Assembly (NCBI RefSeq): GCF_000226095.1
Contig: NC_016477.1
Coordinates: 3,348,001 to 3,412,000 of the forward strand
From: Thermothelomyces thermophilus ATCC 42464
Lineage: Eukaryota > Ascomycota > Sordariomycetes > Sordariales > Chaetomiaceae
Direction of reading: 5' to 3'
DNA length: 64,000 bases
In this document: positions 1 to 64,000 of the stretch, in pieces
Layout: every line of letters begins with the position of its first letter
Position numbering within the stretch: the stretch's first letter is position 1
Notes under the pieces: model-generated
The model's database searches: none
The model's input: only the letters and a program-made list of their open reading frames with translations
What the model was told of the DNA's origin: nothing
Made by a program: the position numbers and the translations under genes

Positions 1-2868
1 GATGATTATAAGCAAGAGTTAGTTAAAAGGGTAGAAAAGTAAGAAAAAGTTTAAGGAGAAATAGGGGATACTTATCCTTTAAATAATTTAATAGTTAGGG
101 TATTAGAACTATTAGACTTCTATTTAAAGAAGGTATACCTAGGCTAGAATAACCTATTATATAATAGGTTATACTCCTTTATTACTACCAGATAAAATGT
201 AAGTTAAGGTTATTCCTTAGGGTTATAACAAAGAATGACCTAATTATATAAGGGCTAATGTAGTTACCTATTAGATGGCACTAGAACTAGCAAATATAGC
301 CTAGAATAGCTAGATAAGGAAGGCGTCTAGGAAGAACTAGAAGGTCTATAAATACCTCTAACTTAACCCTCCTCTCCTCTTTCTTTTCTATAACTAATAA
401 CTATAAACTACAAATCGCCGACTTACAAAAACGCTAAACAAAATGTCTTCTCTACCTGGTTAGATGGCTAAGCGCTATTAGGTAAGTATTCTACCGAGCG
501 ATTTATTTCTAAATATTAGTAGTCTAGGTTTTGAGCGACTCTACGTAAGTCTTCCGACGGCAAACACATATAGGGATAACGTTAGAGAGTTAGATCGATA
601 AAGAAGGGAAGGATCGGTTCCCTTCCTTCTAACTAAAGGGCCGAGCTAACCGAGTATAGGACTACCTTTACTCCTTCTGGAAGAAGATCCCGAAACCTTA
701 AGGCTCTTTCTTCGGTACCTCCTTACGACTTAGGTTCTAGGGGAAGAAATCGCTAACTACCTAAGGAGCGGTAATACCTAGAAGCTCTTTAACGAACTAT
801 ATACTAGGCTTATTCCCTACCTTAGAGAAGTCGTAGCTAAAAGACTAGAGTAGCTTATAAGTCCTAGTCTTAAGACTAATAAGCGAATCGTTAGCTACCT
901 ACTTCCCTTATATATTAGGCCGTATAGCTAGGGGAAGATATACTTTAGCTAGTATTAGTATAATATTGCTATAAGCCTATATAATATTAAAGGGCTTATA
1001 TTAAGAAAGGAGTACCTAAATGGCTATAACCTCCTAAACCTACTTTAATATATATTAGTATCTTATAAGCTATATGTCTATATCTTTTTAGAGGCTATTA
1101 GTAACTTAAAGCCTAAGTGGTTAGCATTGCCTCTACGAAAATAGAAGGACGTAGCCGGAAAATGATTCTAGGTAATCCTTTACTACTTATAATAATTATA
1201 CTAGGCTATAGCTATATATAACTAGATAGAGTCCTACCTTTATTATATAGACTTTTATCCTTCCGATAAGTAGAGCTAGAAAGACCTATTTAAGACTTTA
1301 TAAGATAAGGTCATTTTCCCTAGCTTTCTTTTTCTACCGCCTAGAGGTTATATATATTAGCCGACAGTATAGGTAACGTTAAAGCAAAAGGGTTAATAGG
1401 AATATAGTATCTAGGTCGCTAAGTTCTATCGCTTTTACTTTTAGGAGATATAATAAGGAGATAAGGCACGGCCTAAGCTCCCCTAGTAAAAGGGCTATCT
1501 ATATATAGGGCTGAAAGTAATAGAGGCTAAGAATAAGATATTAATACTCTAGCTTAGAATAATCCGGATAGCTCTAGGCTATCTACCTAATAGCTCCCTC
1601 TAGCTAGAAAAGCTAAAGAACCCTTAGGGAGATATCTATCCCTATTAACTATCTAGGTAGCCTATAGATAAGCTACTCTATAGGCTACTAGTTCTATAGC
1701 TATAGCTATAACCAGGACAGGCGAAATCGGTTATCTCTGTCTAGATAGAGGAAGGAGAAGATAATCCGCTACTAATAAAGGAGTAACTAATTATAAAGAA
1801 GGATTACTAGGTTCCCTTAAACGATACTATCTAGCGGTTCCTTAGCAAGGCGCCTAAGGGACTTAGGCCGCCTTAGCTACTTTAATAGGTACTTAAGTAC
1901 CCTTATAAGCTAAGGATAGCTATCTACTAGTATATAGTAGAATAGGTAGAAGAGTAAATTATAGCTATAGAAGGATAAGGGAAACCTTTAGGGTTATAGT
2001 AATAGTAGCTAGCTAAGTAAGCGCCTTTAGTGATATAATGGCTGCCTAATCAGACCAAGACAAAGCCAAGTAAGCTAATATAGATATAGAAGATACGCTT
2101 AACCTAAGCCGCTAAGAAAGGATAGGCTTGTTAGCGTCGTCCTAACGATAATCCTACCGAATAGACTTAGCCCTTACTATTTAAGCGATTAAGGCCTAAA
2201 GATCTTAAGCTAGTTCCTAAGTACCTATTATAGTTTATAGGCTAGGATATACTAGATATTAAAGTAAAAGCCTAATAAAGGCATTAGGCATCTAAGAAAC
2301 GGCCCTTACCCGAAGGTAATAGTAGAGCTAAATAGGCTAAGTGTTATAAGGAACGTAAGTAAGGTTTTAAATCCGAATTCGCTAGTAAGAGCCTTAGGGC
2401 AAATTTAAAGGGGAAGTATAGACTAAGGTTAAAAGTTCTTAATATAACTAGAGGGACATAGGGTATAGTTTTATTTTTCCGGTTCCGTAGAGCTTTTTTA
2501 TATATAATAGGTATAAATAGGGGTTACCTATCTAAGGGCGCTAGATAAGATAGACAAGGACAATAGATAGCTTTTAACACTCATTTACTCTAATAGATTA
2601 GAGTGACAGGATATGGTTCTTCTTTCTTTTGTAAGTTAGAGTATCTTTTTCCACGTAAGTAGACTCTTCTATGTCTGTCCGGAGGGACATCGTTATCGCT
2701 ACCTTTGCCCCTATTGTCGTTACCATCTAGATGGTCGGACTTGCCTACTGTGACCGCGAATACTTGGATGCCCTAGACTTTTTGAGCCAAAGCTCCTCCC
2801 TATCTGACTAGACAGAGGTTTGGTTCTAGAGGTGCTAAGTGGTGCTCTAGAGGGTTGGTACTAGCTTA
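1..2868 (+). mobile_element. Ty3/Gypsy-type element B, left copy (3' part, fossil)
   Basis: This is the 3' portion of an LTR retrotransposon in + orientation; its 5' part lies left of the window. It matches, in reverse complement, the 3' end of the end-to-end copy at 40,741-52,680. Contents are a non-pol open-frame-like region (about 443-2,400), then a purine-rich tract just before the 3' LTR at 2,419. It is heavily RIP-mutated (TpA excess, CpA/TpG loss) and is not coding-competent. It is inserted into a Copia-A element, whose sequence resumes at 2,869. Confidence 0.8.
2419..2868 (+). repeat. 3' LTR of Gypsy-B (left copy)
   Basis: This 450-bp LTR is homologous to those at 40,741-41,189, 52,232-52,680 and 54,254-54,703, here in opposite orientation. 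A TATA-like GTATAAATA lies near 2,510. The ends fit an original TG...CA-type terminus blurred by RIP transitions. Confidence 0.85.
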
Positions 2869-3978
2869 TTATATATAATTGTTAGTAATTTGCTTATATA
2901 TTAGGGGTAGAGGTTTAGAATCTAAGGACTTATAAAAGCCTTAGCTCTATCCAATAGAGCCTTTGTTAAATCCTTAATAACCTAATATAAGAAGTAAGAC
3001 TATTATTATAGTTAGTATAGGTATTGTAAGAGCTATTAGATATATAGGTAATTAGTATATATATCTTTATACTTATAGAAACTATAGGTATAATGGTAAT
3101 AGTAGGAGCTAGCACTAGAATGATCGCGACATTTGCTAAAAGAACGTCTTACTAGAGCTGACTATATATATATTTTGTAGGGCACCTTATAAAGCTTACT
3201 AGCTTTAATATCACTATATTTAGTTAGCTTAAATAATCTAGATACAATTAGTAGAGCACTAGAAACTATAATAGAGTTACTATCAAATTAACTAGAAAAA
3301 GCTAAACTATATAAACTCGCTTAAATTACTAGAATCGCTAGAAAACTACAAAACTAGTAATGAAATCAATCAAACAGAGATAATAGGAACATTTATAGTC
3401 TAGAAGCTTTAATATACTTACACTTTCAAGGCATTATAGGAGTAGGAGTTAACCTACTAGCAATTATAGTATTTATAGCAAGTATACCTAACAAGTTATC
3501 CGTTAATTCGAGCATAGAAGGCATCATCCTATTATTATTATTATAATTAAAACTAATAATACTATTATTACTATAGTTATAATAGCTATATTTAATCTAT
3601 AGCTTTAAAGGAATCGCTCTACTATACTTAACTCTTTTAGACTTCTAAATATAGAAGGCAGGCCCCTAAAGGAGCTATCGAGGTAAGAGCAACAAAGGAT
3701 ATAACACTAAGAACAATATCACTATAAAGCATAGTTAAACGACTACCACGTTTAACTAGGGGGTGTGTCGGAAGCTATGGAGCTTCTTAACGTATTAGCC
3801 ACGCGTTTGCTACAGCTGTATGAGGCTGTTTAACGCATTGGCTAGTCCCTTTGTCTATAAATACTACTCTTTTTGTCTCCTTTGTAGATAGCTTTAATAA
3901 GGTACTCTTTCCTTTATATAGCTACCTACTACAGACACTGCTTTCAACGCTCCCGGAAGCTCATCACTGCGTTCGGCA
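2869..3978 (+). mobile_element. Ty1/Copia-type element A, left copy (3' part, fossil)
   Basis: This is the terminal part of a Copia-type element in + orientation, ending in a 213-bp 3' LTR. It is the reverse complement of the 34,621-36,980 stretch on the other side of the gene island, minus the LINE inserted there. The family assignment comes from the right-hand copy, which keeps Copia reverse-transcriptase and integrase landmarks. It is strongly RIP-mutated except in the LTR. Gypsy-B interrupts it on its left side. Confidence 0.75.
3766..3978 (+). repeat. 3' LTR of Copia-A, left edge of gene island
   Basis: The LTR begins TGTCGGAAGC, directly after a G-rich polypurine tract (CTAGGGGGTG), and ends TTCGGCA. 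A TATA-like CTATAAATA lies at about 3,855. It aligns at roughly 90% by eye with the reverse complement of 34,621-34,830. It keeps many CpA/TpG sites that the adjoining interior has lost. Confidence 0.85.
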
Positions 3979-4652
3979 CCAGGCCTTAGTTTCCATCTGC
4001 AAGTATCGCAACGCCCTTGCACAAGGTCTGTATGTACCCGATGCGTTCTCGAAGTAGTTTGCTTAACAAAGAAGTGGGTTGGCAGCTAAGGTGGCAGGCA
4101 GCAAGGTGTTAGCGAGAGGCGTTGGAGGGGTACTTAGTGACCCTTAATTAATTATCGTCTATTGTTTGTGTGCAATCGTCACGATTAATTACCTAGGTAC
4201 CTATCTCTCGGAGGAGATTTGCTTGGACATGAGCAATGACAAAGAAAGAGAAAGGAACCCGGCTGAGGCTTGACATCACAACTAATACAAAGACTTGATG
4301 ATACAACTCATAAAAAGACTAGCATCTCGCGCCTCCAAGCCTGTTGAACAACTGCCTTTTTTGGGACCAAGATCAAGATCTGGTTGCTTCAGGTAGTTTT
4401 CTCTCAGCTAACGGCGTCCGCACGCAGCCAATCGGATGCACTCCATCATTATCATTGTGCCCTCCTTTTCCCCTTGTTCCCCGAAACATCTGCACAAATG
4501 CTTGTTTACAGAGGTTTACATAGGTAGCTCTCACTCTCTCGAACGGATTTCTCCAAGACTACCTAACTACCACCGCGCCAGGGCTCGGCGTCGTATTAGG
4601 CGTTGGACGCGCCATCTGACGCTCCCGGGACTACACATTTGCCCCGGCGCCC

Positions 4653-4678
4653 TTTTTTTTTGGGGGGGGGGGGGGGGG
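4653..4678. repeat. T9-G17 homopolymer pair
   Basis: A run of nine T is followed by seventeen G in otherwise non-coding sequence. The flanking 3,979-4,652 stretch holds no convincing gene. Confidence 0.9.
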
Positions 4679-4774
4679 AGTGTAGTTAGGTAGATACACT
4701 GAAGGGCATGAATGAGGTGCATGTATGGAGGTCCTAATACCAAGGCACTCGTGCCAAGTACATAAATTACCAAT

Positions 4775-4798
4775 TTGGGAGGCCATAGCCGGCATACC

Positions 4799-4840
<42 letters not shown>

Positions 4841-5080
4841 GGGGTGCGGGAGACCGAACGTCATGGTGGCGCCCGACGAATCCCCCCGTCCTCGACGAAC
4901 TTCGCCTCCTGCCGCCCCTTTGGCCGCCAACCCGCGGCCCCTCGGCACCCAGGGCTGGGTCGACGGCGTCGCCACCCACTCGAGGCCCGAGCACGACCTC
5001 GTCGCCCTCGACAGGCTCCGCAGTGGTTCACGGACCCGTGGTTTGAGCGAATCATGGAGCTTGGTAATTATGAATATTAA
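4775..5080 (+). other. Possible gene relict with poly-Gln (CAG) tract
   Basis: An open frame of 101 codons starts MGGHSRHTK, runs through a (GCA)n tract at 4,801-4,838 read as poly-Gln, and ends DPWFERIMELGNYEY before a TAA. The C-terminal segment looks protein-like, but an overlapping frame (4,861-5,138) is equally open and part of it also looks coding. A frameshifted or unfinished gene is possible. I recognise no family. The repeat itself is certain; the coding status is not. Confidence 0.2.
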
Positions 5081-5754
5081 TTATATGGTGACGGTGACAA
5101 CGGGGTCTGTTCTGCTCGATTCTTTGATTGGGTGTTGAATGTGGAAAAAACCACCAAGTACAGCCCTTCAGTCGCTTGACATTTGGGGAAGCTGTTATCT
5201 CGTCGTTGTCACTCTGCAACACGATCTTTATTGCCGCCGTTGCTGTGGTTTTGATATACTCAGGTGGCTTGGGCAACTGAGAGAGAGCACCGCTTTGCAT
5301 TCAACTAAAACGTTTATCTCGTGTTTTTCAAAAGCGTGTCTGGCCAGCATTCTGCCAGGTGAGAAAAGGTCTTCGGTCGCTGGTCTTGTGCCGCATCGCT
5401 AACCAGTACAATATAGCTGACCAAGGATGCTCTTCCTTTATTAATTAGTTAATAACCCTTTGTTTTGAGCCTTGTCATTTATGGAGCTCCATAGTCACGC
5501 CCAAGTTGTTCAATGCCAAAGAAGGCATGTTCACCGGAACACTGAAGTATTCACGGAACACTGCCACGAAGACAGTCCCAGGGTTATAAAGATTAACATG
5601 TCATTCACCGTACTCCGAGTCGATATGCAACACCCAGAACAGCCATGATATACTATATTGGTGCTAGAACTCTTCAGTGGTTCTCGCACCTCTCAGGCTT
5701 GGACACGTTCACCGCTTCATTGAGGGTTCGTACCTTCAGTATCAACCGCAGACC

Positions 5755-6732
5755 ATGCCGCACTGCACAAGTACTAGGCCGACCCAAACAAGGGCTCGTA
5801 CGAGATCCGGCAGAAGAGCAGAAGATTACCAAAGCTCACCCCCGGAATCTCGGCGTTACTCTCCTCCCCTGGACCGCGACTCCTATTCTTCCCGAAATGC
5901 AGACCTCTACAACTACCGGGGTATAAGCGATGGCCTCCTACGCAGCTCGCCCGAGCCATATGACATCGACGACGAGATTTTGTCTCCGACCGCTCATTAC
6001 AATCCGGGTCGTCGTCTTGGAGACCACCAGCAGGAGCAATACACACTTCCCACATCCCCGGCTCTCTCGGACCACACCAGACCATCATCTCCGGTTCACG
6101 AAGCCTACCATGCGGATTCCAGAAGTAGCGAGACACCAGGCAGTCCTCGTGCTGGCTGGGATCTGATACCCTACTACGACCCAAATGCTGCCAATAGGGC
6201 ATCATCCCCAGGTGCTTCTTCGGATTCCACCCTCGTGATCCAGCTGCCAAGGCTAACTGTCGAATCCGACTCTCCTCCTCCTGCCCATCGACAACGCCGC
6301 GAACGCCGTTTCAGAACCCGAAGCCCTTCCTACACCGACTATTATCCGCGCAGCCAGTCCCGCGCTTTCGACACGCGGAGAAGGGATTCGAATGATACGC
6401 TCTCCTCCAGTCCCCGCCGGTATTACTCCGCCGCCTCCCGCAGCCCCGACCCGCCGCCTCGCAGCTCCGTCTCCTACCGGCCAGCCCGGTACAGCCAGGC
6501 AGCCCCGGCTGCAGGACGATCGTCCCGACGGAGAACAAGAAGCCGCGACCGCCACGCGCGGAGAAATGACAACAACACCTCGGCGGTAAGGACCACCTAC
6601 ATCTATTACCCTAGCGGCAGCACCGTTCAGGTTGACGGCCCCGTCGAGTCCGACTACTACGAGCCGCCCAGCCCCCAGTACCCATCCGGCCGTCACATCA
6701 TCAACCTGGCCCCGAGAAGACTTCGACGTTGA
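5755..6732 (+). CDS. Low-complexity Ser/Arg/Pro/Tyr-rich protein of unknown function
   Basis: This is a single exon of 325 aa. I chose the ATG at 5,755 (context ACCATG) over an in-frame ATG 78 bases upstream, because the upstream residues are unlike the rest. The product is predicted intrinsically disordered: it is rich in Ser, Arg, Pro and Tyr, with many SP/RS pairs, clustered RRR motifs in the C-terminal half (for example RSSRRRTRSRDRHARR) and no membrane segment or folded domain I can name. The SR-like composition could fit an RNA- or chromatin-associated protein, but that is only a compositional guess. A missing 5' exon cannot be excluded. Confidence 0.6.
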   Translation: MPHCTSTRPTQTRARTRSGRRAEDYQSSPPESRRYSPPLDRDSYSSRNADLYNYRGISDGLLRSSPEPYDIDDEILSPTAHYNPGRRLGDHQQEQYTLPTSPALSDHTRPSSPVHEAYHADSRSSETPGSPRAGWDLIPYYDPNAANRASSPGASSDSTLVIQLPRLTVESDSPPPAHRQRRERRFRTRSPSYTDYYPRSQSRAFDTRRRDSNDTLSSSPRRYYSAASRSPDPPPRSSVSYRPARYSQAAPAAGRSSRRRTRSRDRHARRNDNNTSAVRTTYIYYPSGSTVQVDGPVESDYYEPPSPQYPSGRHIINLAPRRLRR

Positions 6733-7191
6733 ACACCTACCCCTCCCTTCCCCCGCGTCCCCCGGAGATTTTGCATTGCTGCGATGCACTTTCGACTCAG
6801 CTGGACTGGGTGAGGTGGTAGAGCTTTAACTTGCAGATGATTAGTTTTAAGAACGTTGAACGTTGTGCAAATACGAGATAGACCGTTGCCTTATGAAGAG
6901 GTTTTCAGTCCTCCTACTAATAGTGACTTCGTAGATAATCATATCTAGGTGTATTCGGGCTCGAGCTACTCACTGTTCTGAACCTCGTTACGAGGTGTGC
7001 GTGTAACATCATATACTTATTCCTGCCAAGGAGAGGTATTGTAACCCCATCGTGGGTAGGAGTGTCCAAGAACAGGTCGCTAGATGAGGCGGGAACTCGG
7101 CTTGTCCCCGAGGAACACACCATATCATTCATTGGACACAATGATCTTCAGCAAACACAGAACTTACCAATTACACCATTCACGCACATAC

Positions 7192-7240
7192 ACATGTATA
7201 TACATACATATATATATATGTGTGTGTGTATATATATCAT
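7192..7240. repeat. TA/TG-type microsatellite
   Basis: Alternating (TA)n, (CATA)n and (TG)n runs lie upstream of the small gene at 7,373. The stretch 6,733-7,372 otherwise holds the presumed 3' region of the preceding gene and the promoter of the next, with no further gene seen. Confidence 0.8.
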
Positions 7241-7372
7241 CCCAGCCTGGTGATGTGGACATCATCCTGCTTACCAGGGCAGTATATCCCACCCGTACAG
7301 AGTAAGAAGCATTCACACCCCTCTTGAAACAAACCATTTCAGCCAAGCAAACATAACTGAATCACGATCAGT

Positions 7373-7561
7373 ATGAGCAAGCAACCTGACAACAAGAACG
7401 CCAACAAGGGACACACGGGGGGCTCCACGCCCGCCCCGCCAGCTCTTCGTCGCGAGGCTGTCTCCGTCCAGGACCCTGTTGAGTACGGCAAGCTGAAACC
7501 CCACCCGGATGACAAGGGCAACCTGATGCAGTACAAGGAGGAGGAGAAAGCTAAGAAGTAG
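7373..7561 (+). CDS. Small hydrophilic protein, 62 aa, unknown function
   Basis: This is a single exon starting MSKQPDNKNANKG and ending YKEEEKAKK. It is very hydrophilic, with no Cys, no membrane segment and no signal peptide; Lys, Pro, Asn and Asp dominate. The leader just before the ATG (CAAGCAAACATAACTGAATC) is A/C-rich, as is common for highly expressed fungal genes. No family is recognised; its size and composition resemble small stress-associated disordered proteins. Clean termination and codon use favour a real gene. Confidence 0.6.
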   Translation: MSKQPDNKNANKGHTGGSTPAPPALRREAVSVQDPVEYGKLKPHPDDKGNLMQYKEEEKAKK

Positions 7562-8152
7562 GCTCTCCCCCACCCGCGTCCCGCGTCCATGGTAACGGGG
7601 GGTTGGCTGGGTTGGCGGGGAAGAGACAGAGCAGTAATAAATAGGAAGAGCACAGGAGCATCAGATAAGGAGTAATAGTGCAAAGCACCGGTGATTAGTC
7701 TCTGCTTTTGCATTAATTAACAGTGGTTGATAGGTAGCTTTGATAGCACGGAGCTGAGAGATGTTCATCATCCCGCGATCGCCCGCCATCCGTAGAAACA
7801 GAAGTGAGGGCAACCGGATCCCCCCTGAAGGAGCAAATATATGTACATATGCTTTCTTAGCCCTTTCTCTCCCCCTAAATCTCTCCCCCTGAATCCCCCT
7901 AAAAAGTCCCTCATCACCGAAACTCCATGGCCTAATTCAGATCCCAAGGTATCATCGACTCCCTCTCTCAACCGCGTTTCCGAGTCAATATTAATCACCC
8001 TCCAAACGCCATGTCAACAATAATAAACAAAACAATGAAAAAAATATAATACACTTTCTCTCTTTTCAGCTTTGATAACTTTTTGCGCCCCCCCCAACCC
8101 CTTTTTTTCAACCCTCGTCGTATTATTCTTGTTCTTTTCGTTCTCTCCTGTT
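7562..8152. other. Intergenic, no gene seen
   Basis: This lies between the convergent ends of the 62-aa gene (+) and the bHLH gene (-). It holds C-rich and T-rich stretches near 8,085-8,140 and presumably both 3' UTRs. Confidence 0.6.
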
Positions 8153-9365
8153 TCACTCCCAACCCGTGACGACCCGCCCCCTGCCCGCAGCAGCGGCCGC
8201 CCGCCCCATCAGCAGCACCTCGAGCCCCTCCATGCGGCCGCGCAGCGCCCCGTTCTCGGCCTCGAGCCCCCGGTTCCGCCGCTCCAGCTGCAGGATGTAC
8301 TCGGTCGCCCGGGCGAGGATGGTGGCCTTGTTGAGCTTGGCCGCCCCGGGCCCCCCGCCGCCGCCGCCGCTGCCGCCGTGCTGCGTCGTCGTCGTCGTCG
8401 TCCCCATGCCGTCCTCGTCGCTCGCCGGCCCGCTCTCCTCCGACGCCGCCGCGGCCCGCTGCGCTAGCTGTCTAAGCGAGGGCACGGCGTCGCGGAGCCG
8501 GGCGATCTTGTCGTTGAGGTTGGTCCGGTACCGCTTCTCGATCATATTGTGGGTTGACTTCTTGGGGCCGAGGGCCGGGGTGGTACCGGTGCTGTTGCTG
8601 CTGCCGTGTTTTGTCTTGGCGGTGGAGGCGGTGGTGGATGCTCGGCGGGCGGTTGTAGCTGTTGTTGTGGCTGTTGCTGCTGCTGTTGTTGACCTGGTGG
8701 TTGGCACCTTCGAGTCGGAGAGGGCGCCGGTTGACGGCTTGCGCCTGGATTCGCGGGAGGGGTACCGTTTTGTCGCTAGCCTGTCGGTCTCTGGAATACT
8801 AGGGAGACTAGAGGGGAGCTGTTGCTGTTGTTGCTCTTGTTGCTGCTGCTGTTGTCGGTGTTGTTGTTGTTGTGGGTCGGGAATGGATCCCTGCATAATT
8901 GGAGGCATTTCGGGGATGGGTGTCGAGGCGTCGACTGCTGATAAGGACAGGTCCAAGGGGTTGATGGCCGGGCTCAAGGAAGCACTCGACGGCTGGGGGC
9001 ACAAGGAAACTGTCTGGCACCCAAAGAGATTCTCGGGCTCGGGGGAGAGCTCTACGCCGTCCCAAGCAGGCCACGAGTCTGTTGAGGGAAAGCCGAATGA
9101 GCTGGCCGAGAGGGCAGGCGAGAGCGGAGATAACGGGGAGGTTGCCGAGTCGGATGTGAAGTCGGCGCCGAAGTCTTCTGTGCTGAAGACAGAGACCGGA
9201 GAAAACTCGGGGAAGGTTTGCTTTCAAGGTGTCAGCAGTGTGACTTGGTTGTCCAAGCACGGAAGGGGCTTGGCAGAATAGTCCCCTCTCTACCCCGGAA
9301 TGAGTCAACTTTGGGGTACAGCACAACGTAATGCGTGTACGGTACCCATATTGTTGACCAGACAT
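8153..9365 (-). CDS. SREBP-like bHLH-leucine zipper transcription factor
   Basis: The two-exon model is 349 aa: exon 1 9,365-9,346 (MSGQQYG), intron 9,345-9,183 (GTACCG...TTCAG), exon 2 9,182-8,153. Phase joins cleanly, and without the intron the frame has a stop and no upstream ATG. Order: a Ser/Pro-rich N-terminus; poly-Gln (about 111-128); a Thr/Ala-rich linker; then bHLH with basic region and helix 1 at about 217-246 (THNMIEKRYRTNLNDKI), an unusually long Gly/Thr-rich loop (about 247-286), helix 2 (KLNKATILARATEYILQLE, about 289-307) and a short zipper. The Tyr in the basic region (EKRYR) is the SREBP-class hallmark, which in known members widens DNA recognition to SRE and E-box sites. 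It ends soon after the zipper with no membrane segments, so it is not a membrane-tethered SREBP. Nuclear role inferred. Confidence 0.85.
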
Positions 9366-12300
9366 TGCACAGGTATAGAGGCAATCTTATCAAGCACTAC
9401 CGCCAACGCAGTGCCGTGGGGGACCACAGCGGGGGATAAGGGGTAGTAAGAGAGGCGGGGTAACTAACAAGATAAGAAGAGTCAAACGACACTGCGTATG
9501 GGTCGATTGTTGTCGACGAGTCGGTGGGTTTGACGGACATGGTCAAGCCGCGCTTGTAAGCGTTGGGGAGTGTTTGATGTTTTCGCTTCGCTGATGACCG
9601 ATGATGAATTCAAAAGTCCTTGGATACAATGTGGGCTGTGGTGGCGGATAGCTAGGGGAACTCGACGCCTTTATTTAAGGCTCGAGAGCGACATCCGGAA
9701 CGCATCGAGGCCGAGCTTCCCCCGCGGCGCCTAGGAAATGGAGCAAACATGATTTTTCGGTCTTGGCGACTTAGACGCGGATGTGTATTGAGTGGTGGCA
9801 GTGTGGCTTTTTGCGACCAGCAAATTTCGCCGTCAGCAGGCGATTTGTTTTCTCAGTCGTACGAGAATGGACTGGGCCGGTTCTGGTAGGTCGAGACCTC
9901 GCGCTCTTTCGAGCGAGCGCCCTGCTGGAGTCTCGGAGACGCCCGCCTGGCCTGGATTGGGCAAAAAATGTCTGGGCGCGCTGCTGGCAGCCGAGCCAGT
10001 GGAACCAAAGCTCTCGGGCATCCCTCCGGCTCCCTCTCACGTGCGAAGTGTGTGTGTCCAGTACTGTATGCCTAAATTATTAACCTTACGTCCGTACATT
10101 AGCACCTACTCCGTGCTTGCACGGTATGCCTGTGCATCGAGGCTAGCATTCAGTAGTGTGAGTAGGTCAAACAAAGTGTCCCGTGTAGCTTAGTTACAGG
10201 AAGCTCTGTGCGATTTCGTCTGTTTCATAAACACAGTACCAGCTACCAAAACACTTGCGGTGATTCTTCTCCTAGCATGTCGAGCCGTTGCCACCAAGTG
10301 AGCTGGGATTCTGGTTTCAAACGCAACGCATCTGTATAACAGAGTAGTATCAGTCTCGAGAAACTGGTTTGACTCTTGCAGTCCATTGATTGGCGCTCTG
10401 GCTCTCCCTCGCATCTCAAAACATGGCAATTGGTAGCGGGGAAACGTTTTTCGCGGTGCAACGTACGTGCATACAGCGGGTGTAGTGTGGTTTAAGGAAA
10501 GACTACGGGAAGCAACGGGAGTTAACGGGTAAGCTTCCGCAAGCTTTCAGGTTTCGCAAGAGTCCGATGAGTCGGTGCCGGAATATTTTGGGTCGACCAT
10601 TGCCTTTTGAATCGTCACAGAATGAAAGAATGGCCTGATATCAGTCGAGGAGGGGCTGGGCCATGTTGCCCCACAAAATGCCCGACTCGGGGGACTGGGC
10701 AAAATGCGTCATCTTGCCACGTGCCGGCGGTGCCAGCCGGTGGCCCGTGACGGTCGTTCTGCGGAGGGTCTCGAGATCTCGATCGCGAAAAATTATCGCA
10801 TGCACAGAGCAGTGCGGAATTACTGTTCAATGCTCCTCCCCAACAGCCCAGGCTCCTTTCAAACGCGACCGGATGTTGCCGAACCCGCTGCAGCTAGTAA
10901 CCGGGCTCCGTCGGCAGTAACCGCCTAGCCAGGTTGGTAATTCATTCGTGACCTGTAACTCGTGCGATTGTTCCATTTGCGGTTTTCAGTCGACTGTTTC
11001 TCGATCGCAAACAACTCAACAAGTTCGAGCTCGATACTCGGATAAAAGAAGCCCCGCTCCGATCGCCAATTTGCAGCGCCGGGGTCCCGTTGAATGGCCG
11101 AGGCACTCTCCACCTCGGCCGGCAGGACCGGTTGCCCGCCGAGAAACTATGACACACCCAGCCAGTACGGCCGCTTTGACCCGCCGAGCTGGATGGCGTG
11201 GTAAACCACTCATTACCTTCCTACGACAAGTATGTCTGCCGAAAATACGAACGGCCACTCGGACGGACGGCGCCATGATGTTCATGCTTTCGGAGATTGA
11301 GGACTTCAGGCAAGTCTTGGATTCCTGAATGAGAGTCTCCTATGATGTCTTGTCATTACGCGCGCACACTACCTAAGCAGGCCAACGAGCTCTACAGAAC
11401 AGATATTGGTCTTGTTTTGGGATCCCATTCTGGAACCTCCAGCCACCGACAACCAGGTTTCGGGGTTCAAGAATGCCGGTCTTCTGCCGGCATCTTCGGG
11501 GTTGCCAAGGCGACCCAGTCCGGAGTACTAATATGCGTTTTCCGGGCTAATGGGCTTGATCGATTTCCAAGTGTAGCCGCGCAGAACGAGATCCAATTCC
11601 CCGGGACCCGACTTCCCTCCCGGCGCCCTCGCCGGGCAGGGTTGACAGCCAATCCTGATGTTTGGTCCAGGTGTGACGCCAAGCCTGAAAATAACCCTGG
11701 GTATGTATGTATGTAATCCGTACTGTACGTACACAGGACGCCCCATCGTAGGGTTAGGCCGGCGATACCCCGACCGGTCACGCCCACTGTGTTTGTAGTT
11801 GAGGACAGCAGGCGATGTAGATCTGTCAAAGGTCGATCGCTGAATCACCGCATGTGAAATCACATTTTCAAGCGTAAGTTAGTGCAGTGGGCGGTTAGCG
11901 GCCGTGGCTCTTCTTGACGACCGAGGCTTCCGCAACTGTAGAGTTGGTGCTTCGCCCTCAATTCGCACCAATTACAGTTTGAGAATGAGTGCAAATGATT
12001 CGCGGCTCGATGGCGGAACATAGCTTCTATGGTGCGAAGGGAAAGAGACGGAATACCTTGGGTTCAAATATTCTGGCGTCTTTAACTATAGCCCTAACCG
12101 CCACTCTGCTTGTTGACTGTAGTTTTGTAGGCTAATTAGTTCCAAATCGTGGCCTCCATTCAATGATGCGGACGATGACTACACATTCTGCCCTTCATCT
12201 TGAGAACTGGCCCGTAGCTCACCTCAGGTTGAGGCGTCAAAACCCGAGCCTGGTCCCAGTCCGCGCCAAACCTGGTACGCTGGCTATGTTTAGAATTGAT

Positions 12301-13977
12301 GAGCGCACATGGCCATGGAACATGTAACAGGACTACGGAAACTTGCCTCCGACTCCTACGTCGGAGGACAGATATGCAGCCGACAAACGAAGGAACGCTA
12401 CGAACGGGCGACCGAAGTTTGGAGCCAAGCCATACTGCCCGCTGTCGGAGGCACGTTCGAAAGGGAAGTGGCGATTACGCAAGGCACCGTCATGTAGACT
12501 CGATCCCTTCCAGTGGGAGAGTTGGAGAAAAAGAGGGGAGGGGTTTGGATGTGACAGTCGTAATGGCTACATGGCGGCGACCAGCGATAGCTACATGGCA
12601 AGGGCGTGAACCCGGAATAGGGATTCAAAGAATGCAAGATCGCTGGCAAACTGGCCGGAAGATGGGCGTTCTAGAAGGGTTCTCTCCTGCACCGCACACG
12701 TTTTCATCGGCCTATGAGAGACTGAATCTGAAATAAATAGATGACTGAAGATATTAAGCCACCAAACTGGCGGAGCAAACAATATACTGAGTGTACAAAA
12801 CTGGTATGTAATTCTTGAAGTTTCCAGGACCGGCCTGTGAGAGATCAGCGTCACCTCGCTTTGGCTTCAGCCAGTAGTTTTTGAGTTATTAGTATTGCAA
12901 TTTTCTGCGAGGAGTGGCAAGTCCTCTGATTTGCTAGGAAGGAGAAGAACCCTACCTCTTGTCTAATGCTCAATCCGGGGAAGGAACATACCCGGTTTTC
13001 CTGACTTTACCAGGACTGAGCACAACAACAGCGTCACAGCTAATTGATTTTTACGCGCCTCAGGTTGCAAGCCCGTAACCAAATCAGAGCTCGGTACCGT
13101 GAATGACCCACGGTTTTTCCCGTGCCCAGTTTGGTCTTGCGGCTCTGGAGAGCGATAAAAAGTATCCTTTTAATATATGATTAGAATTTACCCCTCGGAG
13201 ACTGGACGGTCAGGGCGCGACCCTGGCGTGGGTGGCTTCCCGGTCTACGGAGGTAATATGTTCGGGTAAAATGGAAGCTGATCTTGGAAGGAGGAAACCA
13301 CCATTCACCAGTCACCCCGCACAACCGGATTCCTGGCAGGCTCTTCAATGCCCACAGCAGTCTAACGGATCCGTACTGTATCAGTAAATAATGACCATCC
13401 CCCCTTGCGCGCTGCGACCTCCCACCGTCGCACTCAGGGCCTTGCCCTGCTCGCCACAAGGGAAGCGCCGCACCCCAGGAGGAAGATTCTCCGACGAAAA
13501 ATAGATTAACAACACCAAGCACATGCCGTCACGCGATTTCAACTGTCCAACGGGCGCCTGGCAATTGGTCTTGGCTCCTACTGCGGCGCCTCGGGCCAGC
13601 ACGCGAAGAGCCGGAGCGGCTCCGCCATGAATGATACCCAGAGAACCCCAGAGGTTCGCGATGCCGACGGCAACGTGCCAAGCTGCTCTCTATATTTATT
13701 CATGACGGGATACACCCGCTCGATAGCTCGGCGGTCAAGGTCCAGCTTTTGCTTCTACCCGTAGCCTGCTGCTAAAAAGGGCTCGATTTTGCCGCTCCGT
13801 CCGTCCCTGCTGTCGCACATCTCCTCTCCCGAAAAGCTCATCGACGTAAGGGATTTCCCACCCCCTTCCCTTTCCAGCGACGGTAGTTGCGGAGACAAGA
13901 GGGAGAAACATCAACAAGAAAAAAAAAGCGTGTGGCTGACTAGAAGCATCAGCAGTGCCGGAACAAGCCTTGTCAAC
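9366..13977. other. 4.6-kb gene-free interval
   Basis: Several frames of 60-150 codons occur on both strands, but none has coding composition, a recognisable motif or workable splicing. The first 400 bp should hold the bHLH promoter, including an A/T-rich TTATTTAAGG near 9,671. Dinucleotides are not RIP-like. Copies of a TCCGTAC/GTACGGA-type motif lie near 10,090, 11,718 and 13,369. The last 200 bp is the AA8 gene leader, with A- and C-rich tracts. Confidence 0.6.
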
Positions 13978-14813
13978 ATGCTGCGGACTCTGTTCTTTGG
14001 GCTCTTCTTAGCCCTGCTAAGGACCGGCAAGTAACCCGATTATTAAGCCTCCGAGCGACTGGTCAGTCAGAAGCTGACCATCTGCTGCTTGTTGTTTTCC
14101 GTACGTGCAGTCTTCGCGGCGAATGAAGTCGTCCAGGACCCGGACACGGGGCTCGTCTTTACCTCCAACTACCAACTGTACAAGATCAACCAGGGGATCA
14201 CCTTCCGCGTTGCCATCCCCGGTGACGCCCAGATCAACACCGCGTTCGACGCCGTCATCCAGTTGGTGGTGCCCAGCGACGTCGGTTGGGTCGGCCTCTC
14301 CTGGGGCGGCTCCATGCCCAACAACCCGCTCGTCGTCGCCTGGCAAAATGCGGGCTCTGTCGTTCTGTCTCCTCGCTGGGCTACGTACGTCAAACCTTAA
14401 ACCCGATTTTGTTACATTAAAAAAACAAAAGGAAGGATGAAAGAAAGAAAAAAACGCTAACAAGTCCAAACCTTCTTTTTTAACCCCTCAGCGGCCACGT
14501 CATGCCCACCGAGTCCACGAACGCGGGGACGTACAGGCTCTTCCAGACGGGCACCAAGTCCAACGGCACGCACTGGCAGTTCACCGCCCTCTGCCAGGGC
14601 TGCACCTCGTGGACGACCAGCTCCGGCGGCTCCCGCTACCTCACTCCCACCGGCGGCAACCGCCTCGCCTTCGCCTACTCGCCCGGCAGGCCCTCCAGCC
14701 CGGGCACCTCGTCGTCCTCCATCCCCATCCACGACGTGCACGGGTACTGGAACCACGACTTCGCGGCCGCGCGCAACCCCAACTTCCACGAGTTGGTCCA
14801 GCGCCTCGTCTGA
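13978..14813 (+). CDS. Secreted single-domain AA8 cytochrome (CDH-type b haem domain)
   Basis: Three exons (13,978-14,026; 14,111-14,384; 14,492-14,813) give 214 aa. The N-terminus MLRTLFFGLFLALLRTVFA is a signal peptide. The remainder matches the haem-b cytochrome domain of cellobiose dehydrogenase: GWVGLSWGGSMPNNP with Met85 as likely haem ligand, RWATGHVMP, HWQFTALCQGC (Cys142/Cys145), and HDVHGYWNHDF with His188 or His191 as the other likely ligand. N132-G-T is a glycosylation sequon. There is no flavin dehydrogenase or cellulose-binding module. AA8 domains pass electrons extracellularly, for example to lytic polysaccharide monooxygenases; the partner here is unknown. Intron 1 has a GC donor (GCAAGT, branch GCTGACC); no GT donor keeps the frame. 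Intron 2 is GTACGT...CAG. Confidence 0.88.
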
Positions 14814-15371
14814 GCTTTCACGCAGTTTCTCATCTGATCCAATGGGCGTGGTCGGATGTCTCGGCGGCGAGGAACAGGCTCTGCGGCGGAATGGTGGCTG
14901 TAGGGATGGTGGTAGTGGTGGTAGTGGTGTTGTCGGGTTGGGCATGTGGCATTGAGTAAATAGTGCTTGGGGTGGATAGTTCGGGCTCGGGTTCTGAACC
15001 ATTAGATTGCGCGCTGCTGACGGGAGCGAGAGAGAACGTCCCGCTTGTGGTTTTGGGACAGGCAAAGATATGTGTCTGCGTGCGGGAAGGCGGAGGGTGT
15101 TTTTGGGCATTCGTGGCAGGAGTTGGTGGGCGGCGCGATGTAAATAAGAATATCATCGGGAGAAAGAGCTAATACCGAGATGTATTGTCGAACCATAATT
15201 ATATCAACTGTGCCATTTGAGAGCTGTGTCTCTTGGATGCACGGTTTCTGATTCGGAGCCACAAAAGCTGGGGTTTGACCTTTCTCTTTTCGTCTCTAAC
15301 ATTAGGTAAGTTTATAATATTTTAGAAAATAGAAAATCAGATATCTACCATTGATGGGCATATATATACTT
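14814..15371. other. Convergent intergenic region, no gene seen
   Basis: This lies between the stops of the AA8 gene (+) and the 151-aa gene (-). It contains a GT-rich stretch around 14,905-14,940 and presumably both 3' UTRs. Short frames here lack coding character. Confidence 0.6.
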
Positions 15372-15984
15372 CTAATATCTTGTGGTCGAGGCATCCAGCT
15401 CGACCGGCGCCTTGGGGTTGTGCGGCGGGTTTATGTAGGGCGCGCGCCCCAATAGCTCGGCGTGGGCGCGCTGAGTGTTGAGTTCGACCGGCGAGTGTTC
15501 CGGCTTGTACGCAGGGGTCGCGGTTGAAAGTTCCGACGGCGAGCCTGGTTTCGCAACCCCCAGGGCGTGCTGTTGTTCATTATGGTATGCGTCTTCATTG
15601 CACCAACCGACGTCGACGATGAGCCCTCCTTCCCGGTGGTGGCTAACCCGGACGGATCGGTGCCCGAGGACGAAGACGGCCCTGAGTTTCGAGAGAATTC
15701 CAATTGTTAGTCCAGCGTCTCGATATTTTATTGCTAACCCCAGTGAGAGAGTCTATCAGTTACCTGTAGTCGACGTTTCCGTCGTAAACAGTTGCTGCAC
15801 TTTCGAGGATGAACCATTCGACTGCGTCAAGAGAGCTTTCCCATACGCCAGTGATCAGTGATCGGGGACACCGGGCGGCGCAGCAGGGGCGAGAAACATA
15901 ACATAATTACCCGTTCTTGTACCAACTCTGGATCTCGGCCGCTCTCTCATACGCCGCCGCGTTGGAATTGAAATTACGAGTCAT
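15372..15984 (-). CDS. Unknown protein, 151 aa, starting 2 nt after the F-box stop
   Basis: The three-exon model is 15,984-15,911, 15,835-15,764 and 15,681-15,372. Introns of 75 nt (GTAATT...AAAG, branch CTGATC) and 82 nt (GTAACT...CTCAG, branch GACTAAC) keep one frame throughout, which supports a real gene. The product starts MTRNFNSNAAAYERAAEIQS; central segments read DAVEWFILESA and AVFVLGHRSVRVSH. The C-terminus is Pro/Glu/Ala-rich and ends VELDASTTRY. No signal peptide, membrane segment or known domain was recognised. Its ATG lies in the string TGATAATGA that also contains the F-box stop, so either the two share a transcript, this gene has its promoter inside the F-box coding region, or an unseen 47-nt intron fuses them. 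Confidence 0.7.
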
Positions 15985-15986
15985 TA

Positions 15987-17773
15987 TCACACAGAGACGT
16001 CAAAATCATCAAAGGAAGTCTCCAACCACGGCCCCCCCCAACCGTCATCGAACTCCGGCGGCGGCTCCAACTCGGGCTCCGGTGTGCCCTCTCCGTCCCT
16101 CATCGTCGGCCCGCTCACCTCCCACCTCCCCCACTCGAGATCCACGCCGGCAAGCTCGAACGCCTGCTCGACCTCATCCACCCTTGCCCCCACGATAATA
16201 CTCACATCACACCTGACCGTCCTCAGCCGCGTGAACCCTCTCCCCGCCCCCACGGTGCTAGCTAGTCCTACCAGCGCCCTCGCCATCCGGTCCTTGACGC
16301 CCTCGCGCACCGAGGCGGCCAGACACAGCGATTCGATGTTGGGCGGTAGCAGGCGCTGTAGGAGGACGGAATCTTCTCCGTCACCGTGGTCTTCGTCCGC
16401 GACGGTACCAGGGGAAGCCTGCCGCGGGATGTTGCAGACGGCAGCGGCGTTGAGGAAGACATGTTTCAGCGCGGGAAAGGCGGAGAGGGAGGTTTTGGTC
16501 GAGGAGAGGCATTCGATGCTGAACCAGCCGATGCCCGACTCCGGAGAGAGGTAGGCTTCGCCGCGCTTGCGGAGATCGAGGTGCAGGGAGGTGAGGGACG
16601 GGGCGTGCGGGAGGAGGAGCTGGATGGCGGTGGTGGGCTGGAAGTGGTCGTCGCCGCTGTCTGGGGAAAGGGAAGGGAACGGAAGGGAAGGGAGGTTGGA
16701 GGTTAGTTACGATGGGTCGACCAGACGGCAAGTGGAGGAGGAAGTGAGAGTGGGACAGGATGTGTCTCACGAGTGTCGACGGAAAGCCAGAAGTAGGGCA
16801 GGGGTATTCTGGCTTCGTAGAAAAAGGACTTGAGTCCCGGGATGCTGCATGAACGCAGCGCCGCAGCCAGATTCCCGTCAGCAAATCTGCTGTCGCTGAG
16901 TCGCAGCGTCTGCAAGCCGTGCAAGTTCGATCGGCCGACCCTCCTACACCCGTGAAGGTTCAGCGTCGATAGGTGCCCATCGCCGGCCGCTACCGCATCC
17001 AGAACCCCGCTGGCGCAGTCTTCCAAGCTGAATAGCCAAGATCCATCGTTGCGGTGGCAAACGTCGAGCGTCTTCAGTTTCGAAAGCACCGAGCCAGAGG
17101 AACCCGGTGGGCTACGCAACGCCGCAAACGCTGCGGCGGGGACTCCCCCCACGTCGGCTACTTGGAGGCTTAACCGCTCGAGATTTGGCACCAGCGCCAG
17201 CAGCGCGCCGACAAGCTTCCAGCCGGCGAGACTCGCGCCTTTGCGGTGGTGGCGGGTTCGTCGTTTGAGGAACTCGTCAAAAGGGTCAAGGTATTCGGAG
17301 AGCCGCACGATGACTCCCGGGGCAGCAGCTGCAGGCTGCAGGACCTCCTCCAGCACAGCTTGAGCCTCCTCTTCTGGAACGGCCCGGAGCAGGTATGGGT
17401 GTATGAAGATGCGCTTCAGCAGCGCGGCTAGGTCCGGGCGGGTGGCCACGGTGCGCAGCAAGGAGGCCAGCCTGCCGGTCCATGAAAAGTGACTAGATTT
17501 CCATGCGTCGCCGTAGCCGGGGATGAATTCGTGATGGAGAATGGGCTGGGCGATGAGGAACAGGCGCCGTGATACCAGGCACACGGCGTGAAGGGGTTGT
17601 CGGCACTCGCGTGAGTACCATGATGGTTGGTCTGGCTGCTGCTCATCATGTGCAGTGCTTCGGAAATAGCCCTCGGGTGAGTCGTAGTCGTGTTGCTTGC
17701 TGCAGTGCAGGCAGAAATGGCTGAGGATGAGCGAGAGCGTCTCGGTCGGCAGAGTGCTGAGGTTGGGCGCCAT
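15987..17773 (-). CDS. F-box protein with leucine-rich-repeat-like region
   Basis: Two exons (17,773-16,771; 16,660-15,987) give 558 aa. The intron (110 nt) has GTGAGA, branch GTAACTAACC and a pyrimidine-rich CCCCAG end. I chose the start MAPNLSTLPTETL over an upstream in-frame Met 66 codons earlier, because the F-box begins at once: LPTETLSLILSHFCLHC (about residues 8-24). A Leu-rich region follows with LRR-like strands (LVPNLERLSLQVADV, LSTLNLHGCRRV, LHGLQTLRLSDSRF, LTSLHLDLRK), and the protein ends in an acidic tail (SFDDFDVSV). Such proteins generally recruit substrates to SCF ubiquitin ligases through Skp1; the substrate here is unknown. The gene is divergent from the gene at 18,363. Confidence 0.85.
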
Positions 17774-18362
17774 GGCTCCGGGAGGACGGACGAAGAGCAC
17801 GGCGGAGCTGGATGGATGGATGGATTTGCCTGGAGGAACATCTATGTTCCGAAAGATTCCTTTTCTTGGGGCTCTCGGGGCTGTGATTACACTAATATAC
17901 GGATTACATTGGTTAGGACGCGAGCGGGTGGTTACATCCAGGCGGCGACCGTGGTTTGTTGCCTGACCCATGTGGGGTGAGGTATATACAGTACGTACTT
18001 TATATGGGCTCCTCCAACTGGCCTGGGTTGAAGGGTGGTCTGGGTCTGTTGGTTCAACGGCGTTGCGTGAATTAGTGCGCCAATTTCGCTGGTGTTACTC
18101 TCGCTTATTGTGTAGAACCAACTGCAGTTTCTCCCTGCAGAGGCAACAAACAGGCTTGGGTACGATGCCTGCGAGCGCAGTCTCGGCCCACCTCCCACCG
18201 AGCGCTAGGCGTGCTGCACAGTTTCTTCTCAACCTGTTCCCCCGTTTGCTTGTCGACTAGCCTCAGCGACATTATTAGCATCAGGGGCGACCTTTAGCAA
18301 TTTGGCTGCTTCATTTCACCAGACCTTTTGTACGGCCAGTAACGCATATTGGAGTACACATT
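17774..18362. other. Divergent promoter region
   Basis: This lies between the start codons of the F-box gene (-) and the gene at 18,363 (+). It contains a (GGAT)n run near 17,810-17,825 and a palindromic TACAGTACGTAC at about 17,986-17,997. No gene is seen. Confidence 0.5.
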
Positions 18363-19187
18363 ATGAGCAACGAGGCCAGAGCATCAGTGGACGACGAAGT
18401 TCGTCGGGCATTGAGCAGGATACCAGCGGCCTTTTCTGGATATCGCCCGTTCCCTCCACTCCTCAACCTCTACGGCAATTCCTCTGGCATCATGGACGCA
18501 CTGACTACGTTCAAGCTTTGCGGTGCGGCCAAGAACGATCTCTTATATGTCGTCGAGGTGCATCACGGCTTCACCCCTAGAGGACCGCTTCATTTCAGGC
18601 CCGGCTTGTACCTACGGAACGGAACGGGTACCGATGCCCCTATCCTGGCGGCCGCCGGCGACGAAGCTCGAGAACCCCTTCTCATATCGACCTTCAGCGT
18701 CAAAAGTTTTATCATGCTGCCGCCTCTAGACATTGAAGCGAACCCTCGCGACCTGATCACCGAGATCATGTACGCCACAAAGACCAGCAACGGTGCCGTT
18801 TCGTTTCGCTTCGCCATCGAGGTTGGCCCCAAGATGAAATGTCGAGAGCAGTTTGAGTGGAAGAAGGTTGGGACGGGCAACGCCCACAGTGGGTTCATCC
18901 TCGTTCGGCTGGGCCCGCAGTCCGCTTCACCTTCGCCCACTCCACCTTCGCCTACTCCTTCGGCACAAGAGGAAAGCGAAATACTTGCCGAGCTTCTGTT
19001 TGGCAACGTGATGTCCTTGAACCACTTGTTCTCATTGGAGCTGAAGGGGGCCGGTTGTTCGGGAGAGATGGGTGACCGTTGGACTCTTATGGTTGTCGTC
19101 ACTGCGCTCAGGCTGTATTGGCTGCGAGTCTATGGCAAGACTAACAAGGTTGTCGTTGGAATTGGGCAGAAACTTCGGGGTAGATAG
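18363..19187 (+). CDS. Conserved-looking protein of unknown function, 274 aa
   Basis: This is an uninterrupted single exon from MSNEARASVDDE to KLRGR. The middle has the look of a compact globular domain: alternating hydrophobic strands (LLYVVEVHHGF, GLYLRNGTGTDAPILAA, FIMLPPLDIE, VSFRFAIEVG, GFILVRLG), then a Ser/Pro/Thr hinge at about 180-195, then a Trp/Leu-rich C-terminal part (DRWTLMVVVTALRLYWLRVYGKT). There is no signal peptide. I believe similar proteins occur in many ascomycetes but cannot name the family; a beta-rich fold like the tubby/LURP C-terminal barrel is one guess. Purine at -3 and coding composition support the start. Confidence 0.7.
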   Translation: MSNEARASVDDEVRRALSRIPAAFSGYRPFPPLLNLYGNSSGIMDALTTFKLCGAAKNDLLYVVEVHHGFTPRGPLHFRPGLYLRNGTGTDAPILAAAGDEAREPLLISTFSVKSFIMLPPLDIEANPRDLITEIMYATKTSNGAVSFRFAIEVGPKMKCREQFEWKKVGTGNAHSGFILVRLGPQSASPSPTPPSPTPSAQEESEILAELLFGNVMSLNHLFSLELKGAGCSGEMGDRWTLMVVVTALRLYWLRVYGKTNKVVVGIGQKLRGR

Positions 19188-20236
19188 TTCTGTCCTTGGC
19201 CTGTTGGTTCTCCCGATCTGCTAAGACCTTGGACGCCTGAATCAGGGTGGCGCATTTGGGCATAGTGGGGGAGGGGTTGTTGTTATTGTGCTTTGACACG
19301 CGCGAACTTGTAGTCTGTTGCAAAGGGAATGTTGTAGGACCAGGAATCAAATGTGTGACGAATCTTCCAGCCCCGACGGATTAATTAGTGGAAATTCGTG
19401 GCTAGACCGCTGATGGAACCTGTCAAAAAGACGTTACAAAGCGGGACGTGCCGGGACCCTGGTCAGGGCCAAGGTACGTAGTGTAATCCGTACGGAGATG
19501 GCGTGCCACAGAGCCGGAGGCATTGGGATGCGGCCTGTGTATTGACACTTTCCTTCTCTTCGTTAGCCCAAACCGCGGAAGGTCTCCCGTGCCGAGTATT
19601 AGTGCAAAATCCACTTCGCGGTGTGCCGAACCCGCGGCTTTGGTTGGCTTGCACTCCGACTCCCCTCGGATTCCCGGGGAAAACGGCCCCCAACACACTA
19701 GAACTCAGTAGGAAACGATTTGAAGGGAGGGATAAAAATGGGTCATAGGCGGGTAGCCAATTAGTGGAAACGGTTGAACCCTGCAATCATCAGTCAGACT
19801 AGGGTATCCGGACAAGTAATGCGCAGGCAGTACAGTACGGTATCCAACACTCGTTCTCCAATAGTGGTATTCGTGGGACTCACCGCAAACGGGGCCCTGA
19901 CGGGCGGGCCAGGTACCGCGTTAGTTTCCATGTGTTGAAAGAGTGTGTCGGGTGTTTATCCATCTGCACCAATCCGTGTTCCTCAGGTACACAATGGCGG
20001 TGATTCTTCTGCATGGCTTCCCCCTATCCACCATGCACTCTGTTTCCCTCTTCGCTCGAGTTCAAGGGGTAGAGTGGAAAAAAAAGAAAGGAGGAAGGCT
20101 TCGTGTTGCCGTCAACGGTCCAGGTGCGCCCGCAATACAAAACCGGCGCGAGGAAGCACCATCACTGCACGAAGTGCACCCGTGGTCACTCGTTGCTCTT
20201 GCGGTCATCCTTTTTTTCCGTCGCCAAAGCGCCGCC
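19188..20236. other. Intergenic, no gene seen
   Basis: About 1 kb separates two + strand genes. It carries the motif TAATCCGTACGGAG near 19,484 and CAGTACAGTACGG near 19,829. A frame open upstream of 20,237 exists, but it is Lys/Arg-rich and unlike the receptor family, so it was left out. Confidence 0.55.
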
Positions 20237-21704
20237 ATGACCGACACCTTCCCCGTCGAGAGGCAGGCACAGTGTGCCGTCCTCGGCGTCGCCTCCACCT
20301 TTACTTCTCTGGCCATTATATCCTGCGTGTTGCGCGCTATTGCTCGCCGCCTCGCCCACCGCTCGCTGGACTCGAGCGACTGGTGCATCTTTGCAGCATG
20401 CGTAAGTGCCCGCCGCACACACTGTCTGCCCTCGAAACTTGATGGCGCTAAATCGTGTGCTGTGCTGTTTCTAGCTCGTCACCACTGTTTACCAGGCAAT
20501 CAACATGACCAGTATTAAATAATAATGCCTCCCGCGCGTTTTTGTCACTGGCCTCCTGATGTGGCTCAACTAACACAATGTAATTACTCCCTAGGTGTTT
20601 TCGTTTGCGGCGTGGGCCTCCATTTCTCCGAGATCCTGGAAAAACACGGGACGGAGCCCATCACGCTCTTTCTCAAGGCAAGCAAAAGCCCTCTCCTCCC
20701 CTTGCCCCCCTCGTTCATTCAGTGGGTTTTGAATTGCTGACCATCCGTGGGTGTGGCCTGCAGCTCCTCCTTGTCATACAAATTCTCTGGTCTCTGAGCC
20801 TCAGCTTGAGCAAAATCTCGATTTTGATTCTCTATACCAAGATCTTTTCCGTCCCCGCTTTCATCTGGGCGGCCCGGATCACGACAGTCATTATCATCAT
20901 GTGGGCCCTGACAACGTCCATCATGGGCCTCACGATTTGCCAACCCTTCGCCTTCAACTGGGACCCCACGATCCCCGACGGACTTTGTGGCAACCAGGTG
21001 CTCTCTTATAAGATCACTGGAGCCCTCAATCTCGCCACCGACCTCGTTGTGCTTCTCCTTCCCATGCCGTACCTATATGGCCTGAACCTGGCTCTGTATA
21101 AGAAGCTGGTCCTGATGGTTACGTTTGCAGTCGGCCTGTTGTAAGTCCTCGTCCGCCCGCGACAACTTCGTACTGTGAACCCCCCCCCCCCAAAAAAAAA
21201 AAAAAAAACAAAAAAAAATCGCACAATTCGCTGACATCGGGGAACCTCGACGCGTTTCTTTCCAGCACCTGCGTGGTCAGCGCTTTCCGGATCGCCGCCC
21301 TCTCGTCCATCGACTACAGCGACATCACGTTCAACGTGCCCACGTCGCTCATCTTCAGCGGCCTCGAGCCCTCCCTGGTCGTGACGCTAGCCTGCGTGCC
21401 CGTCCTGCGGCTGCTCCTCGGCAAGATCAAGGGCTCCATCTCGGGCTCCGACCTCCGCTCCGGCCAGGCCAACTCGAGCGGGTTCGTCGGCTCCAAGAAC
21501 AGGTCGTTCGCGCCTCTCAACGACGACTCGTCCCAGTACCAGCTCCGCCCTGTTGGCCCCAAGCACGTCGCCGAGGCCAAGGCCAAGGCCAAGACGCCCA
21601 GCACTTGGAGCGGCGACAACAGCGACCGGGAGACGGGGCCTGCTAACAAAACGGGCAGTATCGTTGTACAGCAGGAGTGGGATGTGGCCGAGGAGGGAAG
21701 GTAG
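20237..21704 (+). CDS. Fungal rhodopsin-like / PTH11-type integral membrane protein
   Basis: Five exons (20,237-20,401; 20,475-20,511; 20,595-20,677; 20,764-21,140; 21,266-21,704) give 366 aa. Several hydrophobic helices are seen: residues about 14-34, the segment around VYQAINMTSVFVCGVGL, then LLLVIQILWSLSLSLSKISI, TTVIIIMWALTTSIMGL, LVVLLLPMPYLYGL and VLMVTFAVGLLFTCVV. The order of family landmarks (SKISILILYTKIF, CQPFAFNWDP, GLCGNQ, TGALNLATDLVVLLLPMP, YKKLVLMVTFAVG) is typical of the fungal rhodopsin-like domain in PTH11-related proteins. There is no CFEM domain. The cytosolic tail is Ser/Lys-rich. Such proteins are presumed plasma-membrane receptors; the ligand is unknown. Intron 3 uses a GC donor (AAG|GCAAGC, branch TTGCTGACC). 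Intron 4 contains a C12-A17 run. Confidence 0.85.
21180..21217. repeat. C12-A17 homopolymer pair in an intron
   Basis: Twelve C are followed by seventeen A, one C and eight A, inside intron 4 of the PTH11-like gene. On the - strand this is poly-T then poly-G, the same arrangement as at 4,653-4,678. Confidence 0.9.
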
Positions 21705-22765
21705 AATGGCAGCCATTGCTTGCTTTGCGGCGGGGCGTCTGCAAGAGAATTGTATATCGGTTTTTTTTTGGTTTTTTTTCTTTGGGCAGTATAGATGAGG
21801 TATACGGGGTTCATGAAAATGACAAGATACAATCCTCTGGCTTCTTGCAGATGCTGGATATTGCATTCGTTCGTTCCCTCCCAGGGCGTTGATTACAGGA
21901 AGCAAAGTGTCATTCACAGAGGAGCGGTTTTCCAGAAACTGAAGGGCGCCATGGTTTAGGTACCTACGTACCTTAGGTGTATGTACAGTACATAGTGTGC
22001 AAAATGAGCTGGCAGTAATAGAGGTATTGGCACAATCAGCAGCTTCTTCGACTGGTGCAGTGCCGCTGCATTCCCCTTCGTCAGAAGGAACCCGCGCCTT
22101 GGGAGTGATTCGTGTATGCTTCATGATGAAACTGGACGACATTGCCTATACAATACCCTTATCTAACGGAATTACCATGAATTACATGCGTGTACGGATA
22201 CATACAGTACACTATGTATGTACGGAATACAGACATCCAACACTCTGGCTCCCAATTGCGATCAGCTCATCTCGCCTTCTTCGCTTAACTCCCCCACGCT
22301 TGTGGGCACCGGCCCTTAGCGTATCCGGTTGGTCCTTTCTCCGTAGTGTAGTGACCTGCGGGAAGACCCTTCGGCAGCGACTCCGTACTGGGGCGAACAG
22401 CGAGGGGGGAGCCGCACTAGTCTAGCGCACTGTCTCCTCCCGCGGGCACTAGTGAAGCTGATGCGACCCAAACCCGTGGTGGGCCTGGGCGGCTCCTGGT
22501 TACTTGTTTTTGTGCGGAGTAATCCGTACTTGCAGTAGTAGGTTAACGAATATTACTGCGAAGCTGCCTGAGGTGGCCGGCGCCCACGAAACGCTTCTAG
22601 GCGCTGAAAAAGCCGGCCGCAGTTAAATAGAGCTCTGGAAATCCTGCCGCCCTGTTCGCTTCCGTTGCTTCGGAGTTTGTGTCTGCGTGTGGCGCGACGT
22701 TGGCCGCGTCGCTGCGAGACATCGTAATCAGTACGGAGTATTTCGTGTGCATTGATGCAACTGCC
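21705..22765. other. Intergenic; P450 promoter; cluster of GTAC-type motifs
   Basis: No gene is seen. The stretch is dense in palindromic GTAC-containing motifs: AGGTACCTACGTACCTT (21,958-21,974), TGTACAGTACA (about 21,982-21,992), GTGTACGGATACATACAGTAC (about 22,190-22,210) and GCGGAGTAATCCGTACTT (22,514-22,531). CAGTACGGAGTA lies at 22,729-22,740, about 25 bp before the P450 ATG. A short upstream ATG at 22,755, out of frame with the P450, is present. Confidence 0.55.
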
Positions 22766-24564
22766 ATGGATGCGCTCCTGTTCACCTGGCCCGCCATTGC
22801 GGTGCAGCTTCTGATCGCTGCCCTCAGCATCTTGGCATGGCGTCGCTACCTCTCACCACTCGCTGACATACCCGGCCCCTTCCTCGCCTCCTTCAGCCGC
22901 TGGTGGCACATCCGCCGCATCCTGGTTGGTGACCAGAACGTCCAACTCGTTCGGTTACACGAGAAGCACGGTACGGATCACTTAGATCCCTTCTCTCTAA
23001 CCTACTCCTTCCATCTCTTCCGTGCAATCCATTGATGGCCTGGAGACTGATCCATCCTCTGAGATAATTACATCACAGGCCACTTTGTGCGCATTGCCCA
23101 GAATGAGATCAGCGTCAGTCATCCGGACGGCATCAAGCAGATTCTGCTCCAGCCGCTGTGGAAGGTAATTAACGTTATAAACACAGTGAGCACGACAGAC
23201 CCGGAAGTTTCATCTAATTACTGACGCCGGAATTCTTCTTCCCTCCTGATCAAGGCCAAATGGTATGAGCTGCTGCAGCTGCCCGACTACCGGTACAAGC
23301 CGCCAATGGCGACGCTCGACCCCAAGAAGAAGGTCGAGAAGTCGAGAAACCTGGCGCCCGGCTACGCACTCTCCAACGTGATCAAGTCGGAAGACGCCAT
23401 CAGCCGCACCATCGAGATGCTGCTCGACTGGATGGACAAGTGCGCCGAGAAGCGCGAGCCCATGCACATCGACAAGTTCTTCACCTACACGGCCTTTGAC
23501 ATCGTGGGTGAGGTCGTCTTCTCCAAGCAGTTCGGCTTCCTGCGGGAAGGCATCGACATCGGCAACTCGATCGCCAACCCGCTCGCGCTGAACGCCTACG
23601 CCGCCGTCGGTGGTTTCTTCCAGCCGTTGAACCTGATCGTCGCCAACCCCTTCGTCACCTGGCTGCAGGTCATGCCCATGGGCCACCTCTTCAACACCAC
23701 CATGAAGGCCATCAACGAGCGCGAGCGCAACCAGGACGCCCGGTTCGACCTCATCGCCCACTGGTTTAAGATGCTGGAGCAGCACCCGGAGCGCATGACG
23801 CTGCGCGACATCCACGCCCAGGCCACCACCAGCGTCGGCGCCGGCGCCGACACGGTGTCGTGCGCCCTGCAGTCCTTCATCTACCACATGATACGCCACC
23901 CGACCGCCTGGGCCCGCGCGCGCGACGAGATCGACACCGCCCGCCGCGAGCGCGGCCTCTGCACCGACCGCGTCGTCTCCTTCGACCACGCCCAGCAGCT
24001 GCCCTACCTGCAGTCCTGCATCAAGGAGGCCATGCGCGTCTTCGGACCCGTCCCAATGGGCCTGCCTCGCGTCGTCCCCAAGGGCGGCCTCACCATCGGC
24101 AACCGAACCTTCCCCGCCGGCACCGTCCTGTCCATCAACCCCTGGGTCATGCACCACTCCAAGGAGATCTGGGGCCCCGATGCCCACGAGTTCAATCCCG
24201 ACCGCTGGCTGAGCGACTCCATCGCCTCCAAGGAGAAGTACTGGATTCCGGTAAGTCGCTGTCATCCTTTCTTCTTTTCTTTGAGACCGTTCAAATGAGA
24301 CGATAGAAAAGAAGCTAATTAATCTTGTCCCCTTCCCCCTCCCTTCTTCTTCTTTTTTTTTTTTTGTTTTTACAGTTCGGCGCAGGATGCAACTCGTGCC
24401 CCGGCCGAAATATCGCCAAGATGGAGATATCCAAGATCCTCGCCACCATTGTTCGCGACTACGACATCCGCCAGGTCGACAAGAACCAGGAGTGGAAGTA
24501 CAAGGCCTATTTCACCGTCGTGCCCCATTCTTGGCCTTGCTACATCGACAAGCGGCGAGACTAA
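22766..24564 (+). CDS. Cytochrome P450 monooxygenase
   Basis: Four exons (22,766-22,970; 23,079-23,164; 23,255-24,250; 24,376-24,564) give 491 aa. The introns of 108, 90 and 125 nt all have GT-AG ends and keep frame. An N-terminal membrane anchor (about 7-25, IAVQLLIAALSILAW) is followed by the hinge LADIPGPFLASF. Landmarks: I-helix AGADT (about 293-297), ExxR as EAMR (about 355-358), the FNPDRW motif (about 410-415) and the haem loop FGAGCNSCPG (430-439), with Cys437 as axial ligand. The usual Arg of the loop (FxxGxRxCxG) is Asn here, a variant known in several fungal CYP families. It is probably endoplasmic-reticulum bound; the substrate is unknown. No biosynthetic backbone gene is adjacent, so a role in detoxification or a small accessory step is as likely as a cluster role. 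Confidence 0.92.
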
Positions 24565-25297
24565 TAGACCTCGAGCCGCTCGCTTTGGTCATCTGAGAGC
24601 GGCCGCGGGGTCTCTTGCGTTTAACCGTTTGATTTTGGATGTTGAGGCGTGAAGGGCTGACGAAATTTGCGCTGGACAAGGGAAGAGAAATTTATCGCTT
24701 GGAGACTGGCTGGAAAAGGGTTGGATATTGAGGTATGGCGCACCTTTGGCAGCTCGGAGGTGAAAGTGATGTGCCGCCGGCATTGACAACCTTGCCGAGA
24801 AAGTCCCTGGCGTGACGCGAGCGAATGGTAATTAAGGCCGGTCGAAGGGGAAGGGGGGAAGCCAAACAACCCTCTGCCTGCCTCACAGCACGATCGGCGC
24901 AAATACCGAGAGGGAACCTTGAGATTGGCCGAGCAGTCAATTTCTAGGCGAGGAGCACGAAGCCTGTGCTATTTTGGCTGCTGCGGAAAAAATCTTTCGA
25001 GGTCTAATTAATTACTCCGTATTGCCGTGGAACATAATTATGATCCATTTTTTTCATTCCTACCAACCTCAAGGATGTCGACAGCTCGTCTTGTCGGTCT
25101 CTTCCCCTCCCCATCCCCTCTGTCTCTTTCCCAGGAAAGAATCTATTAAATCTGATTTTATTTTGTTGATTTCTTTACGTCATTTTCAAAACTCCGGGGC
25201 ATTTGTGGGTCAAGGGATGGATGGTTATTCCCATTTTGCCTTCGAAAACACGAGAGACTTGAGTGGTGACGGAAAAGTCATTTCAATGCGCTATTAA
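24565..25297. other. Convergent intergenic region, no gene seen
   Basis: This lies between the P450 stop (+) and the GNAT gene stop (-). It includes ATTACTCCGTATTG near 25,010. Short frames on the - strand lack coding character. Confidence 0.6.
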
Positions 25298-26011
25298 TTA
25301 CTGGCGCTCCTCCCACCCCATCGGCATCATCATGCCCATCTGCCCGCACGGCATGGCGTCGACGAACCCGTGTTTGGCATACAGCCTTCTGCCGGGCGCG
25401 TCCGCAAACAGCGTAACGTAGGCGCCCCCACCTGCGCCCGTCGTCTCTTCGCCGTCGCCGTTGTCGCCGTTGTCGCCGTTGTCGCCGCCATTCCGGTCCT
25501 CTTCTTGCTTCTCCCTTCCCCCCTCTCCTCCTCCCCGCGGTGCGTGTGCCTTGATGTGCGCCAGCAGGTGGCTCAGCACCGCGCCGCCCAGCCCCCGCCG
25601 CTGGTGCGCCGGCAACACGGCCATGTCGGCGATGTGGAAGTACCAGCCGCCGTCGCCGATGATGCGGCCCATCGCCACGACCGTCTCGTCTTCCTCTTCT
25701 CTTCTTCTTCCTCCTCCTCCTTCGCCGGTTTCTTGTTGTTGCTGTTCTCGTGGCCGTTGTTGTTGTTGTTGTTGTTTTCCCGGGTCCCTGAACGTGATGT
25801 AGCACCCGTACCAGCTGTGGCGCGGGATCGGCGCCGCCTGCGCGGCGGTTTTGGGGGTCAGCCCCGCCGCGCGCCGGAGGCGCAGGTAATCCTGGATGGG
25901 CGGGTAGCCCGGGCGGAGGGTGTAGCCTTCGGGAAGGGCGGGCTCGTGCGTCTGCTCGGCGGCCGATCCGAGTGGGGCCGGATCGGAGGCCGGGGTTATG
26001 GTGGATGTCAT
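25298..26011 (-). CDS. GNAT-family N-acetyltransferase with low-complexity insertions
   Basis: This is a single exon of 237 aa, starting MTSTITPASDPAPLG. The GNAT core is recognisable: WYFHIADMAVLPAHQRRGLGGAVLSHLL (about 123-150) contains strand 4 and the acetyl-CoA P-loop (Q-R-R-G-L-G-G), and YVTLFADAPGRRLYAKHGFV (about 198-217) is the usual C-terminal strand and helix. Three simple-sequence inserts interrupt the core: poly-Gln around 79-97, a Gly/Arg/Glu tract to about 108, and NGD repeats around 175-188. These make it longer than a plain GNAT and probably form surface loops. The acyl acceptor cannot be told from sequence. The probable location is the cytosol. Confidence 0.82.
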   Translation of the reverse strand: MTSTITPASDPAPLGSAAEQTHEPALPEGYTLRPGYPPIQDYLRLRRAAGLTPKTAAQAAPIPRHSWYGCYITFRDPGKQQQQQQRPREQQQQETGEGGGGRRREEEDETVVAMGRIIGDGGWYFHIADMAVLPAHQRRGLGGAVLSHLLAHIKAHAPRGGGEGGREKQEEDRNGGDNGDNGDNGDGEETTGAGGGAYVTLFADAPGRRLYAKHGFVDAMPCGQMGMMMPMGWEERQ

Positions 26012-26797
26012 TTCTTCTTGTTTAAAAATAAAAAAAAAATATTGGGGCTGAGCTGAGTGAGAAAGGTCTGTGTGGCCGATGCGCAGAGCTCACAGTATGA
26101 GAGATTTGATATGGGTTAGTTCGAAGTCGAAAAGCTGAAAGAATTGTACAGTACATGCGACTGGGATTCTGCTGCTAATTAATTATTCGTGGGCATCATG
26201 GCGCGACGCCAGGGCCACCGCCGATCCGGCTCCGATCGGCTCCGAGCCGCCGCTCCCGGACCCCAGTTGCCGGATTCGGCAAGTCGCCCGCCGGCCCCGG
26301 TGCAACACGCAATGGTGCAAAGTAGCAAATTTGATGCGGAGTATTAGGGACAAGGTTAATTCGGGCAATCCAGAGTGTTGAAGGGCAGATGCGGTATCAA
26401 GTGTTACACAAATGTTTGGGCGCGGATGGAACAAGGTAATTTATTAGGCTGCAGCTGAACAAAAAATCGCAAACTGTTAATTCATTGGTTCCGCTCTTCC
26501 GCCCAAGCTCCCGCTCTTTCAACTAAAACTGGGCGAGCCAAGTCAAGGCAGCTTGCCACAAACCCCCATCAGAATAAGCGCGGTACTTAGCTACCCAGCA
26601 TGAAAGGCGGGAAACAAAGCGGTGCTGACGCTTACCGTGAAGCAAACATGCACGATGCCTTAAATATAATTTCATGTGCGCTGGAATGTTTTGGGGCTAC
26701 TCCTTGAGATCCAGTCCATTCCATCTTCCCTAGATTCCCGGCTCATACTAAAATAAAGCAAGCCACCTGTACCGCATACCTTGGTTGCCCAAGACTC
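26012..26797. other. Intergenic, no gene seen
   Basis: This lies between the GNAT start and the next - strand stop. It carries TTGTACAGTACATGCG near 26,143 and GCGGAGTATTAGG near 26,337, two more copies of the dispersed GTAC/CGGAGTA motif type. Confidence 0.55.
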
Positions 26798-27628
26798 TCA
26801 CTTCAGGCCAGGGTAGCTGGAACCCCAATTCTCCTCGTCAAATACAGGGCCCATCTCAGGAGACGCAGGGACAGCGTGTATCTCCACCTCGAGCGGCTTC
26901 GGCGCCTCGACGAACCGGATTGCGACGGCGTGCTCTATCGGGTGCGCCCTGGCCCCGAGTGCGCGCAGCGACCGTGTGAGGTCGGCGGGACGGTCCAGCT
27001 CTTCCCCGGCCATTGCCGGTGCTGCGCCTTCTTTTGGGGACTTGACTCCTTCTGTGCCCGCGGGTTCAAGGGCCAAGACGCCGTGGAGGTGTCGCTCGAT
27101 GAGTTCAAGCCGCCGCAGGAAGGGCAGCAGGGGGCGGCCGTACCCCTCGCTGTCGCTCGTGTCGTCATCACCGCTGTCGATGGAAAGGTTCGAGGAGCCA
27201 GCGCTGGAGAATGCGCCTGTCAGAGGAAGGGCAGTGGCGGGCAACGAATCGTGGCCCTTTGGCAGCCGTCGGCGTTCCAAAAATGCTGTGGCACGGTCCG
27301 CGTCATCATGCTGTTGGAAAGGCATTATGGACGTGCGCAGATGGTGCATCTTCCAGTGCTCGGCGCCTTCCCAGGGGCTAGAGAACGGGCCGAGAATGGG
27401 AGAGAGGTCGTCAGCGTCTTGTGCCTCGTCAGATTTGAATCGCTCGTCGTACTTTTCCAACCCTTTCTTGTATATCCGATTAATTCTGTCCACTTCGCCT
27501 TCTTTTATGGCGCTGTTAGCCGGGGAAACCGACGATCCGGCGCCCGAGAAGCCCAGAGAAGACTTGGTCTCGGCGTGGATGGATGGATTGCGAGGGATAC
27601 AATCGTAGTTCGTCTTAAGATTGGCCAT
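26798..27628 (-). CDS. Unknown acidic protein, 276 aa
   Basis: This is a single exon. I chose the ATG at 27,628 (context CAACAATGGCC), giving MANLKTNYDCIPRNPS. It is probably cytosolic or nuclear: no signal peptide or membrane segment. A charged N-terminal part (EGEVDRINRIYKKGLEKYDERFKSDE) may form a helix. A central acidic Ser/Asp tract (SIDSGDDDTSDSEGYG) is followed by a Leu-rich helix-like segment (LLPFLRRLELIERHLHGVL), and the protein ends DEENWGSSYPGLK. I recognise no family. Eighteen bases before the ATG lies a perfect donor sequence (CAG|GTAAGT), so an alternative model with an upstream exon splicing past this ATG cannot be excluded. Confidence 0.65.
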   Translation of the reverse strand: MANLKTNYDCIPRNPSIHAETKSSLGFSGAGSSVSPANSAIKEGEVDRINRIYKKGLEKYDERFKSDEAQDADDLSPILGPFSSPWEGAEHWKMHHLRTSIMPFQQHDDADRATAFLERRRLPKGHDSLPATALPLTGAFSSAGSSNLSIDSGDDDTSDSEGYGRPLLPFLRRLELIERHLHGVLALEPAGTEGVKSPKEGAAPAMAGEELDRPADLTRSLRALGARAHPIEHAVAIRFVEAPKPLEVEIHAVPASPEMGPVFDEENWGSSYPGLK

Positions 27629-27899
27629 TGTTGAGCTCGACACTTACCTGTAGACGATTGCTCTAACCCAACATCATTTCTGGCATGGGAAGTGCGCTGG
27701 TGTTTGCAAGAGAAGGTTTGAGACAGAACTTGGCATGGGTTTATATCCCCACTTGGAGTCTGGCTTTGTTCTTGTTAGTTTCTTGTCTTTCTTTGTTTAG
27801 GAAGTCGATAACACTCGAGATGTCAATGAAGCCGGAATCGAACGGTGGTCTTGTTCAATTAGCATGCGCCGCCCCAATGGCGATCCTGAGCTTTGGTTC
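27629..27899. other. Intergenic, no gene seen
   Basis: This is the promoter side of the 276-aa gene. It has a T-rich stretch at 27,765-27,805 and no gene. Confidence 0.5.
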
Positions 27900-28240
27900 C
27901 GCGGACGTCATGCGAAAGGACAAAGACCTGCCAACTGCCAAGACGAGCTAGAAATGCCGATTCGGAAGCCTCTTTCGACGGCCGCAAAGATGCGGCTGTC
28001 GTCTTCCGGCCGGGCCCAGATAGGGTTGATGAGCAAGACAAACGGTGGCCCGTCGGAAAGTGGGATGTCCATCGCGTTGCCGCCCGCCTCGGCCGAACGC
28101 TGCAGGAGGGACTTGGTATGCGGGAAAAGACAAAGAAGACGAGCCCGTCGGCGTCCTTGATGGTTTACAAGGTTTCGTGCCATCTGTCGCGTAATGCTTC
28201 CATGAGGGCAAGGTTGGGCTTGATGGTGATGGAAGCATAG
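27900..28240 (-). pseudogene. FAD-linked oxidoreductase pseudogene (C-terminal fragment)
   Basis: On the - strand two adjacent frames match, in order, the C-terminal region of BBE-type FAD-binding oxidoreductases: ITIKPNLALMEALRDRW and TIKDADGLVFF in one frame, then SAEAGGNAMDIP and DGPPFVLLINPIWARPEDD in the next. Between the first two segments there is a TAA (28,167-28,165) where the family has Gln or another residue. A frame change falls near 28,110-28,125. The N-terminal FAD domain and the extreme C-terminus are absent from both sides. The TAA is what a CpA to TpA change of a CAA codon would give, so RIP is a possible cause although the surrounding DNA is not RIP-like. Family assignment rests on remembered sequence pattern. 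Confidence 0.65.
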
Positions 28241-28476
28241 TATTGCCTACATTGCTCAACAGGGTCATCAGCTGACACCTTTTTTTGGAACTTGTTTATG
28301 GCTTATCGCTTCTGATTATCAGAGTAATTCTTTTGGGCTAATATGGTCAATTCGTGACACGCGAGCGTCATTCCTTGTTACGCTTTTGGGTGGCTCATGA
28401 GTTGGCGGCAGGGAACACGGCCAGCCGGGATGTGCGATAGTGTGATCAAAGATAGGTCTTGCAGCCTGCTCTTCGA
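28241..28476. other. Short intergenic region, no gene seen
   Basis: This lies between the pseudogene fragment and the 3' end of the kinase-like gene. Confidence 0.5.
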
Positions 28477-29426
28477 TTATCTCTAATTTAGTTAGCGAAT
28501 GCGTTATACAGAATGATGGCTTTGGTCAACCTCGTCAAGCTTACCTGCGAGTCTTCGTGGCCTTCCTTTAGAGAAGTAGGACGGCATGAGGTGAGGTTGT
28601 GAAAGATGGCCTTTAAATCGTTTGCGGCGTCTTGGGCTGAACGGTAGTTGAAATGCCATAACTTCCATATGATATCTCGGGCAGGATTATCGTCCGACAC
28701 GCGAGGATATTCGCCACGCGCCAGCTTCCGCTGAACAGCTTCATCATCGACTTCGCCAGGGCGACCGTACGGCACAGCCCATTGGGTGATCTCGCAAATT
28801 GCAGTTCCGAGGGCGAACAACTCTAGCTCCACTGTCCCATCGGCAGGCGCCTCGGCGACCGGCATGGGTGGCCAGTAGCGGGGCTCGTATGAGAAGTAGG
28901 TGTGAGGATAGACATTCGGCAGACTTGAGCCGGCAAAGTCGCAGAGCTTGACATGGAGATGATCAAAGACAAGAGCATTCCGTGTCGAAAGATCGCCCCA
29001 GATGACGCCACGGTCGTGGAGGTATTGCACGGCGCTTGCAAAGTCTACGGCCACCTTTAACCGGTCACATATGTCGGGGGCGCTGTGATTCATGATATAG
29101 GTGCGTAAGTCGCCCCAAGGAGAGCGCTCGAGCCGTAGCGCCCAAGCCTCGTTCGTTCCGGGAAGCAGTTCGAGGCCAAGGCAGGCCGTGATATGTGGGT
29201 GCGGCCCGAGTGTATCGTAAACCATAGCTTCGCGTTTCAGGTGGTTGCTTGTATCTTTGGCAAATGCCGGCTTGTCGTACACTTCGCCGTCGATCCAAAA
29301 GCCCTCGGCCTTTAGGACCGACTCGGCGTTGCCCTTTTCCGCGTAGACCAGGCTGAAAGCGGTCCTTCCTAGCGGTTCGAATCTGGCTCTGATTGCCTTT
29401 ACTGCATCCTTGTCGGAAAGCGGCAT
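28477..29426 (-). CDS. Kinase-like protein, 295 aa (spliced)
   Basis: Starts MPLSDKDAVKAIRARF. Kinase-fold landmarks: LKREAMVYDTLGPHPHI (C-helix and following strand, about 63-79), WALRLERSPWGDLRTYI (hinge region), YLHDRGVIWGDLSTRNALV with catalytic-loop Asp145 and Asn150, and VKLCDFAGSS with DFA in place of DFG (163-165). FSYEPRYWPPM and LFALGTAICEITQW fit the activation segment end and helix F. The glycine-rich loop is not evident and the HRD motif reads IWGD, so activity is uncertain. An intron at 28,544-28,483 (GTAAGC, branch GCTAAC, TTAG; 62 nt) lets exon 1 (29,426-28,545) end HEDSQ, followed by Arg and stop. Unspliced reading gives 312 aa with an unlikely tail. Confidence 0.78.
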
Positions 29427-30269
29427 GGTTAGAAGGTATGTCGAACCAAGACCAACTACCTAAGGGTTTGGATGCCTATCGAGATGCAATGGCCAGTTAT
29501 TCGAAATACGGGGCGCGCACTAGCCGCATGGTTCGGTGGACTTTGACACCCGGTAGGGCAGAAGAAAGCGCAGCGACCACTTTTGGAGGTCCGTCCGCCT
29601 TACGCCCCAAACGAGTGTTGGGATTGACCGGCACCAATCATGCTCCTCAACACATGGGATTTGCAAGCAGCATGCATGTAACCTTCTCGTCGCCTGGTTC
29701 GTCGCGTACAGAGAACCCGCTGTATGAAGCTACTGGCCTGTATTGTATGTACTGTACGTCCGGATAGGCGGGGCCACAGCTAGGCGCTTGTGCTGAACCC
29801 CGCCTTAACCGTTGCAGGAGACCGCATTTGCTGGCTGCCTTCCTGGACCAGCTCCACCACCGGGCGGCGGTGGGAGAGGCATCCCTAGCCATCGTCGCTC
29901 CAACACACACTGCTGATTGTGTGAATCGGGGTGCTCAGTTGTTCCACAGATGAGGCTGTCAGTTGCAGTGGTTGCAGTCGTTGCAGTCGTTGCTCAATTG
30001 ATGGCGATGGTGTGTGGGCAGTTTTGCGCAGTCGGTTTGACCTGCGTTTCTGTGGGGCCCGGTCATACTGTATGTATGCAACGGCGCTCAACGGTATCAG
30101 CTGTGCCAACTACCCGTGGCATGCCCCACTTTCCCTCGATCTCCCACATATCGCCCACGTTAAGTGGTGCTCACCACCAATACAACCAAAGCAGCAAAAC
30201 AACTCCTTTTTCAACACCTTATTCAATATTGTCAATTATTACTATCACAACCACGCTTCTTGACCTAAC
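29427..30269. other. Intergenic, no gene seen
   Basis: This is the kinase-like gene's promoter side. It contains TGTACTGTACGTCCGG near 29,748 and a (GTTGCAGT)-like short tandem near 29,958-29,990. No convincing gene. Confidence 0.5.
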
Positions 30270-30432
30270 GAAGATAGAATCACGCGTTAGAGAGGCCGTA
30301 CAGTACCTTCAAGGTTTTCCAGAAGAAAAGTGGCCACTGTTGCCCGACGATTTACCGTTCCCCAAACACGCCTCCACAACCGCTGTAACGGTTCCAAGAG
30401 TGTATTTGCAACTATTTGGTGACGACTCTACG
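30270..30432 (+). mobile_element. pogo/Fot1-type transposase helix-turn-helix remnant
   Basis: On the + strand, KIESRVREAVQYLQGFPEE is followed, after a one-base frame change at about 30,328-30,334, by VATVARRFTVPQTRLHNR and a stop. Together these follow the order of the N-terminal DNA-binding motif of pogo-class Tc1/mariner transposases (charged helix, then VA..ARRF.VP..RL..R). There is no DDE domain or terminal inverted repeat nearby, so it is a small scrap, or a decayed host gene with the same motif. Confidence 0.45.
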
Positions 30433-32312
30433 AGTACACCTAATCTTGGAGAAAAGAAAAGAAGAAGAAGAGGAAGAACACAGCAAAATGGATGATGTGG
30501 CCTCTGCCTGACCAGAGGAAGGCAACAACCCGAAACGGGCAGGCACGAAGCGAAAGGGGCAGGCGCGATGGGAATCGCCGCCCTTGGAGTTGGTGGTGTT
30601 GTTCAGGGGCGACGGTCCCTCGCGAGGGTTAGGGTTGGCCGAGGGTTGCCGAGGCCCTGCAGGGCTCAGCCCGTTATAACTGCCTCGATAGCATCGGACC
30701 AAAGAAAGGCGCTCACAAAAGTGGTATTGGATGGCTGCGAGTATGTTTTTTTTTCCTTTTGGGCTGCGTTTGAGGATGTATTTATATATAATACATGTCA
30801 AGTGTCAGGAAATCCAGTTCCACAGTTGAGAGGTGTGTTTCTGTTACAAGGCTGTGATGGGCCTTCTCCAAAATAGCACCAGAGAGGGGGTAGGAGAAAA
30901 TGGCGATATTATTAAACAACGCGCCATACTTAGCCGGCAGAAGGCAATGCTATATTATATAAAGCAACAAACGTTGGCTCAGCCGTTGCCAACTCACACA
31001 CTGCTTAGGAATGACATCTCGTTTGCCAGAGCGGCTTGTTTGTGCTCATGGTTTGCCGATTATACTTGGTAGTAGTAAAGGTTTTCCGTCGACAGACGAG
31101 GCAACACCCGACAAGCCGATCGAGCAAATCTCAGAGACGCAATGCTTCCATTTACACACAGGCATCTTAGCAGCACAGCACAGCCGACTTTCCCGAATAT
31201 CGGGATCGCAACGTCAAGCTGGAGTGACAGAACTCAGGAGACACCTTTACAGCAGGTAGAAAGACTTAACGTTACGTACTCTGTTGTCACACGATTGCTC
31301 ACCCTGACTTGCTCTCTAAGCAAGCACCCCGGGTTGTTTTGTCTAATTAGACAACATTAATTAGACAACTGACACCCTTGTTCGCTTGCTGTTTGCGCAC
31401 AAACCGGATCATCTTGAACCAGAAAGGGTGACTCAGTTGGCTGAACAAGGTATTTCCCCCCTTTCCCATAAACGTATCTCCAAAGATATTCGAGGGGATG
31501 ATTTTTTTCTCTCTATGTCTGCAACAACTCATTTACGCAGCGTAATGAATTAGAGTGAGTGGATGCAGTGTTGTTTACGACTCCTGAACTTTGACCCTAA
31601 CCCTTGCACTACTGTGGATGTGTACTTGGCGTCTAGGCAGCCGCCGAGGCAGCGGCGATCTCCGTGCAATTTCCGGCGAGATTGCGAACGTCCCAAGAAA
31701 ATCCAAGACAAACCAAGCCGCAGCCCAGCCTCCCGACATGCATGGGTAGGTGGCCCATTGGTTGCTCAGTAAGCCACGTCGGCGGCCGAGAATCACAAGG
31801 AAGGAGTGGGGGTCTCTTGTCGCGTCTTGGCCGGCATTGTTTGGGCTTCGGAGACCACAGACGGCGATAAGATGAGGAGACAATGACGGTGAAGGAGGGA
31901 ATCAACGCTGGAAGAAAAGAAAACATCGCGCTGTTGTTGGGGGGGTATTAGAGAAAGGAATTGGACAAATATCGAGCGCCTCCAGAAAGATTAACCTTAA
32001 TAAAAGAAACTTGTCGCGGTCAATAAAAAAGCAAAAACGATCTTTGTCCATCCCCAATGCTAAATGTCGGTTGGGCAATCCCGTTTTTTCCGCGCCTTTC
32101 CGCTTCCCCCAATTGTCCACCGCCTTTCCCCGAATGCGGATGTGTGGATGTGTGTATGGTTTGTGTGTGCGCGTGCGTGCGGGCTGTGCACGGAAGAGCC
32201 CATCGGTCCTCCGCAGAACCGCCGGGCCCATGTCATTCGCTCACAGGTCGCCGTTGCCGATGTCTCTGGGTTCGGATTTCGGGAACATAGAGCGCGGGAG
32301 TCGTGTCGCTGC
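30433..32312. other. 1.9-kb region with no recognised gene
   Basis: Frames of up to 130 codons exist but lack coding character. Two copies of TAATTAGACAAC lie at about 31,346-31,369 in a small inverted arrangement (GTCTAATTAGAC). The right end is the 3' UTR side of the CYSTM gene. Confidence 0.5.
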
Positions 32313-32815
32313 TTAGAAGCAACAATCCAGGCATTCGAGACAGCACTCGCAAGCCTCACCGCAGAGCCAGCAGCAGCAGAGAGTGGCAATGCTGTAAGGA
32401 GCAATTGCAGTCAGTTATGTACACGTTCTTTTCGGAGAGGGAGATAGCGAGAAGGAGAAGAAAGAAGCAGCATCCGGAGCTTACCAAGTGTACAAGCAGC
32501 CGTGGCTCTTCTCTTCCTTAGGCGGGGGAGCTTCCTGGTATTGCATCTGCTGCGGAGGCGGGTAACCCTGCGGAGGATAACCCTGAGGAGGAGGGTAGCC
32601 CTGAGGAGGATAGCCCTGAGGAGGAGGGTAGCCCTGAGGAGGGTAGCCACTGCGACGTTGGAGAGACAATCGGTCAGCTCATATCGAGAAGGTTGAATTC
32701 TGAAGGGCGAATTGGTGGTGGTGGTGTGATCGAGGGACAGCGGGTTCAAGAATCGGCGCCCTGGATACGATAGCACCGTAGATGCGACTTACCCTTGGGG
32801 AGGATACTGCGACAT
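32313..32815 (-). CDS. CYSTM-type protein: Gly-Tyr-Pro-Pro-Gln repeats plus Cys-rich membrane tail
   Basis: Three exons (32,815-32,793; 32,649-32,485; 32,391-32,313) give 88 aa. The introns of 143 and 93 nt are GT-AG, and both joins restore phase. The protein starts MSQYPPQGGYPPQG. Residues 8-40 are GYPPQ/GYPPPQ tandem repeats, then QQMQYQEAPPPKEEKSHG, then a C-terminal tail (about 57-88) with 12 Cys, including CLYTC, LCCCWLC and ECCLECLDCC. This is the architecture of the cysteine-rich transmembrane (CYSTM) module: a proline-rich cytosolic part and a short Cys-rich hydrophobic tail placed in the plasma membrane, often linked to stress tolerance. The function here is inferred from architecture only. 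Calling only the central exon misses the Cys tail. Confidence 0.88.
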
Positions 32816-34620
32816 GATGACTGCTTGGAGTGCGAGAGTTCGTAAAGTGGTTTGGTGGTGGTGAAACACTGGAGAGCAGCAGTTGGAGGTGAAGAAATAA
32901 AGAGGAAGTCGAAAAGCTGCAAGCGCAAAGCTGCAAGCGCGCAGCTGTATGTGCCTTTACCCTTGCTACAACGGTGCGGCGCCTGCAAGTTCACTAGCGA
33001 ACGGAACAGTGCAGGATTGGGACCAACAGTGGGGACCCATTCTCGACAACTGGCTGGTGGGGCCCACACTGCCAATGCTTGGAATGCTCAGCCGAAGGAT
33101 CTCGGTGCCGACCCATCCGACAACCGCCCACCGCAGTCCAGCTGTGCCCTTTGAACGCCAATTTGAAAGGAGGCGGGGAGTGGCCAAGAGGCATTGTTAA
33201 GAGTTCAGACAGCGTGGAGGGTGCAGAATGCCTTTGGCTATTTGTATGTGCGTACTTATGTACCTCCGTACCTGTCGTATGTATGGACATACGAAATACA
33301 GCTAACTGCGGAATACGCAGTCTAAGTGTGGTAACAGCCCTGCCTCCTGGGCCCGGTCCTCCACACGAGACGGAGCGGAGCCGATTCCGCTGGCGCGAGT
33401 CTAGGTATGTGGGGTCCCGCGGCAGTGCAGTCTCGGCGCCGATCGAGTCGCTCGGGACTGGGCTTGTCGCTCTCGGGATTGGCGACCCGAGATCGGACAG
33501 GCCGATCCGGAAGAGTCCACCGTACTTCGACGGAATACTGCGAAGCGTGGCTGTAATCGGCACCTGCAGTAGTGTACAAAATGAAAACACAATTGAGATG
33601 GGATGACGCGGCATCAGTGGCACGTGCCCAACCCCAGGATAGGAACTGGGGGGAGCGAGATGAAACACTGAAAATAAAAAGGAAAAAAGGAAAAAAAAGA
33701 CTAATTGCTTGCAATGATATATAATGATTCCTTTTGGCACTAGTTTAGGTACGGAGGTATTTGATGGTTTATTTGCGAAAGAAAAAACCCTGCCTCGGGC
33801 CACAGACAGCTGAACATTCAGAGTGGGCCCACCCAGAATACCTTCACGGCCACCATGCCTTGGGAACTGGTCAGGCTACGTGATGGCCAGACGACAACAG
33901 CTTAACGAAACAATGCCGCCCTTGTGTGAAAGCCGGATTTTTTTCTCTGTTGGATTTCCAAGAATGCTCCATACAGGTGATCATTTGGATGAGGTGAAGT
34001 TTATGTTGTTGCACTACTTAGCCGGAATACATACATACATACATACAGAATGTGGCTGTGGCATTCTGCAAGGTTCTGAGCGAGGCATTACATGCCACAA
34101 AAGTTGCACTTACAGTAATTACATGTGCCTGTAACTGCCCTATCGAAATAATGGTGTCATGGCAACATGTCACGCGTTTTCGCTCACTTTTCAAGTTCGA
34201 GGAAGGGGTATCGGAGCTTGTGTTACTAATAAATCTTCCAGTCAACCATGACACGAGAGTTGGGCTATGCTTGACGTTCTTGACCCCTGCTTTTCCCACG
34301 ATGCTGTTACACTCGAGACTTTGACCGAATTCACTGACATTTCAAAACCTCTTGTTTAGAGCGCAGGCGAAAAGGGAGCATTTCATAAATATCCAATGAT
34401 GCCTGCAGGAAACCAGATCTTAATGCTTATAAGGAGGCCTATCTGGTATTCCCAGGCTTTTCCCGTGGAAAGCAACAAGAACCGTCTAAAGAGACTAAGA
34501 GATACAAATATCCATTGCCATCGCTAACGACTAATTACAGGACACACAGGGCTTCTGCCGACCCCATCATGACCCTAACAAACAACTCTTCCCTGACACG
34601 GTAGCTAGTAATTAGCTTCT
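32816..34620. other. CYSTM promoter and island edge, no gene seen
   Basis: Overlapping frames of 175 (+) and 269 (-) codons at 32,994-33,803 have mixed composition and no family features, so they were not called. The stretch contains a TATGTACCTCCGTACC motif near 33,258, a palindromic CATACGAAATACAG segment near 33,290 and an (ATAC)n microsatellite at about 34,027-34,046. Dinucleotides stay non-RIP up to the LTR at 34,621. Confidence 0.5.
34027..34046. repeat. (ATAC)n microsatellite
   Basis: Five tetranucleotide units in intergenic DNA close to the right edge of the island. Confidence 0.85.
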
Positions 34621-34830
34621 TGCCGAACGCAGTGGGAGCTCCGGGAGCGTTGAAAGCAGTCTACAGTAGGTGGCTATACAAAGGAGACAGTGCCTTATTG
34701 AAACTATCTATAAAGGAGACAAAAAGGAGTAGTATTTATAGACAAAGGGACTGGCTAATGCGTTAAACAGCCTTATATAGCTGTGGCAAACGCGTGGCTA
34801 ATACGTTTAGAAGCTCTACAGCTTCCGACA
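34621..34830 (-). repeat. 3' LTR of Copia-A, right edge of gene island
   Basis: This 210-bp LTR is the reverse complement of 3,766-3,978. On the + strand it begins TGCCGAACGC and ends TTCCGACA, followed by the complement of the same polypurine tract (CACCCCCTAG). Differences from the left copy are mainly transitions plus a few small indels. Confidence 0.85.
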
Positions 34831-35352
34831 CACCCCCTAGTTAAAGGCGATAGTCGTTTAACTACACTTTATAGTGATACTGTTCTTGGTGTTATGTCCT
34901 TTGTTACTCTTACCTCGATGGCTCCTTTAGGGGGCCTGCCTTCCGTATTCGGAAGTCTAAAAGAGTTAAGTATGGTAGAGCAATTCCTTTGAAGCTATAG
35001 ATTAAATATAGCCATTGTAACCCTAGTAGCGATAGTATTACTAGTTTTAATTATAATAATAATAATAGAATGACGCCTCCTATGCTCGAATTAACGGATG
35101 ACTTGTCGGGTACGCCTGTTACGAACACTATAACTATTAGTAGGTTGACTCCTACTCCTATAATGCCTTGAAAGTGTAAGTGTGCTAGAGCTTCTAAATT
35201 ATAAGTATTTCTATTATCTCTATTTAATTAATTTTATACTAGTTTTATAGTTTTCTAGTGCTTTGCTAATCGTATTAAGATTATTTAAGCTAACTAAATA
35301 TAGTAATATTAAAGCTAGTAAGCTTTATAAGGTGCCTTATGAAATATATATA

Positions 35353-36660
35353 TTATTATTATTATCATCATTATTATTATACTATTATGCTAATAAGCAT
35401 GCTAGAGCCTCTCTAGTTATATATAAAGAAAACCGTGCTTAATAGGCCGGATAAAAACCTCTGTCCTGCCTTTAATGCCTAATCTGGAGTACTAATATAC
35501 TACAAAGAAAAGGAGAAGTGGCTAGAATAGCCCTATAGAGGCCTCGTTTCCCGGTCTAGCCTCCTTACAAGGCGGTATTCCGGAAGCCTCCCTAGGTCCA
35601 TTAGCTACTATAGAACCCTCCTTACTAAATGATGGTTACAGACCCCTATACCTTGTAAAACAAGGTCTAGGTCCCTTTGCGACCGTATTTCCTAAGATTC
35701 CCACGTTCGGCTTCTTAGTAGGTTCGGGCACTATATAACTAGGTGCTCGACGGTCTCCCTCCCCTAGCCATAGGTATAGTAGGGGGTACTAACCCCTAGG
35801 ACTTGAACCCTAAATAGGAAGTCACGGAGGCCAATAGCCCCTATACAGGCCTGTACTAGTAGGGAGCTCTAGGCCTTTATAAGGCCCTAGTGCCTTTATA
35901 GGCCCTCCCCTATAAAAACTAAGCGTAGGGGGTCCTTGTCTGATACGTGCCATATCCTCCTGCCGGCTTGGTCGGCCGTCTAACGGTTGCTCTAGCTGGC
36001 TAATACGGCCAGTTCCGTAGCCTGTGGCCTTCTTTATAGGGTCTATAGGGGGGGTTGACCCCCTCTGTAGCCCTTCTAAACCTACTGCCGGACCGTTGAC
36101 CTTGCTACCTCCAGGGCTATAGGCTTCGGCTCCTAGCCCCTTGCCCTGGCCCTTCTCTTCCGGAACCTCTGGCTTAGCCTATTATAGGCCTATTAGATAA
36201 GAGCCCTTATAGGGACCCGGGAGGTCCCCGGACCTGCCCCGGTCTGTAAGAGCGGTTAGTCAAGTTTAGCTTCGAAGTCGGCTAGCCTCTTGTTAAGATA
36301 GAGGTCGAGGGGTGGTACCTAGGCTTCTGTTTCGAGGCACCGGATAGGGGTAGCCTTGTAGGCCCTGGTAACCACTCGAAGGGCCTTGTGTTAGGCCTTT
36401 GATAGTTCCTTAGCAGGGCCTTCCGGCTTACCCCCTGGCTTGGTAGGCTTATAGAAGTTCGAGGCCCCGTAAGCTAGGGCGTTGCGGATGCACTTGGTAT
36501 AGACCTCGTGGGCCCGTAGGAGGCCAGGGCCCTAGGTCTTTGTAGCGAGCCTGGTCAGGGCGAACTCCTAGGTTTCTAGCTTCTTGGCTACCTTTGCGTA
36601 GTAGGGGCCCCATTGTAGCCTCCAGTCTAGCCAGACCCCGAGGAATCTGGCCTATAGAAT
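35353..36660 (-). mobile_element. 5'-truncated LINE (non-LTR retrotransposon) inside Copia-A
   Basis: This stretch is absent from the left Copia-A copy, where flanking sequence is continuous around 3,160-3,190. On the - strand, 36,650-36,260 encodes the region just after a LINE reverse transcriptase: RFLGVWLDWRL, then a YAKVAKKLE helix, TRLATKT, LLRAHEVYTKCIRNALAYGAS and ALRVVTRAYKATP, with in-frame TAGs. The insert ends in a TAA-like simple repeat (35,353-35,382 on the + strand), the expected 3' tail. AT-rich flanks (ATATATATA) on both sides fit a target-site duplication. It is more GC-rich than its host element. A Tad1-like clade is likely for an ascomycete but not proven. Confidence 0.65.
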
Positions 36661-39600
36661 GTATATATAGTTAGCTCTAGTAGGACATTCTTTTAGTAAA
36701 TGTTATAATCATTCCGTCGCTAGCTCCTGTTATTACCATTATACCTATAGTTTCTATAAGTGTAAGGAGATATATACTAATTGCCTATATGTCTAATAGC
36801 TCTTGTAATGCTTATACTAACTGTAATAGTAGTCCTACTTCTTACGTTAGGTCGGTAAAGGATTTGACGAAGGCTTTACTAGATAGAGCTAAGGCTTTTA
36901 TAAGTCCCTAGATCCTAAACTCTAGATCCTAAACCTTTACCTCTAATGTATAGGCGAATCGCTAATAGTTATATATAGGATCTTAAGAAGTTATATATAG
37001 TCCTTTAGAGTGACTTAAAACATGCTAGTATAGACAATATAGAGGAGTATAAGCCTGATAAGGCTAAACTTACGTGTTTTACAAAGATCGCCTACTCTAT
37101 ATATAATATCTTCTACTAGTTAGACAAAATTAAGGAAGCTTATAATGCTTACGTTAACGTATTTAATGACGTATTAGGCGCTATATCGTCGCCTAGCTAG
37201 GATAAAGGCAAAGGTAAGGCTATTAATCCTAGCAATGGCTAATGGCAATAGATAGGAAGTATTAGGTAATAGTTTACTTAGCGAATTTGACTTATTTTCT
37301 ACCCCCTAGTTATATAAGCCTATAACTAATATCTTAAAGATTAAGGAGAGCTTTCTAGCGCTTAAAGGCTTATTAGCTAAGTCGTTTAGTAAGCCTATCT
37401 ACTAGTATTTAACTAGTTAGTAGATATATAGCTTTAAATGTTCCTTTCGTTACTTCCTGGTATAACTATATATTATAGATATCTATATACTATAGGTAAG
37501 TATTAATATATTTATTCTTAGCTATTATTAGTTAAATAGTTCACTAATTATTATAGTAGATATTCTAGGGTTCCCTAAGCTTAAGATTAATATCTATAAA
37601 TAGCCTTTTAAGTGCTATAGCCTCTCTTGCTATAAGGGAGAGCATTAGAAGTTCTACTTTAGTGCTTAACGTTATAATAGTATCCTAGTATAATACCTTC
37701 TATATAATAAGACCTCTAAATGGGAAGAAAATATATCCCTATAACAAATACTACATATCTAAATCATCTATATATAACGTGTCCCTAGCGATTATAAGCA
37801 TCGGACTTTCTAGCGCTTACTCTCCTCTATATTAGATTAATAGGTAAGAGCTCCTAAATAGATATCTTACTACTTACTACGCTTCTAACAAGTGGTTTAG
37901 TCCTAGGTTAGTTAGGTATCGAGAGAGTACTAAACAGGCGTATACAACGTCTAGACGTAGTATAACTATATAGTATAGGATTAATCCAATAAGCTCTTAA
38001 TACTCTTTGATCTATATACTAGTAACGCTCTCTTTAAACTTCTTAAGTTCTTTATAGCTTAAGAGAGTTAGCTTGTACGCGTTGGACGTATCTAGCCTAT
38101 ATCTTCTCGCTACCTTTCTAATATATTAGTTATAGACTAACTATATCTTACGTATAGGTCGGTCTCAACCCTAATGCTAAGGAACTAACTAATATTACCT
38201 TGCTTATGGACGTCGTATCGAGCTTTAATTCCTTCTATTACTAGCTTAGCCGTTATAGCGTTACTTTTATAGAAGAAGACCAAGAAATCGTCAATATAGA
38301 AGATTAGAATAACTTATTTATTATAGCTTAAGAAGAGGCACTTCTCTTTGCCTAATAATTCTATACCTAAATCTAATAGCGTTTTATAGAACTCCTTATA
38401 CTATAAGAGTGGCAAGTCTCTTAAGCTATATAGAGCTCTTCATAACTCTATATATTTCCCTAGCTACTTAAATTCTTCTAGTAATTCGTAGACAATAGAA
38501 TCGTCTTCCGGTCGTTTAATATTAAGGAACGCTTATACTATATCGAATTACTTAACTTCTAAATCGAAGTATATAGCGATCGCTATTATTATATGGAATG
38601 ACTATACTACTAGAGTAGCTATATATGTACTTTCTACTAAGCTAATATCTTATAGATCTCCTTATATATAGATCCTTGCCTTACACTTCTCTAAGAAACC
38701 GTCTTTATTAAACTTATATATAAAGACCTATTTTAACGGGATAGGTCACGCTCTCGCTTACTTATATAGTACGATCTTCTACGTTCCCCTACTCTCTAAG
38801 TTATATATCTCCTCGCAAGCCGTATCTCTAAACTATTATTCTAACAGGTAGTTATATAGGTCTCGCTAGTTAGTAGAAACGTAAGCAAGATCGTCAATAT
38901 ACTAATGTAGCTTATTTAGGGCTATTCTAAGGTATATAGCATCCTTCTATTATATAGCGGTAGTAAACACTATATATATTATTCTTATGCTCTAGTCCTC
39001 TAGGTAAGCTTCCTATTAATTAGGTAGGTAGGTCTTATAGAGCTGTCACTAGAGTTCCTTAGTTATATAGATAAAGGAGTAGTAGTAATTGACCTTCTCT
39101 TTATTTTATAGCCGTTTACTTGACTAGATAGGGTCCCTAGGCTTATAAGCCCTCTTCCTACTTCTACCTCTCCTTATAGGAGGTTACTAAGTAGCTTCTT
39201 CTTTACTTCTACCTTCTAGAGGATACATTAGCTAATCTAGACTTTGCTTAACGCTCTATTTCTCCTATTCTATAGCAGGGTATAATATATCGGTAGTACC
39301 GTCTCTAGCTTCTAGCTCTTCCGTCTACTTGTCATATACGCTAGATTCTTCTATAGAAGGCATTCCTCCGTTAGATTCGACGGCTCCCCTATTCTCCCTA
39401 ATGTCTAGTTAGCTAGCTAGCGACTAGGAAGGCCCTAATTTAAACCCTCCTACTTCCTAATAGATATCCCCTTTACTAGCTAGTATAGGGCAAGTTACCA
39501 AGGGCTTAGGCGTATATTTAGAGGTTAAAAGTCCTCTAAAGCTCTCTATCCATTTGGTAAGTTCGTCTGTTACTTACGTCTCTACTATAAGAGTCTCTAG

Positions 39601-40740
39601 GACTAATTACTCGCTTATAGGCTATATATTAGAGAGCTTCCTTACCCTTAAGTCTTAACCCTATTAGAAAGGTTAATCTACCGCCAGACTCTCTTACGAT
39701 AGAGGCGGCCAAGCCACTATAATAGAGTCTTCTACTAGTTATTAGGTCTATTGTAACGCTTCCTAGAGAAAGTCGGTATCCTAGGAATCCTTGCTAAGAT
39801 CGAACTAATTGACTTCCTAGCTTGCTACCGCTAGCGACGACTCTGTTAGTTACTCTTTGTCTAGACGGTAGAAAGTCTTTTTATCGAAGCGAACGTTACA
39901 AGTTATAATGACCTTATCAAGCTTAGGTATCTAAACGTAATAGATATTAGATATACGATATCCTATAAGATACCTTGTCAGCCTATATAGTAGTATCTTA
40001 AAGTCCTTTGTATACCGCTTAGCTTCCCTATCCTTATAAAGAATATACGCTTGGTATCTATATATAAAGATGCTACTTTAGTCTAAGTATAAGTCGCTAG
40101 TTAACGTAATTATTAAACTAGGTCTATATTACCGAAAATACTATTTAAACTAGCTATAAAGTACTTCGTTAGAAGTTCTAAATAAATAAGTACGGCTTAG
40201 GCTTATTACGTATAAATACGCTACCGCTTATATACTTTCCAACTAGAGCTTTATAAGGAGATTTATACTATCTAGTATCTTAATTAAGCGTAAGATTAGT
40301 TCTTACCTTACTTGCTTTACTAGTCCGTTAGGCTTATAGGTATATAAAGGTAAGAGTTTAAGATTAATACTACTTTCTATAGCTTAAGTCTAGTAGTATA
40401 TTAGTATATGCCTTGCTAAACTAATTGTTATAGTATCGTTATCTTACTTAATCTTATGGATAGTAAGCCTATATTAGTATTTTACCTAGCTCTCGAAATT
40501 CTAAATAACTCCTATAATCTAGTCTAGTAACTTTGTTATTAGTAAAAAAGGGAAGAGCTTCCTACTATACTTATTAATAATTATAAGTAGTTATTATAAT
40601 CTATTAATCGCTTTAGGATAGTCAAATAGATCCCAGGCTACTTATTAGAACGAGTATATAAACTTCTACTTAGGTAGTGTTTTCCTAGAAATAACCTTAC
40701 TTATATAAGTATAAATGTAGCTCTCGTACTTAATATATAT

Positions 40741-41189
40741 TAAGCTAGTGCTAACCCTCCAGGGCACCACTCAGCACCTCTAGAACCAAACCTCCGTCTG
40801 GTCAGATAAGGAGGAGCTTCGGCTCAAAAAGTCCAGGGCGTCCGAGTATTCGCGGTCATAGCAGGCAAGTCCGACCATCTGGACGGCAACGACGATAGGA
40901 GCAAAGGTAGCAATAACGATGTCTCTCTAGACAGACATAGAAGAGTCCACTTACGTAGAAAAAGGTACTCTAACTCACAAAAGAAAGAAGAACCACATCT
41001 CGTCACTCTAATCCATTAGAGCAGACGAGTATTGAAAGCTATCTGTTGTCCTTGTCTATCTATCTGGCGCCCCCTGGATAGGCAACCCCTATTTATGCCT
41101 ATTATATATAATAAGCTCTATAGAACCGGAAAAACAAAACTATACCTTATATCCCTCTGGTCATATTAAGAACTTCTAGCCCTAGTCTA
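40741..41189 (-). repeat. 3' LTR of Gypsy-B (end-to-end copy)
   Basis: 449 bp, same length as its partner at 52,232-52,680. It is preceded on the element's sense strand by the purine-rich tract GAAGGGGAAG. Confidence 0.88.
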
Positions 41190-43696
41190 TACTTCCCCTT
41201 CGAATTCGCCCTAAGGCTCCTACTAGCGAATTTGGACCTAAAACTTTACTCGTGTTCCTTATAATGCCTAGCCTATTTAGCTTTACTATTACCTTTAGGT
41301 AAGGGCCGTTTCTTAGACGCCTAATGCCTTTGCTAGGCTTTTACTTCGGTATCTAGTACGTCCTAGCCTATGAATTATAGTAGGTACTTAGGAACTAGCT
41401 TAAGATCTTTAGGCCTTAAGCGTTCGAATAGTAGGGGCCGAGTCTATTTGGCTAGATCATCGTTAGGACAACGCCGACAAGCCTGTCCTTTCTTAGCGGC
41501 TCGGGTCGAGCATATCTCCTATGTTTATATCGGCTTACTCGGCTTCGTCTTGGTCTGACTAGGCGGCCGTTGTATTGCCGAAGGCGCCTACTTTACTAGT
41601 TGCTGCTCCTATGACCCCGAAGGTTTTCCTTATCCTTTTGTAGCTATGACTTGCTCCTCTACCCATTCTATTATACGCTAGTAGATAGCTATCCTTGGTT
41701 TATGGGGATATTCGAGCGCCTATTGAAGTAGCTAAGGTAGCCTAAGTCCCTTAGGTGCCTTGTTGAGGAACCGCTAGACGGTATCGTCTAGGGGAACCTA
41801 GCGATCCTTCTTTATAACTAGTTACTCCTTTGTTAGTAGCAGGTTATCTTCTCCTTCCTCTATTTAGATAGAGATGACTAATTTAGCCTGTCCTGGCTAT
41901 AGCTATAGCTATAGAACTAGCGGCCTATAAAGTGGCTTATCTATAAGCTACCTAGGCGGTTAATAGGGACGGATATCCCTTTAAAGGTTCTTTGGCTTTT
42001 CTAGCTAAAGGGAGCTATTAGGTAGATAGCCTAGAGCTATCCGGATTATCCTAAGCTAGAGTATTAATATCTTATTCTTAGCCTCTATCACTTTTAGCCC
42101 TATATATAGATAACCCTTCTACTAAGGGAGCTTAAGCCGTGCCTTATCTCCCTATTATATCTCCTAAAAGTAGAAATAATAGAACTTAGCTACCTAGATA
42201 CCGTATTCCTATTAGCCCTTTTGCTTTAACGTTGCCTATACTATCGGCTAATATATATAACCTCTAGGCAGTGGAAAAAGAAAGCTAGGGAGAATGACCT
42301 TATCCTATAGAGTCTTGAACAGATCTTTTCGGCTCTACTTATCAGAAGGATAGGAGTCTATATAATAGAGATAGGACTCTATCTAGTTATATATAGCTAC
42401 GGCCTAGTGTAATTGTCGTAAGTAGTAAAGGATTACCTAGAATCGTTTTCTAGCCGCGTCCTTCTATTTTTATAGGGGTAGTACCGACTACTTAGGCTTT
42501 AGGTCGCTAACGGCTTCTAGAAAGATATAGATGTACGGCTTGTAAGATACTAACGTATACCAAAGCAGGTTTAGAAGGTCGTAGCCGTTTAGGTACTCCT
42601 TTCTTAATATAAGCCCTTTAATATCATATAGGCTTACGGCGATGTCATACTAACGCTAGCCGAAGTATGTCTTCCCCCTAGCTATACGGCCTGGTATATG
42701 AAGGAAACAGGTAGCTAACGATCCGCTTGTTAGTCTTAAGACTAGGACTTATAAGCCACTCTAGCCTTTTAACTACAACTTCCCTAGGATAGGGAATAGG
42801 CCTAGCGTATAGTTTATTAAAGAGCTTCTAGGTATTACTACTCCTTAGGTAGTTAGCGATTTCTTCCCCTAGAACCTAAGTTACAAGGAAGTACCAAAGA
42901 AAGAGTCTTAGAGTTTCAGGATCCTCCCCTAAGAGGAGTAAAGGTAGTCCTATACTTAGTTAGCTCGGCCCTCTAGTTAGAGGAAGAGGAACCGATCCTT
43001 CTCTTCTTCTTCGATCTAACTCTCTAACGTTGTCCCTATATGTATTTGCCATCGGAAGACTTACGTAGAGTCGCTCAAAACCTAGATTACTAACATTTGG
43101 AAAAGAATCGCTTAGTAGAACACTTGCCTAATAACGCCTAGCTATCTGACCAGGCAGAGAAGACATTTTATTTAGCGTTTTTACAAGTTAGTAATTTGTG
43201 GTTTATAGTTATTGGTTATAGAAAAGAGAGAGGGGGGGGGGTTAAATTAGGGGGTATTTATAGACTTTCTAGTTCCTCTTAGATGCCTTCCTTATCTGGC
43301 TATTCTAGGCTGTATTTACCGGTTCCGGTGCCATCTGATAGGTAATTATGTTAGCCTCTATATAACTAGGTCATTCTTTATTATAACCCTAAAGAATAAC
43401 CTTAACTTGTGTTTTATCTAGTAGTAACAAAGGAATATAACCTATTATATAATAGGTTATTCTAGCTTAGTTATACTTTCTTCGAATAGAAGTCTAGTAG
43501 TTCTAATGCCCTAACTATTAAATCGTTTAAAGGATAAGTATCCCCTATTTCTCCTTAAACTTCTTTTTACTTTTCTACCCTTCTAACTAACTCTCGCTTA
43601 TAATCGTCTTCCTCTGCTTAGATAGCTAATACTACTTCTTCCTATATTACTTCCCCTTCGAACTTGCTATAAGCTCCTGTAAGCAAGTTTGACTAC

Positions 43697-44690
43697 CATG
43701 TCTACCGAAAGAGTTAAGCGCTAGAGATATAAATCCTCTGTCTAGGAAGACGTGGAAATTGACAAGGATACTAAGCCTATACTTCTCTTAATAACTAACC
43801 AACCGGTAGATTTGACGACTACCTAGGACAATCGGTTTCTTGCGCCTCCTAAGTTCGTATAGGTAGTGAGAGTAGCTTACTTAGAAGATCCCCTAATGCC
43901 TTTAGATTATCTAAAGGTAGCCTTGATATAGTACTAGTATAAACTATTCCTTTTATACTACAGATTCTTCTTTATTAAGTATCCTAAGATATAGGTAGTC
44001 CTATACATTTGCTAGGAGCTAAACCCTAATCCTGATACTTTAGAGCAGATGTTTAGAATCCTAAGACTTGCTCCTACCTATATAGAATTCTTCCGTACCT
44101 ACAAGGGAGCTCTAGCGAAGCGGTTATACCCGGTTTTCATAGAAATCAATAACGGTGGTCTGTTTAGTCAGTGGATTTACACTATAGTTACCCGCTAGGC
44201 CCGAGTCCTCGGTTTGTTCATCTAGGTGTTTAAGGACATATAAGAATAACTTCCTCCCTCTAGTTAGAGGAAGAGTTAACTAGGGATATAGGAATCTGGC
44301 ACCGTGCTAGGCCTACGAATAGTCTTACTAAAGGTCGATAATTGAGGTTATCCCTCTAAGGAATAAGAAGCCTGTCACTATCTACGCTATATGGCCATTC
44401 TATAGCTATATTTTAATAGGTCCTGTCCTAGATAGATAGTATAGAAACTATTATTAGAGTGATAAGAAGTGCTTATAGGAAAAAGTGGTTAACGATAGCT
44501 CCTAAGATCCTAACCCTTAGCTTATAGGTCGGGCCAAATTTAACCTTAATAGCTAGCTAAAGAATGTCTAGCTAGTAACGTAGAAAAAGAGCTCTCTAAT
44601 TTCAACGGATTTAGATAGTATAGTTAGAGATCAATAGGCAGCTTATAAACGGGGTAAACGGCGTCTACAGGTAGGGAACTAGGGATTTAG
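43697..44690 (+). other. Opposite-strand coding-like region inside Gypsy-B (fossil)
   Basis: A stretch with coding character on the + strand, antisense to the element's gag-pol, lies between integrase and the 3'-terminal sense frame. The same region in the same place recurs in the other copy (about 57,196-58,170). It is RIP-mutated and not intact. No family is recognised. Confidence 0.45.
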
Positions 44691-47600
44691 GGGAAGGGGG
44701 TAAAGGTAGTATAGAAAAGGGGTAATTAGGGGTTTAGGTAGTAAAGAGTAAATAGAAGTGAAATCGAACAGGGTCAACTTGTATTTCTATTAATAGCTCG
44801 AAAGCTAAAATCCGGGTGGTTTCCCTCTGGTTAGTTCGACTACAAGCTCCTACCGTTACTATTGTTGCTCTCGGGCTTTAGATCTGGTAAGTCGGTCGCT
44901 CGGTTGTAGTTACCTAGTTTATCTAGGAGCTTCCTCTTCTACTATTACTTCTTTAAGTGCTTCCGGTAGCGAAGAGCCCACTTCCTAGTTCTAGGGGTTC
45001 TGCCTACCTAGAAAACTATTAGATCCGTTAGCTTTAAGCCAAACTCTATCCCGCTTAAAAAACTTCTTAATGCGGTTCGCGGAATATAGTGTCTATATAG
45101 TTATATCATTAAGAGTCTCTAGGTAGTAGGTATTCCTGTTTCTAACTTCCTAGACCTGGTATAGGCTATGCTACTAATACTAGAGTTTTCGAAACAAGCT
45201 TATATCGATCTGCCGAATGTTATTATATACTAGAACAAGATTGCTTACTTTGACTTAGGCATTCTCGGCTCTGAATTTGCGGTAGTAGGCTTCGTTTTAG
45301 TATTTAGCTATCTTTCGTCTAGCTTTAGCAACCTTTTTAGTGGCAACTTCTAGGTCGAATTCTATATTAAGTAATACCTTAGTACGGAGTTCTAATAATT
45401 GTAGACGGGCTTCCGCTTGATTTTCCCTATCTAGTCAGACGGCTATAGAGTCCTAGTAAAGAATTCGCTAGGTAGGGACATTATTTTTGATCGGGCTAAT
45501 AGGATCGTAGTTATAAATAAGGTTAAAGGGTAAGCGGCTATAGCTATTTCAAACGGTAGTATAGTTAGTATATAGGACATAGGGAAGAAGCTATCGCTAG
45601 TTCTTTCTAGTCCCTATAGTTATCTTTGCTAGGGCAGCTATAATAGGTATATACCTAGCCTTACTAACACCGTTAGCCCTAGAGTTATAGGGAGAAATAA
45701 TAATATGTTTTACCCCTAGTTCCTCTAGGATAGCTTTCGCTTCCCCTTTAAATTTAGATCCCCTATTAATGACTATAACTATCGGGAGTCCCTAACGAAG
45801 GAGAATATTACGGTTGATAAAGTTCTTTACCGCTCTAGCTAACTTGTTAGGTAGGACTTTGGCTTCTATAAATTCTATAAGATCATTACGTGCCTTAAGG
45901 AGGAAATAGGGCTTCCCCCTCTAGTCAGAGGGCATAAATTGGATATCTAAGTGCCATTTTATAAATAAGATTAGAGAAGGTTCCGAATACAAATGTACCT
46001 CCTTAAATCTTTTAGTATCCTATACCTAACACTCTAGGTAGGTATAAATCTACTTTGCTACATTAGCATATATTCCCTTCTAGTAATAGTGGTTAGTAAC
46101 CCTCTAGTAAGTAGCTTCTCTACCCTTATAGCCCATCTCATTATGGCAAGCTTAGAAAATTTGTTACCTTTCTTCTAGGGTATCTACCACATGGCGAGGA
46201 TTCTAGGTATCGTTCGCTAGCTAAAGGAATAGATAGCCCTTGTCTACCAAATATTTGAGCGCTTCCTTCTTGAACAGACGTCGCCACTAGTGTGGTCAGA
46301 TAGCTATAGGTTCTTCTAAAGTGGCTAAGTACCGTACGATGGCTCTAGAGTGCTCGGAGTATCCTTCCTTAAGGTTCGGGTCTATAGGTTTGGGAGGATT
46401 ACTAATACGGCTAGTATAGATTTACGTATTAACCTAATCATTAATATCCTCCTCGTTTGCTTTCTCTATCTAGTCAGACAGACTAGGAGGCTTCTACGAA
46501 AGCCTATTAGTAATAGCGTTTTTAGAACCTGGAATGTGCTTAACCTTAAAGTCGAATAGCTAGATCTATACGATCTACCGTATTATCAAGGCTCTAGGTA
46601 TATCACTAGCTACGCCGTTCAACTAGTAAACTAGGATAAGAGCGTCCGTTTCCACGATGAAGTGAATACCAAAGAGGTACCGTTAGAAACGTTTCAACAG
46701 GAAAAGTAGTCTATAGAGCTCCCGTTTAGTAAGGTCGTACCGTTTCTCTGCCTCAGACTATATCCTACTCTTAAACTGGCATAGGTACCTCTTCTTATCA
46801 GGGCTAACTTGTTTAATGACTCCTCCCTAACCGAAAAGACTTATATTAGTCATTAGGTATATCTAACTATACCTAGGGTCATTGAAAACAAGTGGTACAA
46901 GGACTGGGGTAGTGGTTATTCGAGTTTAGAGTTCCTTTATAGCCTGCTATTAAGTAGGGCCTTATTCCTAACGGGTATTCTTCTTTATTAGGTTATATAA
47001 CGGCCGAGTAATCGTAGCGAAGTGCTCTATCTAGATCCGGTAGTAGCTAATGATCCCTAGGAAGGCGTGAATATCCTTTAAATCCAAATAGGAAGTCTAC
47101 TTAAGGATTTTCGTAACTTTAGCATTATTAGGTAGTCACCCTTTAGGTATATAGAGGTAGCCAAGTAATACCGCCTATAGGCGGTACTACTAGGATTTCC
47201 TAGCTACGATGGTAGCTCTGGCAAGTTTAGCATTTAGGAGAACTATATTAACATTTTAGAGGTATTCGACTACAAACTTCTGTAACCTAGGGGCAACTTC
47301 TTCCCTGTTATAGTTAGACTACAGCCCCTTTATATAGATATTATCTAGGTAAACGCGGCAGACATCTGGAATCAGGTTCTAGAAGATCTAGGTTATCGCT
47401 TGTTGAAACTAGGCAATAGAGTTCGTTCTACCTATAGGGAGGGTACATATCCGGAAGAGGCTAATAGGCGTTTAAAAGGTAGTAAGATCCCAGCTCCTTT
47501 TGTTAAGGCTAACTTAGTTATACTCGGAAAACAGGTCTAAGAGGGAGATAACTTTATAACTACTAAAATCCTCACTAAATTCCTCTATAGCCGGTGGCAC

Positions 47601-50600
47601 AAATACGTCCTATTTAGTTATAGCATTAGCTTTCTAGGCGTCATTAATTAGCCAGAGACTACTATTCTTTTTAAGGACTAGGAACTAGTTATTATAGTAG
47701 CTCCTATAGCTAGGCTCGATAATCCTATACTAGATCTGCTACTTTAGGAGGTCAATAACCTTCGGCATTAATAGCTTTAGGATAGGGATGCTCTTTAATT
47801 GCCATGCCGTATAAGGGATGGTCCGGATAACCTAAGGAGGAACAATGTCAGGGTAAATCCGCCTATATTTAGTGAAATCCTATGCTAGAGTAGCCTCCCT
47901 ATTCTATAGGACCTATACGAAGAGCTCCTTCTCCTGGTTAGACAGAAAGCTTCCTATAGATATAAGCAGCGTATCAAGCTATTCGGCCGTAAGCCGTGTC
48001 CTAGGCTCTAGGTCTGAAAACCATAGCGTAATAAGGCTATCCTATTCTAACCCAAACTTTATCTTTTTAGTGGCTTCCCTTAGGCGCTGTTCCCGCTAGT
48101 TAGGGTTACCATTAGGTACTAAACTATCGCTAACGGCTATATCTATAGGGTAAACTTTTCTAGCTATAGACTTTCGTATAATAAACGTCTATACCTCTTA
48201 TAACCCTTTTCTAACTTTTGACGTAAGTTTCCTAAGTGTTTTCTGTCTATCTAGACGGCTAGGCTCGTCCGTTTCGCTCTCCGTTTCCTAGTGTCTCTGT
48301 TTTAAAGTGTCCTATCTAGTAAGATAAAATGTCGAAACTTTAGTAAGCGTGTTAATAAGAGGTAGGCAAGAAATTCTTAGTATTATATTAAAAATGGCTT
48401 TACTAGCCTAATTATTAAGAAACCTAAGTAGAATTTCGCTATCTTAAACGTTAGCAAACGTAGGGGTAGTAGTAGTTATTATAACTAGACATTAGAGTTT
48501 GTCCCCTATAAGTTAATATTTTCTTTCGAACGTCGTTTTGGCTATAACGTCCGAGATAACCGACGCTTTAATTAATTTATTCTTAGCGATAATGTTTGCT
48601 ATAACTAGACGGCTAGCTTTATAGCTAAATATTAGGCTCGTATTATAGATAAATGGTATACCTAGTAAGATTTGGTAACTACCGGTATCTCTATCTAAAA
48701 TGAAAAAATGTTTATAGATTAAGATAACCCCTAAGATAATTATATTAACCGTTTCTCTAATAAATGGCCTACTATTATGAAGACCTCGGGAAATTACTAT
48801 CGTTATCTATATAGAGAGATAATATTTCTATACTAGGCTAAGGGTAATTATATTATACTTAGATCCGGTGTCGATTAGCGTAAGCACCTTCTTACCCCTT
48901 AGATTCTTAAAGTTGCAATAAAGCGTTAATAGTGTGTATATCTATATAAGTATACCTATCTAGATTCTCTGGCTAGTAGAGAGCATATAGATCAGAGCTT
49001 AGAAGGATATTTCAATTTCTTCTAAATCTAGCTAGTCTTGCTATCTAGTAAGGTAGTCGCTCTAGAACCTATCCGTTATAACCGCCTACTAGCTATCACT
49101 AGTAACCCCTAGAAATGCTAGAACCGTAATTATAGACTCTTCTCCCTTAACGCTGCTCTATCTGCCTAGACGGCTAAGGTATATCTTGACCTCTTATAGC
49201 GCTCTCCCTCTTGCTTATAAAGCCAGCTTATTAGGGAAGGGAATAGCTAAGCCCTTATACTCGATCACCTCCTAAGGACTTTTATAATCCTACTTAAGGA
49301 ATACAATTAGCGTATTCTTAAACGCTAAGGAGATCCCTAAGACCTTATCAATAGTAAGTGTCTTTGCTTAAAGAGCCTTACTAACTAGAGAGAGTATATT
49401 ATAGGTAGCGTTCTCCTTAGTCGATTTCTCTGATTCCTTGAAGCGAATGGTTCGTTTCTATCTAGCTAGGGGAAGAGTTCCCTTACTAACTAGATTAGCA
49501 GCCTTCTTAGTAATAGCTATAACCCTTTAGCTTATAACTAGAGGGTTAGTTCCTCCTACTTCTATATTCCTTTTTAATAATCGAATAGTCTTTACTTTAT
49601 TAGTCCTCTCTTACCTAATAGGGTCTTATATTAGCTCGTCTTCCATTTCTATAAGATAGCGCTTTATAGGGATAGTACTCTATACCATAGTTACTATATC
49701 GCCATCTCCATTAGAAACATCTTTACTATCAACCTCTAACTTGACAGCATTAAAGGCTTGCGTCGCCGTCTAGTTAGACCGTGACGCGTCCGTCGGTAAG
49801 CCCTTACAATCGGTGGCAAAAATAGGGTCGTCTGCCTGAGACGCTGTCCGTTTTACCCGTTAGACGAGAGTATATCTACCTTGCTTGCGATCCATTTAGA
49901 AATTGATCTCCTTAGCCTTAGTATAGTTATAAATTAACTCTAGGGAAACTCTCTTAATATTAGTAAGGCGATTAAGGGAGGTTATAACCACTTCTAGTAA
50001 ATATAAACCTTTAGTATGTTAAAGGAAGGCCTTATTAGTAATAAGGTTTAAGTCTAGATAGTACTCCTAACTACGTTCCCTTTAATAGCTCTCTATAAAC
50101 TGTTAATATAGCTCCTAGCTAGGAAGATCTGGCTAAAGAGAGGTATAAGCGTGAATAATATACTGCTAGGTCTCCTAATTAGCTATAGTAGCTATATCCT
50201 TACTAAGGATTTCGACTTATTAGCTTTCTAGAAGACTAGGATCTCTCTTACCTAAGATCTACTTAAAACCGAGCCAATAGATAAGACCGTTATAGATATC
50301 CTCTACTAGGACTAGACATCTATAGGTAAAGTACGTCTAGTCACTATAGTAGTAGTAGCCACGAGGTATAGCCAAAGTCGAACTCGGCTAGAACCTACCG
50401 CTCTTCTTCTTCTACTAAGACTCTTAAGTAGCCAACAGGTAGGTCTAGATCTCCTTGATCTCGTCATCACTTAGGTCGTCCGTCCGGTTACGGGAACGCC
50501 TACCTCTATCCGAGGATTTGTAGCTAACTTTGCCCTTATTAATCCGAAGCTTATATAAGGTATCCGCGAGCCCGTTGACGATCTTATCGAAGGTAGTATC

Positions 50601-52231
50601 TCTCTAGGCAGATAGACCTAAAGGACTCTCCTATGCCTAGGAAGCCAAAGGACTTTTCTCGACAGTCTGGCTTACCTATAGTTTAACTTCCCCTCCTTTT
50701 AGATCTAACTTATGGTATACTAACCTAGTGTTGACTCCCTTATATAGATACTCCTATATAAAGTTATAGAAGTCCTCTTACTCTATATCATTAACCTACA
50801 AGTTACCTTTCTTATGAACCTAAAGACTAGTCTAGAGAGTAAGGGGAAACCTATCCTATACCTTCTAGACAGCTAATAACTAATAGACCGCTTTCTTCTT
50901 CTTTGGTACTCGGGTAAACAGGATGTTAACGTACTCTAGGTAGTTATAGATAGACTTAGCCGAATCTGCGTATTAGGAATCTAGAAGACGCTCTAGCTCC
51001 CGAGTAGAGGTTTCCTAGCAAGAGTCATTCTACTTCTAACGTTCCTTGACAGCGGCTTCGAAAGTAGCCTAGTCCTTTTTCTTTGACTCTGGCCACTAGT
51101 CTAGAATTTCCTAAAGGTCATCTATATACTATTACTCGAAGTAGGAGATCTTGTCGCTATCATCTCTACTAAAGATCTTATAAGCCTTTTTAAGACACTT
51201 GAGGTATTTAATAGCGTTATAACTAGAGAAGAGACTAGGTAATCCCTTATCCGTCGGCAAAGGGAATATGACCCGAATAACTTTAATAAATCTGTCTGCC
51301 ATAATATCTACTTAAGTATAATACTTGGCTTCCGAGTCTAAAGTAAGGTTTCTAAACTCTAGCAATTAAGGTAATTCCAATAGTATCCTTCCTAACGAGG
51401 TTTCGGTATACCTAGACGTAAGAGGCGTTAAGAGTAGCGATTTCGATTAAGGTATTTATTAAGCTATTAAGAAGAGTAGTACCTAAGGTTACTATCCTTA
51501 ATTATACCTTCTTATTTAGGTAACTTCCTTAAAGATAATTCTTCTATCTAAACAGTTAATCTAGGAAGCTTTCCTCCTTTCCTTTAAGTCTTCCTATAGC
51601 TAGTAAGATCAAACATAAACTTAGTCTACTACCTTTACTTCTTTAGAGTATACCTAGTAAAGCTATTCCTAAACCTTCTAATAAGGGATACCCTATAATA
51701 ATAACGCTCTAACCCCTAAGGTTAGAACTCCTAGAACAATAAGACAAATCTATACTAGACCGCCAAAGAGTAATAATATATAGGCAGACACGCCCTTACT
51801 AGCAAGCGCTAATACCAAGATAACCAGGGCTAGGATAGCTATGAAGCTCTTCTCTAGTACCTATATAATTCCAAAATCTCGTTTCTAAATCCCGAATAGT
51901 TCTAATGTCGCTAATCCGTATTTCGGAGTTTCTATCCCTCTAGACAGATATCAAACTCCTTTAAACTCATCGTCTCGCAATTCCTACCGTCTCTACTAGT
52001 GGTGTTATTATATTAGGGCAAGAGTAGTTCCCTAGCCTACCGCTAGGTATGCCGATCTCTTAGCACCTATATTTGCTCTTCTCGCTTTCCTAACAGTCTT
52101 GCTATATACGCCTCCGCGCGTATGTCTTTACTCCTCCATCGCAAATATTGCTATCTTACTATACTTGAAGTCTAGTAGTCTAGTTTGGACTTAGAGCTAA
52201 GCTCTTCCCTAATTAAGCCCCCAAAAATATA

Positions 52232-52680
52232 TAAGCTAGTACTAACCCTCTAGGGCACCACTTAGCACCTCCAGAACCAAACCTCCGTCTAGTTAGATAG
52301 GGAGGAGCTTCGGCTTAAAAAGTCCAGGGCGTCCGAGTATTCGCGGTCACAGTAGGCAAGTCCGACCATCTAGACGGTAACGACGATAGGAGCGAAGGTG
52401 GCGATAACGATGTCCCTCTAGATAGACGTAGAAGAGTCTACTTACGTGGAAAAAGGTACTCTAACTTACAAAAGAAAGAAGAACTACATCCTGTCACTCC
52501 AATCTATTAGAGCAGACAAGTGTTGAAAGCCATCTGTTGTCCTTGTCTATCTGTCTGGCGCCCCCTGGATAGGCAACCCCTATTTATACCTATCGTATAT
52601 AACAAGCTCTACGGAACCGGAAAAACAAAACTGCACCCTGTGTCCCTCTGGTCATATCAAGAACTTCTAGCCCTAGTCTA
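52232..52680 (-). repeat. 5' LTR of Gypsy-B (end-to-end copy)
   Basis: 449 bp. It keeps more CpA/TpG than the partner LTR at 40,741-41,189. A TATA-like sequence (TATAAATA on the - strand) lies near 52,585. Confidence 0.88.
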
Positions 52681-54253
52681 ATATTATCCCCTTAATATAG
52701 ACGTTTCTAGTATTATTAATAAGCGCTTTTAACGCTTTTAGTCCGAGGTAGCTAACTCTTAAATACTAAAGATCCTTAGTATTCTCTCTTATAGTAGGTA
52801 ACACTTATATCCAGGACCTTTTACTATATATAGTAAATACGTTCTATAAGGATATATAAACGTTTATAATATCTACTTTACCAATTAAGATATAATCTAG
52901 GAAGCTTAAGTAATGGGAAAGTAGCTTATATTCAAGAAAGGTAAGATTATACTTACGTTCTAACTTATAAAGGATAATGTTATTTTCTAGTATTCCAAAA
53001 CGTAGTAAGCAATCTAAGCTATAGTACTAAGTACCTGCCTTAAGTAATAGAGTTTCTAAGACAATATTAATATAAAATCTTTCGATAATAGTAATATCCT
53101 TAAGTATTAGCTTCTTAGTATATAGTTCATATAATCTATCTGGAACGTTTTTAATTACCTAAGTGCCCTTCTTACTAATAGGAAAGATTATTATACTTGC
53201 TTTAACAAACTTAGGATCTTCTACCTTAACGAATGTCCTAGGTAAAAGGAACTTCTTATTATTAACTAAGTAGGTCGTACTATATAAGTCTAGTAAAGTG
53301 CTTTCCGAAAGAGGATAACGCTATAGAATAACTATATTAAATACCCTATAGTAAGTCAAGAGCTTACTAAGTAGTTAAAGGCTAATAATTAACGTATTAA
53401 GGGAACTAAGGTATCTTACCCCTAACTACCTAGAATAGAATAGCTCCCCTTATTTAGTAATAAGTTAATTTTTTAGTCTAGCTTACTTTAGCTTATTAAG
53501 CTCTTAGCAAATCCTCTTATACTCCTTATTAAAAAGGTATAAGCATTACTTATTACTATAGATAGCTTGCTTAAATATATAATAGTCTACTAGATCCTAT
53601 AGATATCTTAGACACTTATAAGAATATCTTATATTACGCTACTAAGTATACAAGTCTCTACCTCTCTCCTTACCGCTCTTTTAAGCTATAGGAAGTGTTA
53701 GCATATAAGTTATCAAGAAGATTCTATACTTCTAAGAGACTCTAGGTTATACGTCGTTATTAATTAGGATCTCGGCCATTATAACAAGGGTACTAAGCTC
53801 CAGAAGTAGCTATCCTATACCATTAGCGAGCTAAATTTCTATCCTCTTGTTTACTACCTAGGTTGGCAAGATATATATAGCGATAGTGTTAAGAAAAGCG
53901 TAAAGTCCTCGCGCGCCCTACACTTCTAGGATATCGTATTAGATAGCTCGCTAGAAGGCGATATTAAAGTTACGAATCTAGCGCTATAGATTAACTCCTA
54001 AACGCTTAGCTACATTAAGACTAGTTATATATTACGTTATGACTATTATATGGAGCGTTATAACTAATAGCATAAGTATAGAGCGAAGCGCTTAGATAAT
54101 CCCCCTAATAAGGTTAATATCCTTCTTCCTATATACTTTTATAGCTTTATGGAATTTAAAATCCATAATATATACTAGCTAGCATTATAGCTATCTTATC
54201 TATCTATTAACGTCTATAGTATATATAATATCCTTATGAAAGGAGTCTTATAG
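52681..54253 (-). mobile_element. Copia-A, upstream segment between two Gypsy-B insertions (fossil)
   Basis: This 1.6-kb RIP-mutated stretch continues the right Copia-A element beyond the Gypsy-B insertion. On the - strand it shows the region between Copia protease and integrase (about 53,250-52,900), the expected neighbour of the integrase start at 40,740. It is cut again at 54,254 by the second Gypsy-B copy. Confidence 0.65.
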
Positions 54254-54703
54254 TAAGCTAGTGCCAACCCTCTAGGGCACCACTTAGCACCTCTAGAACC
54301 AAACCTCCGTCTAGTCAGATAGGGAGGAGCTTTGGCTCAAAAAGTCTAGGGCGTCCAAGTATTCGCGGTCACAGTAGGCAAGTCCGACCATCTAGACGGC
54401 AACGACAATAGGGGCAAAGGCGGCGATAGTAATGTCCCTCTAGACAGATATAGAAGAGTCTACTTACATGGAAAAACATATCCCTAACTTACAAAAGAAA
54501 GAAGAACTATATCCTACTACTTTAATCTATTAGAGTAAACGAGTGTTAAAAGCTATCTATTGTCCTTATCTATCTGTCTAGCGCCCTTAGATAGATAACC
54601 CCTATTTATACCTATAGTATATAGCAAAGCTCTATAGAACTAGAAAAACAAAACTATACCTTATATCCCTCTAGTTATATTAAGAACTTCTAGCCCTAGT
54701 CTA
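54254..54703 (-). repeat. 3' LTR of Gypsy-B (right-most copy)
   Basis: 450 bp and the most RIP-altered of the four Gypsy-B LTRs in the window. Confidence 0.85.
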
Positions 54704-57700
54704 TACTTCCCCTTCGAATTTGCCCTAAGGCTCTTACTAGTAAATTCGGACCTAAAACCTTACTTACGTTCTTTATAATGCCTAGCCTACTTAGCTTTAC
54801 TATTACCTTTAGGCGAAGGCCGTTTCTTAGATACCTGATGCCTTTACTAGGCTTCTACTTTAGTATCTAGTGTATCCTAGCCTATAAACTATAGCAGGTA
54901 CTTAGGAACTAGCTTAAGATCTTTAGGCTCTAAATGTTCGAATAGTAAGGGCTAAGTCTATTTAATAGGATTATTATTAGGACGACGCTAACGAGCCTAT
55001 CCTTTCTTAGTAGCTCGGGTCGAGCGTATCTCCTACGTCTATACCGGCTTACTTAGCTTTGTCTTGGTCTAACTAGGTAGCTATCGTGTTATTAAAGGCG
55101 CCTACTTTACTAGGTACTATTACTATGATCTCGAAGATTTTTCCTATCCTTCTATAGCTATAAGTTACTCCTCTACCTATTCTACTATATATTAGTAAAT
55201 AGCTATCTTTAGTTTATAGGGATACTTGAGCGCCTATTAAAGTAGCTAAGGCGGCCCAAGTCCCTTAGGCGCCTTACTAAGGAACTGCTAGATGGTATTA
55301 TCTAGGGGAACTTGACAATCCTTCTTTATAATTAGTTACTCCTTTATTAGCGGCAGGTTATCTTCTCCTTCCTCTATCCGGACGGAAATAACTGATTTGG
55401 CCTGTCTTAGCTATAGCTATAGCTATAGAACTAGCGGCCTATAAAGTGGCTTATCTATAGGCTACCTAGGTAGTTAATAGGGATAGATATCTCCCTAAGG
55501 GTTCTTTGGTTTTTCTAGCTAAAGGAAGCTATTAGGTAGATAGCCTAGAGCTATCTAGATCGTTTTAAGCTAGAGTATTAATATCTTATTCTTAGCCTCT
55601 GTTACTTTTAGCCTTATATATAGATAGCTCTTTTACTAGGGAAGCTTAAGCTATAGTTTATCCCTCTATCGTATCTCTTAAAAGTAGAACCCGTAGAATT
55701 CGGCTATCTAGATGTTATATTCCTATTAACCCTTTTGCTTTAATGTCGCCTATATTATTGGCTAGTATATATAACCTCTAGGCGGTAGAAAAAGAAAGCT
55801 AGGGAGAATGACCTTATCCTATAGAGTCTTAAATAAATCTTTTCGGCTTTACTTATCAGAAAGATAAAAATCTATATAATAGAGATAAGACTCTATCTAG
55901 TTATATATAGCTATAACCTAATATGATTATTATAAGTGGCAAAGGATTACCTAGAATCGTTTTCCGGCTATATCCTTCCATTTTTATAGGGGTAGTACTA
56001 ACTATTTAAGCTTTAGGTTACTGATAGCTTCTAGAAAGATATAAATATATAGCTTATAAGATATTAATATATATTAAAGTAGGTTTAGGAGGTCGTAGCC
56101 GTTTAGGTACTCCTTTCTTAATATAAGCCCTTTAATATTATATAGGCTTATAGTAATATTATACTAATACTAGCCGAAGTATATCTTCCCCTAGCTATAT
56201 AGCCTAGTATATAAAGGAAATAGGTAGCTAATAATCTACTTATTAGTCTTAAGACTAAGACTTATAAGCTACTCTAGCCTTCTAGCTATAACTTCCCTAG
56301 GATAGGGAATAGGCCTAGTATATAGTTTATTAAAGAGCTTCTAGGTATTACCGCTCCCTAGGTAATTAGCAATTTCTTCCCCCGGAACCTAAGTCATAAG
56401 GAGGTACTAAAGAAAGAGCCTTAGGGTTTTAGGATCCTCCCCTAGGAGGAGTAAAGGTAGTCCTATACTTGGTTAGCTTAGCCCTCTAGTCAGAGGGAGA
56501 GGAACCGATCCTTCTCTTCTTACTCTCTAACGTTATCCCTATACATGTTTGCCATCGGAAGACTTATATAAAGTTGCTTAAAACCTAGATTACTAACATT
56601 TAGAAATAAATCGCTTAATGGAACACTTGCCTGACAGCGTCTAGCTATCTGACTAGGCGGAGAAAATATTTTATTTGGCGTTTTTATAAGTTAGCGATTT
56701 ATAGTTTATAGTTATTAGTTATAGAAAAGAGAGAGGAGAAGAGGGTTAAGTTAGGGGTATTTATAGACCTTTTAGTTCCTCTTAGATACCTTCCTTATCT
56801 AGCTATTCTAGGCTATATTTACTAGTTCTAGTACTATCTAATAGGTAACTACGTTAGCCTCTATATAACTAGGTCATTCTTTATTATAACCCTAAGGAAT
56901 GACTTTGACTTACGTTTTATCTAGTAATAATAAAGGAATATAACCTATTATATAATAGGTTATTCTAGCCTAGGTATACCTTCTTTAAATAGAAGTCTAG
57001 CGGTTCTAGTGCCCTAATTATTAAATTGTTTAAAGGATAAGTATTCTTTATTTCTCCTTAAACTTCTTCTTACTTTTCTACCCTTCTAACTAACTCTTAC
57101 TTATAATTATCTTCCTCTACTTAGATAGCTAATACTACTTCTTCCTATATTACTTCCCCTTCGAACTTACTATAAGCTCCTATAAGCAAGTTTAACTACT
57201 ATATCTACCAAAAGAGTTAAGCGCTAGAGATATAAATCCTCTATCTAGGAAGATATAGAAATTGACAAGGATACTAAGCCTATACTTCCCTCGATAATTA
57301 ACCGACTAATGGATTTGACGACTACCTAGGATAATCAGTTCCTAGTGCCTCCTAAGTTTATATAGGTGGTAAGAGTAGCTTACCTAGAAGATCTATTAAT
57401 GCCTTTAGATTATCTAGAGGTAGCCTTGATATAATACGAGTATAAACTATTTCTTTTATATTATAGATTCTTCTTTATTAAGTACCTTAAGATATAGGTA
57501 GTCCTATATATTTGCTAGGAACTAAACCCTAATCCTAACGCCTTAAAGTAGATATTTAAAATCCTAAGACTTGCTCCTATCTATATAGAATTCTTCTATA
57601 CCTATAAGAGAGCTCTAATAAAGCGGTTATACCTAGTTTTTACAGAAATTAATAACGGTAGTCCGTTTAGTTGGTAGATTTATACTATAGTTACCTACTA

Positions 57701-60700
57701 GGCCCGAGTTCTCGGTTTGTTTATCTAGGTATTTAAAGATATATAAGAATAACTTCCTCCCTCTAGTTAGAGGAAGAGCTAATTAGGGATATAGGAATCT
57801 AGCACTATGCTAAGCCTATAAATAGTCTTACTAAAGGTTAACAACTAAGGTTATCCCTCTAAGGAACAAGAAGCCTATTACTATCTATACTATATAGCTA
57901 TTCTATAGCTACGTTTTAATAGGTCCTATCCTGGATAGATAGTATAGAAACTGCTACTAGAGTGACAAGAAGTGCTTATAGGAAGATGTAGTTAACGATA
58001 GCTCCTAAGATCCTAACCCTTGACTTATAGGTCAGGCCAAATTTGACCTTGATAGCTAGCTAAAGAATATCTAGCTAGTAATATAGAAAAAGAGCTCTCT
58101 AATTTTAACGGATTTAGATTATATAGTTAGGGATTAATAGGCAGCTTATAAATAGGGTAAACGGCGTTTATAGGTAGGAAACTGGGGATTTAGGGAAAAA
58201 GGGGTAAAGGCAATATAGAAAAAGAGTAATTAGAGGTTAGATAGTAAAGAGTAAATAGAAGTAAAATTAAATAGGGTTAACTTATATTTCTATTAATAGT
58301 TTAAAGGTTAAAATCCAGGTAATTTCCCTCTAGTTAGTTTGACTATAAGCTCTTATTATTACTATCGTTACTATTAGGCTTTGGATCTAGTAAGTTAGTC
58401 GCTTAGTTATAGTTACCTAGTTTGTCTAGGAGCTTCCTCTTCTACTACCACTTCTTTAAGCGCTTCTAGTAGCAAAGAACTTACTTAGTTCTAGGGGTTC
58501 TACTTGCCTAGAAAACTATTAGATCTGTCGGCTTTAAGCTAAACTCTATCCTACTTAAAAAACTTCTTAACGCGGTTTATAGAATATAGTATCTATATAG
58601 TTATACCATTAAGAGTCTCTAGGTAGTAGGTATTTCTATTCCTAACTTCCTAGACCTAGTATAGACTATACTACCGATACTAGAGTTTTCGAAACGAACT
58701 TATATCGATCTACCGAATATTATTATATACTAGAATAAGATTGCCTGCCTTGATTTAGGCATTCTTGGCTCTAAACTTACGGCAATAGGCTTTGTTTTGG
58801 CGTTTAGCTATTTTTTGTCTAGCTTTAGTAACCTTTTTAGTAGCAACTTCTAGATCGAATTCCGTATCGAGTAGCACCTTAGTATAGAGTTCTAGTAGTT
58901 ATAGATAGGCCTCTACTTGATTTCCCCTATCTAGTCGGATAGCTATAGAGTCCTAGTAAGGAATTTACTAGGTAGGAACATCGTTTTCGATCAGGCTAAT
59001 AGAATTATAGTTATAGATAAGGTTAAAGGGTAAGCGGCTATAGCTATTTCGAATAGTAATACGGTTAATATATAGGACGTAAGGAAAAAGTTATTACTAG
59101 TTCTTTCTAGTCCTTATAATTATCTTTACTAGGGTAGCTATAATAGGTATATACCTAGCCTTACTAATACCGTTAGCCTTAGAGTTATAAGGAGAGATAA
59201 TAATACGTTTTACCCTTAGTTCCTCTAGGATAGCTTTCGCTTCCCCTTTAAATTCAAATCCCCTATTAATGACTATAACTATCGGGAGTCCTTAATAAAG
59301 GAGAATGTTACGGTTAATGAAGTTCTTTACCACTCTAGCTAACTTATTAGGTAGGACTTTAGCTTCTATAAATCCTAAAAGATCGTTATACGCCTCGAAG
59401 AGAAAATAGGGCTTCCCCCTCTAGTTAGAGGGTATAAACTAGATATCTAAGTGCTATTTCGTAAATAGGATTAGAGAAGGTTCTAAATGCAAATATACCT
59501 CCTTAAATCTTTTAGTATCCTATACCTAGTACTCTAGGTAGGTATAAATCTACTCTGCTACGTTAACGTATATTCCCTTCTGGTAATAGTGGTTAGTAAC
59601 CCTCTGGTAAGTAGCTTCTCCACCCTTATAGCCTATCTCATTGTAGCAAGCCTAGAAAATTCGTCACCTTTCTTCCGAGGTATCTACTATATAGCAAGGA
59701 TTCTAGGTATCGTTTACTAGCCAAAGGAACAGATAGCCCTTGTCTACTAAATATTTAAGCGCTTCCTTCTTAAATAGATATTACTACTAATATAGTCAGA
59801 TAGCTATAGGTTCTTCTAGAGTGGCCAAGTACTATACGATCGCTCTAAAGTATTTAGAGTATCCTTCCTTAAGGTTCGGGTCTATAGGTTTAGGAGGATC
59901 GCTAACGCGGTTAGTATAGATTTACACGTTAACCTAATCGTTAATATCCTCTTTGTTTACTTTCTCTATCTAGTTAGACGGACTAGGAGGCTTCTATAAA
60001 AGCCTATTAGTAATAGCGTTTTTAGAACCTGGAATGTGCTTAACCTTAAAGTTAAATAGCCAAATCTATATAATCTACTATATTATTAAGGCTCTAGGTA
60101 TATTATTAGCTATGCCGTTTAACTAGTAAACTAGGACAAGAGCGTCTATCTCTATAATGAAGTAAATACTAAAGAGGTACTATCGGAAACGTTTTAATAG
60201 GAAAGGTAGTCTATAGAGCTCTTATTTAGTAAGGTTATACCATTTCTCTACCTTAGACTATATCTTACTCTTAAACTGGTATAGATGCCTCTTCTTATTA
60301 GGGCTAACTTATTTAATAACCCCTCCCTAACCGAAAAGACTTATATTGGTCATTAGGTATATCTAACTATATCTAGGGTTATCGAAAACAAGCGGTACGA
60401 GGACTAAGGTAGTGATTATTCGGGTTTAGAGTTTCTTTATAGCCTACTATTAAGTAGGACCCTATTCCTAATAGGTATTCTTCTTTATTAGGTCGTATAA
60501 TAGCCGAGTAATTGTAGTAAAGTGCTCTATCTAGATCTGGTAGTAGCTAACGATCCCTAGGAAGGTATAAATATCCTTTAAATCCGAATAAGAAGTCTAC
60601 TTAAGGATTTTCATAACTTTAGCATTATTAGGTAGTCGCCCTTTAGATATATAGAGGTAGCTAAGTAATACTACTTATAGGCGGTACTATTAGGATTTCC

Positions 60701-63700
60701 TAGCTACGATAGTAGCTCTAGTAAGTTTAGTATTTAGGAGAACTATATTAACGTTTTAGAGATATTTGACTATAAACTTCCGTAACCTAGGGGCAACCTC
60801 TTCCCTATCATAGTTAGACTATAGCCCCTTTATATAGATATTATCTAGGTAAACACGGTAAACATCCGGAATCAGGTTCTAGAAGATCTAGGTTATCGCT
60901 CGTTAAAACTAGGCAATAGAGTTCGTTCCGCCTATAGGGAGAGTATATATCTAGAAGAGGCTAATAGGTATTTGAAAGGTAGTAAGATCCTAGCTCCGTT
61001 TGTTAAGGCTAACTTAGTCATACCTAGAAAATAGGTCTAGGAGGGAGATAACTTTATAACCCCCAAAGTCCTTACTAAATTCCTCTATAGCTAGCGGTAT
61101 AAATGCGTCCTATATAGTTATAGCATTAGCTTTCTAGGCATCATTGATTAGCCGGAGACCGCCGTCCTTTTTAAGGACTAGGAACTAGTTATTATAGTAG
61201 CTTCTATAGCTAGGCTTAATGATCCTTCGCTAAATCTACTACTTTAGGAGATTAATAACCTTTGGCATTAATAGCTTTAGGATAGGGATACTCTTCGATT
61301 ACTATACCGTATAAGGGATAGTCTAGATAACCTAAGGAAGGACAATATTAGGGTAAATCTGCCTATATTTAGTAAAATCCTATACTAGGGCGGCCTCCCT
61401 ATTCTGTAGGACCTATATAAAGAGTTCCTTTTCCTAGTTAGATAGGAAGCTTCCTATAGATATAAGTAGTACATTAAGCCGTTTAGCTATAAGCTGTGTC
61501 CTAGGCTCTAGGTCTAAAAACCGTAGTATAATAAGGTTATCTTACTTTAACCTAAACTTTATCTTTTTAGTAGCTTCCCTTGGGCACTATTCCCGCCAGT
61601 TAGGGTTACTATTAGGTATTAAACTATCACTAATAGCTATATCTATAAGGTAAACTTTCCTAGCCGCGGGCTTTTATATAGTAAATGTCCGTACCTCTTA
61701 TAACCCTTTTCTAACCTTTAATACAAGTTTCCTAAGCGTTTTCCGTCTATCTAGACGGCCGGGCTCCTCCGTTTCGCCCTCTGTTTCCTAGTATCTCTAT
61801 TTTAAAGTGTTCTATCTGGTAAGATAAAATATAGAAACTTTAGTAAATATATTAATAAGAGGTAGGCAAGAAATCCTTAATATTATATTAAAAATAGCTT
61901 TACTAGCCTGATCATTAAGAAATCTAAGTAGAATTTTACTGTCCTAAATGTCGGTAAACGTGGGGGTAGCGATAATTATCGTGACTAGATGCTAAAGTTC
62001 GTCCCTTATAAGTTAATGTTTTCTTTCGAACGTCATTTTAGCTATAATATCTGAGATAACCGACGCTTTAATTAATTTATTCTTAACGATAATATTTACT
62101 ATGACTAGATAGCTAGCATTATAGCTAAATGTTAGGCTCGTATCATAGATAAATAGTATACTTAGTAAGATTTAATGACTACTAGTATCTCTGTCTAAAA
62201 TAAAGAAATGCTTATAGATTAAGATAGCCCCTAAGATAATCATATTAACCGTTTCCCTAGTAAATGGCTTACTATTATAAAGACCCTAGGAAATTATTAT
62301 CGTTATCTATATAGGGAGATAGTATCTCTATACTAGGCTAAGGGTAATTATATTATACTTAGATCCAATGTCAATTAGAGTAAGTACCTTCTTACCCCTT
62401 AGATCTTTAAAGTTATAATAGAGCGTTAGTAGTATATATATCTGTATAAGTATATCTATCTAGATCTTCTAATTAGTAGAGAGTATATAGATTAGAGCCT
62501 AGAAGGATATTTCGATTTCTTCTAAATTTAGCTAGTCTTGCTATCTAGTAAGGTAGTTACTCTAGAACCTATCCGTTATAACGGTCTACTAGCTATTATT
62601 AGTAACCCCTAAAAATGCCGGAACTATAATTATAGACTCTTCTCCCTTAATGCTACTCTATCTACTTAGATAGCTAAGGTAGATCTTAACCTCTTATAAC
62701 GCTCTCCTTCTTATTTATAAAGCCGGCTTATTAGGGAAGGGAATAGCTAAGCCCTTATACTCGATTACCTCCTAAGGACTTTTATAATCCTGCTTAAGGA
62801 ATATAATTAGCGTGTTCTTAAACGCTAGGGAGATCTCTAAGACCTTGTCAATAGTAAGTGTCTTCGCTTAAAGAGCCTTACTAATCAGAGAAAGTACGTT
62901 ATAGGCTATATTTTCCTTAGTCAATTTCTCTAATTCCCTAAAGTAAATGGTTCGTTTCTATCTAGCTAGGGGGAGAGCTTTCTTGCTAGTAGGGTTAGTA
63001 GTCCTCTTAGCGGTAGCTATAACCCCTTAGCCTATAGCCAAAAGGTTAGTTCCTTTTACTTCTATAGTCCTTTTTAGTAATCAAATAGTCTTTACTTTAT
63101 TAGTCCCCTTTTACCTAATAGGATCCTATATTAGCTTATCTTCTATTTCCATAAAATAGTACTTTATAAGGATAGTACTCTATACTATAGTTATTATATT
63201 ACTATCCTTATTAGAAATATCTTTACTATTAACCTCTGATTTAATAGTATTAAAAGCTTGTATCGCCGTCTAATCAGACTATGACGTGTCTGTTAGTAAG
63301 CCTTTATAGTTAGTAGTAAAAATAGGGTTGTCTGTCCGAGACGTTGTCTGTTTTACCTACTAGACGAAAGTATATCTACCTTATTTATAATCTATCTAGA
63401 AATTAATCTTTCTTACCTTAGTATAGTTATAGATTAACTCCAGGGAAACTCTCTTAATATTAGTAAGGCGATTAAGGGAGGTTATAACTACTTTCGGTAG
63501 GTATAAACCTTTAGTATACTAAAAGAAGGCCTTATTAGTAATAAGGTTTAAGTCTAGATAGTACTCTTAACTATACTCCTTTTAGTAGCTCTCTATAAAC
63601 TATTAGTACGGCTCCTAGCTAGGAAGATCTAGCTAAAGAGAAGTATAAGTACAAATAATATATTACTAAGTCCCCTAATTAGCTATAGTAGCTATATCCT

Positions 63701-64000
63701 TACTAAGGATCTTAACTTGCTAGCTTTCTAGAAGACTAGGATCTCTTTTATCTAAGATTTACTTAAACCTAAGCTAATAAATAAGACTATTATAGATATC
63801 CTTTACTAGGGCTAGATACCTATAGGTAAAGTACGTCTAATCACTATAATAGTAGTAGCTATAAGGTATAGCTAAGGTCAAACTCGGCTAGAACCTATTA
63901 CTCTTCTTCTTTTACTAAGACTCTTAAGTGGCTAATAGGTAGGTCTAGATCTCCTTAATCTCGTTATCACTTAGGTCATCCGTCTAATTACAGGAACGCC
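54254..64000 (-). mobile_element. Ty3/Gypsy-type element B, right-most copy (3' part, fossil)
   Basis: Second Gypsy-B copy on the right, same orientation as 40,741-52,680, with the 5' end outside the window. 54,704-64,000 aligns co-linearly with 41,190-50,500; the lengths differ by about 14 bp over 9.3 kb. Parts follow the same order: 3' LTR, 3'-terminal sense frame, opposite-strand frame, integrase (around 59,700), reverse transcriptase (around 60,850) and protease (around 62,370). It carries more RIP changes than the other copy and is extensively broken. Confidence 0.85.

What the first reader, a model, noticed from the sequence alone, without database searches (positions are those of the whole stretch)
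3766..34830. A 30.6-kb gene island bracketed by inverted Copia LTRs
The LTR at 3,766-3,978 and its reverse complement at 34,621-34,830 mark exactly where RIP-degraded DNA stops and normal gene DNA starts. Both elements present their 3' LTR to the island. This could be coincidence of two insertions, a large inversion between elements, or a mobile or duplicated segment captured between two elements. The LTRs could also act as outward promoters or chromatin boundaries.
Basis: partly seen in the sequence, partly recalled or inferred. Interest (0 to 1): 0.7.

Follow-up and report, generated by a model that had tools for sequence, protein, structure and literature searches.

The report
Gene island between two transposon nests
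A stretch of ordinary fungal genes lies between two independent old transposon insertions, each of which later swelled into a large block of mutated DNA as other transposons jumped into it.

Summary
In detail: LTRs of 213 and 210 bp lie at 3766-3978 (+) and 34621-34830 (-), exactly where RIP-degraded DNA meets normal DNA. The bracket is nevertheless two independent insertions. Outside the window, each flanking AT-rich block turns out to be one Copia element with its own intact 5-bp target duplication: CCAGG|LTR...LTR|CCAGG over 74,312 bp on the left, CTTCT|LTR...LTR|CTTCT over 54,906 bp on the right. Founder pieces are colinear between blocks; four inserts subtracted from the right block leave 6,999 bp, the size of un-nested copies. 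Duplications agree within blocks and differ between them, which argues against inversion between the elements and against capture of the island. Elsewhere, 27 of 27 tested LTR pairs share a duplication (23 exact, 4 with one transition; shuffles average 1.04), spans reach 133.7 kb, and 22 of 27 hold one Copia reverse transcriptase each, always on the founder strand. 22 of 22 LTR ends examined face un-RIPed DNA. Nested clusters with a TSD-verified LTR base element are known in fungi (PMC4522978), so this is a long, clean case of a known kind. Promoter or boundary roles are untested.

The parts
1..2876 (+). 3' part of a nested LTR element (its LTR-like end at 2548-2876) inside the left Copia founder
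   Evidence: inverted copies in the right block, I1-I6 and I8; LTRb matches
2877..3765 (+). 3' internal part of the left Copia founder
   Evidence: matches right founder at 34831-35353 and 36648-36924, minus strand
3766..3978 (+). 3' LTR of the left founder; its 5' LTR is at C6:3277667-3277879, outside the window
3979..3983 (+). Target-site duplication CCAGG of the left founder (other copy at C6:3277662-3277666)
3979..34620 (.). Gene island, ordinary un-RIPed DNA between two insertion sites
   Evidence: composition and RIP index; Pfam domains in 5 of 10 frames tested
8153..9223 (-). Frame with helix-loop-helix domain
   Evidence: PF00010 E=9.6e-14
20584..21144 (+). Frame with fungal rhodopsin domain
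   Evidence: PF20684 E=4.3e-29
23225..24298 (+). Frame with cytochrome P450 domain
   Evidence: PF00067 E=5.4e-50
25298..26089 (-). Frame with GNAT acetyltransferase domain
   Evidence: PF13508 E=2.8e-08
28488..29459 (-). Frame with protein kinase domain
   Evidence: PF07714 E=1.3e-13
34616..34620 (+). Target-site duplication CTTCT of the right founder (other copy at C6:3437527-3437531)
34621..34830 (-). 3' LTR of the right founder; its 5' LTR is split, at C6:3414591-3414753 and C6:3437477-3437526
34831..35353 (-). Right founder, internal piece
35354..36647 (.). 1.29-kb repeat inserted in the right founder
36648..40735 (-). Right founder, internal piece with Copia reverse transcriptase (RVT_2) at 38158-38751
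40736..52687 (-). Nested 11.95-kb LTR element
52688..54248 (-). Right founder, internal piece, colinear with two adjoining left-founder pieces
54249..64000 (-). Second nested 11.94-kb LTR element, continuing to C6:3414186 outside the window

Best explanation
Two copies of one Ty1/Copia-type element inserted independently, in opposite orientation, into ordinary gene DNA 30.6 kb apart. Later LTR elements inserted into the bodies of those copies, and RIP mutated the nests, turning two founders of about 7 kb into AT-rich blocks of 74.3 and 54.9 kb. Whatever lands inside a founder leaves its two LTRs outermost, so its 3' LTR lies exactly at the island edge. The island is the DNA left between two insertion sites. 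Shown: target duplications that match within each block and differ between blocks, colinear founder pieces, a right block whose length is accounted for, and the same bracket at 27 of 27 tested places. Inferred: that later arrivals prefer the heterochromatin formed on RIPed founders, for example through the chromodomains found in some of them.
For: Matching duplications CCAGG and CTTCT. Founder pieces in the same order in both blocks. Right block minus four inserts = 6,999 bp, un-nested copies 6,983-7,432 bp (spans). Genome-wide: 27 of 27 pairs, 23 exact and 4 with one transition; shuffled mean 1.04, maximum 8 in 200,000. 22 of 27 brackets hold exactly one RVT_2 match, each on the founder strand (for 26 brackets; the 27th from positions). 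22 of 22 LTR ends have un-RIPed outer flanks.
Against: The left founder lacks about 580 bp that the right one has, at the site of its 60-kb nest, and that nest was not resolved insert by insert. 2 of 9 nested inserts gave no duplication in the scan. 5 of 27 brackets have no RVT_2 match. In 2 of the 27 pairs I moved an LTR edge by 2 bp past the end of the match, reading the terminal TG/CA as RIP-altered. 25 of 78 LTR places were not paired.
Confidence: 0.93

Rival explanations
1. The island was inverted by recombination between the two oppositely oriented elements after they inserted.
For: The two elements are inverted repeats that share LTR and internal sequence, a suitable substrate.
Against: One such inversion would exchange the inner flanks, so each block would carry two different 5-mers. 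Both blocks carry matching ones.
Confidence: 0.03
2. The island is a mobile or captured segment carried between two elements as a composite.
For: Only the bracketed arrangement itself.
Against: The outer ends of the composite carry different 5-mers, CCAGG and CTTCT. A 2.8-kb piece of the island occurs once in the genome.
Confidence: 0.02
3. The LTRs at the edges act as chromatin boundaries or outward promoters for the island (compatible with the best explanation).
For: RIP signature changes sharply at all 22 LTR ends examined.
Against: A sharp edge is expected anyway, because RIP acts on repeats and the repeat ends at the LTR. No chromatin or expression data were available.
Confidence: 0.1

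Closest known systems
Nested TE clusters with an LTR base element and verified target duplication, Mycosphaerella graminicola (PMC4522978, section 8 read)
   Same: An LTR base element with a matching target duplication around a GC-poor cluster of later insertions; the paper reports 49 clusters with an LTR base, 35 with a verified TSD.
   Different: There many base families and clusters of 7.5-63 kb; here one Copia family (the one I searched with) and brackets up to 133.7 kb.
Nested repeats in AT-rich blocks of Epichloe festucae (PMC6218096, passages seen)
   Same: [quoted passage not shown] nested repeats in the AT-rich ones, ascribed to RIP.
   Different: The passages I saw do not report single founders with matching duplications at the block edges.
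Chromodomain gypsy elements such as MAGGY (PMC3350952, passages seen)
   Same: Chromodomain and RVT_1 matches lie in nested elements of the left block.
   Different: Targeting was not tested here; only position inside Copia-founded blocks was seen.

Membership tests
Ty1/Copia LTR retrotransposon (founders) | Paired LTRs with TG...CA ends | tested here: met
Ty1/Copia LTR retrotransposon (founders) | 5-bp target-site duplication | tested here: met
   CCAGG and CTTCT; 27 of 27 pairs, 4 with one transition
Ty1/Copia LTR retrotransposon (founders) | Copia-type reverse transcriptase (RVT_2) | tested here: met
   22 of 27 brackets, one each, founder strand
Ty1/Copia LTR retrotransposon (founders) | Integrase upstream of reverse transcriptase | not tested
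   No integrase search was run
Ty1/Copia LTR retrotransposon (founders) | Primer binding site inside the 5' LTR | tested here: inconclusive
   GTTATRAGCC follows 5' LTRs; likeness to the initiator tRNA-Met anticodon arm is recalled, not tested
Nested cluster with LTR base element | Base element pieces colinear around insertions | tested here: met
   about 580 bp missing in the left founder
Nested cluster with LTR base element | Matching target duplication at the outer ends of the cluster | tested here: met
Composite or captured mobile segment | One shared target duplication at the outer ends of the composite | tested here: not met
   CCAGG on the left, CTTCT on the right
Inversion between two elements | Exchanged target duplications | tested here: not met
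LTR chromatin boundary or promoter | Histone-mark edge or transcript start at the LTR | not testable with these tools
   no chromatin or expression data

The most novel reading that the evidence does not exclude
In this genome one Copia family seeded much of the AT-rich heterochromatin. It inserted into un-RIPed gene DNA; each copy was RIPed and became a landing pad for other elements, notably chromodomain gypsy elements, so blocks of up to 134 kb grew from single 7-kb insertions while their edges stayed fixed at the founder's LTRs.
Probability: 0.4. Interest if true: 0.6.

Novelty: new member of a known kind. Interest (0 to 1): 0.35.

Why it matters
It settles the question for this locus and shows a simple test, matching target duplications across a whole AT-rich block, that tells independent insertion from inversion or capture. 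If most AT-rich blocks of RIP-active fungi have one founder and fixed edges, the growth of heterochromatin by inside nesting could be ordered block by block, and seed families told from filler families.

Tried and rejected
Inversion and composite capture: rejected on the target duplications. tRNA genes or Rfam RNAs as insertion targets: none found in the window (ARAGORN ran with the bacterial code). Duplicated island: a 2.8-kb piece is single-copy; the two long-query searches gave only matches of 166 bp or less, but did not list the island itself, so they are weak. Dating founders against nested elements by LTR divergence: 2 transversions in 373 bp for the two founders, 3 in 4,780 bp for eleven nested pairs; the expected direction, but too few to use. 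Synteny with relatives: none are held. I considered reading avoidance of AT-rich DNA from the single RVT_2 per bracket, but with 2.7% of the genome in the brackets few extra copies are expected, so that argument rests on the flanks, taken from best-scoring LTRs only. Paper searches listed no title on nested founders in this organism; two returned nothing and the terms were narrow.

Full report
Setting. The window is C6:3348001-3412000 of a 38,744,216-base, seven-contig genome. Size and contig number fit, from memory, Thermothelomyces (Myceliophthora) thermophilus; no call confirms the name. A passage of PMC7882544 lists Thermothelomyces thermophila among genomes with RIP over more than 10% of the assembly.

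Observation. Internal element sequence follows outward on both sides, so both show their 3' LTR to the island. Composition and RIP indices switch at the LTRs.

The two blocks. I read C6:3198001-3462000. The LTR recurs at the far edge of the left block on the same strand, and in two parts in the right block on the opposite strand. The flanks are CCAGG on both sides of C6:3277667-3351978 and CTTCT on both sides of C6:3382621-3437526. Each block is therefore the inside of one insertion. In the right block the 5' LTR is itself split by a nest of 22.7 kb. Founder pieces of the two blocks align in order, except that the left founder lacks about 580 bp at the site of its 60-kb nest. Subtracting two 11.9-kb elements, the 22.7-kb nest and a 1.29-kb repeat from the right block leaves 6,999 bp; un-nested copies elsewhere span 6,983 to 7,432 bp. 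The left block was not resolved insert by insert. Seven of nine nested inserts scanned show an exact 5-bp duplication of their own. Of the two that failed, the nest in the right 5' LTR reads CTATA and CTGTG at its two sides, a difference of two transitions, and the second 11.9-kb element showed none.

Genome-wide. Three searches gave 78 full-length LTR places (from, each of which scored only its best 40 of 216 to 244 candidates). I paired neighbours on the same strand in 5'-to-3' order. All 27 pairs whose two outer flanks I read match, 23 exactly and 4 by one transition (flanks; count). In two pairs I placed the LTR edge 2 bp beyond the end of the match. Shuffled flanks give 1.04 exact matches on average and at most 8 in 200,000 trials; of 702 non-sibling combinations 28 agree within one mismatch. 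The brackets span 1,043,403 bp; 22 of 27 exceed 10 kb and the largest is 133,713 bp. They use 53 of the 78 places plus the split LTR; 25 places stay unpaired because a partner was not in the list or flanks were not fetched. Of 88 RVT_2 matches, 21 fall in the first 26 brackets, never more than one per bracket and all on the founder strand; the 27th bracket holds one more on its strand (positions). Five brackets have none. At 22 of 22 LTR ends for which I held 1 kb on both sides, the outside is GC-richer (0.45-0.62 against 0.27-0.43) and lacks the RIP signature (composite index at most 0.26 outside, at least 0.76 inside); duplicate loci were dropped before that count.

Limits of the genome-wide claim. 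Only brackets of this one LTR family were sought, among its best-scoring copies. A third AT-rich block begins near C6:3453500 with no match to this LTR up to C6:3462000, so this founder is not visible at every block edge. What share of the genome's AT-rich DNA has such founders is unknown.

Island. Ten open frames were compared with Pfam; five gave domains (helix-loop-helix, fungal rhodopsin, P450, acetyltransferase, kinase) and five gave none. A 2.8-kb piece occurs once in the genome. I found nothing that marks the island as a mobile unit.

Reading. The island is gene DNA left between two independent insertions. Its inverted bracket is what chance gives: of 20 neighbouring intervals among the 27 elements, 8 are opposite in orientation and 5 have both 3' LTRs inward (counted). 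A single inversion after insertion would have exchanged the duplications, and a captured composite would share one outer duplication; neither is seen.

How the blocks grow (inferred in part). 16 of 149 listed chromodomain matches lie in the brackets, against 4.0 expected by length (150 of 330 candidates were scored). Two of them are in nested elements of the left block, and four RVT_1 matches lie in the same block. Enrichment of repeats in repeat blocks is expected on any model, so this does not prove targeting. Passages of PMC3350952 report that the MAGGY chromodomain binds H3K9me2/3 and directs integration to heterochromatin. A seed-and-fill sequence, Copia first and chromodomain elements later, fits these facts.

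Known work. PMC4522978 (abstract passage, other passages and section 8) describes 78 nested clusters in Mycosphaerella graminicola of 7.5 to 63 kb, 49 with an LTR base element and 35 of those with a verified target duplication. PMC6218096 (passages) describes nested repeats in the AT-rich blocks of Epichloe festucae. The kind is known; the length of the brackets and their founding by copies of one Copia family are what this genome adds.

Noticed in passing
window 35354-36647: A 1.29-kb repeat sits in the right founder, with about 20 bp of founder sequence aligned on both sides of it. It has at least 40 copies at 87-100% identity and keeps 53% GC despite a strong RIP signature.
   Followed up: partly
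genome-wide, not in the window: 30 of 149 chromodomain matches (my count) lie in unbroken frames of 1264 or 1287 aa, so some gypsy-type families look untouched by RIP although the older nests are heavily mutated.
   Followed up: no
G000 C7:1260190-1393902: The longest bracket, 133.7 kb with duplication CTCTA, is centromere-sized; whether it is a centromere was not tested.
   Followed up: no
G000 C1:2946338-2946762: Two LTRs of the family lie 5 bp apart on the same strand, possibly a solo LTR beside a longer element.
   Followed up: no
G000 C6 from about 3453500: A third AT-rich block begins without a match to this LTR in the part read.
   Followed up: partly
G000 C7:3910306-3938624: A second short interval, 28.3 kb, has the same bracket with both 3' LTRs inward.
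   Followed up: no
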